A stretch of DNA of 64,000 nucleotides. Origin: Kineosporia corallincola (GTDB lineage: Bacteria; Actinomycetota; Actinomycetes; Actinomycetales; Kineosporiaceae). The number at the start of each line of letters is the position of its first letter. The first letter of the stretch is position 1. Location: NCBI RefSeq assembly GCF_018499875.1, contig NZ_JAHBAY010000008.1, forward strand, positions 248,001-312,000, read 5' to 3'. The notes under the pieces are model-generated. The model had not been told where the DNA came from, ran no database searches, and saw nothing but the letters and a program-made list of their open reading frames with translations. A program made the translations under genes and the position numbers. Positions 1 to 64,000 of this stretch are shown piece after piece.

Positions 1-1398
1 CTCGTGGTGCTCGACGGCACCGTTGTGGCGGTCGCCCTGAACTCGCTCGCCACGTCGTTCCAGGTCCGGCTCGACCAGGTGGTCTGGGCCACCACGGCCT
101 ATCTGCTGGCGGTCGCCGCCGTGCTCCCGGTGCTGGGCCGGCTGACGGCTCGGCTGGGGGCGCGCCGGGTGTTCGTGATCGGGTTGCTGGTGTTCCTGGC
201 CGGTTCCGGGCTCACGGCGCTGTCCTGGTCGGTGCCCGCCCTGGTGCTGTTCCGGGTGGTGCAGGGCCTGGGCGGCGGCCTGGTCGAGCCGACCGCGATG
301 ACGCTGGCGGCCGGCCTGGCCCCGGCCGGCCGGATGGGCCGGGTGATGGGTGTGATGTCGACGGTGGTCAACGTCGCGCCCGTGCTCGGCCCGCTGGTGG
401 GTGGTCTGCTGCTGGAAACCGGCCACTGGCAGTGGATCTTCGTGATCAACCTGCCGCTCGGCCTGGTGGTGCTGGTCGCCGTCCTGGCCGCCACGCGTGC
501 GGATCCGATCATGCCGGATCCGGCCCGGGCAGAGCCGTCCGACGCGCCACGGCCTGACCTGCCACGGCCTGACGCGTCGCGGGCCGATGTGCCGGGTCTG
601 GTCATGCTCACCGCGGGTTTCGTGGCGGTGTTGCTGGCCCTGAACCGCTCCGGCGAGGGCGGGGCCGACCCGGCCGTGGTGCTGATCGGCCTGTCCGGAG
701 CGGCGCTGCTGGTGCTCTACGTGCCGTACGCGCTCCGGCTGCATCGTGCGCCCGCTCTCGACCTGCGGCTGTTCGCCCGTCCCGGCTTCGGTCCCGGCCT
801 GGGCGTCATGGGCCTGGTCGGGCTGGTGATGTACAGCCAGATGGCGTCGCTGCCGCTGTTCGCGGCCGAACGTTTCGGCCTGGCCGGGCTGAGGCAGGGC
901 GTGCTGGTCAGCGCCCTCGGGATCGGTCTGCTGGTGTCGATGAGCGTGGGCGGCCGGCTGAGCGACGGCGTCGGGGCCCGGCCGCTGGTGCTGAGCGGTT
1001 CGGTCGTCACCCTGGCGGGCGCCCTGGTGTTCGCCGCCGCGCACGCCAGTCTGCCGCCGGCCGCGCTCTACGCGCTGTTCGTGGTGATCGGCCTCGGCTT
1101 CGGGGCCACGGCGGCGCCCACCGTGGCCGGTGTGTTCCGGCTGCTGGGGCCGGGGGAGCAGGCCGCGGGCAGCACCGCGCTCTTCATGACGGTGCAGTTC
1201 GGCGCATCCCTCGGGGTGACACTGCTCGGCCTGCTCCAGACCGTCACGGACGACTGGGTGCGCTGGTTGTTCCTGGTGGTCGCGCTGGCCCAGGCGGCGG
1301 TTTTCGCGCTCGGGACGCGGCTTTCCGCGGATGTTTCACATGAACCCGATCAGGTCTTGTCGACCAGTGGGCAGCCTCCGCACTTGTCTTCGTCCTGA
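1..1398 (+). CDS. MFS exporter, DHA2/EmrB type, 5'-truncated by the window edge; likely siderophore exporter
   Basis: Drug:H+ antiporter-2 type membrane transporter. The readable protein opens inside TM1 with the DHA2 signature LDGTVVAVALNSLA and continues through many hydrophobic helices (for example GLGFGATAAPTVAGVF near residue 360); the acidic/proline stretch near residues 165-190 is the cytoplasmic loop. The true start is missing: the reading frame is open to base 1 and the GTG at base 4 is already within TM1. It stops at 1398, overlapping by 49 bp the 3' end of the convergent FhuF-like gene. Its place beside NIS siderophore synthetases, as with PvsC in vibrioferrin loci, suggests it exports the siderophore; that role is inferred from context, the family call is from sequence. 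Confidence 0.85.
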   Translation, partial: LVVLDGTVVAVALNSLATSFQVRLDQVVWATTAYLLAVAAVLPVLGRLTARLGARRVFVIGLLVFLAGSGLTALSWSVPALVLFRVVQGLGGGLVEPTAMTLAAGLAPAGRMGRVMGVMSTVVNVAPVLGPLVGGLLLETGHWQWIFVINLPLGLVVLVAVLAATRADPIMPDPARAEPSDAPRPDLPRPDASRADVPGLVMLTAGFVAVLLALNRSGEGGADPAVVLIGLSGAALLVLYVPYALRLHRAPALDLRLFARPGFGPGLGVMGLVGLVMYSQMASLPLFAAERFGLAGLRQGVLVSALGIGLLVSMSVGGRLSDGVGARPLVLSGSVVTLAGALVFAAAHASLPPAALYALFVVIGLGFGATAAPTVAGVFRLLGPGEQAAGSTALFMTVQFGASLGVTLLGLLQTVTDDWVRWLFLVVALAQAAVFALGTRLSADVSHEPDQVLSTSGQPPHLSSS

Positions 1399-2189
1399 CG
1401 GTAGAACAGGCAGCACATGCCGCGCACCGGGTCGAGGTACTGGACGGCCAGCTCGGTGCGGGCGAACCGGACGGTGCCCCGCCGCCGGATCGGCGCCCCC
1501 TCGGCCACCAGCGCGTCGAGGAAGAGCTGCCCGGCCGCACGGCCCGCCTCCTGGTCGCCGCCGGCCAGCAGCGGGCTCTTGGTGGCGGGCCCCAGCACCG
1601 AGTCGGCCACCTGGTTCCACATCGCGACCTTGCCGTAGCGGGTGTGTGCGTGGATCCGCTCGATCAGCGGGGCGAGCGTGTCGTGGGCTCCGCGGGCGGC
1701 CCAGGCTGCCAGGGCCGGCAGGTCTTCAGCGGTGGTGACGCCGGACGATCCGGCCAGCGGGTCGGAGGGGAGGACGGCGAGACGCCGGGAGCGCACGGCG
1801 ATCTGCTGCACCAGCCCGTCGTCGTCCAGGCGCATCATCAGGGACGCCGGGCCGGTGTCGTAGGCCTGACCCGCCACCGCGATCGCGATACCCAGCCGGC
1901 CTGCGGCCGCGTAGCCCAGGCTGCCGATCAGCCGGGCCCCGAGCACCGCCGGGCCGTGGTTCAGGTGCGGGCCCTTCGACGCAAGCATGGCTTGGAGCAC
2001 CTCACCCGGAGTGAACCACCGGCCCGTCGCGGTGACCGGGTCGAACGGCGGTGCCGCATAGGAGTGGGGCGATGCCGGATCGAGCTGGGTGAGGCGGTCG
2101 GCCAACGTCGCTACCTGGTTGACACTGGTCACTGCATGTGAAGTGTGGGTAGCTCGGTGGCATGCCGTAATGGCATTGTGAACTGCCAT
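1350..2189 (-). CDS. FhuF-like ferric-siderophore reductase ([2Fe-2S])
   Basis: A 279-residue protein predicted to reduce Fe(III) from an imported siderophore in the cytoplasm. The C-terminus ends GMCCLFYRQDEDKCGGCPL, giving the four-cysteine pattern C-C-x9-C-x2-C expected of the FhuF C-terminal [2Fe-2S] domain; E. coli FhuF has a similar C-C-x10-C-x2-C arrangement. I place the start at 2189 because a GGAGG lies 7 bases upstream; the frame stays open to 2234 but that longer start would run almost into the iron box. The gene is divergent from the siderophore operon and its 3' end overlaps the exporter gene. It is probably repressed by iron through the box at 2237-2255. Confidence 0.87.
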   Translation of the reverse strand: MAVHNAITACHRATHTSHAVTSVNQVATLADRLTQLDPASPHSYAAPPFDPVTATGRWFTPGEVLQAMLASKGPHLNHGPAVLGARLIGSLGYAAAGRLGIAIAVAGQAYDTGPASLMMRLDDDGLVQQIAVRSRRLAVLPSDPLAGSSGVTTAEDLPALAAWAARGAHDTLAPLIERIHAHTRYGKVAMWNQVADSVLGPATKSPLLAGGDQEAGRAAGQLFLDALVAEGAPIRRRGTVRFARTELAVQYLDPVRGMCCLFYRQDEDKCGGCPLVDKT

Positions 2190-2236
2190 GACGGCGCCTC
2201 CTTCGAGATCTCCGGAATCACTGCGCGCAACCACTA

Positions 2237-2255
2237 TAAGGTAAGGCTAGCCTTA
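2237..2255. promoter_or_regulatory. Iron box (DmdR/IdeR-type operator)
   Basis: TAAGGTAAGGCTAGCCTTA matches 15 of 19 positions of the actinobacterial iron-box consensus TTAGGTTAGGCTAACCTAA and has a perfect 14-bp palindromic core at 2242-2255. It lies 48 bp from the FhuF-like start codon and about 220 bp before the ATP-grasp start, in the divergent promoter region, so one repressor dimer pair could control both directions. Confidence 0.82.
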
Positions 2256-2473
2256 TGGATGCAGAAGGCAGGCGTCGTCTCAACGGGGGTCCAGGTGTTG
2301 CCGGAAGTGTTCGTCACCTTCCCGTCGGGTGCTGCGGGCCCGGTCTTGAGGGCGGAATCGGGTGACACTCAGTCATGGCGCGTCGGCGTTGTGCCAGGTC
2401 GGGCCGGTGAGTGCGACCGGGGTACGCGATGGGCGCTGTCCGGCGCGGCGCGGCTCGTGCTGGAGTGATCCAC

Positions 2474-3685
2474 ATGGTTCCTGTTGTCCTGCTCGCCCGT
2501 AACCCCACGGACTCCGTCACCCACGGGCTCCTCCCTGCCGCCCACGACCTGGGTTTTCCGGTCCGGGTGCTGACCGACGACCCGGATGCGCACCGGCGGG
2601 CGTACGCCGGTGCCGCCGACCGGATCGGTACTCCGGAAGTGCTGGCGTGCAACGTGTTCGACGTCCGTGCCGTGCTCGCGACGATCGAGACCACCGGAAC
2701 GCCGTCGGCGGTCATCAGCAACAGCGACCACCTCCAGGTGCAGACCGCCCTGGTGGCCGACTATCTGGGCCTGCCGGGCAAGGACTGGCGTTCGGCCCAG
2801 CGGGCCCGCGACAAGGGCCTGATGCGCGCGCGGCTGCGTGCCGGCGGCCTCGACGACACCTTCTGCCGCCGTCTGGTGCCCGGCGATGCGGAAGCTCCTG
2901 CGACGGACGATGCTCAAGTTCCTTTCCCGGTGGTGCTCAAACCCGCAGAAGGCGTGGCGAGCGAGGACGTCGTGCTGGTGCGCGACCGCGCCGAACTGGC
3001 CGAACGGGTAAGGGAAATCAGGTCACGGCGCGATGGCGACCTGCTGCTCGAAGGGCTGCTCGACGGTCCGTTGCACACCCTGGAGACGTTGGGAGACGGT
3101 GAGCGACTGCGCGTGCTCGGCGGCTGGCAGACCCGGGTGTCGCCGCCGCCGTACTTCATCGAGGAGCGCCTGACCTGGAACCCGCAGCCGGATCCTGCTG
3201 TGGTGACGTCGGTGCTGGACCAATTGACGCAGCTGGGTGCGGGTTTCGGGGCGTGTCACACCGAGTTCGTGGTCACGGAACGGGGGCCCCGGCTGGTCGA
3301 GGTCAACGACCGGCTGATCGGCGACCACTGCGACTTCGCGATGGCGCGGCTGATCGGTGAACCCTTGTTCCACAACCTCTTCCGGTTGCTGATCGGCGAG
3401 CCGCTGAAGGACCCTGAGGTCGCCCCGGTGCACCGCGCCGGCCTGGTGCACTGGATTCTGGTGGACGGCGACGGCGAGTTGCGCCGCGCACCGCAGGCAT
3501 TCAGCGAGACCCGGGGGGAGTATCGGCTGGATTACCGGCCGATGCAGGCCGTCGGCACGAAGGTACGGGTGACCGGCACGAACCGGGACTACCTGGGTTC
3601 GGTCACGGTCACCGGCCCCGACGCCGCGGGCGTCGAGGCCGTGACGGCGGAGTTCGTGTCCGGCGGCCACTGGGTGATCGGGTGA
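2474..3685 (+). CDS. ATP-grasp ligase of a siderophore (NIS) pathway
   Basis: A 403-residue ATP-grasp enzyme. Visible family features include the lid-type lysine segment FPVVLKPAEGVASEDV in the middle and the metal/phosphate-binding end of the fold, CHTEFVVTERGPRLVEVNDR, followed by a C-terminal domain. The ATG at 2474 has GGAG 8 bases upstream; an in-frame ATG 63 bases earlier lacks a site and is rejected. It overlaps the next gene by four bases, so the three genes form an operon. In vibrioferrin-type loci an ATP-grasp enzyme (PvsA) joins an amino acid to a carboxylic-acid unit before two NIS synthetases act; the same division of labour is inferred here. The substrate cannot be read from sequence. 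Confidence 0.82.
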   Translation: MVPVVLLARNPTDSVTHGLLPAAHDLGFPVRVLTDDPDAHRRAYAGAADRIGTPEVLACNVFDVRAVLATIETTGTPSAVISNSDHLQVQTALVADYLGLPGKDWRSAQRARDKGLMRARLRAGGLDDTFCRRLVPGDAEAPATDDAQVPFPVVLKPAEGVASEDVVLVRDRAELAERVREIRSRRDGDLLLEGLLDGPLHTLETLGDGERLRVLGGWQTRVSPPPYFIEERLTWNPQPDPAVVTSVLDQLTQLGAGFGACHTEFVVTERGPRLVEVNDRLIGDHCDFAMARLIGEPLFHNLFRLLIGEPLKDPEVAPVHRAGLVHWILVDGDGELRRAPQAFSETRGEYRLDYRPMQAVGTKVRVTGTNRDYLGSVTVTGPDAAGVEAVTAEFVSGGHWVIG

Positions 3686-5580
3686 GGCCGCAGCGGCGGT
3701 CCGCCCCGCCCCAGGTGCCGGACTGGGAACGTGACCTGGTGCTCCGCCTGGGCACGGCGTTGTTGCGTGAGGACGTCGCGGGGCTGCGCAGCCGGGCCGA
3801 ACTCCTGCCGGTGGCGCGGGCGCGGGTGGCCGGGCAGCCTTCCGGACCCCGCTCGGCCATCGGCTGGACCCGTCGCGAGGAGAGCCGGCAGACGCAGCCC
3901 GACCTGTGGCTGGCCCTGAATGGGCTGCGGATGCCGGTGCGGGTCGGCTCCCCGGCCCGCGGTGACCTGATGAGCGACCTGGTCATGCGGGAGCCACGGG
4001 TGATCCGGGTCAGCCCGACCGGCCGGTCCGAGGCCTCGCGGCTCGGCGCGGTGATCCGCGCGGTGCAGACCGAGCTGCTCGCCGGCGTGGCGCCCGACCT
4101 GGCGCGGGAGTTCCGGGCCGGTTTCCAGGCCTTGCTGACCGAGGCCCGGGCCGCGGCGCTGGGGGCGGGTCTACGGCATCGCAGGCGGTCCGTGGTGCTG
4201 GGGGAACTGCGTACGGCGTGGCCCGAGGCGGGGACGACGGTGGCCGGCTCCGTGGTGGGTGGGGCCGCCGACGAGGTCACGGCCGAGTCCTGGCGGGTGG
4301 CCGAGGCTCTCGCCGCGCACCGGGACCATCCGGTCTACCCGTTCTCGATCGCCCGGGTCGGCCTGGACCGAAACAGCCTGCGCCGCTGGGCTCCCGAGCA
4401 CGCGCCGCGATTCGGTCTGCGCTGGGTGTCCGTGCCGCGTGAGCAGGTAGCCACATCGGGCGATCTCCCGGCGTGGTGGCCCGAAACCGCGCCGTTCGAC
4501 CCACTTCCCGCCGTGCCGCTCGCGGCCGAACCGCCCCCGGGCCGCCTGGCCCTTCCCGTGCACCCGGCGATGTCTCCCGAGCTGCTGGGACAGGTCCTGT
4601 CCGGCATCTCCTGGCAGCCTCTTCCCGCCCCCAGACTCCAGGTGCGGCCGACCCTCTCGATGCGCACCGTGATGCCGGAGGCCGACCCGTCGGTCCACCT
4701 CAAGGTCCCGCTGCCGATGCGCACCCTGGGCCGGCTCAATCTGCGCCTGGTCAGCCGCGCCTCGCTGGCCGACGGCGCGGTGCTCACCCACAGCCTCCGG
4801 GCACTGCTGGAGCGGGACGACCGGTTCCGCCACACCGTGCTGACCGCCGACGAGAGCACCTGGCTGCACGCGGACCCGCACCTGGCGGTCCTGGTCCGGC
4901 GCTGGCCACGCCTGCCGGGCGCCCGGGTGGTACCGGTGGCCGGACTGACAGCCCGGGGCTGGGACGGGCGCATGCTCATCGACGTCCTCAGTCGGGAGTT
5001 CTTCGGCGGCGATCTGGACGCACTGCTCGATACCTACCTGCGCACGCTCCTGACCTGGCAACTCGCCCTCTGGCTGCGCTACGGCATCGTGCACGAGGCG
5101 CACCCGCAGAACGTGCTGGTGGTGCTGGACCGACCGTCCGGCCGCCCTCGCCTGCGCCTGCTCCTGCGTGACCTGGACAGCTGCCTCGTCGACCCGGAGC
5201 TGGCCGGCCCCGCGCTGGGGGAGGCCGCCCCGGGCGGGCTCACCGATCACCGGCTGATCTCGAAGGACCCCGTCGACCTGGCGGCCATGTTCGTCACCAC
5301 CACGCTGCACCAGTGCGTGGCCTCGGTGCTGATCGAGACCGCGACCGGGACGGACCGGCCGGTCGCCTCCCTGCTCGCCAGGGTCAGGCCCCTGCTGCGG
5401 GAACTGGCCGAGGAGCACCGGACCGCACGTGACACCGCACTTCTCACCTCAGGAATCATCAGGGCGGAGAGACTTCCCGTGAAACGGACCCTGACCGCCG
5501 CCACCCTGCTGCCGAAATCACGCACCGGAGCTGCCGACGTGAACAAGTTCTACGGCGCCGACGCGCCCAGTTATCTGTGA
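3682..5580 (+). CDS. IucA/IucC family NIS siderophore synthetase, divergent N-terminal motif
   Basis: A 632-residue ATP-dependent synthetase that activates a carboxylate (usually citrate or a derivative) and couples it to an amine or alcohol. Conserved family blocks visible are PTLSMRTV near residue 325, HLKVPLPMRTLGRLNLR near residue 340 and HEAHPQN near 471, the last followed by an acidic RDLDSC. The first nucleotide-binding motif is altered: DHPVYPFSIARVG instead of the usual GHPxHPxxKxRxG, so the lysine is replaced. The start GTG overlaps the TGA of the ATP-grasp gene (GTGA), implying translational coupling. Of the two NIS enzymes this is the more divergent; whether it is fully active or has a different substrate class is open. 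Confidence 0.9.
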   Translation: MRPQRRSAPPQVPDWERDLVLRLGTALLREDVAGLRSRAELLPVARARVAGQPSGPRSAIGWTRREESRQTQPDLWLALNGLRMPVRVGSPARGDLMSDLVMREPRVIRVSPTGRSEASRLGAVIRAVQTELLAGVAPDLAREFRAGFQALLTEARAAALGAGLRHRRRSVVLGELRTAWPEAGTTVAGSVVGGAADEVTAESWRVAEALAAHRDHPVYPFSIARVGLDRNSLRRWAPEHAPRFGLRWVSVPREQVATSGDLPAWWPETAPFDPLPAVPLAAEPPPGRLALPVHPAMSPELLGQVLSGISWQPLPAPRLQVRPTLSMRTVMPEADPSVHLKVPLPMRTLGRLNLRLVSRASLADGAVLTHSLRALLERDDRFRHTVLTADESTWLHADPHLAVLVRRWPRLPGARVVPVAGLTARGWDGRMLIDVLSREFFGGDLDALLDTYLRTLLTWQLALWLRYGIVHEAHPQNVLVVLDRPSGRPRLRLLLRDLDSCLVDPELAGPALGEAAPGGLTDHRLISKDPVDLAAMFVTTTLHQCVASVLIETATGTDRPVASLLARVRPLLRELAEEHRTARDTALLTSGIIRAERLPVKRTLTAATLLPKSRTGAADVNKFYGADAPSYL

Positions 5581-7265
5581 ACGCCCGCACGACACCGGCC
5601 CTGTCGCCGGACCGCACGGAACTCCGGCTGGTCGACCACACCGCCCGGGACCCGGACGCCGACGCGATCACGATCGTCGCGCTGCTGAACTGCCTGGTCC
5701 GGGAGGTGTCCGGACCGGCCGGCGCGGTGGAGCCGGACGGCACCGACCGGGCCCGCATCCGGCTGGAGAACACCGGCCGGCTGCTGACGGCCGACCTCGG
5801 CCGGCCGCTGGGTGATGTTTCCCGTGGAACATCACCCCCGCGCTTCACCGGTGCGGTGCACCTCGTCACCGATCGTGAAAACCGGCTCGGGTGGCGGGAA
5901 CTGCTGACCCTGGTGGATGCCGAGCTGACCGCCGTCACCGGCTCCTCGGCCACTCACCTGACCGGGCAGATCGAGTCGTCCCACCGGCTGCTGACCGAGG
6001 CGCTGCGGCACCGGCCCCCGGCCTCCGCCACCGACACCGCCTCGGCCTACCTGGACCTGGAGCAGTCGCTGCTGGCCGGGCACCGCTACCACCCGGCACC
6101 CAAGGCGCGCTCCGGGCGTCCCGAAGAGGTGTTGCGGTACGCGCCCGAGCTGGGAGCCCGGTTCCAGCTGCACCACCTCGCGGTGCGGTCCGAACTGTTC
6201 CGGGCGGTCCAGGCTCCCGGCCCGGTGATGACGCACGACGTCGCCCCGGCCGGTTACCGGCTGCTGCCCGTGCACCCCTGGCAGCACGCCATCCTGTCGC
6301 GCGGCGAGGAACTGCCCGCCGCCCTGGCCGACGGCCGGGCGATCGACCTCGGACCGAGCGGTCCATGGATGCGCCCCACCTCGTCGGTGCGCACGGTGGC
6401 CGCCGACGGCTCAGGTTTCGTGAAACTCAGCCTGAGCGTGCTCATCACGAACTGCCTGCGGATCAACTCCTGGCACGAGGTGCAGGCCGCGGTCGGGCTC
6501 GCCGGACTGCTCGAGCCACTGCGACGCGAGCTGGCCGCCCGCTTCCCGGGGACCGTGCTGCTGCGCGAGACCAGGGGGATCACCGCCGACCTCGGCCCGG
6601 GCACGGCCGACCAGCTCGGCGTGATCTACCGGGAGGGACTGGCGGGCCGCCTGCGTGCGGGCGCGCTGCCCGTCCCCGCGGCCGCGCTGGCCGAGCCGGT
6701 GCCGCACCCGACACTGGCGGCTCTGCTCGACCGGCTCTCCGCCGACCGGGCCCTGCTGCTCGAATGGTGGCGGCGCTACCTGCGGCACCTGCTGCCGCCG
6801 GTGCTGTACGCCTATGCCCGGCACGGCGTGGTGTTCGAGGCGCACCTCCAGAACGTCGTGGTGGCCCTGGCCGGTGACGGCATGCCGGTCCAGCTGGTGC
6901 TGCGTGACCTGGAGGGCGTCAAGCTGCTGACCGAGCGCCGCGCCGGCGACCTGGCCGCCATGCCCGAGCCGGTGCGCGGGCACGTCGGCACCCCGGCCGG
7001 GCGCGGCTGGGACCGGGTGGCCTACTGCCTGCTCGTCAACCACGTCGGCGGCCTGATCGCCGCGCTGGCCGACCGGGACCCGGGTGCCGAGCAGGCGCTC
7101 TGGGACGCCGTTCGTGACGCGCTCCGCGAGGTCGAGCCGTTCGACGAGCTGGAGGCCGTGCTCGCCGGTGAGCCGGTGCCGGCCAAGACCAACCTGCTCA
7201 CTCGCTGGCGGGCCGCCGCCGACCGGGACAGCGGCTACGTGCCGCTGCACCTGCCTCTGGGTTGA
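5577..7265 (+). CDS. IucA/IucC family NIS siderophore synthetase
   Basis: A 562-residue second NIS synthetase with near-canonical motifs: GHRYHPAPKARSG near residue 168 (the GHPxHPxxKxRxG block with one change), HPWQ near 229, PTSSVRT near 263 with KLSLSVLITNCLR after it, and FEAHLQN near 421 followed by RDLEGVKL. Its GTG start overlaps the TGA of the preceding NIS gene (GTGA). With the ATP-grasp gene it forms a three-gene operon ended by a strong hairpin at 7279-7322. Two NIS enzymes plus an ATP-grasp ligase match the enzyme set of vibrioferrin/xanthoferrin loci, but the PLP decarboxylase of those loci is not in this window, so the product is not assigned. Confidence 0.93.
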   Translation: MNARTTPALSPDRTELRLVDHTARDPDADAITIVALLNCLVREVSGPAGAVEPDGTDRARIRLENTGRLLTADLGRPLGDVSRGTSPPRFTGAVHLVTDRENRLGWRELLTLVDAELTAVTGSSATHLTGQIESSHRLLTEALRHRPPASATDTASAYLDLEQSLLAGHRYHPAPKARSGRPEEVLRYAPELGARFQLHHLAVRSELFRAVQAPGPVMTHDVAPAGYRLLPVHPWQHAILSRGEELPAALADGRAIDLGPSGPWMRPTSSVRTVAADGSGFVKLSLSVLITNCLRINSWHEVQAAVGLAGLLEPLRRELAARFPGTVLLRETRGITADLGPGTADQLGVIYREGLAGRLRAGALPVPAAALAEPVPHPTLAALLDRLSADRALLLEWWRRYLRHLLPPVLYAYARHGVVFEAHLQNVVVALAGDGMPVQLVLRDLEGVKLLTERRAGDLAAMPEPVRGHVGTPAGRGWDRVAYCLLVNHVGGLIAALADRDPGAEQALWDAVRDALREVEPFDELEAVLAGEPVPAKTNLLTRWRAAADRDSGYVPLHLPLG

Positions 7266-7278
7266 CCCCCGCGTCAAG

Positions 7279-7322
7279 CAGAACTGGCCCTGCCGGAAGG
7301 ATTTCCGACAGGGCCAGTTCTG
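7279..7322. terminator. Bidirectional hairpin terminator
   Basis: Perfect 14-bp inverted repeat CAGAACTGGCCCTG / CAGGGCCAGTTCTG around a 16-base loop that can itself partly pair. It sits between the convergent NIS operon and the gene at 7328-8881, so it can serve both strands. No T-run follows, as is usual in actinomycetes. Confidence 0.8.
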
Positions 7323-7327
7323 ATGGG

Positions 7328-8881
7328 CTACTGACTGACCGGGAAGAACAGCTGCGTGTAGCGCTCGCTGGTGGCCGCGTAGAAACCCTCGGGCCACTTG
7401 CCCGCAGCCGGCTCGGCAGCGGTCTCGCCGGAGCCGGAGCCCAGCACCCCGCTGCCCCGGATGATGTACTTGTCGCCGTTGGTGATCAACGCCATCTTGG
7501 CCTCGCTGGCGGTGGTGTTGTTGCCGCAGCGCGAGGACCAGCCCACGATCACCTCGGCGTAGCCGTCGCTGTCGAAGTCGCGGATCTGCATGATCTGCGA
7601 GTCCTGCTTGGCGAAGGCGGCCTGCCCACCGGCCCGGCCGCTGTTGCACTGCGGCAGGTCGGGGTCGGTCATCGAGCGCAGCACCCTGGGGTCGCCGCCG
7701 TCTTCGAGCCCGGACGCCTGCACCACCTTCAGGGTGGTCTTCTGCTTCGACGAGGGGACCTTGATCGCGGCGACCAGGTTGAGACCGTTCTTGTCTTCCC
7801 ACTGGAACGCCTCGACCACTGTGCCGCCGGCGCTCGCCCCCGCCTTACGCAGCAGGTTCTGGGCCTTGAGCTGCTTGACCGACTTCAGGCCGGTGGCGTC
7901 TTTACCGGTCAGGGTGGTGGTCGGGTCGGGTGCGCTGGTGGTGTTGTCGCTGTTGCCCCCGCCCAGGCCGCTGAGCAGCGCGACCAGCACGATCAGCAGC
8001 ACGACCAGTCCACCGGCCACACCGAGCAGCACGAACCGGGCCTCCGGCTTCTGCACGCTGAGGAACCGCTGGAGCGGGCTCTCCGGACCGTCGGCGCCGG
8101 GCTGTGCGGCTGGGCGGGGAGCCGGGGCCGGCTTGGCCTGGGGGGCCTGCGGGGCACGCCCCTGCCGGGCCAGTTCCTCGTCGGGCAGCGGGATCGGGCC
8201 GCTGAACGTGGCCCAGATGTCGCCGTTCTGCGGCGGGGCGTAGGCGTTGCGGTCGGCCGGCACCGCGGCGCGCCGGCTCACCGGGTTCTTCGGTGGCTTG
8301 GGCGGCTTCGGCGGGGCGGGCGGCGGCTCGGGAGCTGCCACCCGGCGGACCGGTGACCTCGGCGGACGGGGAGCGGGCGGCGGCACGGCCGGGGACTGCG
8401 GGCCGGCCGGCGACCCCGCGGAGCCCGGGTCGTACGGCTGGTCCAGGTCGTCGCCGATCAGCGGGAGCGGCATGGTGCTGGCCGCGTTCTGCGGATGGCT
8501 ACGCGGATCCGCCGGCGCCTGCGGAACCGGGGTCGACTCGGCCCACCCACCCTGCGACGGCACACCGGAATCCGGCGCGGCGTAGGGCGGATCGGCCGGC
8601 GCGCGGCCGGTCTGCTGTGCGTTCCAGGAGGGAGCGAAGTCGGCCGGTGGCATGACCGCCGGCTGAACGGGCTGGGCCGGACGCGCCGGAGACGGCTGGC
8701 CCTGTGGCGACTGATCGGTCGCCCCGGGCCGGTAGATCTCCGTGTCGTACGGGTCGGACCCCTCTTCGGTGTCCTGGGACGGTCCGGAGGGTCTGGGTGA
8801 GGTGTCGCGGTCTTCGTCGCGAGTCTGCACCCGACCTGGCTCCGGCGGGCGGGTCCACCAGGGCCCCTGCTCGTCGTCCAC
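7328..8881 (-). CDS. Proline-rich single-pass membrane protein with extracytoplasmic DFDSDG motif
   Basis: A 517-residue protein of unknown function. Residues 1-270 are a low-complexity Pro/Gln/Asp-rich cytoplasmic region; one transmembrane segment follows (FVLLGVAGGLVVLLIVLVAL, about residue 280), then a Thr/Ser linker and an extracellular domain of about 200 residues. That domain contains IRDFDSDGYAEVIVGW, which resembles the calcium-binding loop of FG-GAP/VCBS repeats. The GTG start at 8881 is preceded by a purine-rich GGAAGGGG. The layout is common in actinobacterial envelope proteins; I do not recognise a specific family. Confidence 0.7.
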   Translation of the reverse strand: MDDEQGPWWTRPPEPGRVQTRDEDRDTSPRPSGPSQDTEEGSDPYDTEIYRPGATDQSPQGQPSPARPAQPVQPAVMPPADFAPSWNAQQTGRAPADPPYAAPDSGVPSQGGWAESTPVPQAPADPRSHPQNAASTMPLPLIGDDLDQPYDPGSAGSPAGPQSPAVPPPAPRPPRSPVRRVAAPEPPPAPPKPPKPPKNPVSRRAAVPADRNAYAPPQNGDIWATFSGPIPLPDEELARQGRAPQAPQAKPAPAPRPAAQPGADGPESPLQRFLSVQKPEARFVLLGVAGGLVVLLIVLVALLSGLGGGNSDNTTSAPDPTTTLTGKDATGLKSVKQLKAQNLLRKAGASAGGTVVEAFQWEDKNGLNLVAAIKVPSSKQKTTLKVVQASGLEDGGDPRVLRSMTDPDLPQCNSGRAGGQAAFAKQDSQIMQIRDFDSDGYAEVIVGWSSRCGNNTTASEAKMALITNGDKYIIRGSGVLGSGSGETAAEPAAGKWPEGFYAATSERYTQLFFPVSQ

Positions 8882-9063
8882 GTGCCGTTACCCCTTCCAC
8901 AGCCACTTCGAACCACCGACCGCCGGCTGTTTCCGGCAGACGGCTCACGTGGCTCTCGACCAACGTCGATCCTCCCACGCTCACCTGGGTCTTGCTGCCC
9001 GCCGCCCGCATGTGCGGTCAGGAGAACCGCTGGAGCACGAGTCCGGGCTAGGACCGAATACTT

Positions 9064-9444
9064 TCAGTCACCGTCCGGAAGGACCAGGTTGAGAACCATG
9101 CTCACGAACGTCACCACTACCGCGGCGCCGATCGCGGACCAGAAAAAATCATCGATCGTGAACGAGATGTTCAACTGGTCCGACAGCCACGCCACGAGCT
9201 CCAGCATCAGGGCATTGACGACGAAAGCGAACAAACCCAGTGTGAGGATGTAAAACGGCAAAGAAAAGAGCTTCACGACCGGTTTGATGATCGCATTCAC
9301 CACACCGAAGATCGCCCCGACCACGACCAGGGTCAGGACGGTTTTCCCGGTACTGTCGCCAGACACCTCGACGCCCGGCACGACCGCGGTGGCGACCCAG
9401 ATCGCCACCGCATTCACCAGAACTTTGATCAGGATGCTGTCCAC
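9064..9444 (-). CDS. Phage holin family 4-like membrane protein (PF04020 type)
   Basis: A small four-helix membrane protein (126 residues from GTG 9444, 135 from ATG 9471). The pattern NAVAIWVATAVVPGVEV, then VVGAIFGVVNAIIKPVVK and LTLGLFAFVVNALMLELVAW, is characteristic of the chromosomal holin-4 family found widely in actinobacteria, whose function is unknown; it is not evidence of a prophage. The GTG at 9444 has an AGGA 8-9 bases upstream and starts closer to the usual N-terminus than the ATG at 9471. Confidence 0.8.
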   Translation of the reverse strand: MDSILIKVLVNAVAIWVATAVVPGVEVSGDSTGKTVLTLVVVGAIFGVVNAIIKPVVKLFSLPFYILTLGLFAFVVNALMLELVAWLSDQLNISFTIDDFFWSAIGAAVVVTFVSMVLNLVLPDGD

Positions 9445-9609
9445 TGGCGGAATCCTGCCAGAGCCGGCCATGCTTCACGACGCCCGAATCGTCACCGGCC
9501 GACACTTCTGCGTGATCGAGAAGAGTTTCCGGTGGTCCAGCGGGTGTCGCGAGTGCCGGACGAGGCCATCGCGACAACGGTGAGGATGAGCACGTCACCG
9601 GAACCGAAC

Positions 9610-9847
9610 GGACCGGTCCGGTGAATCGGCGGCGCAATCACCGGGACTTCACCGGAAAACCACATGGGTGTGGACCGGGCGATCCATCCGACTCTTGCCG
9701 GACCGACCGGTCCGTCCCGGAGAAGCTGCGACAGGCGTCCCTGATCGGACCGGTCGGCCCGGACCCGAACGTGATCCGGACGTGATCCGGACGCGCTGTG
9801 GACCGGTCGGTCCGGACTTGGACGCGATCTGGACCGGTCGGCCCGGA
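9610..9847. repeat. Cluster of GACCGGTC-centred repeats in a gene-free stretch
   Basis: The 590 bases between the holin-like gene and the exporter gene hold no convincing gene. They contain GGACCGGTCGGCCCGGA at 9747-9763 and 9831-9847, the variant GGACCGGTCGGTCCGGA at 9800-9816, an inverted relative GGACCGACCGGTCCG at 9700-9714, and a shorter GGACCGGTCCGG at 9610-9621. A direct repeat of CGTGATCCGGA lies at about 9770-9791. The core GACCGGTC is a perfect palindrome, so these may be protein-binding sites; which gene they would serve is unclear. Confidence 0.6.
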
Positions 9848-10061
9848 TCACGCACATGAGCGGGCCGGTGCACCCCGGCGTCGCGGTGTGGACCTGCCGA
9901 ACTCGGCCCGCTGAGTTCAGGCGGCCCGGCGATCGGGGGCGGGCCACTGTCCGGGCAGGCCGCAACGACGGCCGGTGATCCGGCCGCCGTTCTTCGGGTC
10001 ACGTGCCTGGTGGACGACGAGAGAGCCCGCTCCCCGCGTCACCGGTTCCGCCGGCGCACCG

Positions 10062-11765
10062 TCATTCCGCCGCCGCGCGGGCCTGGAGACCGGACTGCGT
10101 GCGCAGTTTCTCCTCGGGCAGGAACCAGCTCAGCAGGAAGGCCAGCACCAGCACCGAGGCGCCGATCAGGAACACCAGGTGCATCGAGTCGGCGAAGCCC
10201 TCCAGCACCGGCCGGGCCAGCGCCGGGTCGAGCTGGGTGATGAACGAGGAGTCGTCGATCGACAGACCACCTGCGTCGTGCTTCGTCACCAGGTTCACGA
10301 TCGGCGCGTTGGCCGGGTCGGACGTCACGGACGGGTTCTTCAGCGCCTGGCTGAACGCCGAGCCCGGGTCGGCCGCGGCCTCGCCGATCCGGTCGGAGAT
10401 GTTGCCCGCCACCGACCCGAACAGCACCGACAGGAACACCGCGGTGCCCAGCGTGCCGCCCATCTGCCGGAAGAACGTGGCCGACGAGGTGGCCACGCCC
10501 ATGTCGCGGGGCGGCACCGAGTTCTGCATGGCCAGCACCAGCGTCTGCATGTTGAAGCCCAGCCCCAGGCCGAAGATCAGGGCGAAGCAGCCGACCACCA
10601 CGATCGGGGTGTCCACTTTCATGGTGGCGTAGAGGAACATGCCGAGGGTGAAGAGCACCGAGCCGGCGATCGGAAACACCTTGTACCGGCCGGTCTTCGA
10701 GATGAACTGGCCGGAGACGATCGAGCCGGTCATCATCCCGGCGGTCAGTGGCAGCATCAGCAGGCCGGACTCGGTGGGCGAGTGCTCCTTCACGATCTGG
10801 AGGTAGAGCGGCAGCGCGGCCAGGCCGCCGAACATGCCCATGCCGATGATCAGGTTCAGCGTGGACCCGATGCTGAAGGTCCGGTTGCCGAACAGGCGCA
10901 GCGGCAGCAGGGCGTCGTCACCGATGCGCCGCTCCGCGGTCACGAAGGCCAGGAAACCGACCACGCCGATCACGTAGCAGGCGATCGAGCCACCGCTGCC
11001 CCAGCCCCATTCGCGGCCCTGCTCGGCCACCATCAGCAGCGGCACCAGCATGACCGCGAGGGCCAGGGCGCCGGCCAGGTCGATGCGGTGCTCGCGCCGG
11101 GTGTGCGGGATGTGCAGCACCCGGGCGACCACGGTGAGCGCCACGATGCCGATCGGCACGTTGATCAGGAACACCCAGCGCCAGCCGCTGACCCACAGGA
11201 TCGTGTCGGCACCCGCGAAGAACCCGCCGACCAGGGGGCCGAGCACGCTGGACGAACCGAACACGGCCAGGAAGTAGCCCTGGTAGCGGGCTCTCTCGCG
11301 GGGCGACACGATGTCGCCGACGATGGCCAGCGCCAGCGAGAACAGACCGCCCGCGCCCAGTCCCTGGAACGCCCGGAAGGCCGCCAGCTGGTACATGTCC
11401 TGGGCGAACCCGCACATCGCCGAGCCGACCACGAACAGCGAGATCGCGGTCAGGAAGAACGGGCGTCTGCCGTAGAGGTCGGACAGCTTGCCGTAGAGCG
11501 GGGTGCTGATCGTCGAGGTGATCAGGTAGGCCGTGGTCACCCAGGCCTGGATGCTGAGGCCGTCCAGGTCGTCGGAGATGGTGCGGATGGACGTCGAGAC
11601 GATGGTCAGGTCCAGCGCCGCCAGCAGCATGCCCATCATCAGGCCGCTGATGATGACGACGATCTGGCGGTGAGTGAGCGCCGTCGCGGCACCGGGTTCC
11701 GGCGTGGTGCCCGGATCGGCCGTCATCTGCCCGGGTTCCGGCTCCGGTGGTGTCGGGGTGGACAT
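10062..11765 (-). CDS. MFS multidrug exporter, DHA2 family (EmrB/QacA type, 14 TM)
   Basis: A 567-residue proton-driven exporter of the cytoplasmic membrane. The TM1 signature ALDLTIVSTSIRTISDDL, motif A GKLSDLYGRRPFFL and motif C-like GSSSVLGPLVGGFF are visible, and hydrophobic segments continue to about residue 555, consistent with 14 helices. The ATG at 11765 is used because AGGAG lies just upstream; an in-frame ATG 39 bases earlier has no such site. It is divergent from the nitrilase-family gene; no TetR/MarR regulator is adjacent. Substrate unknown. Confidence 0.87.
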   Translation of the reverse strand: MSTPTPPEPEPGQMTADPGTTPEPGAATALTHRQIVVIISGLMMGMLLAALDLTIVSTSIRTISDDLDGLSIQAWVTTAYLITSTISTPLYGKLSDLYGRRPFFLTAISLFVVGSAMCGFAQDMYQLAAFRAFQGLGAGGLFSLALAIVGDIVSPRERARYQGYFLAVFGSSSVLGPLVGGFFAGADTILWVSGWRWVFLINVPIGIVALTVVARVLHIPHTRREHRIDLAGALALAVMLVPLLMVAEQGREWGWGSGGSIACYVIGVVGFLAFVTAERRIGDDALLPLRLFGNRTFSIGSTLNLIIGMGMFGGLAALPLYLQIVKEHSPTESGLLMLPLTAGMMTGSIVSGQFISKTGRYKVFPIAGSVLFTLGMFLYATMKVDTPIVVVGCFALIFGLGLGFNMQTLVLAMQNSVPPRDMGVATSSATFFRQMGGTLGTAVFLSVLFGSVAGNISDRIGEAAADPGSAFSQALKNPSVTSDPANAPIVNLVTKHDAGGLSIDDSSFITQLDPALARPVLEGFADSMHLVFLIGASVLVLAFLLSWFLPEEKLRTQSGLQARAAAE

Positions 11766-11941
11766 CGGGCTCCTCATGATCGGGTCTGGGCGGTGCGCGG
11801 GCATGGCGGTGCCGACGTCGGTCAGGGGGGCATCGGCGGATCGGGGCCGGGGAGTAAGTCCCGGCGCCGTGACGGTGCGGTGATTGTGTCAGGCAACGGC
11901 TCGGCGCAGGACTGACAGACCCCCGACGTACGCTTCCGGGC

Positions 11942-12751
11942 ATGCGCGTACACGTGCTCCAGCTGGCCTACGGCGACGACGAGCCGGTCGCCGAGCGGGT
12001 GCGGCGGGCCGAGGCCCTGGTCGCCGCCCAGTCCGGTGCCGACCTGGTGGTGCTGCCCGAGCTCTGGGCGCCCACCGGCTTCGGTTACCGCCGCTGGCCC
12101 GGCGCCGCCGAGCCGCTCGACGGGCCCACGGTCACCGCGATCGCCCGGGCCGCCCGGCACATCGGCGCCTACGTGCACGCCGGGTCGATCATCGAGGCCG
12201 CGGCGCCGCACGCCGACCGGGGCCCCGACGGGCGCGGTCTGTGGAACACCTCGGTACTGATCGCCCGCGACGGCACGCCCCTGGTCAGTTATCGCAAGGT
12301 GCACCGGTTCGGGTTCGCCGCGGGTGAGCCCGACCTGATCGAGGCCGGCACCGAGCTGGTCACCGTGCCCCTGCGGGCCGGCGGCCACACCGTCACCGCC
12401 GGGCTGGCCACCTGTTACGACCTGCGCTTCCCCGAGCTGTTCCGGGGCCTGACCCAGGCCGGGGCCGGGCTCTTCGTGGTGCCCGCCGCCTGGCCGGCGG
12501 CCCGGGTGGAGCACTGGCGGCTGCTCGGCCGGGCCCGCGCGGTGGAGAACCAGGCCGTCGTGGTTCAGTGCAACACGGCCGGCACCCACGCGGGCACCAG
12601 AATGGGTGGGCACAGCCAGGTGGTCTCGGCCACCGGTGAGGTGCTGGCCGAGGCCGGTGACGACGAGACCGTTCTCGTCGCAGACGTCGACCTGGCCGGG
12701 ATCGGCACGTACCGGGAACAGTTCCCGGTGCTGGCCGACCGGCGACTGTAG
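11942..12751 (+). CDS. Carbon-nitrogen hydrolase (nitrilase superfamily amidase)
   Basis: A 269-residue cytoplasmic amidohydrolase with the full nitrilase triad: Glu40 in LPELW, Lys119 in YRKVH and the nucleophile Cys158 in ATCYDLRFPEL. The size and the CYDLRFPEL block fit the single-domain branch that includes omega-amidase (Nit2)-like enzymes and uncharacterised actinobacterial amidases. It stands alone, divergent from the exporter, and is followed 21 bp later by the copper/oxidase-assembly fusion gene. The precise amide substrate cannot be inferred. Confidence 0.87.
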   Translation: MRVHVLQLAYGDDEPVAERVRRAEALVAAQSGADLVVLPELWAPTGFGYRRWPGAAEPLDGPTVTAIARAARHIGAYVHAGSIIEAAAPHADRGPDGRGLWNTSVLIARDGTPLVSYRKVHRFGFAAGEPDLIEAGTELVTVPLRAGGHTVTAGLATCYDLRFPELFRGLTQAGAGLFVVPAAWPAARVEHWRLLGRARAVENQAVVVQCNTAGTHAGTRMGGHSQVVSATGEVLAEAGDDETVLVADVDLAGIGTYREQFPVLADRRL

Positions 12752-12772
12752 ATCTAGCGGCCCCCGGGTGAA

Positions 12773-14857
12773 GTGGATGACGACCAGGTGAGCAGTACGA
12801 CGACGACCCCCCGCACGGCCGGTGGGCGTGGCGCGGGCGGGGTGGACCCGGCACTGGCCGGCCGGATGGCGGCGGTCGGCACCGTCCTGGTCGTGCTGGC
12901 CCTCGGCACGGCCGGTGCGGCGGCCGCGGGTTCCGGCGCGGTCGCGCCGAGCATCCTGCAAGACGCCGGGCCGCTGGTGCGCTGGGGCCTGATCTTCGCC
13001 CGGGTGATCGCCGACATCGCCGGCTCGGTCACGGTCGGCGTGCTGCTGCTGACCGCGGTGGCGCTGCCGGTGGGCAAGCAGGGCCAGGCACACCGCCCGG
13101 CCTTCCTGATCGCCGCGGCCGCCGCCACGGTCTGGGCCCTGGCCGCGATCGCCCTGCTCGTGTTCAATCTGGCCGACGTGCTCGGATCGTCCATCGACAG
13201 CCCGGGTTTCGGCAGTCAGCTGGTGGCCTACACCCGGGACATCGACCTGGGCCGCGGACTGGGCCTGACCGCGGCCGGAGCCGCGGTGATCGGCCTGCTC
13301 GCGGCCGGTGCGGTCAAGACCACCTCGGCCGCCTGGCTGGCCGGCGGGTCGCTGGCCGCGCTGGTGCCGACCGCGCTGAACGGCCATGCCAGCAGCAGCG
13401 CCGACCACCAGACCGCCGTCACCAGCCTGGGCCTGCACCTGGTCGGCGCCTCGGTGTGGGTCGGCGGCCTGGCAGCCCTGCTGCTGCTCGCGCCCACCCT
13501 GAAGACCGGGGTGCTGGCCGACGCGGCGCAGCGCTACTCCACCTTCGCGCTCTGGTCTTTCCTGGCGGTCGCCGCGTCCGGCCTGATCAACGCCTGGCTG
13601 CGGATCGGCAGCCTGGGCAACCTGGGCAACAGCTACGGCCTGCTGCTGCTCGGCAAGACCGTGGCGCTGGTGCTGCTCGGCCTGTTCGGCTACCGCCACC
13701 GCGCGTCCACGCTGCCCGACCTGGCGGCCGGCAAGCGGGGCGCCTTCACCCGCCTGGCCGTGGTCGAGCTCGGCATCATGGCGATCGCCTTCGGCCTGGC
13801 CTCGGCCCTGTCGCGCACGCCCCCGCCGAACGCCGGTGAGCCCACCCTCGACATCGCCCAGGCCGTCACCGGTTACCCGATGCCGCCGGAACCCACCGCG
13901 GCCCGCTGGATCACCCAGTGGCAGCCCGACCTGATGTGGGTGCTCATCGCCGGCGTCGGGCTGGTCGCCTACCTCACCGGCGTGTACCGGCTGCGCCGCC
14001 GGGGCGACGCCTGGCCGGTGGGCCGCACCGTCGCCATCCTGCTCGGCCTGGCCGTGCTGGTGTACACCACGTGCAGCGGCCCGGCGGTCTACGGCCGGGT
14101 CACGTTCAGCGGTCACATGGTCATGCACATGATGCTCTCGATGATCGTGCCGCCGCTGCTGGTGCTCGGCGCCCCGGTCACGCTGGCCCTGCGCACCCTC
14201 GCGGTGCGCAAGGACGGCAGCCGCGGCCCGCGCGAGTGGCTGCTGATCGTCACCGAATCCCGTTACCTGCGGCTGATCTCGTTCCCGCCGGTGGCGGCCG
14301 CGCTGTTCGCCGGCAGCCTGGTGGTGTTCTACTACTCCGGTCTGTTCCAGCTGGCGCTGACCACCCACACCGGGCACGAGCTGATGGACGTGCACTTCCT
14401 GTTCAGCGGCTACCTGTTCACCTGGACCATGATCGGTGTCGATCCCGGCCCCCGGCGGATGGGCTTCCCGCTGAGGCTGATCGTGCTGCTGGCCACCATG
14501 GCCTTCCACGCGTTCTTCTTCCTGGCCCTGATGAACGGCGAAACCGTGCTCCAGCCGGACTTCTTCGGCAACCTGGGCCGCACCTGGGGCGAGAGCCTGC
14601 TGGCCGACCAGCAGACCGGCGGCGGCATCGGCTGGGGCATCGGCGAGGTGCCGACGCTGCTGATCGCGGTCGTGCTGATGTTCCAGTGGGCCCGCTCCGA
14701 CGCCCGGGAGTCCCGGCGCTACGACCGCAAGGCCGACCGCGACGGCGACGCCGAGCTGGAGGCGTACAACCAGATGCTGGCCAGGTTGTCGGGCAAGAAG
14801 CCCGCGCCCACTGCGCCCGAAGGGGCCGGGGAGGACGAGAAGCCACCCGCTTCGTGA
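12773..14857 (+). CDS. CopD-CtaG fusion membrane protein (copper handling / cytochrome c oxidase assembly)
   Basis: A 694-residue polytopic membrane protein. The first half (to about residue 340) has the CopD-like run of helices with an HLVGASVWVGGLAALLLL block and NSYGLLLLGKTVALVLLG; the second half (about 385-650) is a caa3_CtaG domain with VTFSGHMVMHMMLSMIVPPLL, HTGHELMDVHFLFSGYLF and PRRMGFPLRL. Such fusions are common in actinobacteria and are thought to deliver copper to the oxidase. The GTG at 12773 begins the open frame; a second in-frame GTG at 12788 is equally possible. Confidence 0.9.
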   Translation: MDDDQVSSTTTTPRTAGGRGAGGVDPALAGRMAAVGTVLVVLALGTAGAAAAGSGAVAPSILQDAGPLVRWGLIFARVIADIAGSVTVGVLLLTAVALPVGKQGQAHRPAFLIAAAAATVWALAAIALLVFNLADVLGSSIDSPGFGSQLVAYTRDIDLGRGLGLTAAGAAVIGLLAAGAVKTTSAAWLAGGSLAALVPTALNGHASSSADHQTAVTSLGLHLVGASVWVGGLAALLLLAPTLKTGVLADAAQRYSTFALWSFLAVAASGLINAWLRIGSLGNLGNSYGLLLLGKTVALVLLGLFGYRHRASTLPDLAAGKRGAFTRLAVVELGIMAIAFGLASALSRTPPPNAGEPTLDIAQAVTGYPMPPEPTAARWITQWQPDLMWVLIAGVGLVAYLTGVYRLRRRGDAWPVGRTVAILLGLAVLVYTTCSGPAVYGRVTFSGHMVMHMMLSMIVPPLLVLGAPVTLALRTLAVRKDGSRGPREWLLIVTESRYLRLISFPPVAAALFAGSLVVFYYSGLFQLALTTHTGHELMDVHFLFSGYLFTWTMIGVDPGPRRMGFPLRLIVLLATMAFHAFFFLALMNGETVLQPDFFGNLGRTWGESLLADQQTGGGIGWGIGEVPTLLIAVVLMFQWARSDARESRRYDRKADRDGDAELEAYNQMLARLSGKKPAPTAPEGAGEDEKPPAS

Positions 14858-14870
14858 TAGGACAAATCGG

Positions 14871-16886
14871 GTGAATCCTGACTTCACTGATCTGGACGCT
14901 CTGCTCGAGCTGCCCCGGGTCGCCGGACTGGCGCTGTCGCCCGACGGCACCCGGCTGGTCACCTCGGTGGCGGCGCTCGGCCCGCAGCGCACGAGCTACG
15001 TCAGCTCGTTGTGGCAGGTCTCGCCCGACCCGGAGGGGCCGTCCGCCCGGCGGCTGACCTGGGGTGCGCAGAACGAGTCCGGGCCGGTCTTCCGGCCGGA
15101 CGGCGACCTGCTGTTCGTCTCCTCGCGGCCCGATCCGGACGACGACGGGGGCGATCGGCCGCCCTCGCTCTGGCTCCTGCCCGCCGACGGCGGTGAGGCC
15201 CGGCCGTTCGCCACCCGGCCCGGCGGGGTGAGCAGCACGGCGGTCGCGGCCGGGGCGGGCACGGTGGTGATCACGTCGCCGGTCTTTCCGTCGTCCACCG
15301 GAACCGGTGACGACGAACGGCGCCACCGGGCCCGGCGTGAGCTGAAGATCAGCGCCACCCTGCACGAGAGCAGCCCGTTCCGGTTCTGGGACCGGTTCCA
15401 CGGGCCCGAGGCCGACCGGCTCTTCGTGCTGTCGCAGACCGGGGACGGCGAACCGGCCGCGCGCGACCTGACCGGGCACACCGGCCCGGCCCTGCACCCC
15501 GACCCGGAGTACGTGGTCACCCCGGACGGCACCACGGTGATCGGCGTCTGGCAGGTGGTCGGCGCCGGTGGGCAGGTCCGCTCCACCCTGGTGACGATCG
15601 ACGTGGCCACCGGCACCCGCCGCACTCTGCTCGACGACCGCACCAGTGAGTTCTCCGGCCTGGCGGTCTCTCCCGACGGCACCCGGGTGGCGTTCCTGGC
15701 CGAGTCGCTGCCCACCGTCGACGAGCCGTTCGACCTGCGTCTGATGGTGCTGAACCTGGACGGCGGCGAGCCGCACGAGGCCGCCCCGGGCTGGGACCGC
15801 TGGCCCGCCGCCGCCCCGGTGTGGACGCCCGACGGCGGCACCCTGCTGGTCACGGCCGACGACCACGGCCGCCGCCCGGTGTTCCGCGTCGACCTGACCC
15901 TGGGCACCGTGCGCCGGCTCACCGGCGAGGGCACCTTCACCGACCTGCTGCTCGCCCGCGACGGCACCGTCGCCTACGCCCTGCGCAGCACTGTCGACGT
16001 CCCACCCACGCCGGTCCGGATCGACCCGCTGACCGGCGAGGTCACCACCCTGCGCGGCCCGGTCTCCGCCCCGGCCGTGCCGGGAACGCTGACCGAGGTG
16101 CACGTCACCGCCGAGGACGGCTACGACGTGCGTGGCTGGCTGGTCCTGCCTGCCGGGCACGAGGACGGCCGCCCGGCCCCGCTGCTGCTGTGGGTGCACG
16201 GCGGTCCGCACGACTCCTGGCGGGCCTGGCACTGGCGCTGGAACCCGTGGCCGGCCGTGGCCCGGGGCTATGCGGTGCTGCTGCCCGACCCGGCCCTGTC
16301 CACCGGCTACGGCCTCGATTTCGTCCGCCGGGGCTGGGACGGCTGGGGCGGCACGCCCTACACCGACCTGATGGCGATCACCGACGCCGTGGTGGCCCGC
16401 GACGACATCGACGGCGAACGCACCGCCGCGATGGGCGCCTCCTACGGCGGCTACCTGGCCAACTGGATCGCCGGGCACACCGGCCGCTTCCGGGGCATCG
16501 TGTCGCACGCCGGGCTCTGGGACCTGGAAACCTTCGCCCGCACCACCGACGTGCCCTACTACATGCCGCACACGATGACTGCGGAAACCCGCGCGCAGAA
16601 CTCCCCTTCGCGGCACCTCGCCTCGATCACCACGCCGATGCTGATCATTCACGGTGAGCAGGACCACCGGGTGCCGATCGGCGAGGCCCTCGCCATGTAC
16701 ACCCAGCTGGGCGAGCAGGCCGTCACCGACGACGGCACCATGCCGCACCGGCTCCTGGTGTTCCCCGACGAGAACCACTGGGTGGCCAAGCCGCAGAACA
16801 GCCGGCTCTGGTACGAGACGGTGTTCGCGTTCCTCGCGCAGACCCTGCTGGGAGAACCGTGGCAAGCCCCTGACCTGCTGCGTTAG
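14871..16886 (+). CDS. S9 family prolyl-oligopeptidase-type serine peptidase
   Basis: A 671-residue enzyme with an N-terminal beta-propeller (TolB/DPP-like repeats such as LAVSPDGTRVAFLAE) to about residue 400 and a C-terminal alpha/beta-hydrolase domain. The catalytic triad is readable: Ser524 in MGASYGGYLANW, Asp598 in HGEQDHRVP and His636 in DENHWV; the oxyanion segment WVHGGPHDSW is also present. There is no signal peptide, so it is likely cytoplasmic. The GTG start lies 13 bp after the CopD-CtaG stop, so the two may be cotranscribed, though a functional link is not obvious. Confidence 0.92.
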   Translation: MNPDFTDLDALLELPRVAGLALSPDGTRLVTSVAALGPQRTSYVSSLWQVSPDPEGPSARRLTWGAQNESGPVFRPDGDLLFVSSRPDPDDDGGDRPPSLWLLPADGGEARPFATRPGGVSSTAVAAGAGTVVITSPVFPSSTGTGDDERRHRARRELKISATLHESSPFRFWDRFHGPEADRLFVLSQTGDGEPAARDLTGHTGPALHPDPEYVVTPDGTTVIGVWQVVGAGGQVRSTLVTIDVATGTRRTLLDDRTSEFSGLAVSPDGTRVAFLAESLPTVDEPFDLRLMVLNLDGGEPHEAAPGWDRWPAAAPVWTPDGGTLLVTADDHGRRPVFRVDLTLGTVRRLTGEGTFTDLLLARDGTVAYALRSTVDVPPTPVRIDPLTGEVTTLRGPVSAPAVPGTLTEVHVTAEDGYDVRGWLVLPAGHEDGRPAPLLLWVHGGPHDSWRAWHWRWNPWPAVARGYAVLLPDPALSTGYGLDFVRRGWDGWGGTPYTDLMAITDAVVARDDIDGERTAAMGASYGGYLANWIAGHTGRFRGIVSHAGLWDLETFARTTDVPYYMPHTMTAETRAQNSPSRHLASITTPMLIIHGEQDHRVPIGEALAMYTQLGEQAVTDDGTMPHRLLVFPDENHWVAKPQNSRLWYETVFAFLAQTLLGEPWQAPDLLR

Positions 16887-17047
16887 GCCGATTTCGGATC
16901 GGCGGTCCGGGTGGTGGTGCACCCGGGCACCCACCCGGGAAACTTTCTGTTGACCATGCAACGTTTACTCCGCGTCCCGCGTCTGCCTGCCGGGAGGACG
17001 CCGATGGATGCGGCGCACGGGACCTGAGAAGTGAGGAAAGGCGCGGC

Positions 17048-17845
17048 ATGACGGAGCACGGAGCGGACGACGAGCTCGCAGCGCGACTCGACGTCGCTCT
17101 GCACGAACGGCTGGACGACACCACGGTTGACGTCGCCGCACTCGCGGCGGGCGGCAGACGGCGTGCCCGGCACGTGCGCACGCAACGGCTGGGTGCCGCG
17201 GTCGGCGCGCTGGCCGTGCTGATCGCCGTTCCGGTGGGCTGGCAGCTGGCCTCGGCCGACAGACCGACTGACGTCCAGAGCGCCGCCCTGCTGCCGAGAC
17301 AGCAGGAGCAGGCTGCCGAAGGAGTGCCTGAATCGGTCGGTTTCACCGCGGGCGAGCTGCCTGCCGGGTCCACCTTGTCGGGCGCCGCCGCCGGGGCGAG
17401 CTCCGGGTCGGTCGATCCGGCCCTGGTCGCCGGGCTGAACTGCGCCAGCTCCGGCCCGAGCGGCACGGCCGCCGCACAGCCGGGCAGCACCGACAACGCC
17501 CAGCAGCGTGAGTGGCGCTGGAGCGGCAGCAGCGACGTGGCGCTCACCGTCACCCGCTGGGCCAGCACCGACGCCGCGGCCGACGCCCTCACCACCCTGG
17601 CCGGCGACACCGGCAACTGCACCTGGAACGACCCGGTCGACATCCTCCGCACCGAGGTGGAGGGCTCGCAGCAGACCTGGGCCGCCGCCTCCACCACGGA
17701 CGGCCGGTCGGTCGTGCGCGTGGTGGTGCGGGTCGACGAACTGGTCGCGGGCGTGCAGGTCGTCGGCACCGATCAGGAAGACGCCACCGAGCTGGCCGAG
17801 ACGCTCGCCGCGGCCGAGGTGCAGAAGCTGGAACAGGTCGACTGA
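17048..17845 (+). CDS. Single-pass membrane protein of unknown function
   Basis: A 265-residue protein: an acidic cytoplasmic N-terminus with a basic patch (GGRRRARHVRTQRL), one transmembrane segment (LGAAVGALAVLIAVPVGWQL, residues about 49-68), then a Ser/Ala-rich linker and an extracellular domain with two visible cysteines (LNCASS and GNCTWND) that could form a disulfide. The topology resembles anti-sigma-type or sensor proteins but no anti-sigma signature or neighbouring sigma gene is seen. The ATG follows GAGGAAAG. A hairpin terminator follows directly. Confidence 0.65.
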   Translation: MTEHGADDELAARLDVALHERLDDTTVDVAALAAGGRRRARHVRTQRLGAAVGALAVLIAVPVGWQLASADRPTDVQSAALLPRQQEQAAEGVPESVGFTAGELPAGSTLSGAAAGASSGSVDPALVAGLNCASSGPSGTAAAQPGSTDNAQQREWRWSGSSDVALTVTRWASTDAAADALTTLAGDTGNCTWNDPVDILRTEVEGSQQTWAAASTTDGRSVVRVVVRVDELVAGVQVVGTDQEDATELAETLAAAEVQKLEQVD

Positions 17846-17850
17846 CGGAT

Positions 17851-17881
17851 CGCGGGCGCCACCTGAGCGGTGGCGCCCGCG
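17851..17881. terminator. Hairpin terminator between convergent genes
   Basis: Perfect 12-bp stem CGCGGGCGCCAC / GTGGCGCCCGCG with a 7-base loop, placed between the membrane protein and the convergent acyl-CoA dehydrogenase gene; probably acts in both directions. Confidence 0.8.
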
Positions 17882-17887
17882 ACCCAC

Positions 17888-19741
17888 TCAGAACGCCGCT
17901 TCGTCCAGCTCCATCAGCTCGTCGCCGGTGCCCTCCAGGATCGAGCGCTCCACCGCCAGACGCGGCAGCACCTGCGCCGCGAAGAACGACGCAGCCGCGA
18001 TCTTGCCCTGGTAGAAGGCCTTGTCGGCGGCGCTCACCGTTCCCGCCAGTGCGGTCAGGGCGACGTCGGCCTGCCGCAGCAGCAGCCAGCCGACCAGCAG
18101 GTCACCAGCGGCCAGCAGCAGCCGCGTGGTGTTCAGGCCGACCTTGTAGACGTTCTTCACGTCGGCGCCCTCGACCCGCACGTCGGCCGAGCTCACCACC
18201 GTGACCAGGTGGGTCACCATGCCCTGGAAGTGCTCGCAGGCCTGTCCCAGCACCTCCCGCTGTGCCGCGAGACGGCCGTCGCCGGGGTCGGCCTTGGCGA
18301 ACTCGGTGATCTGCTCGATCACCTGGGTCAGGGCGTGCCCGCGGTCCCGCACGATCTTGCGGAAGAAGAAGTCGGTGCCCTGGATCGCCGTCGTGCCCTC
18401 GTAGAGGGTGTCGATCTTGGCGTCGCGCACGTACTGCTCCAGTGGGTAGTCCTGGAGGAAGCCGGAACCGCCGAAGGTTTGCAGGCTTTCGGACCCGAGC
18501 AGGTGCCAGGCCCGCTCCGATCCGGCGCCCTTCACGATCGGCAGCAGGAAGTCGTTGAGCCGCTCCGCCGCCTCGTTCCGCTCGCCGCGGGCCTGCGCCA
18601 CCTTCACCGCGTCCTGCTGCACCGAGGTGAAATGCACCAGCGCGCGCAGACCTTCGGCGTACGCCTTCTGCGTCATCAGTGACCGGCGCACGTCCGGGTG
18701 ATGGGTGATGGTGACCCGGGGCGCGGACTTGTCGTGCATCTGGGTCAGGTCGGCACCCTGCACCCGCTCCTTGGCGTAGTCCAGCGCGTTCAGATAGCCC
18801 GAGGACAGCGTCGCGATGGCCTTGGTTCCCACCATCATCCGGGCGCTCTCGATGATCTGGAACATCTGCGCGATGCCGTCGTGCACGTCGCCCAGCAGCG
18901 TGCCCGACGCCGCCAGGCCGTCCACCTCACCGAACCGCAGCTCGCAGGTGGTGGACACCTTCAGGCCCATCTTGTGCTCGACCCCGGTGACGAAAGCGCC
19001 GTTGCGCTCGCCCAGTTCGCCGGTCTTGAGGTCGACGTGGAACTTCGGCACGATGAACAGCGACAGGCCCTTGGTGCCCGGGCCCGCGCCCTCCGGCCGG
19101 GCCAGCACGAAGTGGATGATGTTGTCGCTCAGGTCGTGCTCGCCCGAGGTGATGAAGCGCTTGACCCCGGTGACGTTCCAGGTGCCGTCCGGGTTGCTGA
19201 CGGCCTTGGTGCGGCCCGCTCCGACGTCCGACCCGGCGTCCGGCTCGGTCAGCACCATGGTTGCGCCCCAGCGCTTCTCGATCATCAGCTCGGCCAGCCG
19301 GCGCTGGTCGGGGGTGCCCAGGCGGTAGAGCATGTTGGTGAAGTCGAAGCCCGAGGCGTACATGTGGATCGCCGGGTTGGCCCCGAGCAGGAACTCCAGC
19401 ATCGCCCAGCGCAGCGAGCTCGGGGCGGGCACACCACCGATCTCCTCCGGCACGCCCATCTGCCAGAAGCCGGACTCGACGTAGGCGTTGTAGGCGGTGA
19501 CAAAGGACGCCGGAAGCGTGGCGGAGTAGGTGTCCGGCGTGAAAACCGGTGGATTCCGGTCGCTCTCGATCGCGGAAGGAGCCAGGTCCTCGGTGGCGAG
19601 ACGGGCCATCTCGCGCAGCATCTCCCGGGCGGTGTCCCCGTCGATGTCCTCGAAGGGGGCGGTGCCCAGTACCTGGTCCCGGCCGAAGACCTCGAACAGG
19701 TTGAACTCGACGTCGCGCAGATTGTGGCGGTAGTGACTCAT
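17888..19741 (-). CDS. Acyl-CoA dehydrogenase (FadE5/DmdC-like, large form)
   Basis: A 617-residue FAD-dependent acyl-CoA dehydrogenase, longer than the usual 380-400 residues because of extra N- and C-terminal domains as in FadE5, AidB and DmdC. FAD/substrate motifs seen are [12 protein letters not shown] and [11 protein letters not shown]; the catalytic base is the Glu of [12 protein letters not shown], followed by the flavin-contacting FFFRKI. Fatty-acid beta-oxidation of long acyl-CoAs is the most likely role; methylmercaptopropionyl-CoA oxidation, a common database label, is not supported by context. The palindrome at 19772-19789 in its promoter suggests control by a TetR-type acyl-CoA-responsive repressor. 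Confidence 0.9.
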
Positions 19742-19771
19742 CGTTGTGTCCCCTCGGCCGGTGGTGCGCCC

Positions 19772-19789
19772 ACTAAGTTACTGCTTAGT
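19772..19789. promoter_or_regulatory. Palindromic operator upstream of the acyl-CoA dehydrogenase gene
   Basis: ACTAAG-TTACTG-CTTAGT is a perfect inverted repeat 31 bp from the start codon at 19741 (minus strand), with an overlapping TTACT-GCTT-AGTAA inside it, in an AT-rich island (TTTAATTTTAG) that stands out from the surrounding G+C. TetR-family repressors of fatty-acid genes use sites of this kind; the cognate regulator is not in the window. Confidence 0.65.
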
Positions 19790-19898
19790 AATTTAATTTT
19801 AGAGGACGGATCCGGGTCCGGCCAGGGAGTCAATGGCTGAAGTGCTCGTTGATGCGGTCCAACGGGCACGTTCCCGCAGCGGCAGCAGCGGCAGCAGC

Positions 19899-20057
19899 GG
19901 TGGCGAGCCGGCGGCAGCGGTGGCCGGTCGGCGGCAGCGATGGCCAGGCGGCGGCAGTCAGACGGCGCAGCGGTGGCGGTGGCGAGTCGGCGGCAGCGGT
20001 GGCCGGTCGGCGGTGGCGGTGGCCAGGCGGCGGCAGCGGTGGCCAGGCAGCGGCGGC
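19899..20057. repeat. 20-bp tandem repeat, about eight units
   Basis: Units such as GGTGGCGAGCCGGCGGCAGC and GGTGGCCGGTCGGCGGCAGC begin at 19899, 19919, 19939, (a degenerate 19-bp unit at 19959), 19978, 19998, 20018 and 20038. The period is not a multiple of three and all reading frames through it are low-complexity, so it is most likely non-coding minisatellite DNA. It fills the 500-bp gap between the acyl-CoA dehydrogenase promoter and the GlsB-like gene, in which I see no gene. Confidence 0.75.
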
Positions 20058-20172
20058 CAGGCGGCGCGGCGATGGTGACGGTGGCAGCGAGAGCGGCGGC
20101 GGCATCGGTAATGGCGGCGCCGGCGGCACCGAACCGAGGAACGGCACCGGTGAAACAGCGCCGCCAAAATGC

Positions 20173-20210
20173 CGAGAGGCCGGCCGCCCTGCCGGGCGGT
20201 CGGCCTCTCG
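20173..20210 (-). terminator. Hairpin terminator of the GlsB-like gene
   Basis: A 17-bp stem with one G-T wobble (CGAGAGGCCGGCCGCCC / GGGCGGTCGGCCTCTCG) and a 4-base loop, 30 bases beyond the stop of the minus-strand gene at 20241-20507. Confidence 0.8.
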
Positions 20211-20240
20211 TGCGTGAGGGTTGGTGCTGTGGGTTCCTGG

Positions 20241-20507
20241 TCAGCGGATGCTGCGGCCCGACCGGAAGTTCGAGGCCAGGGCGACGCCGACGGCCGCCAG
20301 CACGACCTGGGTGAGCAGCTCGATCCAGTCGATGCCGTCCGTGTCACGCAGCGGGCCGACGATGGCGGTCCCGATCAGCGCGGCGACGATACCGATCACG
20401 ATGGTCAGCCAGATCGGGACGTTCTGCTTGCCGGGGACGACAAGACGCCCCAGGGCACCGATGATCAACCCGACGATGATCGCGGAAACAATGCCGGCGA
20501 CGGTCAT
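20241..20507 (-). CDS. GlsB/YeaQ/YmgE family stress-response membrane protein
   Basis: An 88-residue membrane protein with three hydrophobic helices and the family's glycine-zipper pattern (SAIIVGLIIGALGRLVVPGK, then WLTIVIGIVAALIGTAIVG). Members are small inner-membrane proteins linked to general, acid or osmotic stress; molecular role unknown. The ATG at 20507 has GAGGAGTG upstream; the longer open frame to 20684 is not used. It is a single-gene unit closed by the hairpin at 20173-20210. Confidence 0.88.
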   Translation of the reverse strand: MTVAGIVSAIIVGLIIGALGRLVVPGKQNVPIWLTIVIGIVAALIGTAIVGPLRDTDGIDWIELLTQVVLAAVGVALASNFRSGRSIR

Positions 20508-20691
20508 GTGGTCACTCCTCGTGGGACGACCGGGCCGCTCCTCGGCCCGGTTGCTGGATCCAGATTGATCCACTTGTGAACGTTCGCAATTCGAGAGCAA
20601 CACCACCCGTCCGGGCCGCCAGACCGGCGGTCGTCGCGCACCGAGCGCGGTTCGGGTGACGGACCGGGGGTGGACCCGCGACAATTCCGGA

Positions 20692-21234
20692 ATGGCTCAA
20701 ACCGGTCATAGCGGTCGGGGTGTCCAGATCTTCGACCTGGGGCCGCGCCTCGCCTGGGTCTGGCTCACCGTGGGGGTGGCGCTGATCTGTGCGATGCAGG
20801 CGATCGGCGTGGCGGCCGTTCTGTTCGCCGTGCTGCCGACCGGTCCGGCCGGCGTGCTCACCGTCGCCCTGCTGGCCCCGGCGGCCGTCCTGCTCGTCGC
20901 CCTGGCCAGCGCGCTGACCGGCCGGATCATCGTCGACGGGGGTGAGCTGACGCTGCGGTTCGGGCTGATCGGCGGCACCGCCGTGCCTCGCACCCTGATC
21001 ACCCGGGCCGAGCGCTACGACCCGTCGATGACGCTCAGCCCGATCGGCCTGGGGCTGGACGTACCGTTCGGCTCAGGACGGGCCACCGTGACCCGCGGCG
21101 GACCGGTCCACTTCGTCCGCGTCACCCTGCGCGCGCCGGCCCGGGTGCGGCTCACCGGCTGGCGGTACGCGGTCGCGAACGAGCTGGTCCTGAGCACGTC
21201 GCGGCCGGACGAGCTGGTCGAGTCGCTGGGCTGA
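20692..21234 (+). CDS. Two-TM membrane protein with C-terminal PH-like domain, unknown function
   Basis: A 180-residue protein with two N-terminal helices (WLTVGVALICAMQAIGVAAV and LLAPAAVLLVALASALTG) and a soluble C-terminal domain of beta-strand character (GRIIVDGGELTLRFGLIGG ... RAPARVRLTG) of the size of a bacterial PH domain. I prefer ATG 20692 to the upstream in-frame ATG at 20656 because the latter adds a charged tail of no family character; neither has a strong ribosome-binding site. Function unknown. Confidence 0.65.
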   Translation: MAQTGHSGRGVQIFDLGPRLAWVWLTVGVALICAMQAIGVAAVLFAVLPTGPAGVLTVALLAPAAVLLVALASALTGRIIVDGGELTLRFGLIGGTAVPRTLITRAERYDPSMTLSPIGLGLDVPFGSGRATVTRGGPVHFVRVTLRAPARVRLTGWRYAVANELVLSTSRPDELVESLG

Positions 21235-21350
21235 GCCGGGTCTTTTCGTCGTCCCACATTTTTGCCCCGGTAGCGGAGAGTGGCGAATTGCACGCGTTTT
21301 GTGCTGTGTGGCCATCGCCAAGAGTGCAGTGCGGGAACCATGATGGATCG

Positions 21351-23093
21351 GTGACTACCGAGGCTCCCCTGCACCGGAGGTTCAGCGCCGTCGACTCCGC
21401 CCTGGCCGATCTGGACCGGGGCACCGAGGTCTGGGGGCGCACGTCGCTGCCCGCCAGACGGCTCCTGCTGGCCCGTGTGCACGCCCTCACCGCCACCTAC
21501 GCCCAGGACTGGGTGCGGGCCTGCGCCGGGATCAAGGGCCTGGCCACCGACTCCCCGCTGGTCGGGGAGGAGTGGATGTCGGGGCCCTACGCCACGCTGA
21601 ACGGGCTGGCCGCGCTCATCGATTCGTTGCGTGCCCTGCAAGCCGGGCGGAGCCCGGTGGAGGGGCACCGCTTCGGCACCGCCCCGGGCGGCCGGGTCAC
21701 CGTGCGGGTGCTGCCCCACGACCCGGTGGACCGGGTGGTGCTCGGCGGCTACACGGCGGACGTCTGGATGCCGCCCGGCGTGACCGAGCAGGACGTGCGT
21801 GACCGGGCGGGGCGGGCGCAGCGCGAGACCGGCCGGACCGGAGGGGTCGGCGCGGTGCTCGGGGCGGGCAACATCAGCTCGATCCCGGTGCTCGACGCAC
21901 TGCACGAACTGTTCACCGCCAACCGTGTGGTGCTGGTGAAGCTGAATCCGGTCACCGACCCGCTGCTGGGGGTGTTCCAGGCGATCTTCCGGCCGCTCAC
22001 CGAACTCGGCGTGATGCGGATCGTCACCGGCGACGCCGAGGTGGGCGACTACCTGGTGAAGCACCCCCTGGTCGGGCACGTCCACATCACCGGCAGCCGG
22101 CACACGCACGACGCGATCGTGTTCGGGCCGGGGCCGGAGGGGGCCGCCCGCCGGCAGGCCGGCACCCCGCTGCTGGAGAAACCGATCACCAGCGAACTCG
22201 GCGGGGTGTCGCCGGCGATCGTGCTGCCCGGCCGCTGGTCGCGGGCCGATCTGCGGTACCAGGCGGAGAACCTGGCGGGGCAGAAACTGCACAACAACGG
22301 CTACAACTGCGTGGCCGCCCAGGTCGTGGTGATCAGCTCGGACTGGGCGCAGAAGAACCAGTTCCTGGCCGAGCTGCGCCGGGCCCTGGCCGCGGCCCCG
22401 GAGCGCGTCGCCTACTACCCCGGCAGCGACCGGCGGATGGAGGCGTTCCGCACGGCCGGGCCGGAGACCGGGACCCAGGTCGAGACGCTCGCCGGTGGCC
22501 GCGTGCTGCTCGGCCCGATGGACGCCTCGGGTGATCCGGCAGATCTTGAAGATCTTTTCACCACAGAGGTTTTCGGCCCCGGACTGACCGTGGTGACGCT
22601 GCCCGGCCTGGGACGCGACTTCCTCACCGCGGCCGTCACCCTGGCCAACGACTCACTGAGCGGCACGCTGGGGGCCTGCCTGATCGTGCACCCGGCCAGT
22701 CGGCGGGAGCTGGGGGCGGACTTCGACACCGAGGTGGCCCGGCTGCGGTACGGGTGCATCGGGATCAATGTCTGGATCGGGGTGGCCTTCCAGCTGCCGA
22801 ACGTGCCCTGGGGGGCCTTTCCGGGCAACGAATTGGCCGACGTCGGAAGCGGAATCGGAACGGTGCACAACGCGCTGCTCCTGGAGCAGCCGGAACGAAC
22901 CGTCATCCGTGGGCCGTTCCGCCCGGCGCCTCGGTCGTTGCTGAGCGGTGAACTCGCCCTGACCCCGCCCCGGCCGCCGTGGTTCGTGGGTAATCGCACC
23001 GCACACACCACCGGCGCTGCACTCACGGCCTTCGCCGCCCGCCCGGGCTGGGACCGGTTGCCGAGGATTCTCTTCTCCGCACTTCGGGGCTGA
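21351..23093 (+). CDS. Aldehyde dehydrogenase family protein
   Basis: A 580-residue NAD(P)-dependent aldehyde dehydrogenase-like protein, longer than the usual ~480. The nucleotide-binding region GAVLGAGNISSIPVLDALHEL with VVLVKLNP, the TSELGGVSPAIVLPG block holding the general-base Glu, and LHNNGYNCVAAQVVV with the candidate nucleophile Cys are in the expected order. The region around the cysteine (NNGYNC) differs from the standard GQxC, placing it in an uncharacterised actinobacterial branch. GTG 21351 gives the start before MTTEAPLHRRF; the frame is open further upstream without a good site. Confidence 0.8.
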   Translation: MTTEAPLHRRFSAVDSALADLDRGTEVWGRTSLPARRLLLARVHALTATYAQDWVRACAGIKGLATDSPLVGEEWMSGPYATLNGLAALIDSLRALQAGRSPVEGHRFGTAPGGRVTVRVLPHDPVDRVVLGGYTADVWMPPGVTEQDVRDRAGRAQRETGRTGGVGAVLGAGNISSIPVLDALHELFTANRVVLVKLNPVTDPLLGVFQAIFRPLTELGVMRIVTGDAEVGDYLVKHPLVGHVHITGSRHTHDAIVFGPGPEGAARRQAGTPLLEKPITSELGGVSPAIVLPGRWSRADLRYQAENLAGQKLHNNGYNCVAAQVVVISSDWAQKNQFLAELRRALAAAPERVAYYPGSDRRMEAFRTAGPETGTQVETLAGGRVLLGPMDASGDPADLEDLFTTEVFGPGLTVVTLPGLGRDFLTAAVTLANDSLSGTLGACLIVHPASRRELGADFDTEVARLRYGCIGINVWIGVAFQLPNVPWGAFPGNELADVGSGIGTVHNALLLEQPERTVIRGPFRPAPRSLLSGELALTPPRPPWFVGNRTAHTTGAALTAFAARPGWDRLPRILFSALRG

Positions 23094-23543
23094 GCCGGGG
23101 AACATGCCCCAGATCACAGGTCTCGGTGTCCGGATGACGACGGCTCGTGGCTCTGTCTGGCATGACGCGATGCCGGGGAACCCCTGGTCACGAATGGGCT
23201 ACGACGCCTGGAATGGCGGAATGCGCCGCAGCGGGTGATCGTTAAGTCACGGTGAACCGCCGGATTGCGGAGCTTCGGTGAAGCCTGCGCGGCGTTTGAT
23301 GATGGCGCACGCCCTTTTTCGATATGTACGTGCCTGGTCCTACTGCTGTGGTTGTACAACCGCAGGAGGATGCCAAATCGCCTGACCGGCGATAAACCAT
23401 TACCTAGGTTCTTGGGCCCCTCGCGTGGGGGCGTGGATGTGGGTCGACGACGGGAGCGGGCGCATGCGGTCAGTGTTACGGGCGAGGTGGGGAAAGGCGC
23501 TGGCCGTGCAAGGCTTCCGCCCGTCGGACGTCGGGTTGGTCTA

Positions 23544-24524
23544 ATGGCTGTGTGTCCTGCCGGGTGGGTTCCGCCGAGCGCCGGTGACAACCTTTACGAG
23601 CGCGCTCCGGAACGCAAAAGCGTTGCGGTTAAACCAGTTAAGCAGTCGTCGGCGTCCGGTCGGGATTCGGGCCCGGGCAAGCCGTCGCGTCCGCGAGGGG
23701 GTGTCGTCGGCCAGCTGCTGCTCGTTGTCGGTGCCTATTTCGCCTACTCCCTGGGGCGTACTTTCGCGTCCGAAGACGTCACGGCCGCGGTCCGGCGGGG
23801 GCAGGAGATCCTGCGCCTGGACGACGAACTCGGCTTCGGCTGGGTTCTCGACGTCAATCATTGGGCGTTGCAGCACGGTGCCCTTGCGGTGCCGCTGTCG
23901 ATGGGTTATGCCAGCCTGCACTACCTGGTCACCCCGCTGGTGCTGATCTGGCTGTGGCGCCGGCACCCGTCCGCGTACCAGTCGGCCTTGTTCTCACTGA
24001 TCGTGATGTCGGCGATGGGGCTGGTCGTCTACATCACCATGCCGGTGGCCCCGCCCCGGCTGCTGCCCGGCTTCGCCTGGATGGACATGCTCCGGGTCTG
24101 GTCGGACTACGGCTGGTGGGGCGCCGGGGCGAGCGCGCCCCGCGGCTTCGAGCACCTGACCAACCAGTACGCCGCCGTGCCGAGTCTGCACGTCGGCTGG
24201 GCGGTGTGGTGTGCCTGGGCCTGGCGCCGCAGCGGCGGCCGGTTCGCCCGGCGCTGGGGGTGGCTCTACCCGGCCGGTGTCGCGGTGACGGTCGTGGTGA
24301 CGGGTAACCACTATGTGCTCGACGTCGTCACCGGGCTGGTCGTGGCGGGTATCGCCTGCTGGGTCACGCCGCGGCTGATGGCCCGCGGCCGTGCCTACCG
24401 GGCCGCGCGCCGCACTCGTTCGGCCTCCACGACGGTGGATCTGTCGGCCGCTGACGCACCGGCCGAGGCGCCGTCGGAAGCGGTGCTGGTGGAGGCGTCC
24501 GGAGGCCGCGAGGCGGTCGGCTGA
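23544..24524 (+). CDS. PAP2 superfamily membrane phosphatase (Aur1/Ipt1-like inositolphosphotransferase branch)
   Basis: About 326 residues with several transmembrane helices beginning near 23,700. The phosphatase motifs are AAVPSLHVGWAVW (motif 2, catalytic His) and TGNHYVLDVVTG (motif 3). The overall pattern with SMGYASLHYLVTPLVLIWLW fits the PAP2_3 group. The start is uncertain: the frame is open from 23265, an AGGAGG touches an in-frame ATG at 23370, and ATG 23544 lacks a ribosome-binding site. The first 50 residues are basic and low-complexity, so any of these is possible. A hairpin terminator follows. Confidence 0.8.
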   Translation: MAVCPAGWVPPSAGDNLYERAPERKSVAVKPVKQSSASGRDSGPGKPSRPRGGVVGQLLLVVGAYFAYSLGRTFASEDVTAAVRRGQEILRLDDELGFGWVLDVNHWALQHGALAVPLSMGYASLHYLVTPLVLIWLWRRHPSAYQSALFSLIVMSAMGLVVYITMPVAPPRLLPGFAWMDMLRVWSDYGWWGAGASAPRGFEHLTNQYAAVPSLHVGWAVWCAWAWRRSGGRFARRWGWLYPAGVAVTVVVTGNHYVLDVVTGLVVAGIACWVTPRLMARGRAYRAARRTRSASTTVDLSAADAPAEAPSEAVLVEASGGREAVG

Positions 24525-24546
24525 CCGCTGCCGAACCTGTTCGGAA

Positions 24547-24574
24547 CGGCCCGTCCCGGATTCGGGGCGGGCCG
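24547..24574 (+). terminator. Hairpin terminator
   Basis: CGGCCCGTCCC / GGGGCGGGCCG, 11-bp stem with one wobble pair and a 6-base loop, 22 bases after the PAP2 gene stop. Confidence 0.65.
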
Positions 24575-24674
24575 CTTCCGCGAGGCCACCGCTACCGATT
24601 GGTGCGAATTGAGCACAATCGGTGCTCGGGCGTCCTAAAATCGTGGGGACGGAGCCGCGGTCTGTGAATGAGCC

Positions 24675-25553
24675 TCAGCGGCCGCGCGCCGACATCAGGC
24701 GGTCCAGCGTGCGTCGTCCCATCCGGCTCATCGCCGGGTTGGTCTGCGCGTAGTACCAGACCAGCCCCATCGACTGCTCGAGGGCCCAGGCCTGGCTGCG
24801 TTCCCGGTCAAGGTCGCTGACATCCATTGCTGCCCAGAAGGTTTCGCGCGGCTCGTGGTCGAGCAGATGCCATCCGACGATCAGGTCCAGGGCCGGGTCG
24901 GCCGGGCCGAAGCCGCCGCCGTCGAGCACCCCGGTGAACCGTCCGTCCGACACCAGGATGTTGCCGGGGATCAGGTCGCCGTGGGACATCGTGTCGGGGG
25001 CTTCGCGGGGCAGGTCACGCAGGTGCGTCCAGAGTTCTCGTAAATGGTGGACGTCGAGGAGACCCGCGCTGCGCCGCAGGCAGGTGTCCACCCAGGCGTC
25101 GTGACGGAGCAGGTCGCCGCCTCGTCCGGCGCGGTCGAAGGTCCGCCCCTGGGTGTCGATCTCGCGCAGGGTGTTGATCAGGGCGGCCAGGTCACGGGCG
25201 AGATCGTGTGAGGAGTGCACAGTTTCGTCGTCGGAGGCGGGCGTGCCGGGCAGCCAGGTCTGCACGCTCCAGGGCTGGGGGAAGCCGGGGCCGGGGCGGC
25301 CGAGGGCGACGGGACGCGGGGACGTGACGTGCTCGGCGAGGCTGCCGAGGGCCCGCGCCTCGGCCTCCAGGCGCGCCTGGGTGGTGGGACGACGGGGGAA
25401 ACGGGCGGCCAGGTCGTCGCCGATCCGGACGATCGTGTTCTCTGTGCCGATTGCGTCGAGGAGCTGTACCGGGAGGTCTGTCCAGGCCGGGAATTGCTGA
25501 AAGATAAGGCCTTTGGCGGTCTCTTCGGTAATGGCCACCTCGTCGTCATGCAT
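24675..25553 (-). CDS. APH/ChoK family phosphotransferase
   Basis: A 292-residue kinase of the aminoglycoside-phosphotransferase fold. The catalytic loop is MSHGDLIPGNILV (Brenner motif HGDxxxxN) and the metal-binding motif is GVLDGGGFGPADPALDL, in which Asp is present but the usual IDW is VLDG. The N-terminal nucleotide-binding lobe has LEAEARALGSLAEHV. Members phosphorylate antibiotics, sugars, choline or amino sugars; substrate not predictable. The ATG at 25553 (MHDDEVAITEE) follows the upstream App1-like gene stop by 20 bp, so the two are likely cotranscribed. Confidence 0.83.
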   Translation of the reverse strand: MHDDEVAITEETAKGLIFQQFPAWTDLPVQLLDAIGTENTIVRIGDDLAARFPRRPTTQARLEAEARALGSLAEHVTSPRPVALGRPGPGFPQPWSVQTWLPGTPASDDETVHSSHDLARDLAALINTLREIDTQGRTFDRAGRGGDLLRHDAWVDTCLRRSAGLLDVHHLRELWTHLRDLPREAPDTMSHGDLIPGNILVSDGRFTGVLDGGGFGPADPALDLIVGWHLLDHEPRETFWAAMDVSDLDRERSQAWALEQSMGLVWYYAQTNPAMSRMGRRTLDRLMSARGR

Positions 25554-25573
25554 GTATCCCGAGGACACGGCGT

Positions 25574-26641
25574 CTACGGCTCCGCGACCGTGGAATCGGG
25601 ATCGAGCTGGGCCGCCAGCGCCGCGCCGTCCGGGCCGTGCAGCCACGGCACGGGGCTCGGAGCCAGCAGGGCCTGGTTCTCCGGCGGCACCGGCGAACCG
25701 TGTGTCAGCACCTGTTCCACCGGGGAGAGCTGCCGGATCAGCACCATTCGCAGGGCGGCCGGAACCTCGTCGGCCAGTTCCTCGTACAGCTGCGGGTCGT
25801 GCTGACCGTCGTCACCGACGAGAACCCAGCGCAGCTGCGGAAACTCGCTGACCAGGCGCCGTAGTTCGCGGTGCTTGTGCTGGCGGCCGGACCGGAACCA
25901 GCCGTCGTCCGTCGGCCCCCAGTCGGTCATCAGCAGTGGGCCGTGCGGGTAGTCGTGGCGGTCGAGGAAGCGGGAGATCGCCCGGGCCACGTTCCAGGCG
26001 CCGGTGGACAGGTACACGACCAGCGCGTCCGGTTCCTTCTCGCGCAGGCGGCCGTACAGCGTCGCCATGCCCGGCACCGGCCGGCGGCTGGTCTCCTTCA
26101 CCACGAAGGTGTTCCAGAAGGCCAGCAGCGGCCGGGGGAGGGCGGTGACCATCACCGTGTCGTCGATGTCGCTGACCAGCCCGAACCGCTCGTCCGGGCC
26201 GACCACCCGGATCTGCCCGGTCGCCGTCGCCCGGCCGGTCAGCCGCACCGGGAGCTCGTGCCAGCCGGGTGCCAGGTCGCTCTCCAGCACCGTGTCGACG
26301 TAACCGCCGCGCCCGCTGCTGACCTCGTGCAGCCGGCTGCCCACCTGCACGGTCAGCGGAATCCCGGCCATTCCGACGGTGAAGAACTTGCGCCACCAGC
26401 GCCCGCCCTCGTCCTCCTCCTCGGCGCCGCTGGGCGGCAGGCCGGCCCGCGGCGGGGCCAGCTTCACCCGCATCAGCACCCGGGCCCAGCCCTCGCCCTC
26501 GGCGGGGGCCGATCCATAACCGGTGTAGGGAACCGCGAGCGGCCGCCAGCCGAAGCGGTTCAGCACGGCGGCGATGCGTTTCATCACCGCGTCTTCGATG
26601 CGGGCACCTCGATGCAGCCCGGTCGGCGTCGGTGCAGTCAT
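25574..26641 (-). CDS. App1/DUF2183-type phosphatidate phosphatase-like protein (HAD)
   Basis: A 355-residue protein of the App1 family. The HAD nucleophile motif is SDIDDTV (Asp158 and Asp160), the threonine/serine motif is VYLSTGAWN, and the later motifs are GDDGQHDPQLYEEL; an N-terminal beta-rich domain with DTVLESDLAPGWHEL precedes it. Yeast App1 dephosphorylates phosphatidate; bacterial homologues are common in actinobacteria but uncharacterised. Start chosen at 26641 (MTAPTPTG) with AGGATG upstream. It lies about 150 bp from attL of the integrated element, on the chromosomal side. Confidence 0.85.
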   Translation of the reverse strand: MTAPTPTGLHRGARIEDAVMKRIAAVLNRFGWRPLAVPYTGYGSAPAEGEGWARVLMRVKLAPPRAGLPPSGAEEEDEGGRWWRKFFTVGMAGIPLTVQVGSRLHEVSSGRGGYVDTVLESDLAPGWHELPVRLTGRATATGQIRVVGPDERFGLVSDIDDTVMVTALPRPLLAFWNTFVVKETSRRPVPGMATLYGRLREKEPDALVVYLSTGAWNVARAISRFLDRHDYPHGPLLMTDWGPTDDGWFRSGRQHKHRELRRLVSEFPQLRWVLVGDDGQHDPQLYEELADEVPAALRMVLIRQLSPVEQVLTHGSPVPPENQALLAPSPVPWLHGPDGAALAAQLDPDSTVAEP

Positions 26642-26797
26642 GCCGCATCCTAATGACGGCCCGTCACGACGTGCAGTTCGAAGAGCACGGGTGAGGACGA
26701 CGTGGCAGGTGAAACTGCGACGTGCTGAGAAGGTGGACCGCCTGCGCAACCGAGGACGTGAAGCCGGAAATGCCTGTCACATCTGGGATTTCGCGCT

Positions 26798-26840
26798 GGA
26801 GCGGGCGACGGGAATCGAACCCGCACTGTCAGCTTGGGAA
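26798..26840. repeat. attL: 43-bp repeat of the tRNA-Gly 3' half
   Basis: Identical to 44362-44404. It covers the anticodon loop through the acceptor end (in the minus orientation) of the tRNA-Gly but the sequence then diverges before the anticodon stem is complete, so this copy is not a functional tRNA. It marks the left boundary of the element. Confidence 0.93.
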
Positions 26841-26923
26841 CTGTCCGAACCTTGCAGGGGCGTGGTGGACAGCACTGAGGTACCGGCCTGGAGTGGCCTG
26901 GTGCAACCAGTCTTGGCCTGGAG

Positions 26924-26945
26924 TAATGGCACGCTAATGGCACGG
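26924..26945 (+). repeat. Arm-type integrase site, left (two 11-bp units)
   Basis: Two tandem copies of TAATGGCACGC/G at exactly 11-bp spacing, 84 bp inside attL. The same 22 bases occur in the same orientation at 44270-44291, 70 bp inside attR. Paired direct repeats on both sides of the core are typical arm-binding sites of tyrosine integrases. Confidence 0.72.
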
Positions 26946-26954
26946 GGAGGAGCA

Positions 26955-26994
26955 AGACCAGCTGAAACAGTGGGGGGACTGTTTCAGCTGGTCT
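26955..26994. terminator. Strong hairpin near the left end of the element
   Basis: Perfect 17-bp stem AGACCAGCTGAAACAGT / ACTGTTTCAGCTGGTCT with a loop of six G. It may insulate the element from chromosomal read-through, or end transcription of the Xre-type gene whose stop is at 27174 on the minus strand. Confidence 0.75.
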
Positions 26995-27018
26995 GAGAGG
27001 CGTTCATCCCATCGGGAG

Positions 27019-27104
27019 GGGGACATTCTTCTCAAGGTGTCCCCGTAGGACGCGACGTCTGCGCAGGTCAGAGCGATTCGGGGACAGTGGGGACAGGGGG
27101 GACA
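27019..27104. repeat. GGGGACA iteron-like array, left
   Basis: GGGGACA at 27019 faces an inverted TGTCCCC at 27038; then three direct copies of GGGGACA start at 27080, 27089 and 27098, a 9-bp period. The same arrangement, in the opposite orientation, occurs at 42721-42827 before the excisionase gene. Confidence 0.75.
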
Positions 27105-27173
27105 CCTACCGGGCTGCTACGGCCGCCCGGAGCACCACCACAGCCAGCTGGCGGCTTCAGCGGCCTAACGCGC

Positions 27174-28406
27174 TCATCTCTGGCTGGCCAAGGTGCGCAA
27201 GCTGTCCAGGTAGTCACGAGCCGACGCTTCGTCTGCGTACCGATCGTTGACTACCGTGGCCAGATCGCGACTCACCATCAGTAGGGAGGGTAGAGACTTC
27301 CGTTCTCCGAGCAAGGCATGTTGCCCGTACGCAAGGGCCGAATCCAAGTCGCCTTGTCGTGCTGCGGCGACCCCCAGCGTGATGCGAGCCTCGGCGATGC
27401 GCATGGGAGAGCGTTCGGTTCCGTCAAAATCAGTTCCTGCGCGTATTACCTCATTGGCCAGAGACTCCGCCATGGCATCTTCTCCAAGAATTCGATAGCA
27501 ATCCATGGCGTAGAAATCAAATTTTGCCGGATCGACCACGAAATGATTATCGAGGTTTTCGGGATGTGGCAATCCCTCAAGAATTCTCCGCCCCTTGTCG
27601 AGAGCAACCTCGGTCTGTCGGCGGTCACCGATCCGCGCCCAAGCCTTTGCCTCTTGACCGAACAGCTGAACGGCGACGCTTTGATCGGCCGCCACCTCGC
27701 CGCCCGCTTTCGCGGCTGAGACAACCCCCCGATAATCACCGGTGGTCAGGGCGCCCCATGCCCGCATCTCATGTGCCCATCCAGAGATATGGGTATTTCC
27801 GGATTCCTGCCCAAGGGATAGTGCTGACTTCCGGGTTGCTTCGGAAACTCGCCGATCGCCTAGATCGTATTCGACGCACCCGACGAGGAGTGCGAGCCAG
27901 CCCGCGAGTGTCAGCACCTCTCGGTGCTGTGTCAAAGTGAGGCGTTGAGATTGCAAGGCAGCCAGACGGCTGAGCCAGTTACGTCCTTCCGTGAGCAGCT
28001 GCTCGGCAGGTAGATAGGCATATTCTGAGCAAAGACGATCCACCGTGATGCGTAATGCGTCGAGAGTGGCTTCGTCGACATCTGAGCGCTGCATTCGACT
28101 GACTATTTCAAGTGTTTCCATCCCGCTGATTTCCGCCACTTCGGTGGGTCCGTTCCGGTGGCCAGCTGTGGGAAATAAAGCTCGTGTTGCCGTGCCGAAG
28201 GTTGCTGCAATCAATGCCTGGTAACGCTCGCTGGGAAGCGTCTCTCCCGCTTCCCAGCGCTTCCATTGCCTGAGCAGGCTCGTGTCGTCCGGAAGTTCGC
28301 GTTCAGAGTGCAGACGCATGGAGCTTATTGCCGCCGACTGAGACCACCCGCGAATGCTTCGTTCCACGGTCATGCGCTTCGCCCAATGGGGCCGGTTGTC
28401 ACTCAT
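27174..28406 (-). CDS. Xre-like HTH regulator with TPR-type C-terminal domain
   Basis: A 410-residue protein. Residues 8-75 include an HTH-like region (TVERSIRGWSQSAAISSMRL ... RQWKRWEAGETLPSERYQAL, the WExG pattern typical of actinobacterial regulators) and the remaining ~300 residues are helical repeats resembling TPRs (for example ARQGDLDSALAYGQHAL). Such proteins in Streptomyces elements act as transcriptional regulators that may sense peptides or partner proteins. Base composition is lower in G+C than its neighbours. Candidate binding sites are the TGTCAC and GGGGACA repeats on either side of the gene. Confidence 0.75.
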   Translation of the reverse strand: MSDNRPHWAKRMTVERSIRGWSQSAAISSMRLHSERELPDDTSLLRQWKRWEAGETLPSERYQALIAATFGTATRALFPTAGHRNGPTEVAEISGMETLEIVSRMQRSDVDEATLDALRITVDRLCSEYAYLPAEQLLTEGRNWLSRLAALQSQRLTLTQHREVLTLAGWLALLVGCVEYDLGDRRVSEATRKSALSLGQESGNTHISGWAHEMRAWGALTTGDYRGVVSAAKAGGEVAADQSVAVQLFGQEAKAWARIGDRRQTEVALDKGRRILEGLPHPENLDNHFVVDPAKFDFYAMDCYRILGEDAMAESLANEVIRAGTDFDGTERSPMRIAEARITLGVAAARQGDLDSALAYGQHALLGERKSLPSLLMVSRDLATVVNDRYADEASARDYLDSLRTLASQR

Positions 28407-28473
28407 GCGAACGTCCTCTCTTCCGCCAGGCGTGCAAGGTGCTCATCGTTTCGGTGCAGGTGCGCAGAGGACA

Positions 28474-28525
28474 GTGACAAGTTGCCTGTCACCCCCTTGT
28501 CACCCCCCTGTCCGGCAATTGTCAC
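28474..28525. promoter_or_regulatory. Candidate operator: GTGACAA / TTGTCAC repeats
   Basis: Within the 182-bp gap upstream of the Xre-type gene: GTGACAA at 28474-28480, then direct TGTCACCCCC-like copies at about 28487 and 28498, and TTGTCAC at 28497-28503 and 28519-28525. The inverted and direct copies just upstream of the ATG at 28406 (minus strand) suggest an autoregulatory site. Confidence 0.5.
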
Positions 28526-28588
28526 TGACCATGACGAATCACTCCAAGGCAAGCTTCTCGACATGTTTCGGGCACAACGTAAGGGGGT

Positions 28589-28930
28589 TTAGTCGTGGAT
28601 TTCGAGGGCCTGAAGTCGCTCCGAGAGTCGCTGAACGTCCTCTCTGAGGGAGCGGACCTCTTGGGTCAACGACCCGATGTCGTCGGTTGGGATGGGTTGG
28701 CTCCGGGCCACGAAACTTCCTCGGTTCGGAGTGGTTTCGATCAGGCCTTCATCCCGCAGTAGGCGCAAGGCGTTCGTGATGGTCATCTGAGCAACTTCAA
28801 ATCGTTGGGCGAGATCGCGGATGGAGCGCAACCGCTGACCTGGCTCAAGGGAGCCGCCGGCGATGTCTTTCCGCAATGCATCGGCGACCTGGATGTAGGG
28901 CGGTCGGGGGTCATCGGCAGCCAGGCTCAT
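28589..28930 (-). CDS. GntR-family transcriptional regulator, short form (KorSA-like role)
   Basis: A 113-residue protein with a complete GntR winged helix (PPYIQVADALRKDIAGGSLE, PGQRLRSIRDLAQRFEVAQ, then MTITNALRLLRDEGLIETTPNRGSFV) and only a short C-terminal coiled coil (LTQEVRSLREDVQRLSERLQ) in place of a ligand domain. In pSAM2 the GntR protein KorSA represses transfer and replication; this one is much shorter but holds the equivalent place. It probably controls its own divergent promoter through the CTAG cluster at 28957-29010. Confidence 0.88.
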   Translation of the reverse strand: MSLAADDPRPPYIQVADALRKDIAGGSLEPGQRLRSIRDLAQRFEVAQMTITNALRLLRDEGLIETTPNRGSFVARSQPIPTDDIGSLTQEVRSLREDVQRLSERLQALEIHD

Positions 28931-28956
28931 ACACCAACCCTACATGTCAGCGCAAC

Positions 28957-29010
28957 CTAGCACGACCTAGAACTAGACCTTGCGATCTAGGTTGACCTAG
29001 TGCACGCTAG
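28957..29010. promoter_or_regulatory. CTAG-rich operator cluster in the GntR divergent promoter
   Basis: Six CTAG tetramers in 54 bp, starting at 28957, 28967, 28973, 28987, 28997 and 29007, mostly 10 bp apart (one helical turn). CTAGGT-TG-ACCTAG at 28987-29000 is a perfect inverted repeat. CTAG is normally rare in such DNA. The position between the gntR start (28930, minus) and the cargo operon (29068, plus) fits an operator bound by the GntR dimer. Confidence 0.7.
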
Positions 29011-29067
29011 AGCACAGCAGGAACGGCGAGGCGGACTGTCTCGCTCCAATCACCTACGGAGGCAAAC

Positions 29068-29313
29068 GTGCAGTTCAGAGAGGGTGATAACTGGCCACCG
29101 GGTCCGACCCGGCGTGAGCTTCGGGCGATCGAGGCCGAGTGGCCGTTGATCGAGCGGGAGCTGGCTGTCACGGACGCCGAGTCCGTGATCGCTGCGAACG
29201 GGCGTGAGGTCTCCGAGCTCGACTGGGCGCGGCTGCGTCGTGCCGAGGCCGAGCTGAACCGCATTTCGCGGGACCTCTTCAACCTGGCTGGTCCCTTGGG
29301 GGGTGCGGCGTGA
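29068..29313 (+). CDS. Small AICE protein, DUF6284-like
   Basis: An 81-residue soluble protein: TRRELRAIEAEWPLIERELAVTDAE followed by DWARLRRAEAELNRISRDL. The xxELxAIExExPLIxAE pattern and the C-terminal LRRAxxxxxR helix are like the DUF6284 family seen repeatedly as the first gene of Streptomyces AICE cargo operons; function unknown. The GTG start has CGGAGG upstream. It overlaps the next gene by four bases. Confidence 0.65.
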   Translation: MQFREGDNWPPGPTRRELRAIEAEWPLIERELAVTDAESVIAANGREVSELDWARLRRAEAELNRISRDLFNLAGPLGGAA

Positions 29314-29621
29314 GCGGCGCGGCGAGGGTGGCGCCTCGGCTTCTTGGTGAGGCGGTTGACCGTGTCGAGCGTGAGCGGGTTCAGCGGCTTCGTCGGTTGA
29401 TGGCTGGTCTGGGCGCTGCACTGGTGCTGGCCCCGCCGGTCGCCGGCGCGGTGCTGGCGGTGAGCGTCCCCGACGGTTCCCCGGCACCCGCCCCGGTGCC
29501 GGTGTCGGTCGTGCATCGGGTGGTCACGGCGAACTGCACGAACGGTCGTGTGCAGCACGGGGTCGACACCGGCCGGGCGGATGGGCTGCTGCTGGCGACC
29601 GACACCGGGGTGGCGTGCTGA
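29310..29621 (+). CDS. Small single-pass membrane protein, AICE cargo, unknown function
   Basis: A 103-residue protein with a basic N-terminus (DRVERERVQRLRRL), one transmembrane segment (GLGAALVLAPPVAGAVLAVSV) and a short outside tail with two cysteines (NCTNG and a terminal Cys). The GTG overlaps the previous stop (GTGA) and the stop overlaps the next ATG (TGATG), so all three are translationally coupled. No family recognised. Confidence 0.6.
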   Translation: MSGAARVAPRLLGEAVDRVERERVQRLRRLMAGLGAALVLAPPVAGAVLAVSVPDGSPAPAPVPVSVVHRVVTANCTNGRVQHGVDTGRADGLLLATDTGVAC

Positions 29622-30085
29622 TGCCGGTGCAGATGAGCCCTGACGTGGCCGAGGCCCTGGCCCGGGCGGTCGCCGGGATCGGTGGCCCGGTCGGGGTGAC
29701 GCTCGACCACCGGGCGGTGCCGATCGGGTCGGGCGAGTGGGTCACCTACCGGTACGGCCTGGCGCCGGCCGGGCTGGCCACCTTGCGGCAGCTGTCGGCG
29801 TTAGGCCTGCGTCCGGGTGGGTGCGTGCCGGTAGCGGCGCTGGCTCGTCCGAAGGGCCGGTGGGTGGCCTACCTGTACGCGGTGAGCACGGCGCGCCCGA
29901 AGCGGGCGATGACGCCGGCGAAGTGGGCGGCATTGGCCCGGGCGAACCGGGCGCGGCGGATCTGCCCGACCTGCGGGGCCGATGCCGGGTACGTGATTCC
30001 GCAGCGTCTGGGTGAGTGCGTGGAGTGCCACTACGGACCGGCCGAAACCATTTGTGAGAGCGACCAATTCGGGAAGGTGGCTTGA
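29621..30085 (+). CDS. RRQRL-motif-like zinc-binding AICE protein
   Basis: A 154-residue soluble protein. The mid-section (LATLRQLSALGLRPGGCVPVA, then AYLYAVSTARPKRAMTPAKWAAL) and the C-terminal two-knuckle zinc site (CPTCGADAGYVIPQRLGECVECH; C-x2-C and C-x2-C) match the arrangement of the proteins called RRQRL-motif zinc-binding in actinobacterial elements. Their role is not known; a nucleic-acid-binding function is plausible from the zinc knuckles. Start at ATG 29621, overlapping the previous stop. Confidence 0.68.
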   Translation: MPVQMSPDVAEALARAVAGIGGPVGVTLDHRAVPIGSGEWVTYRYGLAPAGLATLRQLSALGLRPGGCVPVAALARPKGRWVAYLYAVSTARPKRAMTPAKWAALARANRARRICPTCGADAGYVIPQRLGECVECHYGPAETICESDQFGKVA

Positions 30086-30088
30086 GGT

Positions 30089-31144
30089 ATGTGTGAGAAC
30101 GGGCAGACGTGCGCCGGTCAGGAAGCGTTCCGGGACGTCGTGAGGCGTTCGGAGCGTGACATTTTCGCGCGGCTCGCCGGGGCGCAGGAGGCGCTGACCG
30201 CGGCCGCGGAACTGCCGGCGTGGGACGCCGGCAGGGTCCTGTCGGCTGACAGCAGCCTGCACAGCGGGATCGGCCTGCACGTGAGCGGTCGTGAGCTGGG
30301 CTTTCAGCTCGCGGCGCGGCTGCTGCCGCAGACCCTGTGCCGCCGCGATTACACGACCATCCAAGGGGGTTTCGAGGGTTCGCCCGGGCGAGTGGTGCAC
30401 TTCACGGACTGGTACGGCACGTTCGGCGGACAGGCTCTGAACCTGACGGTGTCGTGGAACAGGCCACTGGTCGAGTCGGAACTGCCGGCGCAGGAACTGG
30501 CCGCGGGTGTTGCGGCGGGGTGGGCTGACCCGCAGAACGACCCGGCCGAGATCGACTGGTCGGCACGGCAGGCCCGGGCACTGATCCCGTTCTCCGTGTC
30601 CGACGACGGCCGGCCGTGCATTCCCGGGCCGAGCACGGGCATTCACCGGGGGCGTCATCAGATGGGCCGCTGGGGTGAGTCGGCGATGGCCGATGCGCTG
30701 GTCACGGCCGATCTGGGTGACGGGCAGCGGTGGCTGCTGCTGGTCGAGCGGGCCGACGGCAACGGGTGGGCGATGCCTGGCGGCGGGATCGAGCCGGGTG
30801 AGAGCCCGGCCGAGGCCGCGCAGCGGGAACTGGTCGAGGAGAGCGACCTGCGTCTGCCCGCGTCGTTCTTCGAGGCCGGGCAGCCGCAGCTGGTGCCGGA
30901 CCCGCGTGCCTCGGACGAGGCGTGGGCCGTGACCGTCGTGTGCCGCACCCACATGGACCGGCAGGCCCTGATCGACCGGGGCGTGGCCCGTCTGCCCGAG
31001 GTGCACGGCGCCGACGACGCCCGGCGCGCGGTCTGGCTGCCGGCCAACACGTACGTCGAGCTCACGCAGGCCCTGGCCCGCGACGCCGACGGAGGGCGCG
31101 TGTTCGCCGCCCACGTCGACATCCTCACCGCCGCTCTCGGCTGA
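30089..31144 (+). CDS. Nudix hydrolase-domain protein with extra N-terminal domain (possible Pif-like immunity factor)
   Basis: A 351-residue protein. Residues about 200-345 form a Nudix domain with a complete Nudix box, GGGIEPGESPAEAAQRELVE followed by ESDL (pattern G-x5-E-x7-R-E-x2-E-E), near residues 231-254. Residues 1-195 are a second domain of unknown family with TDWYGTFGGQALNLTVSW. In pSAM2 the Nudix protein Pif blocks redundant transfer between donors; the operon context is similar, so an immunity role is a reasonable inference, but Pif is smaller and a housekeeping nucleotide-hydrolase role cannot be excluded. It starts 3 bp after the zinc-binding protein gene. Confidence 0.8.
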   Translation: MCENGQTCAGQEAFRDVVRRSERDIFARLAGAQEALTAAAELPAWDAGRVLSADSSLHSGIGLHVSGRELGFQLAARLLPQTLCRRDYTTIQGGFEGSPGRVVHFTDWYGTFGGQALNLTVSWNRPLVESELPAQELAAGVAAGWADPQNDPAEIDWSARQARALIPFSVSDDGRPCIPGPSTGIHRGRHQMGRWGESAMADALVTADLGDGQRWLLLVERADGNGWAMPGGGIEPGESPAEAAQRELVEESDLRLPASFFEAGQPQLVPDPRASDEAWAVTVVCRTHMDRQALIDRGVARLPEVHGADDARRAVWLPANTYVELTQALARDADGGRVFAAHVDILTAALG

Positions 31145-31215
31145 CTCAAGGCAGCAAGACCCGCGGTTCTGTCCCATCAATCAACGAAATCCATTGATCA
31201 GAAGGAGAAAACGTC

Positions 31216-31392
31216 ATGGCATCGAAGGACGAGGCGGCGATGAAGAAGGTCTCGCAGGCCAGCCGCGAACTCACCGCGGCGCTCATGGAGTCGTACCGGA
31301 GCAAGCGTGTCGACGCTGCTGTCGAGGCGCTTCAGGCGGCCCGGAAGGCGGCCGGGCTGGATAGGCCGCGGAACGGTACGGCCGGTCAGTAG
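31216..31392 (+). CDS. Short helical AICE protein (58 aa)
   Basis: ATG at 31216 with GAAGGAG upstream opens a 58-codon frame beginning MASKDEAAMKKVSQASREL and ending at TAG 31390-31392. It is Ala/Lys/Arg-rich and predicted helical (AAVEALQAARKAAGLDR). Codon use follows the host G/C third-position bias and a hairpin terminator follows, supporting a real gene. No family recognised. Confidence 0.6.
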   Translation: MASKDEAAMKKVSQASRELTAALMESYRSKRVDAAVEALQAARKAAGLDRPRNGTAGQ

Positions 31393-31405
31393 CCGTAGCT
31401 GCACT

Positions 31406-31445
31406 CCGCCGGGCTGACCGCCTCCTACAGCTCCCAGCCCGGCGG
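31406..31445 (+). terminator. Hairpin terminator
   Basis: Perfect 11-bp stem CCGCCGGGCTG / CAGCCCGGCGG around an 18-base loop, 14 bases after the 58-codon gene. Confidence 0.65.
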
Positions 31446-31482
31446 GGCCACCCCATCCTCCTGTTGAGAGAAGGGCACCCCC

Positions 31483-31938
31483 ATGATGACCGATCCCACC
31501 GTGTTCGCTGCCGCCTTCGCCGCGCTGTTCGCCGCTCACCAGGTCGGGGACCACTGGGTCCAGACCGACCACGAGGCCGTGACCAAGGGCAAGCCCGGTT
31601 GCGCCGGCCACTTCGCGTGTGCCAGTCACGTGGTCAACCTGGCCGTGACGAAGCTGGTGTTCCTGACGGTGTTGATGCTGGCCACCGGGCTGCGCCCGCA
31701 CGTCGGGTTCCTGGCCCTGGGTCTGGTGATCGACGGCGCCTCGCATTACTGGGCCGACCGCCGGCACACGCTCGCGTGGCTGGCTGACCTGATTCCGGGC
31801 AAGAGCAAGTTCTACCGCCTCGGCGCCCCGCGCCCGGGTCACGACGACAACCCGAGCATCGGCACCGGCGCCTACGCGCTGGATCAGTCCTGGCACATCG
31901 GATGGCTTTTCGTCGCCGCCCTGATCATCTCTGCCTGA
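31483..31938 (+). CDS. DUF3307-like membrane protein
   Basis: A 151-residue membrane protein. The opening AAHQVGDHWVQTDHEAVTKG with an HxxxD-type pattern, a hydrophobic LVFLTVLMLATGL segment, then LVIDGASHYWADRRHTLAWL and the end AYALDQSWHIGWLFVAALI, resemble the DUF3307 group, whose histidine/aspartate residues line membrane helices. This version is often found in Streptomyces integrative elements; function unknown. ATG at 31483, with a second ATG at 31486 as alternative start. Confidence 0.7.
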   Translation: MMTDPTVFAAAFAALFAAHQVGDHWVQTDHEAVTKGKPGCAGHFACASHVVNLAVTKLVFLTVLMLATGLRPHVGFLALGLVIDGASHYWADRRHTLAWLADLIPGKSKFYRLGAPRPGHDDNPSIGTGAYALDQSWHIGWLFVAALIISA

Positions 31939-31992
31939 AACATCCTCCCGCACAGGCTGAAACATCAAGTCACGGAGAGAAGAGGAACAACG

Positions 31993-32187
31993 ATGCTGGT
32001 CAAGATCGTGATGATGCTCTGGATCCTCGCTCAGGGCGCCCCGCAGATGGCCCGGGGCCGCACCACGCCGGGCGCCTGCCGCAAGTGCTCCTGTCAGCAC
32101 CGGGGCGGGTGCCTGAGCTGCGGGTGCGACTGCCGTAGCAGCAACGGGTACGTGTGCCGCTGCTGCGGCGCCAACGACCGACAGTGA
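31993..32187 (+). CDS. Cys-rich small protein A (paralogue of 32230-32439)
   Basis: A 64-residue protein with a hydrophobic N-terminus (MLVKIVMMLWILAQG), then PQMARGR and a tail with ten cysteines in CxC, CxxC and CC spacing (CRKCSCQHRGGCLSCGCDC). It shares the order of parts and the PQMARG sequence with the next gene. The hydrophobic start could be a signal or anchor sequence; the cysteines suggest metal binding or disulfides. No known family recognised. Confidence 0.6.
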   Translation: MLVKIVMMLWILAQGAPQMARGRTTPGACRKCSCQHRGGCLSCGCDCRSSNGYVCRCCGANDRQ

Positions 32188-32229
32188 CGGCCAACGCTGA
32201 CCGAAAACCCTTTCTGGACGAACGAACCG

Positions 32230-32439
32230 ATGGGAATCGTCACCATGCTCAAGCTCGTGATCGCCCTGGCCGTCGCCGTCGTGTCCGGCCCGCAGATGGC
32301 CCGGGGGAAGGCCTGCGGCTGCCACTGCAACCACCCGAGGATGCGCGCCGGCCGGTGCTCGACCTGCGGCTGCGCATGCCCGAAGAAGCGCGGCGCCTGC
32401 GCCTGCTGCGGTGCCGCCTGGTGGGACCGCCGGAACTAG
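32230..32439 (+). CDS. Cys-rich small protein B (paralogue of 31993-32187)
   Basis: A 69-residue protein: hydrophobic N-terminus (MLKLVIALAVAVVSG), the shared PQMARGK, then nine cysteines (CGCHCNHPRMRAGRCSTCGC ... CACCGAAWW). Within the pair the spacing CxC-x6-9-C-x2-C-x-C-x-C-x6-8-CxCC is conserved, which argues for a retained fold. It lies 42 bp after its paralogue. Function unknown; metal sequestration or a surface role are both possible. Confidence 0.6.
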   Translation: MGIVTMLKLVIALAVAVVSGPQMARGKACGCHCNHPRMRAGRCSTCGCACPKKRGACACCGAAWWDRRN

Positions 32440-32495
32440 CAAAACCCTCGAACGCCTGAAACCGCACTCATACCAACGGGAAACGAGGAAGCGAC

Positions 32496-32687
32496 ATGGC
32501 GAGCAAGACCAGCACCACGACCGGTACCACGGCGAACGCCGCGAACAACGCGGGCGGGCACGTGAGCACGTGCGGCACGTGCGGGCTGACCAGTCTGCCG
32601 GCCAAGACCCGGGCGGAGCGGGCCGCGCTGGATAGCCGGCACGACCGGGAGCGGCACGGCGGCAGCACCGCCGGCAACCGCTGGTAG
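32496..32687 (+). CDS. Small AICE protein with one CxxC motif
   Basis: A 63-residue soluble protein: a Thr/Asn/Ala-rich start, then HVSTCGTCGLTSLPAKTRAE and a basic tail (HDRERHGG). The single CGTC could bind zinc as a dimer or act as a thiol pair. ATG is preceded by GAGGAAG. A strong hairpin follows at 32711-32740. No family recognised. Confidence 0.5.
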   Translation: MASKTSTTTGTTANAANNAGGHVSTCGTCGLTSLPAKTRAERAALDSRHDRERHGGSTAGNRW

Positions 32688-32710
32688 CAGGCATCACCAC
32701 GGGCGGGGTG

Positions 32711-32740
32711 GCCGGTCAGGTGGTTGCACACCTGACCGGC
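32711..32740 (+). terminator. Hairpin terminator before the DUF2637 gene
   Basis: Perfect 12-bp stem GCCGGTCAGGTG / CACCTGACCGGC with a 6-base loop, 24 bases beyond the preceding stop; it separates the small-protein block from the transfer block. Confidence 0.72.
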
Positions 32741-32818
32741 CGGGTGCTCCGCCGCTCACGGCAACAGGGCCCGTTCAGCGTACGCGGCGGGCCGGTCCAC
32801 GACGAGAGGAGAACCGTC

Positions 32819-34156
32819 ATGCACGACGCCATCATCACCCAGCACACGACCGAACACACGACCGAGCACGTGATCGAGAATGTGACCGGCGCGGCCGCCC
32901 CGGTGGACGGGGCGCTGGCGCGGCAGGCGCAGCGGCTGGCGCTGTGGGCGCGGATCGTGCTGGTGCCGGTCGCGGTGATCGGGGCGGTGCTGTCGTACCG
33001 GAGCCTGTACAAGGCGGCTCTTCCCACCTTCGGCCCGCAGTTGGCGGCGGGGTTCCCGCTGTTGGTCGACCTGCTGATCCTGGGTGCCTCGCTTCAGTAC
33101 GTGGCCGGCGCCAAGGTCGGGCGGCCGATGAACGGGTGGCGGCTGACCGCTCATCTGGGCGTGGCCGGCACGCTGGTGCTGAATGCGCTGGCCGCGCACG
33201 AGCTGGGTGAGGTGCCCTGGCACGTGACGGCGCCGGCGGTGTGGGCGGTGCTGGTCGAGCTGACCGGTAAGCAGGTCCTCGGGCAGTGGAAGGCTGTTCA
33301 CCACGGTCAGCGGGCGGCGATCGCGGTGTCGCTGTGGCTGTCGGCGCCGATCGAGTCGGCCCGCACACGGCTGCTGATGGCCCGCACCGGTCTGGTCGAC
33401 GCGACGGTGGCCCGCATCCAGGTCGGGACGGTCGCGGCGGCGCGTGAGGCGCTGTTGCTGTCTCTGCCGCGCCGGGCCAGCGCCCGCCGCGATGCCCGGC
33501 GGGTGCGGCGGGTCGTGAACCGGCAGCTGCGCGCCGGGAGCCTGCCGCCGGCCGCTGTGCTGGGCGCGGTCGGCTGGAACGGCGACCTGCGCAGCGACCT
33601 GACCCCCGAGAACATCCTGCGCGCGGTGGTTCAGAACATCCTTCACCCCGTCGCCCCTGCTCCCGCCGCCGCCTCGGTGGAGCTGGGCAGCGCGGTCGGT
33701 GCGGTTGCCGGGCCGGACGAGGCCGAGGCGCGCACCGAGCGGGCCGTGATCGCCAACGCCCTGCGTGAGCGGCACCCGCAGTGGCCGGCCGAGACCATCG
33801 ACGCGACCGCCGCCGACATGACGCCCGGCGAGGCGCTGCCGACGCCGGCGCCTCAGGTGTCGGCTGCCTCGGGTGCTGAGGCCTCCGGTGAGGCAGACGC
33901 CGAGGTGGACGTCGAGGTGGACACGGTGCTGGACATCGTCCCGGACGAGATCCCGGGCGAGGTAGACGTGCCGGAGGCCGCTGTGGCGTCGCGTCCGGTG
34001 CGGCGTGCGGGGCGCACGACCAGCACCCGTGTGCGGGTGCAGGAGCTGCGGGCCAAGCACCCGCAGTGGAGCGCGCAGCAGATCGCCGAGCGGGTGGGCG
34101 TGACCGACCGGACCGCGCGCCGCTACCTGGCCGAGGACAACGAGAACGCCGCGTAG
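32819..34156 (+). CDS. DUF2637 membrane protein (Spd/SpdB-like transfer protein) with C-terminal HTH
   Basis: A 445-residue protein. The N-terminal half has four hydrophobic segments (for example IVLVPVAVIGAVLSYRSLY and FPLLVDLLILGASLQYVAG), typical of DUF2637 proteins of AICEs and conjugative plasmids that take part in spread of the element within the recipient mycelium. The middle is acidic and Ala/Pro/Glu-rich, and the C-terminus (LRAKHPQWSAQQIAERVGVT, then DRTARRYLAED) is a clear HTH. The ATG at 32819 follows GAGAGGAGAA. The combination of membrane and HTH parts is usual for this family. Confidence 0.82.
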   Translation: MHDAIITQHTTEHTTEHVIENVTGAAAPVDGALARQAQRLALWARIVLVPVAVIGAVLSYRSLYKAALPTFGPQLAAGFPLLVDLLILGASLQYVAGAKVGRPMNGWRLTAHLGVAGTLVLNALAAHELGEVPWHVTAPAVWAVLVELTGKQVLGQWKAVHHGQRAAIAVSLWLSAPIESARTRLLMARTGLVDATVARIQVGTVAAAREALLLSLPRRASARRDARRVRRVVNRQLRAGSLPPAAVLGAVGWNGDLRSDLTPENILRAVVQNILHPVAPAPAAASVELGSAVGAVAGPDEAEARTERAVIANALRERHPQWPAETIDATAADMTPGEALPTPAPQVSAASGAEASGEADAEVDVEVDTVLDIVPDEIPGEVDVPEAAVASRPVRRAGRTTSTRVRVQELRAKHPQWSAQQIAERVGVTDRTARRYLAEDNENAA

Positions 34157-34229
34157 CACGCGTCCCATCAACACTCATCGAAACATCGCCGGAACCGACG
34201 TAACAGGCTGACGGGGAAGGACATACGGC

Positions 34230-35054
34230 GTGGGACTCAAGATCAAGACGTTGAAGCTGCCGTTCGTGCGGATCAGCACGAGCAAGGCCGGTCGGCGTTC
34301 GTACGCGTGGCGGGTGGGTGCTTGGTCGTACAACAGCGGCACTGGCCGGCAGAGCCTGAAGCTGAGCCGGAACGTGCGGTGGGAGTCGAAAACCAAGGCG
34401 GAGAAGGCCAAGACACGCAAGGCCAAGGATGCCCGTAGCGCTGAACGTCGAGCGTGGGAGAAGAAGCTTGCGGCCGGTCAGGTCGGCGGGGTGAATATCC
34501 CGGCCGATGTCCTGGCCCGGGCCAATCAGTCCGGCACGGCTCGTAAACCGCGGGAGCAGAGGGCCAATTCGGCCGCGCCGGGCGCTCGGGCTGGTGGTCG
34601 GTTCGGTGGGGGCACGGTGCATCGGCAGACGCCGCAGCAGATCGAGCGGGCTGAGCGGGCCCGCGCGCAGCGGCAGGCGCTGGAGCAGGAGCGCCGTGAC
34701 CGGGCCGCGCAGATGACCGCGGCGCTACGGGCGGACGGCACCCCGGAAGATCGCATTCCCGCGATCGTCGCCCTCGACTGGACCGCCCATCAGGTCGCTG
34801 TGCTGGGACGCCGGAAGAACACCCCGCCCGTGAACGTCCCGGACGCTGCTGCGCCCGCCGCTTCGTCCACTGGTCCGGACGACACCAGCGTCGCGCCCGC
34901 GGCGGGCGGGCGGATGTGCGGTGCGCCGACGCAGGACGGCACGCCGTGCCGCAACGCCGCCGGCGGGTGCCCGCACCACAAAGGCAACCGCACCAACAGC
35001 ACCACCAACCGCGCCGCGCGGAGGCCCGCCCGCCCGCGCACCCGCCGGACCTGA
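34230..35054 (+). CDS. AICE protein of unknown function with C-terminal zinc-type CGAPT motif
   Basis: A 274-residue basic protein. The start (MGLKIKTLKLPFVRISTSKA then GRRSYAWRVGAWSYNSGTGR) is beta-strand-like, recalling DUF4236 phage-type N-termini; residues about 55-190 are highly charged and helical, probably coiled coil; the C-terminus has MCGAPTQDGTPCRNAAGGCP followed by HH, a C-x10-C-x5-7-C/H pattern like small zinc motifs on phage and element proteins. GTG start with GGGAAGGA upstream. It lies between the spread gene and the translocase gene and may support transfer; that is context only. Confidence 0.6.
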   Translation: MGLKIKTLKLPFVRISTSKAGRRSYAWRVGAWSYNSGTGRQSLKLSRNVRWESKTKAEKAKTRKAKDARSAERRAWEKKLAAGQVGGVNIPADVLARANQSGTARKPREQRANSAAPGARAGGRFGGGTVHRQTPQQIERAERARAQRQALEQERRDRAAQMTAALRADGTPEDRIPAIVALDWTAHQVAVLGRRKNTPPVNVPDAAAPAASSTGPDDTSVAPAAGGRMCGAPTQDGTPCRNAAGGCPHHKGNRTNSTTNRAARRPARPRTRRT

Positions 35055-35147
35055 ACCCGACCACATCATCGGCCGGCCCCCGCACCCGCACCGCTCCGAT
35101 CCGCACCGATTACACCGATCCGCACCGTAGTGAAGGAGTGACATCTC

Positions 35148-37697
35148 ATGGCGAACGTGCTGCCGTTCGGTCGCCGTCCCGACCCGGACGACCCCGATCA
35201 GCATGGCGACCTGTCCGCGGACCCGTCCGGCACCGGGGCGGCGCCGGAAAGTGAGGGCTCTCTGGCCATCTCGCCCTACGCGGACACGGACGCCGCACCG
35301 GCCGCGCCGTCTACTTCGGCGCCCACACCGGACACCGGCGTGGCCACCGGCCGGGTGTCCGAGGCGGACGGGCGGGCGGACACGATTGAGGGCCCGATCT
35401 GGGGTTCTGCGGCCCCGTCGTCCGCCGCCGCGCCCAACGACGACGAGGCCGCTGTACGGCAGTTGCTGGCCCTGTACCGGGCCATGCCGGACCTGGCCCC
35501 TGGCCACGGCGCCCCGTCCGGTCCGGATGACCTGTCCGGTGAGACGACCGGTGAGACGACCGGGGATCTGTCCGCCGTGGTGGGCGGCGAGGTGGATGTT
35601 CCGGTGCTGGAGCCGGATCGGATCATCTCGCCGGCCGGTGCCGTTCAGGGGGCGGACCTGCGGCCGATCGTGCCGCAGTGGCTGTCTTCGCGTGAGGGCC
35701 GCAAGGCGGTGGGCCGCTGGTGGGTCGGGATGCAGTGGTACCGGGCCAAGTTCCACGGTGTCCGCGCGCCGGTGTACGTGGCGCGGGTGTTGTGGCGGGC
35801 GCCGCGGGGTGTGTGGCGGGTGACGTCGGGTCTGACCCGGTGGGTGCTGGACACCCGCGCGGACGGCCTCGAACAGGCCCTGGCCGACGGGACCAAGCTG
35901 GACACGATGACGTTCATTCAGCTGCGTGACCAGCGTGCGATCCGGGTGCGCGCCCGGCTGATCACCGTGGGGGCGGGTGCGGTCACCAGCGCCGCGGCCG
36001 GGGTGGTGGCGCTGGTGCATCTTCCGGCGTCCGGTGACGTGCTGCTGGGTGCGGCCACGGTGGCGGTGCTGGCCAAGGTGGGTTCGGACAAGGATCGGCC
36101 CCTGGTCGGTGCGGCCATGGCCACCTCGGCGCGGCACCGGGAGCTGACCGACGCGATCGTGATGCGGGCCCTGCGGGCGGCCGGTCTGGGCGGCGCGGTG
36201 GCGAAGATCGACAAGGAGGGTCATGAGGTGTCTGAGGACACCCGTCCGACCCTGGCCGCGCCGATCATGCGCTCGGGTAACGGGCGTGGGTACGTGGTGG
36301 TCGTCGACCTGCCGTGGGGCAAGACGGCCGGGGATGCTGCGGCGGCGGTCGAGAAGCTGGCCTCGGGCCTGGATGTCGATGTGTCGCAGGTGTTCCCGGA
36401 GCCGGTGGCCGGGCGGGCGCGTCGGGTCGAGATGTACGTGGCCGATGAGGACCCGATGCTGTTGCCGGCCAGCCGTTCTCCGCTGGCGCGTCTGCCGCGC
36501 GCCAGTGTCTGGGACCCGCAGCCGCTGGCGCGCACCCCGCTGGGCATCGAGGTCCGGGCCACGTTGCTGTTCAACTCGTTCCTGCTGGGTGCGCTGCCGC
36601 GCTCGGGCAAGTCGTACGCGGCCAAGTGCCTGGTCACCCCGGCCGTACTGGACCCGTACTGCGATCTGACCGTGCTGGACTGCGGTGGCGGACGTGACTG
36701 GCTGCCCACGCAGGACATCGCCGTGGACTACGTGGCCGGCGACGAGGAAGAGGACCTGATCCGGATCGTCGCGATCCTCAACCGCATTCGCGACGAGGCA
36801 CGCCAGCGGCTCGCTCAGTTCCGGACCATGACGCAGGCCGACATGCCCGAGGACAAGCTGACGCGCGAGTTGGCCGCCAGGGGCATGCCCCCGCACGTGG
36901 TCGTGGTCGACGAGCTTCAGAACTTGCTGCGCGCCAACAACAAAGAGATCCGTAAGGCGGCGCTGGAGGTTCTGGTGTGGCTGGCCAAGACGGCCCCGAA
37001 GGCCGGGTACATCATGGTGATGATCACGCAGCGCCCGGCGGCGGACGTGATCCCCTCGGACCTGCGTGACATCACCAGCGTGCGGGTGGCTCTGCGGACC
37101 AAGACCCGCCAGGGATCGGATGCCGTTCTCGGGTCGGACATCTCGGCCACCGGATACCGGACGGACCGGTTCCTGGAGAACCACAAGGGCGCCGCGGTCA
37201 TCGGGGGCATCTCCAACGGCAAGGGCGGTGACCTTCAGGTCGTGCGCGTGGACCTGCTGATGCCCGAGGAGTTCGCCCGGGCCTGCGCCATCGGCCGCAC
37301 GCGCCGCGAGGACGCCGGCACCCTGCGCGGCGCCGCGATCGGGGACGCCGCCCCGGTCGAAATCACCATCACCGTGCTGGAAGACGTCGCCGCCGTGTGG
37401 CCCGGCGACGAGGCCAAGGTGCACGCCGCCGTCATCCTGACTCGGCTCAAGGAGCTGTACCCCTCCCGTTATGAGGGCATGGCCGACGAGACCGCCCTGA
37501 CCCGCGCCCTCAAGCCCTACGGCATCACCTCCGGTCAGGTTTCCCGGGGCGGCGTCAACCGCAACGGCTACAAGCTCGCCGACATCCGCAAGGCCTGGCG
37601 GGCCCGCCAGGCCGCCGACCGCACCGACGAGACCGACGACACCGATCGCGGCCACCGCGACGGAGACGACGACGGACCCACCCCCGTCCCCGCCTAA
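35148..37697 (+). CDS. FtsK/SpoIIIE-type conjugative DNA translocase (TraB/TraSA-like)
   Basis: An 849-residue motor protein. After a Pro/Asp-rich N-terminus, two membrane helices lie near residues 265-310 (ITVGAGAVTSAAAGVVALVH and the segment after it). The ATPase core has Walker A LLGALPRSGKS near residues 480-490, Walker B HVVVVDELQN near 583-592 and DLRDITSVRVALRTKTRQGS after it; the C-terminus (about 790 onward) could be a small DNA-binding winged helix. One such hexameric translocase moves double-stranded element DNA between mycelia in AICEs. ATG has GAAGGAG upstream. The CTAG-rich region just downstream may hold its recognition (clt) site. Confidence 0.92.
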   Translation: MANVLPFGRRPDPDDPDQHGDLSADPSGTGAAPESEGSLAISPYADTDAAPAAPSTSAPTPDTGVATGRVSEADGRADTIEGPIWGSAAPSSAAAPNDDEAAVRQLLALYRAMPDLAPGHGAPSGPDDLSGETTGETTGDLSAVVGGEVDVPVLEPDRIISPAGAVQGADLRPIVPQWLSSREGRKAVGRWWVGMQWYRAKFHGVRAPVYVARVLWRAPRGVWRVTSGLTRWVLDTRADGLEQALADGTKLDTMTFIQLRDQRAIRVRARLITVGAGAVTSAAAGVVALVHLPASGDVLLGAATVAVLAKVGSDKDRPLVGAAMATSARHRELTDAIVMRALRAAGLGGAVAKIDKEGHEVSEDTRPTLAAPIMRSGNGRGYVVVVDLPWGKTAGDAAAAVEKLASGLDVDVSQVFPEPVAGRARRVEMYVADEDPMLLPASRSPLARLPRASVWDPQPLARTPLGIEVRATLLFNSFLLGALPRSGKSYAAKCLVTPAVLDPYCDLTVLDCGGGRDWLPTQDIAVDYVAGDEEEDLIRIVAILNRIRDEARQRLAQFRTMTQADMPEDKLTRELAARGMPPHVVVVDELQNLLRANNKEIRKAALEVLVWLAKTAPKAGYIMVMITQRPAADVIPSDLRDITSVRVALRTKTRQGSDAVLGSDISATGYRTDRFLENHKGAAVIGGISNGKGGDLQVVRVDLLMPEEFARACAIGRTRREDAGTLRGAAIGDAAPVEITITVLEDVAAVWPGDEAKVHAAVILTRLKELYPSRYEGMADETALTRALKPYGITSGQVSRGGVNRNGYKLADIRKAWRARQAADRTDETDDTDRGHRDGDDDGPTPVPA

Positions 37698-37729
37698 CCA
37701 CAACACTCACTCAGAGTAGCCGTTCCGGG

Positions 37730-37891
37730 CTAGGAGAAGCCTCGGCCACTAGAGGCCAGCGACCTCTAGGGCTAGAGGCACCCCTAGACACGCCCACCCA
37801 CCCTGACCAGTCACCTAGACCCTAGACCTGACCTGCACAAATACGCCGAGAACCCGATTCGGAGGGGAAATGACCCCGACCCTAGCCCTAG
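37730..37891. promoter_or_regulatory. CTAG-rich cluster downstream of the translocase gene (operator or clt candidate)
   Basis: Nine CTAG tetramers start at 37730, 37749, 37766, 37772, 37784, 37815, 37822, 37882 and 37888. A perfect inverted repeat CTAGAGG-N7-CCTCTAG lies at 37749-37769, and CCTAGAC occurs three times between 37783 and 37827. The cluster fills most of the 172-bp gap and runs into the next gene. It resembles the cluster in the gntR promoter; it may be an operator for the same GntR protein or the transfer-origin repeats recognised by the translocase. Confidence 0.6.
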
Positions 37892-38124
37892 CCCTGACCA
37901 GCACGCTCGTCACGCTCGGTTACGTTCTGGCCTGCCGGATCTGGCCCTACGCCAACTGCTGGAAGTGCTCCGGCGCCGGCCGATTCCGCTCCCCCTCGGG
38001 CCGCGCATGGCGCCTGTGCCGACGCTGCTCCGGCTCCGGCGCCCGCCTGCGGATCGGCCGGCGCCTGTGGAACCTCGCCGCCCGCGAACTCGGCCGCACC
38101 CGCGACCCGCGCTCACCCCACTGA
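37870..38124 (+). CDS. Small membrane-anchored zinc-knuckle protein
   Basis: An 84-residue protein with one N-terminal hydrophobic helix (TLALALTSTLVTLGYVLAC) and two DnaJ-like CxxCxG knuckles, CWKCSGAGR and CRRCSGSGAR, followed by a basic tail. Proteins with this layout recur in Streptomyces AICEs; their role is unknown. ATG has GGAGGGG upstream. It is the first gene of a run to 42777 with short gaps or overlaps. Confidence 0.65.
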   Translation: MTPTLALALTSTLVTLGYVLACRIWPYANCWKCSGAGRFRSPSGRAWRLCRRCSGSGARLRIGRRLWNLAARELGRTRDPRSPH

Positions 38125-38144
38125 ATGACCAAGGAGAAACCGCC

Positions 38145-38558
38145 ATGACCATGACCAGCAAAACGGCCCGCTGCTGGGTCCTGCGCAGCACCTCCGCCAC
38201 TCCCGCCGACCAGATGCCCACCGAGTACGGCCCGACCCACCGGCACCACACCGGCCAGGACACCGCCTGCGCCGCGCTGCGGGGCCTGATCGACGAAGAC
38301 CCCGTCTACTTCAGCACCTTTGAGGTGATCGCCCTCGACCACGTGTGCGTTTTCGTGACCTGCGACGAATGCGGCACCGCGATCGGGCGGGAGGACGAAG
38401 GCGTGACCTTTCACTACCCCGACCCGGGCGAGGCCAAGCAATGGGCCACCGGGTGGGGGTGGAAGACCAACGGGCACCGGTGGGTGTGCGGGTACTGCCA
38501 GGAGGAACACCCGATGCCCGAGAGCGGCCCGGTGTCACGGAAGGAGAACCACCGATGA
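38145..38558 (+). CDS. Zinc-ribbon protein P1 (paralogue of 39094-39552)
   Basis: A 137-residue soluble protein. A C-terminal ribbon is formed by CDECGTAIG and, about 40 residues later, HRWVCGYCQEEH, giving C-x2-C ... W-x-C-x2-C, with a spacer containing FHYPDPGEAKQWATGWGW. The same frame of residues occurs in the protein at 39094-39552. ATG follows AAGGAG; the stop overlaps the next start (ATGA). Function unknown. Confidence 0.65.
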   Translation: MTMTSKTARCWVLRSTSATPADQMPTEYGPTHRHHTGQDTACAALRGLIDEDPVYFSTFEVIALDHVCVFVTCDECGTAIGREDEGVTFHYPDPGEAKQWATGWGWKTNGHRWVCGYCQEEHPMPESGPVSRKENHR

Positions 38559-39094
38559 GCAACCTCACGACCACGACCATGGCGACGGCCGAGAACGCCG
38601 TACGCGTGCTGGTGACCGGTTCGCGCGACTGGAGTGACGCCGAGGCGATCACCCTGCATCTGGAGGGCCTGCGCTACGTCGCCGGTCGGGTTCAGCGGCC
38701 CGGTCTGGTCGTCGTGCACGGTGCCTGCCCCACCGGTGCCGACGCGATCGCCGCGGCGTGGGCTCGCGCCCACGACGTGCCGGTCGAGGCTCACCCGGCC
38801 CAGTGGGCCACTCACGGGCGGGCGGCCGGGCCGCTGCGCAACCGGGCGATGGTCACGGCCGGCGCTGACGTGTGTGTGGCGTTCATCCTGAACGGCTCCC
38901 GGGGTGCCACCGGGTGCGCCGATCTGGCCGAAGCGGCCGGCATCCCGACCTACCGCATCACGCGGCCGGGACGGGCGTGCGGGCGGCCCGAGGAGTCGTG
39001 GGAGATCCGCGGCGGCATCGCCCAGGGACTGTCCCCGCGCTGCGGGGGCGCCGAGTCGCTGCCGTGCCCGCGCCACGGAGAGGAGGTCCGCTGA
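38555..39094 (+). CDS. SLOG-family protein (DUF2493-like)
   Basis: A 179-residue protein whose first 130 residues are a Rossmann-like SLOG domain: VRVLVTGSRDWSDAEAI, then VVVHGACPTGADAIAAAWA and a GPLRNRAMV block. SLOG proteins bind nucleotide-derived ligands and are frequent in phage, mobile-element and defence loci. A Cys/Pro-rich tail follows. Both ends overlap neighbours (ATGA with P1, TGATG with the second ribbon protein), so the three are made together. Confidence 0.85.
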   Translation: MSNLTTTTMATAENAVRVLVTGSRDWSDAEAITLHLEGLRYVAGRVQRPGLVVVHGACPTGADAIAAAWARAHDVPVEAHPAQWATHGRAAGPLRNRAMVTAGADVCVAFILNGSRGATGCADLAEAAGIPTYRITRPGRACGRPEESWEIRGGIAQGLSPRCGGAESLPCPRHGEEVR

Positions 39095-39552
39095 TGTGTG
39101 AGAGCTTCCTGGACCGGTTGTGCTGGGTCCTGCGTGCGCCGGCCGTCACGCCCGAGGCGGGCACGGCCGATCGGGCCGGTGGGGCCGATGAGGGGGAGTG
39201 CTGCTACCTCGACCGGGTCTCGGCCGAGGCGGACTGGGCGCGAATGATGCGTGAGGGCCTGGCCGGTCGGGGTGACGTCGATTACGTGAAATCGTTGACT
39301 GCGTACCAGCTTCCGGTGCCGTGCATGATCCTCGCCTGCGATGTCTGTGACACCGAGCTGGGAGTCGGCTACGAGGGCACCGCCTACCACCTGCGCGACG
39401 ACGCCGAGGCGCAGTACATCGCCGGGCTGGAGGGGTGGTCGCGCGAGGGGCGCCGCTGGATGTGTCATGTCTGCCGGCCCGGCGGAGCGTCCCGGAGCGT
39501 TGGTGCGCCGGTGAGTTCGGTGGAGCAGCTCATGGTCGAGGTGCCCGGATGA
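39094..39552 (+). CDS. Zinc-ribbon protein P2 (paralogue of 38145-38558)
   Basis: A 152-residue soluble protein with an acidic N-terminus and a C-terminal ribbon: CDVCDTELG, a spacer with AYHLRDDAEAQYIAGLEGW, and RRWMCHVCRPGG. Its spacing and its W-x-C-x2-C end are those of P1, though overall identity is modest. Start at ATG 39094 overlapping the SLOG stop; stop overlaps the primase-polymerase start (ATGA). Function unknown. Confidence 0.65.
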   Translation: MCESFLDRLCWVLRAPAVTPEAGTADRAGGADEGECCYLDRVSAEADWARMMREGLAGRGDVDYVKSLTAYQLPVPCMILACDVCDTELGVGYEGTAYHLRDDAEAQYIAGLEGWSREGRRWMCHVCRPGGASRSVGAPVSSVEQLMVEVPG

Positions 39553-40982
39553 GCTTGAGCGATCGCCCTCACAGGCCACCGGCTTGGGTGTTCGGCCCGC
39601 TGGTGGCCTGTGAGGGCGGCCTCTTGAACGGCCAGTGGTTCACCGGGGCCGACTGGGAGGCACGACGCCGGGCGGCGGATCGGATGGCCGAACGCGGGCA
39701 GCGGCCGGCCGACAGCCATTACGCCCCCACCGGCCAGAGCATCCCTCACCGGTTGTGGCCCCAGGCCCGCGGCGAGGTCTGGGCCGCCACCAACACCAAA
39801 AGTTCTGCGGCGGAGAAAGTCATGCGCGATCCCGTCGCCCTGGTCTTCCCCGTCGACCTGGCACCGCAATCCCTCGACACCGATCCGTCCACCGTCCGTC
39901 CCACACCTTTGGAGGTCACCGTGAACCGAGCGAGCACGCTCCCCTCGACCCGGGGCACCGCGGGCACCACCCGGCGCGATCAGTTGGTGCCGGCTGCGCT
40001 GGCCTATGCCGCACGAGGCTGGCACGTCTTCCCCCTGCGGGTGGGGGACAAGCGCCCCGCGTTCCCCGACCACGCTGCCGACCGGTGCACCGGCCGTGAC
40101 CCGCGCTGCCGGCGTGCCGGGCGGCACGTGACCTGGGAGGAGAGGGCGACCACCGACCCGGCCCGGATCCGCGCGGCGTGGACGTCGGCCCCGTACGGCA
40201 TCGGGATCGCCACCGGTCCCTCCGGGCTGCTGGTGATCGACCTCGACCAGCCCAAGCCCGACCGCGGCGGCGCGATTGAGCGCCCGCCGACGGAGTTCGA
40301 CGAACCCGGGATCACCGATGGCGCAGATGTGTTCGCCGCACGGTGCGCGCGCGCCGGGCACCCCGCCCCGCTCGACACATACACCGTCAGCACCGGCAGT
40401 GGCGGCACCCACCTGTACTTCATCGCCCCCACTGGCCCCAAGGCGCCCGAACTGCGCTGCACCGCAGGACATCTGGGGTGGCTGATCGACACCCGCGCGC
40501 ACGGCGGCTATGTGGTCGCGGCACCCTCGACTGTGGCCGGACGCGCCTACCTCGCAGACGACCCCGACGCCGGTGCTGCCCCGCTGCCCGGATGGCTGGC
40601 CGACGCTCTCACCCCGGCGCCGCTGCCCGCTCAGGTGCCGGCCCCGATCAACCTCCGGACCGGCGGTGCCGGTGGGAACGAGCGAATGCGCGCCTACCTC
40701 GAATCGGCGATGAACGGCGCGGTGCAGGCCGTGCATGCGGCGCCGGGCGGGCAGCGCAACCGGGCCGTGTACGGCGCCGCGGTTCAACTCGGGCAGCTCG
40801 TGGCCGGCGGCGCCCTGACGGCTGAGACCGTGCGTGCTGCGTTGCTGTCAGCAGCGATCACCGTCGGGCAATCCGAGGCCGAGGCCGTCCGAACGATCGC
40901 CTCGGGGATGCGCAACGGTGCCGGACGTCCTCGGTACGTGCCCGACAGCCCGGCCTCACCGGCCCGTGGGAGGGCGGCATGA
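39549..40982 (+). CDS. Bifunctional DNA primase-polymerase (RepPP-type replication protein)
   Basis: A 477-residue protein. A prim-pol domain runs from about residue 146: ALAYAARGWHVFPLRVGDKR, then GIGIATGPSGLLVIDLDQPK with the acidic metal-binding residues and SGGTHLYF, which is the typical H-containing block. A helical C-terminal domain (NERMRAYLESAMNGAVQAV) follows. The first 124 residues are unrelated; a GTG at 39921 with GGAGG upstream lies exactly at the domain junction, so a shorter prim-pol protein may also be made. With the ATPase at 41671 it forms the replication module used by the circular form of the element. Confidence 0.86.
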   Translation: MSLSDRPHRPPAWVFGPLVACEGGLLNGQWFTGADWEARRRAADRMAERGQRPADSHYAPTGQSIPHRLWPQARGEVWAATNTKSSAAEKVMRDPVALVFPVDLAPQSLDTDPSTVRPTPLEVTVNRASTLPSTRGTAGTTRRDQLVPAALAYAARGWHVFPLRVGDKRPAFPDHAADRCTGRDPRCRRAGRHVTWEERATTDPARIRAAWTSAPYGIGIATGPSGLLVIDLDQPKPDRGGAIERPPTEFDEPGITDGADVFAARCARAGHPAPLDTYTVSTGSGGTHLYFIAPTGPKAPELRCTAGHLGWLIDTRAHGGYVVAAPSTVAGRAYLADDPDAGAAPLPGWLADALTPAPLPAQVPAPINLRTGGAGGNERMRAYLESAMNGAVQAVHAAPGGQRNRAVYGAAVQLGQLVAGGALTAETVRAALLSAAITVGQSEAEAVRTIASGMRNGAGRPRYVPDSPASPARGRAA

Positions 40983-41674
40983 GCCTGCCGACACTCTTGG
41001 CTGCGCCGGAGGTGGGGCCACGGCTGGTGGACCTGTGCTGCTGTCAGGGTGGCGCATCCCGCGGCTACACCGATGCTGGGTTCGTCGTGACCGGGGTCGA
41101 CATCTTCCCGCAACCGCGGTACCCGTACCCGTTCCACCAGGCGGACGCCATCGAGTTCGCTGCCCAGCATGGGGCTGGGTTCGATGCGATCGCGGCATCA
41201 TTCCCGTGCCAGGCATACACCGCCTGCTGGCAGATCCAGCGCCGTGAGCATCCCCAGCTGATCGACATCGGGCGCGAAGTGCTCAACAGGACGGGGCGCC
41301 CGTGGGTGATGGAGAACGTCCCCGGTGCCCCACTGCACGATCCGGTCGAGCTGTGCATGTGCATGTTCACCAGCGAACCGGGCACCTACCGACCGCGCTG
41401 GTTTGAGACCGGAGGCGGCTTCATCCTGCCCCGGATGGAGCACCGCCCGCACACCAAGAAGCACACCAAGATGGGCCGCCCGCCGCGCCCGGACGAGGTG
41501 ATGCACGTGGTCGGAAACTTCTCCGGCGTCGCCGCCGCGCGCGCTGCGATGGGCATCGACTGGATGACCAGAGACGGCCTGCGCGAGGCAATTCCGCCCG
41601 TCTACACCCGCTGGATTGGTGAGCATCTCATCGCCCATCTCGCGGCATGCAGCACCAAAAGGAGCGCAGCATGA
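40979..41674 (+). CDS. Short C5-cytosine DNA methyltransferase, orphan
   Basis: A 231-residue methyltransferase. Motif I is LVDLCCCQGGASRGYTDAGF (SAM binding), motif IV is SFPCQAYT with catalytic Cys77, and motif VI is MENVPGAP with Glu112. The length is short for the family and the target-recognition part is small, as in phage-encoded enzymes. No restriction endonuclease is adjacent, so it may protect the element from host restriction. It overlaps both the primase-polymerase and the ATPase genes by four bases (ATGA). Confidence 0.88.
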   Translation: MSLPTLLAAPEVGPRLVDLCCCQGGASRGYTDAGFVVTGVDIFPQPRYPYPFHQADAIEFAAQHGAGFDAIAASFPCQAYTACWQIQRREHPQLIDIGREVLNRTGRPWVMENVPGAPLHDPVELCMCMFTSEPGTYRPRWFETGGGFILPRMEHRPHTKKHTKMGRPPRPDEVMHVVGNFSGVAAARAAMGIDWMTRDGLREAIPPVYTRWIGEHLIAHLAACSTKRSAA

Positions 41675-42777
41675 ACGAGCACGACCCCTATGAGGACGGG
41701 CCCCCGCCCGAGATCGAGGCGCCGCCGAGCCGTCACCTGCAAGCCGTCACCCCGGACCGGCCGCGATGGCGCCCGCAGTTGTGGGGCGCCGATCGGATCA
41801 TGGCGACCGAGTTCCCCGCGCCGAAGTGGGCCGTGCCCGGTCTGCTCTGCGAAGGAGTGTCCCTGCTGGCCGGGCCGCCCAAGGTTGCCAAGTCGTGGTG
41901 GCTGCTGTCGGTCTGCCTCGCGGTCGCTTCCGGCGGCCGGGCACTCGGGGCGATTCCGGTCCGCAAGGGGCCGGTGCTGTATCTGGCGCTGGAAGACACC
42001 CCGCGCCGGCTGAAGTCCCGCATGGGTCAGTTGCTCGGTGACACCCCCGCCCCGCCCGGGCTGGAGTTGGCAACGGAGTGGCCGACCATGCCGGCCGGTG
42101 GGGACGTGGCGATCGCCGATTGGCTCGACCGGCACCCCGACGCCCGGATGATCGGCATCGACGTGTTCGCCAAAGTCCGCGGGCCGGCATCGCCTTCGCT
42201 GTCGGCCTACGACGCCGATTACGCGGCCGTCGGACGGATCAAGAAGATCGCCGACCAGTACGGCATCGCCATCGTCCTGATCCACCACGTGCGCAAGGCC
42301 GGCAGCGAGGACTTCCTTCAGGAAGTCAGCGGCACCAACGGCATTGCCGGGGCGGCCGACGCCACCCTCATCCTGAAGCGCGCCCGTGGTCAGGCCGACG
42401 GCACCCTGTCGATCACCGGTCGCGACGTCGAAGAGACCGAGATCGCCCTGACTCATGACCAGAACACCGGCCACTGGCTCAAGACCGACGCGCCAGCCGA
42501 TGAGGCCAAGCTCGGTGACACCCGCGCCGCGATCCTCAAACACCTCCGCCAAGAAGGAAAACCCCTCGGACCGACCGCCGTCGCCAAGGGCACCGGCATC
42601 GACGTCGGGAACGTCAAGAAGACCATGCAGCGCATGAGCGACGCCGGCCAGATCTGGCCCGTCACCAACGGCCGATACGAAGCCCCACCGGCCGGAGCAC
42701 AGCCGTTCCCCGATATCAGTGGGGACATCGGCACCGGGGGTGTCCCCACTGTCCCCCCTGTCCCCGAAACCTTCTGA
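41671..42777 (+). CDS. RecA-like AAA ATPase / RepA-type helicase
   Basis: A 368-residue ATPase of the hexameric RepA/AAA_25 group. Walker A is LLAGPPKVAKSW (residues 67-78), the Walker B region is RMIGIDVFAKVRG, and IVLIHHVRKAG is the sensor-like block; the C-terminus (ILKHLRQEGKPLGPTAVAKG, then VGNVKKTMQRM) is a winged helix. It probably unwinds the replicating element for the upstream primase-polymerase. ATG 41671 has AAAAGGAG upstream and overlaps the methyltransferase stop. The 3' end of the gene overlaps the GGGGACA array. Confidence 0.85.
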   Translation: MNEHDPYEDGPPPEIEAPPSRHLQAVTPDRPRWRPQLWGADRIMATEFPAPKWAVPGLLCEGVSLLAGPPKVAKSWWLLSVCLAVASGGRALGAIPVRKGPVLYLALEDTPRRLKSRMGQLLGDTPAPPGLELATEWPTMPAGGDVAIADWLDRHPDARMIGIDVFAKVRGPASPSLSAYDADYAAVGRIKKIADQYGIAIVLIHHVRKAGSEDFLQEVSGTNGIAGAADATLILKRARGQADGTLSITGRDVEETEIALTHDQNTGHWLKTDAPADEAKLGDTRAAILKHLRQEGKPLGPTAVAKGTGIDVGNVKKTMQRMSDAGQIWPVTNGRYEAPPAGAQPFPDISGDIGTGGVPTVPPVPETF

Positions 42778-42827
42778 CCAGCGAGAACGCCCCGCACGAC
42801 GGGGACACCTCGGCGGGAGGTGTCCCC
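42721..42827. repeat. GGGGACA iteron-like array, right (inverted relative to the left array)
   Basis: GGGGACA at 42721, then TGTCCCC at 42741, 42750 and 42759 (9-bp period), then the perfect inverted repeat GGGGACACCT-N7-AGGTGTCCCC at 42801-42827. It overlaps the end of the ATPase gene and the promoter region of xis. Its mirror image lies at 27019-27104. Confidence 0.78.
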
Positions 42828-42856
42828 GGATCAAGCCCGCGACGGCTGGAGGTGCC

Positions 42857-43093
42857 GTGAAGACCACGAACCGGAGCGACAGGACGTCGGGCCCCGAGTT
42901 CTTGACCACTGAACAGGCGGCCGAGCGAGTGGGGCTCAGCGCCCGGCAGGTGCGGCGCCTCATTGCCGAGCGGCGGATCGGGTTCTACCGCGCTGGCCGG
43001 TCGGTGCGAATCGACCCGGCCGAAATCATCGACTACATGCTCGCTGGGCGTGTAGAGCCAATTACGGAAACTTATGTGAGAGAGCATCTTTAG
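42857..43093 (+). CDS. xis: Excisionase (MerR-like HTH, Xis)
   Basis: A 78-residue DNA-binding protein with a helix-turn-helix of the excisionase type: FLTTEQAAERVGLSARQVRR then LIAERRIGFYRAGRSVRI. The GTG at 42857 is preceded by GGAGGTG. It lies 9 bp before int, and its promoter region contains the iteron array, which is a plausible control site. It would direct the integrase towards excision. Confidence 0.85.
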   Translation: MKTTNRSDRTSGPEFLTTEQAAERVGLSARQVRRLIAERRIGFYRAGRSVRIDPAEIIDYMLAGRVEPITETYVREHL

Positions 43094-43102
43094 GAGCTAC
43101 AA

Positions 43103-44272
43103 ATGGCGAACAAGAACGGTCATCGGCGCTTCGGTGCCATCCGAAAGCTCCCTTCAGGGCGTTACCAAGCTCGGTACCCCGGGCCTGACGGGCGCATGAG
43201 AAAGGCGCCCGAAACGTTCGCGCGGAAACCTGAAGCCGAGCGGTTCCTGACTCTCGTTGAAGCACAGATGCTTAGGCATGAGTGGATCGACCCGGACCGT
43301 GGCAAGGTGGCGCTTCAGGTGTACGGGGAGCGCTGGATTGATGAGCGACCCAATCTGAGGCCGCGCACAGTGCAGCTGTACCGGTGGACGTGGAACAAGC
43401 ACATCGTGCCCTTCCTCGGAGCGCGAATGGTGAACGAGCTGGACCCGGCGATGATCCGCACGTGGCGCTCGGACCTGCTGACCGATGGCGTTTCGATTGG
43501 GGGCGCGGCGAAGGCGTACCGGCTGTTGCGAGCCGTGTTGAATACGGCCCTTGACGACGAACTCATCCGGCGAAACCCGTGCCGGATCAAGGGAGCCGAT
43601 CAGGAGAAGAGCGCGGAGCGTCCGACGCTGACGTTGCGGCAAGTGTTCGCCTTGGTCGAGAAGGTCCCGGCACGCTACCGGGCGTTGCTTCTGGTGGCCG
43701 CGTTCGGGTCACTGCGGTGGGGTGAGGTGAGCGCGCTCAAACGGCGTGACGTGAATGTCATCACCGGCACGGTCCGGGTCCGGGAGGCATACAGTGAGAT
43801 CCGGGGGAGGGGGCTGGTGCTGGGGCCGCCCAAGTCACGAGCTGGGGCGCGGGTTGTGGCCCTGCCGGCCGCGATTCTCCCGGTACTGAGGGAGCACGTG
43901 GATACCTACGTCAAACCGGATGCGGACGCTCTGGTATTCACGACCGGTAGCGGCCGGCCGATCCTGCGGGGCAACTTCAACAAACTCGTGAGGTGGCACC
44001 AGACCGTTGCCAGCATCGGCGCGACCGGGTTGCACTTCCACGACCTTCGGCACACCGGGAACGTGTTCGCTGCCAAGTCCGGAACGAGTCTGCGGGACCT
44101 CATGACGCGCATGGGGCACGACAGCCCGCGCGCGGCCATGATCTATCAGCACGCGACAGCCGAGGCCGACACCGCGATTGCTGCTGCGATCAACGCCGAG
44201 CTGGAGAAGCTCGTCAGTGGCCAGACGGATGACGACGGCGGGGCGGCCGGAGCGTCCGCAGAAGTGGGCTAA
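43103..44272 (+). CDS. int: Tyrosine site-specific integrase
   Basis: A 389-residue phage-type recombinase with an AP2-like N-terminus, a SAM-like core-binding domain (about 70-170) and the catalytic domain. The active-site residues are Arg205 (SLRWGE), Lys244 (PPKSRAG), His313 and Arg316 (HDLRHT), His339 (GHDS) and the nucleophile Tyr348 (MIYQHAT). All are present, so it should be active. The ATG has TAGGAG upstream. The stop codon lies within the right arm-type repeat. It recombines attP with the 3' half of tRNA-Gly(CCC). Confidence 0.95.
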   Translation: MANKNGHRRFGAIRKLPSGRYQARYPGPDGRMRKAPETFARKPEAERFLTLVEAQMLRHEWIDPDRGKVALQVYGERWIDERPNLRPRTVQLYRWTWNKHIVPFLGARMVNELDPAMIRTWRSDLLTDGVSIGGAAKAYRLLRAVLNTALDDELIRRNPCRIKGADQEKSAERPTLTLRQVFALVEKVPARYRALLLVAAFGSLRWGEVSALKRRDVNVITGTVRVREAYSEIRGRGLVLGPPKSRAGARVVALPAAILPVLREHVDTYVKPDADALVFTTGSGRPILRGNFNKLVRWHQTVASIGATGLHFHDLRHTGNVFAAKSGTSLRDLMTRMGHDSPRAAMIYQHATAEADTAIAAAINAELEKLVSGQTDDDGGAAGASAEVG

Positions 44273-44291
44273 TGGCACGCTAATGGCACGG
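44270..44291 (+). repeat. Arm-type integrase site, right (two 11-bp units)
   Basis: The same pair of 11-bp units (TAATGGCACGC, TAATGGCACGG) as at 26924-26945, in the same orientation, starting with the stop codon of int and lying 70 bp from the attR core. Confidence 0.72.
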
Positions 44292-44316
44292 AGCCAGAAT
44301 CGGGCTCGGAACAACG

Positions 44317-44355
44317 AAGCGCTAGGCAGCGGAAACTCTTCTCTGCCTAGCGCTT
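44317..44355. terminator. Hairpin terminator after int
   Basis: Perfect 13-bp stem AAGCGCTAGGCAG / CTGCCTAGCGCTT around a 13-base loop, between int and the convergent tRNA-Gly; probably stops both transcripts. Confidence 0.78.
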
Positions 44356-44361
44356 TCGTGC

Positions 44362-44404
44362 GGAGCGGGCGACGGGAATCGAACCCGCACTGTCAGCTTG
44401 GGAA
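44362..44404. repeat. attR: 43-bp repeat within tRNA-Gly
   Basis: Identical to 26798-26840 and spanning the T arm, acceptor end and part of the anticodon arm of the tRNA-Gly on the minus strand. The chromosomal 5' half of the tRNA continues to the right, so integration preserved the gene. Confidence 0.93.
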
Positions 44405-44434
44405 GCTGATGTTCTACCATTGAACTACGCCCGC
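44364..44434 (-). tRNA. tRNA-Gly (anticodon CCC)
   Basis: 71 bases read on the minus strand from 44434. The acceptor stem pairs GCGGGCG with CGCCCGC; the D-arm region has TAGTTCAATGGTAGAA; the anticodon arm is TCAGC-TTCCCAA-GCTGA with CCC at positions 34-36; the T arm contains GGTTCGATTCC. The CCA is not encoded. The 3' half is supplied by the integrated element. Confidence 0.95.
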
Positions 44435-44516
44435 ATTGCCCCGTCTGAAACCGGGCGAGCACACACTATCAAAGTCCGGGCGCCCTGTGGGGCACGACCC
44501 TTGCTACCTTGTTCCG

Positions 44517-45092
44517 GTGCTGCTCAGCGACCGTGACATCCGTTCGGAGATCGACTCGGGACGGGTGGCCATCGACCCCTACGAGGCGTCGATGGTCCAG
44601 CCGTCGAGCATCGATGTTCGCATCGACCGCTTCTTCCGGCTCTTCGACAACCACAAGTACCCCGTGATCGACCCGTCCGAGGAACAGCCCGAGCTGACCC
44701 ACCAGGTCGAGGTGAAGCCGGACGAGGCCTTCGTGCTGCACCCCGGTGAGTTCGTTCTGGCGTCCACCTACGAGACCGTGACGCTGCCGAACGACGTGGC
44801 GGCGCGGCTGGAGGGCAAGTCGTCGCTGGGTCGTCTGGGGCTGCTGACACACTCCACGGCCGGGTTCATCGACCCCGGTTTCTCCGGTCACGTCACCCTG
44901 GAGCTGTCGAACGTGGCGACACTCCCGATCAAGATCTGGGCCGGCATGAAGATCGGCCAGCTCTGCTTCTTCCGTCTGACCAGCGCTGCTGAACACGCGT
45001 ACGGAAGTGAGCGCTACGGATCGCGGTACCAGGGGCAGCGCGGGCCCACGCCGAGCCGTTCCTACCTCTCTTTCCACCGTACGATGGTGTGA
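44517..45092 (+). CDS. dcd: dCTP deaminase
   Basis: A 191-residue cytoplasmic enzyme converting dCTP to dUTP (or, in the bifunctional form, to dUMP). Family blocks are [53 protein letters not shown] with FIDPGFSGH, and the C-terminal [13 protein letters not shown]. These closely follow Streptomyces and mycobacterial Dcd; mycobacterial Dcd is bifunctional, so that is possible here. The GTG at 44517 gives the conserved start and lies 82 bp beyond the tRNA, transcribed divergently. Confidence 0.97.
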
Positions 45093-45120
45093 GGTTTCCC
45101 GGCAGGAGGACACGTTCGCG

Positions 45121-46173
45121 GTGGCTCGCAAGAAGCGTGACAAGGCGGCTCCCGAGCCCGCCGTAGAGATGGTCGAAGAGGGCATCTCCGTTCAGGACCT
45201 GGCGGCTCGGCACCTCCTGCTCTGTCCGACCACCGTCGACATCGAGGTGGTCGACACACTGATCCGCGACCGCCTCCCGCACAGCGACCTCTACGACACC
45301 GGCGAGGTCAAGCTCGGGCGGCACAGCCGGATCACCGGGCCCTACCAGCTGTCCATGGAAGACGCCGTCGACGCCGGCGTCCCCATGCCCTGGACGGTCT
45401 GTTACTGCCTGGAGGCGCCGGTCGAGCGGGAAGACCCGCCGCTGCCCGGCATGGACGACCGGGACGGGTTCGCCTACGCCTTCCCCGAGGGCCTGCCCTG
45501 GCGCGACGAGGGCCGTGCGTTGCAGCTGATGGTGAGCCTGGCCCGGCGGATCGGTGGGGCGGTCCGGGTGGCCGGCACGCTCCAGCTGGTCCAGCCCGAC
45601 CGCGATCGCGCGGTCGACTACGTCGTCCATTCGCGCACCTGGCTGGAACCCGACGTGCTGCTCGGCATCGTCGGCCGCGAGATGCCCGGCGCCGTCCTCG
45701 CCGTGGAGGGCGAGGAGTGGGGCGGCCCGCCGCCCGCGGCCTACACCGGCGAGATCCTGGTGCAAGACGTCGGCCGGAGCACGCTCTCCTCCGCCGAACT
45801 GAAGCGCCTGCACACCGCCGCCGACGCGCGCGACCGCAAAATGCTGGCGGACGACGACGTGATCGACGGATTCGCCATCGTCACCGACTTCGGGCGTGAC
45901 GGTGTGGTCGAGGTGCTCGTGCATCTCACCGACATCGACGACCCGGCCGTGGTCGGCCAGCCGTGGGCCAGCGAAGACCTGGTCACCTACGAGGTGCGGT
46001 GGCAGGCGCCCGATCCGGAGGCACGCGAGAAGCGTTATCCGCCGGAGGATTTCCGGGCCAGCCGGGCCCGGGTGGCGCCGGTCGTGGCGCGCACGGCGCG
46101 GGCCCTGGTCGAGGCGGCCGGTGGAATCGTGCTGGACGAAGACAACTTCGGGGTCGACCGCTACACGCTCTGA
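45121..46173 (+). CDS. Conserved actinobacterial protein of unknown function
   Basis: A 350-residue soluble acidic protein with no signal or membrane segment. It includes MPWTVCYCLEAP and a long run of alternating strands and helices, and ends ALVEAAGGIVLDEDNFGVDR. I do not recognise a catalytic motif. The GTG at 45121 has AGGAGG upstream and lies 28 bp after dcd, so the two are likely cotranscribed. Confidence 0.65.
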   Translation: MARKKRDKAAPEPAVEMVEEGISVQDLAARHLLLCPTTVDIEVVDTLIRDRLPHSDLYDTGEVKLGRHSRITGPYQLSMEDAVDAGVPMPWTVCYCLEAPVEREDPPLPGMDDRDGFAYAFPEGLPWRDEGRALQLMVSLARRIGGAVRVAGTLQLVQPDRDRAVDYVVHSRTWLEPDVLLGIVGREMPGAVLAVEGEEWGGPPPAAYTGEILVQDVGRSTLSSAELKRLHTAADARDRKMLADDDVIDGFAIVTDFGRDGVVEVLVHLTDIDDPAVVGQPWASEDLVTYEVRWQAPDPEAREKRYPPEDFRASRARVAPVVARTARALVEAAGGIVLDEDNFGVDRYTL

Positions 46174-46414
46174 TCCGTTTCCAAGATCGGCTTTTCAGGA
46201 CGGGTGTCGTGCGCCCGCAGCTCTGCGTGCCCGGGCCGCACGTTTCGGTGTGCGCCCGCGATGCCACAGGTATGGGGCTCTTTGGCGCCACCTAAATGAT
46301 TCCTAAACGGCTTCCGTGCGGTTCTCTTGGGCTCTTTCCTACTGCTACTTTTTCTTAGCGGTACTTATGTAAAGAGTCCTCACTAATCATGACATCCACC
46401 CTGAAGGGATCGCC

Positions 46415-47932
<1,518 letters not shown>

Positions 47933-47950
47933 CAGCTCCTTTCGACCGAC

Positions 47951-47984
47951 GGTGCCCCTGCCTGCCTGAACAGGCGGGGGCGCC
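47951..47984 (+). terminator. Hairpin terminator after the chitinase gene
   Basis: GCCCCTGCCTG pairs with CAGGCGGGGGC (one wobble) around a 6-base loop, flanked by further GGTG/CGCC pairing, 18 bases after the stop. Confidence 0.65.
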
Positions 47985-48065
47985 GTGGCCCGGCCGCGGG
48001 GGCGTGGGCCGGGTGCCGGGGGGATCCGCACCACTCGTGAACCTGCCCTGAAGAGGATCACTTCC

Positions 48066-49493
48066 ATGTCACAGAAACGTCTTTCGCGTGCCCGCAGGAC
48101 GGCGGTCGTCGCCTCCGGCGCGGTCGCCGCGGCCGTCGTGGCGGCGGTCGCCGTCGCGTCGCCGGGCAACAGCGCACCTGCCTCGACCGTCGCGGCGGAC
48201 AGCTTCACCACCGTCTGGTCGGACGACTTCGACGGGGCCGCGGGCTCCTCCCCGTCGTCCGCGAACTGGTTGTTCGATCTCGGCACCGGCTACCCGGGCG
48301 GCGCGTCCGGCTGGGGCACCGGCGAGATCGAGACGATGACCGACTCGACCGACAACGTCAGCCTCGACGGCGACGGCAACCTCAACATCACCCCGGTCCG
48401 TGACTCGTCCGGCAACTGGACGTCGGCCCGGATCGAGACCCAGCGCACCGACTTCGCCGCACCCGAAGGCGGTGTGGTGCGGTTCGAGAGCCGCATCCAG
48501 CTGCCCGACGTGAGTGGCGCCCAGGCGCAGGGCATCTGGCCGGCCTTCTGGTCGCTGGGGGAGGACTTCCGCGGGACCTACACCAACTGGCCCGGCATCG
48601 GTGAGGTCGACGTGATGGAGAACGTCAACGGTGAGAACACCGTGTACGGCACGCTGCACTGCGGCACCGCCCCGGGCGGCGTGTGCAACGAGAGCACCGG
48701 CCTGGGCGGCAGCAAGACCGGCTTCTCGCCCACGCTCCAGGGCGGTTTCCACACCTACGCGGTGGAACTCGACCGCACCGGCGGCGACGAGGAGCTGCGC
48801 TGGTACATCGACGGCGAGGAGTTCCACTCGGTGTCCGAGTCGCAGGTCGGCGCGGACGTCTGGGCCAAGGCCACCGACCACGGCTTCTTCCTGATCCTCA
48901 ACGTGGCGATCGGCGGCGGCTGGCCGGGCAGCCCGACGTCGGCCACCGCCTCCGGCGTACCGATGGTCGTGGACTACGTGAAGGTGCTCCAGAAGGGCGC
49001 CGACACGACCGAGCCCTCCGAGACGACCGAGCCGTCCGGGACCACCACGGCGCCGTCCGACACCGGCACGCAGCCGTCCACGGGTGGCCGGGACGCCTAC
49101 GGCACCATCGAGGCGGAGAGTTTCGACCGTCAGAGCGGCACCACGACGGTTGCCGCGAACGACGGTGGCGAGAAGCTGGGCTCCATCGCGAACGGCGACT
49201 CGGCGGTTTTCCAGGGCGTCGACTTCGGTGACACGGCCGCGCACACCTTCGTGGCCGAGGCCGCGTCGGGCGCGGACGAAGGGGTGAGCGGCCTGATCGA
49301 GGTACGGCTCGACAGCGCCACGGCGGAGCCGGTCTCGACCGTCTCGGTGGCGAACACCGGCGGCTGGCAGAAGTTCAGGGAGATCCCGGGCGAACTGTCC
49401 GCTACGACCGGAACGCACGATGTGTACCTGACCTTCAGGTCCGGTCAGGCGTCCGAGTTCGTGGACCTTGACTCCTTCACCTTCCGCCGTTGA
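48066..49493 (+). CDS. Secreted GH16 beta-1,3-glucanase with C-terminal CBM6-type domain
   Basis: A 475-residue exported laminarinase-type enzyme. A signal-anchor-like start (ARRTAVVASGAVAAAVVAAV) precedes a GH16 domain with the catalytic motif GIGEVDVMENV: Glu180 nucleophile, Asp182 and Glu185 acid/base. A Thr/Glu/Pro linker (near 320-345) joins a C-terminal CBM6-like beta-sandwich (YGTIEAESFDRQSGTTT ... EFVDLDSFTF). The ATG is at 48066; the frame is open further upstream without a signal. It lies among chitinase and GH64 genes, indicating attack on fungal or oomycete cell walls. Confidence 0.93.
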   Translation: MSQKRLSRARRTAVVASGAVAAAVVAAVAVASPGNSAPASTVAADSFTTVWSDDFDGAAGSSPSSANWLFDLGTGYPGGASGWGTGEIETMTDSTDNVSLDGDGNLNITPVRDSSGNWTSARIETQRTDFAAPEGGVVRFESRIQLPDVSGAQAQGIWPAFWSLGEDFRGTYTNWPGIGEVDVMENVNGENTVYGTLHCGTAPGGVCNESTGLGGSKTGFSPTLQGGFHTYAVELDRTGGDEELRWYIDGEEFHSVSESQVGADVWAKATDHGFFLILNVAIGGGWPGSPTSATASGVPMVVDYVKVLQKGADTTEPSETTEPSGTTTAPSDTGTQPSTGGRDAYGTIEAESFDRQSGTTTVAANDGGEKLGSIANGDSAVFQGVDFGDTAAHTFVAEAASGADEGVSGLIEVRLDSATAEPVSTVSVANTGGWQKFREIPGELSATTGTHDVYLTFRSGQASEFVDLDSFTFRR

Positions 49494-49529
49494 GCCCCGG
49501 TTAACCCTCCCACTTTTAGGACTGGACCC

Positions 49530-50687
49530 ATGCCAAACCTGAGCCGCCGCAACCTTCTCCGCGGCGCCATCGGCGGTGGTGTGCTGGGGGCCGTCGGCCT
49601 CGCCACCGTTCCGCAGATGGTGCACGCCGCGAACGGTCTGCCGCTCACGGTCGTGAACAACACCGGCACCTACAGCAGTGACCAGATCTTCGTGCACGTC
49701 GTCGGCACCCACCTGTCCACCGGCAAGATGGGCCACATCAAGGCCGACGGCAACTTCGCCGAGATCGCCTCGTCCGACAACGGTTCCGACGGCTACGCCA
49801 GCTACGGCATCCGGCTCAGCGAGATGAAGACCCTTCCCCTGGCCACGCTCTCGGGCCGGGTGTACATCTCGATGGGGCAGCAGCTGAAGTTCCGGGTGGT
49901 CGGCACCGGCAGCGGTATCGGCCTCCAGTACCCGGCGGGCTGGGTGAGCAGCGACCCGTCCTACGGCATCCTGCACGACTTCATGGAGTTCACGAACAAC
50001 GACTCCGGCATGTACTGCAACACCACCATGGTCGACATGTTCGGCCTGCCGATGTATGTGACGCTCAAAGGCGCCACCACGCAGTCGATCGCGCAGTACG
50101 AAGACGGTGCCCGGTCGAAGATCTTCGCGGCCATGAGCAAGCAGAGCGGCTTCGAGAAGCTGGTGATGGACGACCTGCGCATCATGGCCCCCGGTCATGG
50201 TCTGGAGCAAGGGCTGTTCTCCAGCAGCTACTTCGACGGCAACGTGAACGCCCGCTGGTCGCAGTACAGCTCGGCCACCATGAACCTGACGGCCAACAAC
50301 CAGAAATACACCGGCAAGATCGAGGGCTCGAACTTCGTCTTCCGGCAGAACGGCACGGTGAAGGCAACTTTCGCCAAACCGAGCACCAGCGACGTGCTGT
50401 TCTGCAACGGTGCCCTGGCCGCGCCGAACGACGGGGTGGGCGGCCCGATCGCGGCGGTGCTGGCGGCCGGCCTGAACCGGGGTGTGCTGCTCAAGACCAC
50501 CCAGCCGGTCACCGACCCGTCGCAGTACTACGCCGGCGAACGGGTCAACCACTACTCGCGCATCATTCACGAGAACACGAAAGACGGTAAGGCCTACGGC
50601 TTCGCCTTCGACGACGTCTGCGAGCAGGCGTCCTACATCCAGGACAACGCCCCGACGAGCGTGACCCTGACGTTGCAGGCATTCTGA
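49530..50687 (+). CDS. GH64 beta-1,3-glucanase (laminaripentaose-producing type), copy 1
   Basis: A 385-residue exported enzyme with a Tat-type signal (SRRNLLRGAIGGGVLG, cut near VHAA). The GH64 catalytic pair is Glu153 in DFMEFTNNDSG and Asp169 in TMVDMFGLP, sixteen residues apart as in the Streptomyces matensis enzyme. GYASYGIRLSEM and FAFDDVCEQASY are other family blocks. It starts 36 bp after the GH16 gene and is followed by a 14-bp-stem hairpin before copy 2. Confidence 0.93.
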   Translation: MPNLSRRNLLRGAIGGGVLGAVGLATVPQMVHAANGLPLTVVNNTGTYSSDQIFVHVVGTHLSTGKMGHIKADGNFAEIASSDNGSDGYASYGIRLSEMKTLPLATLSGRVYISMGQQLKFRVVGTGSGIGLQYPAGWVSSDPSYGILHDFMEFTNNDSGMYCNTTMVDMFGLPMYVTLKGATTQSIAQYEDGARSKIFAAMSKQSGFEKLVMDDLRIMAPGHGLEQGLFSSSYFDGNVNARWSQYSSATMNLTANNQKYTGKIEGSNFVFRQNGTVKATFAKPSTSDVLFCNGALAAPNDGVGGPIAAVLAAGLNRGVLLKTTQPVTDPSQYYAGERVNHYSRIIHENTKDGKAYGFAFDDVCEQASYIQDNAPTSVTLTLQAF

Positions 50688-50702
50688 GCCCGCATCCGGA
50701 CC

Positions 50703-50738
50703 GGGCCCGGTGGTCACCCCTGACTGACCACCGGGCCC
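50703..50738 (+). terminator. Hairpin terminator between the GH64 genes
   Basis: Perfect 14-bp stem GGGCCCGGTGGTCA / TGACCACCGGGCCC with an 8-base loop in the 97-bp gap; it would separate or attenuate transcription of copy 2. Confidence 0.78.
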
Positions 50739-50784
50739 ACTGTCGTCCACTGTTGGTGAACCGAAAAACCCTGAGGAACAACGA

Positions 50785-51942
50785 ATGCCGAACCTGAGTC
50801 GTCGTCACCTGCTGCGCGGTGCGATCGGTGGTGGTGTGCTCGGCGCCGCCGGCCTGCTCACCGTGCCACAGATGGTGCACGCGGCCGAGGGCCTGCCCCT
50901 GAAGGTCGTCAACCGCACCGGCAGGTACAAGAGCGACGACATCTGGGTGCACGTGGTCGGCACCGAGCTGGCCACCGGCCGGATGGGACACGTCAAGGCC
51001 AACGGCAACTTCGCCGCGGCGGCGCTGTCCGACAACCACGCGGACGGCTACGCCCGCTACGGGGTGCGGCTGAGCGAGATGAAGTCGCTTCCGCTGGCGG
51101 CACTTTCGGGACGTGTCTACATCTCGATGGGCAAGCAGCTGAAGTTCAAGGTGGTCGGCACCGGCAGCGGGCTGGGGCTCCAGTACCCGGCGGGCTGGGT
51201 GAAGACCGATCCGTCGTACAAGATCCTGCACGACTTCATGGAGTTCACGAACAACGACTCCGGCTTCTACTGCAACACCACGATGGTCGACATGTTCGGC
51301 CTGCCGATGTACATCACGCTCGCCGGCAGCAAGACACGCACCATCGCGCGGTACGAGGAGGGCGCCCGGGCACGGATCTTCGCCGAGATGCGCAAGCGTC
51401 CCGCCTTCAAGAAGCTGGTCGTCGGCAACCTGCGGGTGATCGCCCCCGGGCACGGCCTGGACCGCGGCATCTTCTCCAGCACCTACCTCGATCCCTACAT
51501 CGACGCCCGCTGGAAGCAGTACGAGACCGAGACGCTCACGGTGGTGGCCAACAACATCACCTACCGGGGCACGGTGGAGGGCTCGAAGCTGGTGTTCCGG
51601 CAGGGGGGTGCGGTGAAGGCGTCGTTCGCCAGGCCGTCCACCCGCGACGTGCTGTTCTGCGACGGCACACTGGCCGCGCCCAACGACGGCGTGGGTGGCC
51701 CGATCGCCGCGGTGCTGGCCGCCGGCCTGAACCGTGGTGTGCTGCAACGCCCGAAGCAGCCGATCAAGAACGCCGATCTGTACTACCGGGCCAAGCGCAC
51801 GAACCACTATTCGCGGATCATTCACGAGAACACCGTGGACGGCAAGGCGTACGGCTTCGCCTTCGACGACGTCTGCTCGCAGGCCTCGTACATCGAGGAC
51901 GGCTCTCCGAAGAATGTGACGCTGACGCTCCAGCCCTTCTAG
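50785..51942 (+). CDS. GH64 beta-1,3-glucanase, copy 2 (basic variant)
   Basis: A 385-residue paralogue of copy 1 with the same length, the same Tat signal (SRRHLLRGAIGGGVLG) and the same catalytic pair, Glu153 and Asp169. It differs mainly by surface charge: for example EMRKRPAFKKLV against AMSKQSGFEKLV, and RPKQPIKNADLYYRAKRTNH against a neutral segment in copy 1. The higher Lys/Arg content suggests a different wall target or adsorption. A recent-looking tandem duplication followed by divergence is inferred. Confidence 0.93.
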   Translation: MPNLSRRHLLRGAIGGGVLGAAGLLTVPQMVHAAEGLPLKVVNRTGRYKSDDIWVHVVGTELATGRMGHVKANGNFAAAALSDNHADGYARYGVRLSEMKSLPLAALSGRVYISMGKQLKFKVVGTGSGLGLQYPAGWVKTDPSYKILHDFMEFTNNDSGFYCNTTMVDMFGLPMYITLAGSKTRTIARYEEGARARIFAEMRKRPAFKKLVVGNLRVIAPGHGLDRGIFSSTYLDPYIDARWKQYETETLTVVANNITYRGTVEGSKLVFRQGGAVKASFARPSTRDVLFCDGTLAAPNDGVGGPIAAVLAAGLNRGVLQRPKQPIKNADLYYRAKRTNHYSRIIHENTVDGKAYGFAFDDVCSQASYIEDGSPKNVTLTLQPF

Positions 51943-51962
51943 TCCGTCCATTGTTCACCCCG

Positions 51963-52007
51963 AAATGGGGGACGTCCTCACGAACTTCGTGAGGACGTCC
52001 CCCATTT
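51963..52007 (+). terminator. Very strong hairpin terminator at the end of the glucanase locus
   Basis: 22-bp perfect inverted repeat beginning AAATGGGGGACGTCCTCACG and ending in CCCCCATTT, with almost no loop, 20 bases after the GH64 copy 2 stop. It closes the polysaccharide-degradation locus. Confidence 0.85.
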
Positions 52008-52608
52008 GCTGTGTATCCCATGGAAAACCAAGGGGTAGCACCCGTTCGGCCCAGGGGGGATCGCCTGATGCCCCATTGATCACCTCAGGTGTTCGTGTCT
52101 TTTCGGTTTCGTTGCGCGAATTGAGTGACGCCGGGGGCGCCCGTTCGGGTGGCGTCGAGAGTGCCGATTCGGGCTTGCGATCAAGGAAAAGATGCTAGCG
52201 ACGGATGATCGAAGCGCGGCAGCGATCGCGAATCCGGTTGGTCCGCGGCGTGTCATGAACGGGGTTTGCGCAGGTAGAGCTCATCTACGGTTGCGTACTG
52301 TGAGGGTTTCCCGGATTAGGTGCGCACTGAATGTAAAAGGTCCGATTCTTGGCTGTTATTCGTGATGCGTCGGACGTTCGGTGATGCGGGACGACACGTC
52401 GCGACAGGCCCATAGTCATGTCTCTGGGTAGTCCTTCCCCTACATTCTGTCGCGGGTCGCAGTCGTCGATCCGTGTCTGAACTCAGTGATTGCCCGAACC
52501 TGCCGGGCCCTCCGCGACGGATGAGCCGCGGGTGGGTACGGGGTCTCACGGTCACGGGTCAAAGGGCGTCTCCGCTCCGGTGGAGTCGCAGAGGAAGGAA
52601 CTCGCTTG
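52008..52608. other. Intergenic region, 600 bp, no gene seen
   Basis: No reading frame here has the host codon bias. The region is less G+C rich than its surroundings, as expected of a promoter, and ends with GAGGAAGGAAC before the surface-protein start. No operator, repeat or RNA structure could be named with confidence. Confidence 0.5.
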
Positions 52609-55600
52609 ATGAACCTCCAGAGCAAGAAGGCGCGGCTCCCGATCGCCGCGCTGGGCGTCACCGCCCTCTGCAGTGGCGGGATCGGCATCTTCGCCTCGCC
52701 TGCACTCGCTGCGACGGAAATCGCGCTGAACAGTGGGGCTACGTCGATCGCGGTGGCCAACTTCGGTTACACGAACGCCGATACGGCCAATGCCGCCTAT
52801 GCCTTGAAGACTCAGGAAGCCTCGCTCACCAACACCGTGCTGTCGGTGGAATCCGCACCCACCGGCGGCAAGCTGGCGTACGACCAGGTGACCAACAACG
52901 GTGTGGCGACGACGAGCTTCACCCAGGTGCCGACGGGTTCCAGCTCGGCGGTCAACGAGGTGCAGACGCTGGCGTTCGACGCGGTGCCGGACAGCGGCAC
53001 TTACACGGTGACCGTCGCGGGCGTCACGACCGGCACGATCTCCGGCGCCTCGGGCGTCTCGGCCAGCGATCTCCAGACGGCGCTGAACACCGCTCTCGGA
53101 TCGTCCGGCTCGGTCGCCGTGACCGGAGCGGGCTCCACCGGTAGCCCGTTCAGCATCACCTTCGGCGGTGCGCTGGCCGGGACGAACGTGGGGCAGCTGA
53201 CCGTCGACACCCTGACCGGAGCGCTGGAATCCAGCAGCACCCCGGTGAACGGCACCCCCGGCACCACCACGCAGGGTGCCGCGGCCGTCGCCTCGGCCAC
53301 CACCTCGGCCATCGGCACCCTGGCGAACACCGACTACGTGTACGTGACCGGTGATGTGCCGGGCGCGTACAAGTTCCGGATCTTCCAGGACACCAACGCC
53401 AACAACGTCTACGACTCGGCCGACGAGCGCAGCACCGCTCTCGTCAACATGACGGTCTACGACATGGGTGGCCTCGGCACGACCGCCTCGGACACCAGCG
53501 ACGACGTGGTGGCCGTGGTCAACGCCACCTCGCCGACCTCGTCGGGTGACCCGATCCCGTCCGAGATCACCTACAGCAAGCCACTTTCCATGTCGGACGC
53601 CCGGGGCAGCGCGGTTGCGACCGGCCTGGCCGGCCGGATCGCCGACCGGACCTACATCGACGTCACGTCGACGGCGGCGGGCGTCAGCACGGCCACGAAC
53701 CAGAAGCCGGACTACTCGACGACCACCGGCAAGGCGACCTACGCGATCGGCACGCCGACCGGCGCGGGCACGATCACCCTGAAGACCGACCTGGCCGGCA
53801 CCACCGGCGCGGTCAGCTACACCGCCGCCACCCCGAAGGCGATCACCGTGACGGCGACGAACGTCGCCACCGTCGACCTGGCCGCCACGGCTTCCGACGG
53901 CAAGGTGAAGACGTCGGGCACGGCGGTCGCGGTCAAGGCCGGCACGGGCACCGTGGAGTACACCGCCACGGCGAAGGACAGTGCCTCGCCGGCACTTCCG
54001 GTCGCGGGGGCCAAGGTCACCTTCACCCTGACCGGCACCGACACGGCCGTGGCCAAGCTGAGTGCCGACGGCACGGCCGGCGCCACGACCACCACCAGCA
54101 AGGTGTACACGGCGACCACGGACGCGAAGGGTGTGGCCACGCTCAAGGTCACGACCACCGACCCGTCGGCCACCAGCACCTACGGTGTGGCGGCGACCTC
54201 GAACGGTCACTCCGGCACGCCGCTGACCACCACCTACGCCGCAGCCGCGGCCGCCAAGATCACGACGACCAGCACGGCCGCGGAGCTGACCCCCACGGTC
54301 GGCACCACGAGCGTCGCGATCAAGGGCACGGTCTGGGACCAGTTCGACGGGCCGTTCGCGCCCAGCTCGAGCGACCCCCAGCAGGTGACCATCCAGATCC
54401 CGGACGGCACCCAGGCCGGGTTCGCGTCGCTGTCGTCCAGCGGCACGTTCTCGTACACCTACACCGCGCCGACCACCCCGGCCCCGGCTGTGGGTGACAC
54501 CACGAGCTTCGACTTCGTCTACGGCACGCTGGGCACGGGTGGCACCGACTCCGCCACCGAGGGCGGAACCATCCGCTGGGCCAGCACCGCGGCGGTCTCG
54601 AAAATCACGCTGACCACGCCGGGCAACGGCGCCAAGGCGGTGAACCTGCTGGGCAACGCGGCACCGCTGCCGACCCAGGGCAACACCGGTTCACCGGCCT
54701 TCGGCAACACCACCGGTGCCGTGACCGGAACGGTCTACGACGCGAACAACGCCGTACTGGCCTACAAGACCGTCACGCTCAAGGGCGGTAACGGGGTCTG
54801 GTTCTCGAAGACGGCCACGCCGGGAGCGACCGACAAGCTGGTCGAGACCATCGACGTGGTGTCGGACGCCTCCGGCGCGATCTCCGGTGCCTACGTGTAC
54901 TTCGCCAAGTCCGGCGACCACAAGGTCACCGCGAGCTCCGGCGGGGCCAGCGCGGAGTCGACGGTCACGGTGGCCGCACCGGCCGCCAACGCCGGCTGGC
55001 ACGTGGAGATCGACGACGTGGCCGGTGCTCCGGGCTCGACGCTGATCGTCACCGGTAAGGTCACCGACATCTTCGGGAACGCCGTTCCGGACGCGGTGGT
55101 CGGCCTGACCGCCGACCCGGCGACGGTCGGCTCGCTCGGGAACTCGAGCCTGATCACCAACAACGCCGGTGTTTTCAGCACGACGTTCGTCACCGGCAGC
55201 AACTCCGGTGGCGAGGTCGAGCTGACCGCCGAGATCACCAACAACCTGACGACCCTGACGCCGAACGCCACCCTGGTGGCCACCGGCTTCACGGCTCCGG
55301 AGGCGATGGACAAGGCAACGGGCAAGGTCCTGGTCGCGAAGGCCGAACTGAGCCTGAGTGCGACGGCCAAGATCGTGGCCGGTGCCAAGGGCGGCACGGC
55401 GAAGCTGTCCGGTGACTACCTGCCGGGCACCTCGATCGACATCTGGGGCAAGCCGTCCGGCTCGGGCGCCTACTCCCTGATGGACACCGTGACCTCGGAC
55501 GACGAGGGCGAATTCGGGGCCTCGGTCGGCATTACCAAGTCGACCCGGTTCGTCGCCCGCGCCAACGGCGTGAGCAGCCCCTCGAAGGAGACCCAGCTGT

Positions 55601-55869
55601 GGTCGGCCGTCAAGCTCACGGCCAAGGCCCTGGGCAAGGGCAAGGTGCAGCTGATGGCCGACGGTAACCCGAACACCAAGGCCCCGCTGACCTTCTACCG
55701 GTCGATCGCAGGCAAGGACCCGGTGCTGAAGACGATCACGTCCGACAACACCGGCGTCGGCCGGGTCACCGTGAGCCTGCCCAAGGGCACGCGCTCGGTC
55801 TACGTGACCTACAAGGCGCAGGGCACCGGCGGTGCGATGAGCACGACCGTCAAGGTCAAGGTGAAGTGA
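52609..55869 (+). CDS. Large secreted Ig-like surface protein
   Basis: A 1086-residue exported protein with a Sec signal ending near FASPALAA. Residues about 117-205 form a repeat-type domain (SGTYTVTVAG ... SDLQTALNTALGSSGSVAVTG ... FSITFGGALAGTNVGQL) of the kind often repeated in phage tail and adhesin proteins. Bacterial Ig-like (Big_1-type) domains lie near 435-540 (VAGAKVTFTLTGTDTAVAKL) and 800-880 (GNAVPDAVVGLTADPATVGS). The C-terminal 180 residues are lysine-rich and there is no LPxTG or membrane anchor. It is probably an S-layer-like or wall-associated protein, single copy here, with its own terminator. Confidence 0.75.
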   Translation: MNLQSKKARLPIAALGVTALCSGGIGIFASPALAATEIALNSGATSIAVANFGYTNADTANAAYALKTQEASLTNTVLSVESAPTGGKLAYDQVTNNGVATTSFTQVPTGSSSAVNEVQTLAFDAVPDSGTYTVTVAGVTTGTISGASGVSASDLQTALNTALGSSGSVAVTGAGSTGSPFSITFGGALAGTNVGQLTVDTLTGALESSSTPVNGTPGTTTQGAAAVASATTSAIGTLANTDYVYVTGDVPGAYKFRIFQDTNANNVYDSADERSTALVNMTVYDMGGLGTTASDTSDDVVAVVNATSPTSSGDPIPSEITYSKPLSMSDARGSAVATGLAGRIADRTYIDVTSTAAGVSTATNQKPDYSTTTGKATYAIGTPTGAGTITLKTDLAGTTGAVSYTAATPKAITVTATNVATVDLAATASDGKVKTSGTAVAVKAGTGTVEYTATAKDSASPALPVAGAKVTFTLTGTDTAVAKLSADGTAGATTTTSKVYTATTDAKGVATLKVTTTDPSATSTYGVAATSNGHSGTPLTTTYAAAAAAKITTTSTAAELTPTVGTTSVAIKGTVWDQFDGPFAPSSSDPQQVTIQIPDGTQAGFASLSSSGTFSYTYTAPTTPAPAVGDTTSFDFVYGTLGTGGTDSATEGGTIRWASTAAVSKITLTTPGNGAKAVNLLGNAAPLPTQGNTGSPAFGNTTGAVTGTVYDANNAVLAYKTVTLKGGNGVWFSKTATPGATDKLVETIDVVSDASGAISGAYVYFAKSGDHKVTASSGGASAESTVTVAAPAANAGWHVEIDDVAGAPGSTLIVTGKVTDIFGNAVPDAVVGLTADPATVGSLGNSSLITNNAGVFSTTFVTGSNSGGEVELTAEITNNLTTLTPNATLVATGFTAPEAMDKATGKVLVAKAELSLSATAKIVAGAKGGTAKLSGDYLPGTSIDIWGKPSGSGAYSLMDTVTSDDEGEFGASVGITKSTRFVARANGVSSPSKETQLWSAVKLTAKALGKGKVQLMADGNPNTKAPLTFYRSIAGKDPVLKTITSDNTGVGRVTVSLPKGTRSVYVTYKAQGTGGAMSTTVKVKVK

Positions 55870-55908
55870 AACCGGGCTCGCACCGGATGAACTGAACCGA
55901 GATCGGCC

Positions 55909-55945
55909 AAGGGCCGGCATCCCCACCGAGGGGGTGCCGGCCCTT
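55909..55945 (+). terminator. Hairpin terminator after the surface-protein gene
   Basis: AAGGGCCGGCA pairs with TGCCGGCCCTT, with an inner CCCC/GGGG continuation and one bulged base, followed by TTCC. The rest of the 430-bp gap to 56301 shows no gene or clear signal. Confidence 0.75.
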
Positions 55946-56300
55946 TCCGCATGTTCGGGCAGCCATCACGGCCGGCGACTCGCTGCGCCGTCCGGGTAGG
56001 ACCTCTGCCGAATCTCAAGCCCGCCTGTGGCCTGCCCTGCTATGAGCGCATGTCTGAACCTTCATGCCCGCGGCCCATCGCGGGTGCCGGGAAGACCCGG
56101 TAATCGCCCGGTACCGGCTACGCCGTCCGGGGCCGGCGCCTCCACACAACGTCACTGGGACCTGTTGCCCCGCAATGGTGTTCACCCATCCGGCAGATCC
56201 CCTCGTCACGCGACCTCACGGAATCTCAAGTCACGGCCTGTGACCACGCAGCCCGGACGGCAGACGGCCTTGCGGCCGCCTTGAACGAGATGAGGTCGCG

Positions 56301-57161
56301 GTGCACAGGGCTCCTCGCGTTTCCGGATCCGCCTGGATCCAGCTGGTCGCCGCGCTGATGATCGCGGTGGTGGCGGTGCTCTCGCCGCGGTTCGCGTTCG
56401 GCGACCTGGAGGAGCACACGACGATCAGCGACGGCGGCACCGGCACAGTGAGCAGCGAGGGTGACCCGTTGCAGGCGGGGGTGGCCACGGCCGGGGTGAG
56501 CCCGGCCGGGACCGGGTACTCGATCATGAAAGTCAGCCTGAACAGCGGCAAGACGATCAATGCCCGCTGGAACCCGTGCCAGAGCGCGGTCACCTGGCGG
56601 GCGAACCTGAGCGGCCTGCCCAAGGCGAAGCGTGCGGCAATGCTCAAGACGATCACGGCGTCGTTCAAGCGGCTCAGCGCGGCCACCGGCATCACCTACC
56701 GCTACCAGGGCACGACCACGTTCGTGCCGAAGACCGGCAACCTGGAGAAGGCGCCGGCCGAGATCGTGGTGGCGGCGGTGTCGAAGAGCCGCACCGACTT
56801 CCCGATGAACGACAACTCTCTCGGCTACGGCGGGGTGCTCTGGTCCTCGTGGTACGGCGGCACGCAGGGCGAAGGTGCCGCGGTGATGCGGGGTTACGTG
56901 GTGCTGGAGGCCAAGGCCATCCAGAAACTGAAGACCGGTTTCGGTTCCGGGCTGCGGCAGAGCAACGTGATCCTGCACGAGCTCGGCCACGCCAGCGGCC
57001 TGGAGCACGTGAAGGACCGCAAGCAGCAGATGTACCCGACGCTGACCACGGCCTCGCCCAGCGGCTTCGCCCGGGGCGACCTGACAGGCCTGAAGAAGGT
57101 GGGCAGGTCGGCCGGTTGTATCGCCGTCCCCGGTTATGCGGGGCTGAAGGACCTGAACTGA
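56301..57161 (+). CDS. Secreted zinc metalloprotease, matrixin-like (HExxHxxGxxH)
   Basis: A 286-residue exported protein with one N-terminal hydrophobic signal/anchor (AWIQLVAALMIAVVAVLSPR). The zinc-binding site VILHELGHASGLEHV is a full HExxHxxGxxH and the Met-turn is QQMYP, placing it in the metzincin clan. The segment KTINARWNPCQSAVTWRANL is typical of the small actinobacterial matrixin group. GTG start with GATGAGG upstream. It may act on proteins during wall attack or on the cell's own surface; there is no direct evidence. Confidence 0.85.
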   Translation: MHRAPRVSGSAWIQLVAALMIAVVAVLSPRFAFGDLEEHTTISDGGTGTVSSEGDPLQAGVATAGVSPAGTGYSIMKVSLNSGKTINARWNPCQSAVTWRANLSGLPKAKRAAMLKTITASFKRLSAATGITYRYQGTTTFVPKTGNLEKAPAEIVVAAVSKSRTDFPMNDNSLGYGGVLWSSWYGGTQGEGAAVMRGYVVLEAKAIQKLKTGFGSGLRQSNVILHELGHASGLEHVKDRKQQMYPTLTTASPSGFARGDLTGLKKVGRSAGCIAVPGYAGLKDLN

Positions 57162-57247
57162 CGGACGACGCTGGGCCGCTCGGGGGTTCGGCTCATCTTT
57201 CCATCAGTTCGGCCGAGTGTCCGGGTGTCGCCGGCGGCGAAGGCGCG

Positions 57248-57276
57248 CTCAAGAGTGATGCCTGGCTGCCCGATGC
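57248..57276 (+). promoter_or_regulatory. Possible FliA-type promoter of the chemotaxis operon
   Basis: CTCAA at 57248-57252 and CCCGATGC at 57269-57276 are separated by 16 bases, compared with the FliA/SigD pattern TAAA-N15-GCCGATAA; the -10 part matches 5 of 8. It lies 46 bp before the cheA ATG. The match is partial, so this is a candidate only. Confidence 0.4.
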
Positions 57277-57321
57277 ACAACCCAACGTCCGGACCATGCG
57301 GTAGTCCTTGAAGGAGAGTCG

Positions 57322-59802
57322 ATGGAGGCGATCGACGAGATCGTTGCCGAGTTCCTGGTCGAGTCCCACGAGAACCTCGACCAGCTCGACACCGACCTGC
57401 TCGCGCTGGAGCAGGACCCGACCTCCCGGGATCTGCTGGGCAGCGTCTTCCGAACCATTCACACGATCAAGGGCACCAGCGGCTTCCTCGCCTTCAACAA
57501 GCTGGAGAAGCTCACCCACGTGGGTGAGAACCTGCTCAGCCGTATGCGCGACGGAAAGATCCTGCTCAACGAGGACCGCGCCAGCGCCCTGCTGGCCATG
57601 GTCGACGCTGTTCGTGGTCTGCTCTCGAACATCGAGGCCAGCGGCGGTGAGGGCGATGCCGACCACACCGAGCTGGTCACCCGCCTCGGCGACCTGCTGG
57701 AGGACGGCGCGCCGGCAGCCGCCGCGGCGCCCTCCGGCAGCGCCGAGGCCTCCGGCAGCGCCGAGGCCGTCGCCGAGACCCCGGACACCACCGAGGCGGT
57801 CGTCGAGGCCGCCGCCCAGGCCGCCGCGGAACAGGCGATCGAGGCCGCGCACGAGCTGGCCGAGGCCGCCAAGGAGCACCCGGACGAGATCCCTTCCGGC
57901 GCCCAGGTGGTGACGGCCGAGGTCTCGATCACCAACGTTCCCGAGCCGGCCGCCGCGGCACCCGCCCCGCCGCCTCCCGCACCTCCCGCCCCTCCTGCTC
58001 CCGAGCCCCCGCCGCCGGCCCCGGCGGCCGAGGCCAAGCCCGCTCCCGAGCCGGGGGAAGGCGACGGCCACAAGCGGTCGGTCGTCGAGTCGTCGGTGCG
58101 TGTCGACATCGGGCTGCTCGACACCCTGATGTCGATGGTCGGCGAGCTGGTGCTCTCGCGTAACGCCCTGGTCTCCGAGCTGGACGAGCAGAACGACAGT
58201 GCGCTCGCCCGGTCCGCCCAGCGGCTCTCGCTGATCACCAGCGAGTTGCAGGAACAGGTCATGAAGACCCGCATGCAGCCGGTCGACACGGTCTGGTCCA
58301 AGCTGCCCCGCGTCGTGCGCGACCTCTCCCGTCAGCTGGCCCGCAACGTGCGCCTGGAGATGGAGGGGCGCGACACCGAGCTCGACCGCACGGTGCTCGA
58401 GGCGATCAAGGACCCGATGACCCACCTGGTCCGCAACGCCATCGACCACGGCATCGAGCCGCCCGACGTGCGGATCGGCAAGGGCAAGAACCCCGAGGGC
58501 GTGCTGATGCTGCGCGCCTATCACGAGGCCGGCCTGGTCCACCTCGAGATCATCGACGACGGTGCGGGTATCGACCACAACGTGGTCGGTAACAAGGCGG
58601 TCGAGCGGGGCCTGGTCACCCAGGCCCAGCTGGAGAAGATGACGCCGCGCGAGATCACCCAGATGATCTTCCTGCCCGGCTTCTCCACCGCGGCCAAGGT
58701 CACCAACGTGTCCGGCCGCGGCGTCGGCATGGACGTGGTGAAGACCCGGATCGAGGCGATCGGCGGTTCCGTCGACGTCGTCTCGAACAAGGGCGCCGGC
58801 TCGACCTTCCGGTTGAGCATCCCGCTGACCCTGGCGATCATCCCGGCCCTGACGATCGGTTGCTACGGGCACCGTTACGCGGTGCCGCAGGTGAGTGTGC
58901 TGGAGCTGGTGCGGCTTTCGGGCGAGCACGCCCGGGGCGGCATCGAGCACATCTCCGGCGCACCGGTGTACCGGCTGCGTGGCTCGCTGCTGCCGCTGGT
59001 GCAGCTGGACGAGCAGCTCAGCCTGGTCCCGCTCGGCACCTCCAGCGGCGGTGGCCGGAACGACGACGGGCGCGGCGGTTTCATCGTCGTGCTGCAAGCC
59101 GAGCAGCACCGTTTCGGCCTGGTGGTGGACGACGTCCTGGACACCCAGGAGATCGTGGTGAAGCCGCTCGGCCGGCACCTGAAGAGCCTGCCGATGTATC
59201 AGGGCGCGACGATCCACGGCGACGGGAGCGTGGTCCTGATCCTCGACGCGACCGCGATCGCCCGCAAGGCCGACGTCCTCTCCAACCAGGCCGCGGCGGC
59301 GAGCTCGTCGATCATGGAGGAGACCACGCCGATCGACCCGGTGCTGGTGGTGGAGCTGTCCGGCGGACGGCGCACGGCCATCCCGCTGGACATGGTCACC
59401 CGGCTGGAAGAGATTCCCAACGAGACCATCGAGCGCGTCGGCGGTCGCGAGGTGGTGCAGTACCGCGGCCACATCATGCCGCTGGTGCGCCTGGCCAACC
59501 TGCTCGGCGCCTACGGCGAGGAGAACGACAGCGAGCGCGTGCAGCTGGTGGTGTACACCCGGGGCGAGCGCAGCGTCGGTTTCGCGGTCGAGCGGATCAT
59601 GGACATCGCCACCGAGCGCGCCGGATCCCGTTCCGACATCGACGATCACGCCCTGCTCGGGTCGATCGTCGTGGGTGACCGGGTGGTCGAGCTGCTCGAC
59701 GTGCAGGCCGCGGTACTCGCCGCCGACCCGGCCTTCTACCAGGACGACGCCGGCGCCACCACGGTGGAGCAGCTCGGCGACTTGTACGAGGAGGCACTGT
59801 GA
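57322..59802 (+). CDS. cheA: Chemotaxis histidine kinase CheA with two CheW-like domains
   Basis: An 826-residue cytoplasmic kinase that phosphorylates CheY and CheB. The Hpt domain has the phospho-accepting His47 (RTIHTIKGTSGF). An Ala/Pro-rich linker spans about 125-255; the dimerisation domain begins SVRVDIGLLDTLMSMVGELV; the ATPase has the N box HLVRNAIDHGIE (about 368), G1 DDGAGID (about 412) and G2 GRGVGMDVV (about 466). Two CheW-like domains follow (about 508-650 and 671-810) where most CheA proteins have one. The ATG has AAGGAGAG upstream. It overlaps cheW by four bases. Confidence 0.96.
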   Translation: MEAIDEIVAEFLVESHENLDQLDTDLLALEQDPTSRDLLGSVFRTIHTIKGTSGFLAFNKLEKLTHVGENLLSRMRDGKILLNEDRASALLAMVDAVRGLLSNIEASGGEGDADHTELVTRLGDLLEDGAPAAAAAPSGSAEASGSAEAVAETPDTTEAVVEAAAQAAAEQAIEAAHELAEAAKEHPDEIPSGAQVVTAEVSITNVPEPAAAAPAPPPPAPPAPPAPEPPPPAPAAEAKPAPEPGEGDGHKRSVVESSVRVDIGLLDTLMSMVGELVLSRNALVSELDEQNDSALARSAQRLSLITSELQEQVMKTRMQPVDTVWSKLPRVVRDLSRQLARNVRLEMEGRDTELDRTVLEAIKDPMTHLVRNAIDHGIEPPDVRIGKGKNPEGVLMLRAYHEAGLVHLEIIDDGAGIDHNVVGNKAVERGLVTQAQLEKMTPREITQMIFLPGFSTAAKVTNVSGRGVGMDVVKTRIEAIGGSVDVVSNKGAGSTFRLSIPLTLAIIPALTIGCYGHRYAVPQVSVLELVRLSGEHARGGIEHISGAPVYRLRGSLLPLVQLDEQLSLVPLGTSSGGGRNDDGRGGFIVVLQAEQHRFGLVVDDVLDTQEIVVKPLGRHLKSLPMYQGATIHGDGSVVLILDATAIARKADVLSNQAAAASSSIMEETTPIDPVLVVELSGGRRTAIPLDMVTRLEEIPNETIERVGGREVVQYRGHIMPLVRLANLLGAYGEENDSERVQLVVYTRGERSVGFAVERIMDIATERAGSRSDIDDHALLGSIVVGDRVVELLDVQAAVLAADPAFYQDDAGATTVEQLGDLYEEAL

Positions 59803-60239
59803 CCCAGCTCTCGACGTTCCACGTCGGCTCCTACCTGTTCGGGGTGGAGGTCGCGCTGGTGCAGGAAGTGGTCCGGATGCAGACGTTCACGCCGGTGCCG
59901 CTCGCGCCGCCGGAGGTGGCCGGCCTGATCAACCTGCGGGGTGAGGTGCTCACCGCGATCGACGTGCGGGCCCGGCTGGGCCTGCCGCCGAGCGGCAGCG
60001 AACGCCCCCAGGTGAACGTGGTGGTCCGGGTCGACGACGAACCGGTCAGCCTGCTGGTCGACGAGATCGGCGGTGTGGTGGAGGTTTCGCAGATCCCCTT
60101 CGAGAGCACGCCCTCGACGGTGGACGCCCAGGTCGGTTCGCTCCTGCTCGGGGCGTACACGATGCCGGAGAAGCTGCTCCTCGCCCTGGACGCACGTGCC
60201 CTACTGGCCTTCGACGAGAGCCGCACAGCCGCTGCCTGA
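59799..60239 (+). CDS. cheW: Chemotaxis coupling protein CheW
   Basis: A 146-residue single CheW domain linking receptors to CheA: FHVGSYLFGVEVALVQEVVR, PPEVAGLINLRGEVLTAIDV, and VNVVVRVDDEPVSLLVDEIG. It starts with GTG overlapping the cheA stop, so its level is tied to cheA. Confidence 0.95.
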   Translation: MTQLSTFHVGSYLFGVEVALVQEVVRMQTFTPVPLAPPEVAGLINLRGEVLTAIDVRARLGLPPSGSERPQVNVVVRVDDEPVSLLVDEIGGVVEVSQIPFESTPSTVDAQVGSLLLGAYTMPEKLLLALDARALLAFDESRTAAA

Positions 60240-60268
60240 CGGCGTCGGTCGAGACTGAGGGGGACTCG

Positions 60269-60640
60269 ATGCGAGCACTGGTGATCGACGATTCGCGAGC
60301 GATGCGAACAATTCTCACGAAGCAACTCGGAAAGCTCGGTTTCGACGTCGCCCAGGCGACCGACGGCCGCGACGCCCTGGACCTGCTCGACACCGGCTAC
60401 GTCCCGGACGTGGCCCTGGTCGACTGGAACATGCCACGGGTGGACGGGCTCTCGTTCATCAAGGCGGTGCGCGCTCGCGACGATCTCCGGGATGTCTCGC
60501 TGATGATGGTCACGACCGAGAGCGAACAGCGCAACATCGTCCGGGCCCTGGCCGCCGGGGCGCACGAGTACGTCATCAAGCCGTTCACCGAAGAGGTCAT
60601 CGGCGAAAAGCTGGCGCTCCTGGGATTGGTGGGGGTATGA
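60269..60640 (+). CDS. cheY: Response regulator CheY, copy 1
   Basis: A 123-residue single receiver domain. Acidic pocket Asp7-Asp8, phospho-acceptor Asp52 (LVDWNMP), Thr in MVTTES and Lys in VIKPF are all present. The WNMP segment is the form typical of CheY. It probably diffuses to the flagellar switch or feeds the phosphatases downstream. Its stop overlaps cheB by four bases. Confidence 0.93.
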   Translation: MRALVIDDSRAMRTILTKQLGKLGFDVAQATDGRDALDLLDTGYVPDVALVDWNMPRVDGLSFIKAVRARDDLRDVSLMMVTTESEQRNIVRALAAGAHEYVIKPFTEEVIGEKLALLGLVGV

Positions 60641-61779
60641 GCGCAACGCGCATCCGGGTCCTGATCGTCGACGACTCGGTGGTCATCCGCCGGTTGATCA
60701 AGGAGATCCTGGACTCCGACAGCCGCATCGAAGTGGTCGGCGTCGCACAGAACGGTCAGGTCGCCCTCGGCAAGGTCGAGGAGCTCAAGCCGGACGCCAT
60801 CACGATGGACATCGAGATGCCCGTGATGAACGGCGTCGACTGCGTGAAGGCGCTGCGGAAGACCCATCCCCGCCTGCCGATCGTGATGTTCTCCACGCTG
60901 ACCGAGCGGGGTGCGTCCGCGACCATGGACGCCCTCGCGGCGGGGGCCAGCGACTACGTCACCAAGCCGGCCAACGTCGGCAGCGTGATGGAGAGCCGGC
61001 AGAGCATCATGGACCAGCTCGTGCCGAAACTCATCGCGCTCACCGGTTCGCGAAGACTGGTCTCCGGCGCGAAGAAGGCCGCGCTGCCCCCGCCGCAGCC
61101 GGTGCCCGCCCAGGCCAAGGGCCCGGGCGGGGCGCCCGCCCGGCGCACCCAGCCGTTCGGCCTGCTGGCGATCGGCAGCTCGACCGGTGGCCCGGACGCC
61201 CTGGCCACCGTGCTCTCGGCCCTGCCGGGCGACCTGCCGGTGCCGGTCGTGATCACCCAGCACATGCCGCCGGTGTTCACCAAAATGCTGGCACAGCGCC
61301 TGGACTCGACCTGCCGCCTGAGCATCCACGAGGCCGCCGAGGGCGACTCGGTGGAGCGCGGCAAGGTGCTGATCGCGCCCGGCGGCCTGCACATGGAACT
61401 GAAGACCCGGGGCACGGGCGTGTCGGTGCACCTGAGCGACGCCCCGCCGGAGAACTTCTGCCGGCCGGCCGTGGACGTGATGTTCCGGTCCGTGGCCTCG
61501 GTGTACCGCAACCGGGTGCTCGCCGTGGTGCTGACCGGGATGGGCCGCGACGGCGCCGCCGGGGCCGGGGTGATCCGGACCGCCGGTGGTGAGGTGTTCG
61601 CCCAGGACGAGGCCACCAGCGTGGTCTGGGGCATGCCCGGCGCCACCGTGATGGCCGGGCAGGCCGACCGGGTGCTGCCGCTGGAGCAGATGGCCGCGAC
61701 CATCGCCTCCGCCCTGACTCACAGCCAGAACGCCGCCGCCCGCCAGGCCGGCCCGGTCTCCGGCGGGGTACGCGCATGA
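60637..61779 (+). CDS. cheB: Receptor methylesterase CheB
   Basis: A 380-residue protein with an N-terminal receiver (Asp58 in ITMDIEMPVMNG) and a C-terminal methylesterase domain holding the catalytic Ser (GSSTGGPDA, near 181), His (ITQHMPP, near 209) and Asp (TGMGRDGAAG, near 303), joined by a Pro-rich linker. It removes methyl groups from receptors to adapt the response. It overlaps both neighbours by four bases. Confidence 0.96.
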   Translation: MSATRIRVLIVDDSVVIRRLIKEILDSDSRIEVVGVAQNGQVALGKVEELKPDAITMDIEMPVMNGVDCVKALRKTHPRLPIVMFSTLTERGASATMDALAAGASDYVTKPANVGSVMESRQSIMDQLVPKLIALTGSRRLVSGAKKAALPPPQPVPAQAKGPGGAPARRTQPFGLLAIGSSTGGPDALATVLSALPGDLPVPVVITQHMPPVFTKMLAQRLDSTCRLSIHEAAEGDSVERGKVLIAPGGLHMELKTRGTGVSVHLSDAPPENFCRPAVDVMFRSVASVYRNRVLAVVLTGMGRDGAAGAGVIRTAGGEVFAQDEATSVVWGMPGATVMAGQADRVLPLEQMAATIASALTHSQNAAARQAGPVSGGVRA

Positions 61780-62594
61780 CCTTGCCCGAAACCGACTTCA
61801 CCTTCGTCACCGGAATCGTCCGGCAGCGCAGCTCCATCGACCTGCAACCGGGTAAGGAGTACCTGGTCGAGTCCCGGCTCGCGCCGGTGGCCAGGAAGTT
61901 CGGCGACAAGGACGTGTCGGCCCTGGTGTCGCGACTGCGGCGTCACGACCGGGACGCCGTGGACGCCGTCATCGACGCGCTGACCACGAACGAGACCTCC
62001 TTCTTCCGCGACGCCCACCCGTTCGAGGCCTTCACCCGGCTGATGCTGCCCGAGGTGAAGAAGTTCAACAGCCCGACGGTGAACGTCTGGTCGGCGGCCT
62101 CGTCCAGCGGCCAGGAGGCCTACTCGCTGGCCCTGCTGCTGCTCGACTGGCTGCCGGTGAACCCGGGCAAGACCGCGAAGATCCACGGCACGGACATCTC
62201 ACCGACCATGGTCGCCCGGGCCACCGCGGGAAAGTACAGCCAGCTCGAGATCAATCGCGGGATGCCGGTCAAGTACATGGTGAAGTACTTCGATCAGGTG
62301 GGGCGGGACTGGATCGTGAAGCCCGAGGTCCGGGCCATGACCAGCTTCCGGCAGGGCAACCTGGCCCAGCCGCCGGTCGGTCTCCCGCAGATGGACATCG
62401 TGTTTCTGCGCAACGTGCTGATCTACTTCGATCTGCCCACCAAGCGCCAGGTTCTCGCGAACGTGCGCAAGGTGTTGCGGCCCGGGGGATTTCTGGTGCT
62501 CGGCGGAGCCGAGAGCACCCTCAGCCTGGACAGCAACTTCGTCCGGATGGAAACCGACAAGGTAGTGATCTTCCGAAACGGAGGAGGGACATGA
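61776..62594 (+). CDS. cheR: Receptor methyltransferase CheR
   Basis: A 272-residue SAM-dependent glutamate methyltransferase of receptors. The conserved NETSFFRDAHPFEAF and SAM loop VWSAASSSGQEAYSLALL are present; the latter has S-S-S-G-Q-E where the common form is C-S-T-G-E-E. IVFLRNVLIYFD is the other signature block. With CheB it forms the adaptation pair. Confidence 0.95.
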   Translation: MTLPETDFTFVTGIVRQRSSIDLQPGKEYLVESRLAPVARKFGDKDVSALVSRLRRHDRDAVDAVIDALTTNETSFFRDAHPFEAFTRLMLPEVKKFNSPTVNVWSAASSSGQEAYSLALLLLDWLPVNPGKTAKIHGTDISPTMVARATAGKYSQLEINRGMPVKYMVKYFDQVGRDWIVKPEVRAMTSFRQGNLAQPPVGLPQMDIVFLRNVLIYFDLPTKRQVLANVRKVLRPGGFLVLGGAESTLSLDSNFVRMETDKVVIFRNGGGT

Positions 62595-63127
62595 GCGCCT
62601 TCACCGAGCTGGACGACGAGGTGCGCGAGGAACTCGGGGTGATTCTCACCGACGTGTTCTCCTCCGTGCTGAAGGAAGAAGCGATCATCACCAACAACCA
62701 GCTGCCGGTCGGCCCGATGACCGTGTCCCGGCTGGCGATCCACGACTTCTCGGACGAGACCGCGGAGGAGTACGCGGTGATCGAGGTGCGCGTGGGGGTG
62801 AGCCTGGCCCGGGTGATGGCGGCCCGGATGATGTCGATCAGCTCACCCGGGCCGAACGACCTGATCGACTCGATCGCCGAGATCAGCAACATCGCCGGTG
62901 GCAACGTGAAAACCCTTCTCTGCCACCACGCCCGGCTCTCCCTGCCGTCCGCCGAGATTGTGGACGACGAGCAGTTCGCCGCGGCGGAACCCACCGACGG
63001 GAGCACCTACGTCCGGGCGATCGTGCTCGGCCACGTGGTCCAGCTCGCCATCCACCCACAAGCCCCGGTGGCCGGCCTCCTCTGGCCCCCGGAGAATTCC
63101 GACGCAACCTTGGAGCCCACCTCATGA
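62591..63127 (+). CDS. cheX: CheX-type chemotaxis phosphatase
   Basis: A 178-residue protein of the CheC/CheX/FliY fold. The helix DSIAEISNIAGGNVKTLL holds the E-x2-N pair (Glu97 and Asn100) of the phosphatase signature followed by the GGN turn. It would dephosphorylate CheY-P. In this operon it replaces CheZ. ATGA overlap with cheR and with the next cheY. Confidence 0.82.
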   Translation: MSAFTELDDEVREELGVILTDVFSSVLKEEAIITNNQLPVGPMTVSRLAIHDFSDETAEEYAVIEVRVGVSLARVMAARMMSISSPGPNDLIDSIAEISNIAGGNVKTLLCHHARLSLPSAEIVDDEQFAAAEPTDGSTYVRAIVLGHVVQLAIHPQAPVAGLLWPPENSDATLEPTS

Positions 63128-63486
63128 AGATCCTGGTAACTGACGACAGCAAAGCGATGAGGATGATCGTCGTGCGGACCATGCGCCAGGCGGGCCTGGG
63201 GAAGCACGAGATCGTCGAGGCGGAGAACGGCCGTCTGGGCTTCGAGAAGGCCCAGGAGTGGAAACCCGACCTCATCCTCTCCGACTGGAACATGCCGGAG
63301 ATGACGGGCATCGAGTTCCTCCGCGCCCTCCGGGCGAGCGGTGACAACACGCCGTTCTGCTTCGTCACCTCCGAGGGAGGCGACGACATGGCCGAGCTGG
63401 CCGCCGCCGCCGGAGCCATCGGAGTCATCGTCAAGCCCTTCACCGCAGAAGCATTCATGGACAAACTCGGATCGGTGGTTTCCTGA
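63124..63486 (+). CDS. cheY: Response regulator CheY, copy 2
   Basis: A 120-residue receiver domain with Asp7-Asp8, phospho-acceptor Asp54 (LSDWNMPEMTG), Thr in VTSEGG and Lys in VIVKPF. It is clearly different from copy 1 and may be a phosphate sink or the motor-binding form. It overlaps the CheX-like gene by four bases and the last gene by one. Confidence 0.92.
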   Translation: MKILVTDDSKAMRMIVVRTMRQAGLGKHEIVEAENGRLGFEKAQEWKPDLILSDWNMPEMTGIEFLRALRASGDNTPFCFVTSEGGDDMAELAAAAGAIGVIVKPFTAEAFMDKLGSVVS

Positions 63487-63974
63487 TGAGTGTCACGACA
63501 GACCAGTCACCGCTGCCCAGCCGGCACTCGGTGCGTAACACGATCGAGGGCATGGTCGGCCGCGACGTGGACCTCTCCGACGGCGTGCCGCCGGCGGCCA
63601 AGTCGACCAACGTGGTCGCGGTCTACGTCACCGACCAGCTGAAGACGTCCGCCCTGGTGGTCGTCGACCTGGAGTGCGCCGCCCGGCTCGGCGGCTCGCT
63701 CGGGATGATCCCGCGGGGGGCGGTGGACGACGCCATCAAGGCGCGTGAGCTGCCCAAGGATCTGGAGGAGAACTGCTACGAGGTGCTGAACGTGATGGCC
63801 TCGATCTTCAACCTCCCGAACCACCCGCACGTGCGCCTGTACGAGATGTACGCGCCGAACTCGGCCATCCCGGCCGACATCGCCCAGCTGGCCGCCACTG
63901 TCGGCAACCGGATGGACGTCAAGCTCAAGATCGCCGGTTACGGCGAGGGAGCACTCGCGATCGTCATCAAGTGA
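63486..63974 (+). CDS. Chemotaxis-operon protein, possible second CheC/CheX-like phosphatase
   Basis: A 162-residue soluble protein. The helix LEENCYEVLNVMASIFNLPN contains an E-x2-N pair (Glu99 and Asn102) set in a helix like those of CheC/CheX proteins, and the flanking strands (NVVAVYVTDQLKTSALVVVD and KIAGYGEGALAIVIK) fit a similar alpha/beta fold. The GGN turn is lacking, so the assignment is tentative. It is coupled to the second cheY (TGATG), which argues for a joint function. The 26 bases after it hold nothing recognisable. Confidence 0.62.
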   Translation: MSVTTDQSPLPSRHSVRNTIEGMVGRDVDLSDGVPPAAKSTNVVAVYVTDQLKTSALVVVDLECAARLGGSLGMIPRGAVDDAIKARELPKDLEENCYEVLNVMASIFNLPNHPHVRLYEMYAPNSAIPADIAQLAATVGNRMDVKLKIAGYGEGALAIVIK

Positions 63975-64000
63975 GACGGCGATAACGAGTGGCGATGTCG

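Follow-up and report, generated by a model that had tools for sequence, protein, structure and literature searches.

The origin of plasmid RSF1010 is served by RepA, RepB′ and RepC, of which RepC is a separate iteron-binding protein. In the locus considered here, which lies in a 64,000-nucleotide stretch of the Kineosporia corallincola genome (contig NZ_JAHBAY010000008.1; hereafter, the window), the ATPase domain of a candidate replication protein likewise resembles the RepA hexameric helicase, whereas the predicted DNA-binding domain belongs to the same fusion protein as the ATPase. In the SaPI Rep–ori and SCCmec Cch2 systems, as described in PMC7581432, the C-terminal domain of an initiator helicase binds short iterons directly 3′ of its own gene and a primase or primase-polymerase (Prim-Pol) is encoded nearby; the present locus shares both traits (that is, a predicted C-terminal DNA-binding domain, with predicted binding, and putative iterons right where the helicase gene ends), but its helicase is of the RecA-fold, RepA-like AAA_25 family rather than DUF927 or D5-like (D5/SF3), and it has a second, mirrored array across attP, unlike the SaPI and SCCmec loci of that account. 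RepPP-type AICEs (for example, SLP1, in which two regions are important for replication) also place a replication gene after that of the Prim-Pol and use a tRNA att site, but PMC3218068 describes no iterons for them (the word ‘iteron’ does not appear in its main text), whereas arrays are present here. By description, the Streptomyces plasmid pWTY27 is similar in pairing a Prim-Pol (RepB) with an iteron-binding RepA, the iteron region comprising direct repeats GTGGGAAC and inverted repeats, although the account in PMC3583192 gives a single 300-bp region and a hypothetical RepA as against two arrays here. The primase–helicase–winged-helix replication protein of pRN1 has its putative origin just 3′ of the gene, as here, but there it takes the form of a stem-loop (about 100 nt) and the helicase is SF3 (PMC4234260), in contrast to the repeat arrays and AAA_25 ATPase of the window.

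The element is bounded by a 43-bp direct repeat, of which attL (26798–26840) copies the 3′ end of tRNA-Gly(ccc) and attR (44362–44404) lies within the tRNA-Gly(ccc) gene itself (44362–44434). From left to right it encodes an NsdA-like TPR regulator (27174–28406, minus strand; NCBIfam NF053720, E 2.3e-25), the end of whose gene points to the left array, a GntR regulator (28589–28930, minus strand; Pfam GntR, E 7.4e-17), a TraB/FtsK-like translocase (35148–37697, plus strand; PHROG FtsK/SpoIIIE-like, E 1.1e-22), a Prim-Pol of uncertain start codon (39435–40982, plus strand; Pfam PF09250, E 2.5e-40), an AAA_25 ATPase with a C-terminal winged helix in its structure model (41647–42777, plus strand; Pfam AAA_25, E 1.1e-31), a xis-like HTH_17 gene (42857–43093, plus strand; Pfam HTH_17 on the translation, E 1.3e-10; putative start in a reading frame open from 42719) and a tyrosine integrase (43103–44272, plus strand; Pfam Phage_integrase, E 6.3e-15). 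It thus has the tRNA att site, tyrosine Int, Xis, Prim-Pol with adjacent Rep, and FtsK-like Tra of a RepPP-type AICE, with the Tra assignment resting on weak-to-moderate profile matches (the NCBIfam plasmid_TraB match, E 2e-4, is weak and under the cut-off).

GGGGACA is remarkable for its arrangement and not for its number: the window holds 15 copies, as against 16.25 (sd 3.73) in shuffles, which is not above chance, but 11 of the 15 are concentrated in one stretch of 86 bp and another of 107 bp. The left array (27019–27104) has five exact sites (27019+, 27038−, 27080+, 27089+ and 27098+), that is, an inverted pair and three direct copies 9 bp apart, as the preliminary description had proposed for each array. 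The right array (42721–42827), which covers the last codons of the ATPase gene (stop codon 42775–42777), departs from that proposal in having six sites (42721+, 42741−, 42750−, 42759−, 42801+ and 42821−) arranged as an inverted pair, the second member of which opens the 9-bp triple, and a second inverted pair. The mirror symmetry claimed for the two layouts held, except that the left array lacks one expected outer site, which is present in the sibling element G005. All four occurrences of GGGGACANNGGGGACA in the 8,202,634-base assembly are inside the two arrays, and the reversed control pattern occurs nowhere in that assembly (0 occurrences). The att repeats also bear out the expectation that the arrays would flank xis–int–attP in the circular form: after excision, the order would be right array, xis, int, attP and left array, and the two arrays would be about 1,755 bp apart.

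Absence of the arrays from close relatives, which the preliminary description had named among the grounds for refutation, was not observed: both were present in 5/5 Kineosporia elements found. In the other four, the ATPase (76–82% identity to that of the window) and the Prim-Pol (70–75%) are conserved, TraB either goes undetected or matches along only a portion of the protein, at no more than 28% identity, and Int was detected in just one element (28% identity over 57%). In three of the four, the window's Int, Xis (array-coded residues apart) and NsdA-like proteins had no match at E 1e-3, and the arrays of these three elements show the same motif and spacing. Across the four siblings, then, the arrays persist together with the ATPase and Prim-Pol, whereas TraB and Int have been exchanged or have diverged strongly.

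This distribution bears on two other functions, both of which we regard as highly improbable. The arrays could be a clt/TRS conjugation site bound by the TraB/FtsK-like translocase, as Tra binds short repeats, both direct and inverted, within the clt loci of Streptomyces (PMC3583192) and the element encodes a TraB-like protein with matches (26–33% identity) in most other close elements examined; yet the arrays do not go with TraB, both runs being kept in K_G005 and G819, in which the window's TraB has no match at E 1e-3, and arrays are also found in a terminase-linked locus and two plasmids (below), and the motif follows a helix of the ATPase, the protein on which the covariation was computed. 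Or they could control recombination, as Int or Xis sites or as GntR/NsdA-like operators. The right array is just 5′ of xis–int and both arrays are near att, but in the siblings the arrays do not go with Int or Xis, and the three elements in which Int, Xis and the NsdA-like protein are unmatched retain motif and spacing. Furthermore, a separate 22-bp exact repeat, the TAATGGCACG tandem, adjoins both att sites (26924–26945 beside attL and 44270–44291 beside attR, both plus strand) and probably provides the arm-type sites of the integrase, distinct from the GGGGACA arrays; and the window's left array is flanked by the ends of int and of the NsdA-like gene rather than by a gene start. We thus disfavour Xis, Int, TraB and either regulator (GntR or NsdA-like) as readers of the arrays. 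An RNA or terminator hairpin was also rejected as the main function: by eye, the inverted pair before xis in the siblings G002a and G005 keeps GGGGACA and not a long stem.

The repeat sequence itself points to the ATPase. In the AlphaFold model, residues 320–332 (codons 42604–42642, plus strand) form the third helix of the winged helix, which model and covariation mark as the recognition helix and which includes Lys324 and Lys325. Among 41 scored close loci, which are related (effective number approximately 22), Gln325 goes with GTCA (8/8) and Lys or Arg325 with GTCC (33/33), and Lys324 goes with GTCCCC in 14/14 as against 1/27 for Arg324. Of residues 40–345, just two (325 and 345) distinguish A from C at the base after GTC. 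On held-out loci the helix–motif rule was correct for 19/20 (the exception being L163), and a Paracoccaceae MAG ATPase of only 38% identity has the same helix, VKKTMQRM, and a TGTCCCC triple. A tree-aware test placed residue 325 third of 164 columns (p 0.008, uncorrected), with ATPase-domain columns also ranking high (218 was second), and so lends moderate support to this residue; by mutual information, residues 324, 328 and 325 rank 9, 10 and 21 of 317, the top being taken by high-entropy and array-coded tail columns. As the repeats vary with the recognition-helix residues, the AAA_25 ATPase very probably reads the arrays, and motif changes that track the ATPase would speak against DnaA boxes.

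Similar repeats accompany the ATPase well beyond Kineosporia. A first periodicity test found period 9 best in 36/62 array regions but also in 20/62 coding controls, and we therefore rely on a family-wide scan for a 7-mer triple at 8–9 bp (score at least 17/21) after the winged helix. A run of roughly 9-bp repeats was detected where the ATPase gene ends in 46/54 close loci and in 23/28 rows of distant relatives (21/26 after two repeated loci were dropped), with shuffle rates of 3.1% and 0.9%, respectively, and 0/54 and 0/28 in a control scan further upstream in the same genes. Eight of the 54 close and five of the 26 distinct distant loci were below threshold; in four of these five (L123, L124, L125 and L141) a run was seen once the search was anchored on the alignment. 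Arrays were found in the terminase-linked locus L030 and the plasmids L121 and L122, and in the 8.3-kb plasmid pATHE01, Prim-Pol, AAA_25 and winged helix are fused in one gene that holds six exact ATTCACTCT repeats, 9 bp apart. Across the loci compared, this AAA_25 family generally carries the array. A viral_contigs scan gave one weak match only (26%), and pFP11 and a Streptomyces longwoodensis plasmid each have a Prim-Pol, yet both are absent among the 8 plasmid records matched by the ATPase. Against the PDB, the only sequence match at E up to 0.1 was the RSF1010 RepA helicase (1g8y, E 1e-5), which also ranked first by fold.

We consider it likely that the arrays are iterons of the AAA_25 ATPase (that is, a RepA-like helicase or initiator) and together form the two arms of a replication origin; several short direct repeats indeed lie beside a rep gene, as in iteron origins. 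The proposal that the Prim-Pol/ATPase pair acts on an iteron origin is strongly supported by comparison (sibling association, helix–motif covariation and family-wide arrays). From conservation, mirror layout, ATPase association and covariation, all established comparatively, we infer physical binding, origin activity and the participation of both arms. After excision, the arms would face each other across xis–int–attP, the ATPase would read TGTCCCC (the reverse complement of GGGGACA) through its winged helix and assemble on iterons spaced 9 bp, and the Prim-Pol would prime, such that the element replicates as a circle. Alternatively, the ATPase might bind mainly to regulate, through xis–int repression, copy control by array pairing or circle partition. 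The right array overlaps the xis–int leader, and arrays present twice in cis might pair with each other in the manner of iteron handcuffing, but the relationship to the RepA helicase, the Prim-Pol as neighbour or fusion partner, and arrays beside genes other than int (the terminase in L030; plasmid pATHE01) favour an origin, and we think a mainly regulatory role unlikely.

Both arms need not contribute. The right array could be the whole origin and the left a spare or decaying inverted duplicate, as might be suggested by the six sites on the right, the frequency of the run at the ATPase gene in close loci and the site lost from the window's left array. Against this, among close elements for which att sites were mapped, the window included, 13/13 keep a mirrored copy 0.2–2.3 kb inside attL, built from each element's own motif (p 0.005–0.015 in 12 and 0.055 in one; motifs for the run and mirror scans were chosen by hand for each element), and we hold the right-only origin to be possible but doubtful. 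A strict scan found left runs in 12/25 regions, and in G659, G730, G524 and G620 neither a left run or cluster nor an att repeat was found. In six elements the lowest 60-bp GC between the arms was 0.42–0.53, with no distinct AT-rich trough, and each element also has segments of equal or lower GC outside this interval.

In 14/21 distant loci, both arms are side by side. More tentatively, we suggest that arms that are adjacent in many distant relatives (plasmids and the terminase-linked locus included) may have moved apart in AICEs around attP, to give a split candidate origin switched by integration. Integration would send the arms to opposite ends of the element and disable the origin, whereas excision would reunite them within 2–3 kb and license replication, the recombination event itself being the on-switch, with no regulator needed. 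Coupling of replication and excision by the arrays would fit the geometry.

The arrays provide a candidate origin for an actinomycete integrative element class for which the AICE survey, in the portion available to us, names none (PMC3218068). The correspondence between helix residues and the bases after GTC would amount to a protein–DNA code by which iterons may be predicted from protein sequence. A split origin, if true, would indicate one way for an integrated element that encodes replication proteins to keep its origin silent within the chromosome, and the motif–helix specificity points to a means by which such elements could remain in separate incompatibility groups.

The GGGGACA (TGTCCCC) arrays lie in an AICE-like element bounded by att repeats of 43 bp at 26798 and 44362, the second of which is inside a tRNA-Gly(ccc) gene. 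The element encodes an NsdA-like regulator, GntR, Nudix and SpdB-like DUF2637 proteins, a TraB/FtsK-like protein, a primase-polymerase (Prim-Pol, 39435-40982, + strand), a methylase-like ORF (40979-41674, between Prim-Pol and ATPase, with weak Pfam matches, a 47% match in the sibling element G001 and none in the other 24 compared regions), an AAA_25 ATPase with a C-terminal winged helix (41647-42777, + strand), Xis and a tyrosine integrase (Int). The preliminary description placed the arrays correctly, the left (27019-27104) inside attL and the right (42721-42827) at the 3' end of the ATPase gene, although the right array holds six sites rather than an inverted pair plus three copies. The 7-mer itself occurs in the window at chance level, but its layout does not, and the spaced pair pattern is found across the 8.2-Mb assembly in the two arrays only. 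A sixth left site expected from the mirror layout near 27118 is absent here and present in the sibling G005. Between attL and the left array, a perfect 16-bp inverted repeat (AGACCAGCTGAAACAG ... CTGTTTCAGCTGGTCT, 26955-26994), downstream of int once the element is circular, may be a terminator.

To follow the arrays across the ATPase family, we used the ATPase as a query against 394 genomes of the class (13 matches at E 1e-30) and two families of 250 and 249 genomes (19 and 38 matches at E 1e-60), and distant members against two further families of 201 and 199 genomes (11 and 4 matches); plasmids and phages were also searched, and one (L125) of the 82 matching phage records entered the locus set. 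This set, drawn from part of the matches (at most 30 loci for the family with 38), comprises 62 rows from a first round and 20 added later; among the latter, L135 is the locus already present as L029, and L134 shares its array with L121. A strong repeat triple at 8-9 bp follows the winged helix in 46 of the 54 close loci and, once repeated loci are set aside, in 21 of the 26 distant ones, and no such triple occurs further upstream in the same genes. In a first periodicity test requiring strictly equal spacing, scores averaged 4.8 at period 9 versus at most 3.3 at periods 7, 8 and 10-14, but only 26 of the 62 loci cleared a 1% shuffle threshold, and coding controls likewise gave period 9 as their best more often than any other (20/62). 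The repeat itself varies between loci (for example, TGTCCCC, TGTCCGG, TGTCACA, TGTCTGAA and TGTTGAAA). In plasmid pATHE01 (L122), Prim-Pol, AAA_25 and winged helix are fused in one gene, which carries six exact 9-bp repeats within its own coding sequence. Two Firmicute elements adjoining tetracycline-resistance genes (L124 and L125) likewise carry runs of 9-bp GGTGACAGC repeats behind the gene for a related ATPase.

Comparison of these sequences shows that the mirrored arms are conserved. In every one of the 13 close elements whose att sites were mapped, the window's among them, a mirror-oriented triple of the element's own motif lies within 3 kb inside attL and outscores the same orientation (p 0.005-0.015 in 12 elements and 0.055 in Nonomuraea; 200 shuffles, floor 0.005). 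Among close elements without mapped att, a distant mirrored run is present in G686, G760, G698 and K_G001 and was not found in G659, G730, G524 and G620, and the G497 and G327 sequences end too early to judge. Within 160 bp after the array, an inverted run of at least two sites occurs in 16 of 23 distant rows (14 of 21 distinct loci; null 0.2%) and 11 of 46 close loci, and one of at least three sites in 9 of 21 and 1 of 46, respectively. Among the distant loci are two plasmids (L121 and L122), a terminase-linked locus (L030) and a locus with a weak HNH match (L131). The element G394, in which int adjoins attL and not the ATPase gene, lacks a mirrored array in the vicinity of attL (p 0.96). From these observations comes the possibility of a split origin, the two arms of which, lying on either side of attP, would be parted on integration and brought together again by excision. 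The G626 region (L081) probably consists of two elements in tandem, since at its left end (1704-3230) it duplicates right-end sequence together with a tRNA-Arg copy.

Within the genus, the ATPase is present in four of six genomes (window's included; four of 13 in the family, these six counted in), and all five Kineosporia elements found (the window's, G001, G002a, G002b and G005) have both arrays, although the right array of G002b is weaker (no run in the strict scan; 18/21 in the att-anchored scan). By eye, a conserved inter-iteron stretch, which holds the ATPase stop codon in the right array, recurs in the left array outside that gene. Integration sites, mapped for all of them but G001, fall in three different tRNA genes: Gly, Arg (two elements) and Pro. 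Three of the four sibling elements gave no match to the window's Int, the G005 Int matches Phage_integrase weakly, below the cut-off, and the NsdA-like protein, shared with G001 (86%, alongside GntR at 70%), has no match in the other three. As siblings keep both arrays while Int and NsdA-like proteins are mostly unmatched, the arrays go with the replication genes. Between the right array and attR of G002b (L018), the int frame seems, by eye, to be disturbed, with a LacI-like helix-turn-helix stretch within integrase-like sequence.

The ATPase is likely to be the reader of the arrays, judging from how its recognition helix (residues 320-332) covaries with the motif. Across 41 scored close loci (62 minus 16 without a clear winning motif and five at <49% identity), the base that follows GTC is given correctly by residue 325 every time, and the presence or absence of GTCCCC by residue 324 in 40; of the dropped loci, L024 and L061 have the expected motif in joint first place, and L039, L042, L045, L048 and L074 have no array at that place. 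Of 23 held-out loci, some from genomes matched earlier whose loci had not been taken, 20 were scored, with the base after GTC right in 19 and the GTCCCC call right in all 20, but with no positive case among them. In a tree built from the ATPase domain only, the motif changes at least 13 times, with residue 325 also changing on five of those branches; this residue changes 10 times in all (p 0.008 uncorrected, rank 3 of 164 columns), and the top seven columns include winged-helix positions 314, 322, 328, 316 and 320 and also ATPase column 218. Among the distant loci, helices that are identical or nearly so share the same motif: AGTYLRR with GTCTGAA (L128 and L137), AGRYLRR with GTCCGAA (L026, L132 and L133), AGTYLGR with GTTGAAA (L027, and two of three repeats in L131) and DQYL with GTCAGAA (L028). 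As Thr at that helix position accompanies T after GTC in L128 and L137, yet GTTG in L027, the residue-to-base rule holds, in its simple form, for the close group. An ATPase from a Paracoccaceae MAG with helix VKKTMQRM has the motif TGTCCCC. In a structure model, residues 320-332 form the third helix of the winged helix (block pLDDT about 70-87), within a whole-ATPase model that is poor (mean pLDDT 52, built on five sequences); its best Foldseek match is RSF1010 RepA (E 9.2e-4), with winged-helix domains also among the matches.

Self-loading helicases with a C-terminal DNA-binding domain reportedly initiate replication at iterons beside their own gene (described in part in PMC7581432). On the excised circle, the ATPase would load at the arms and Prim-Pol would prime. 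Among the open-licence PMC papers listed in literature searches, no title or abstract opening described iterons flanking attP in an AICE, and we suggest that these arrays may belong with the iteron/self-loading-helicase origins, as a new form.
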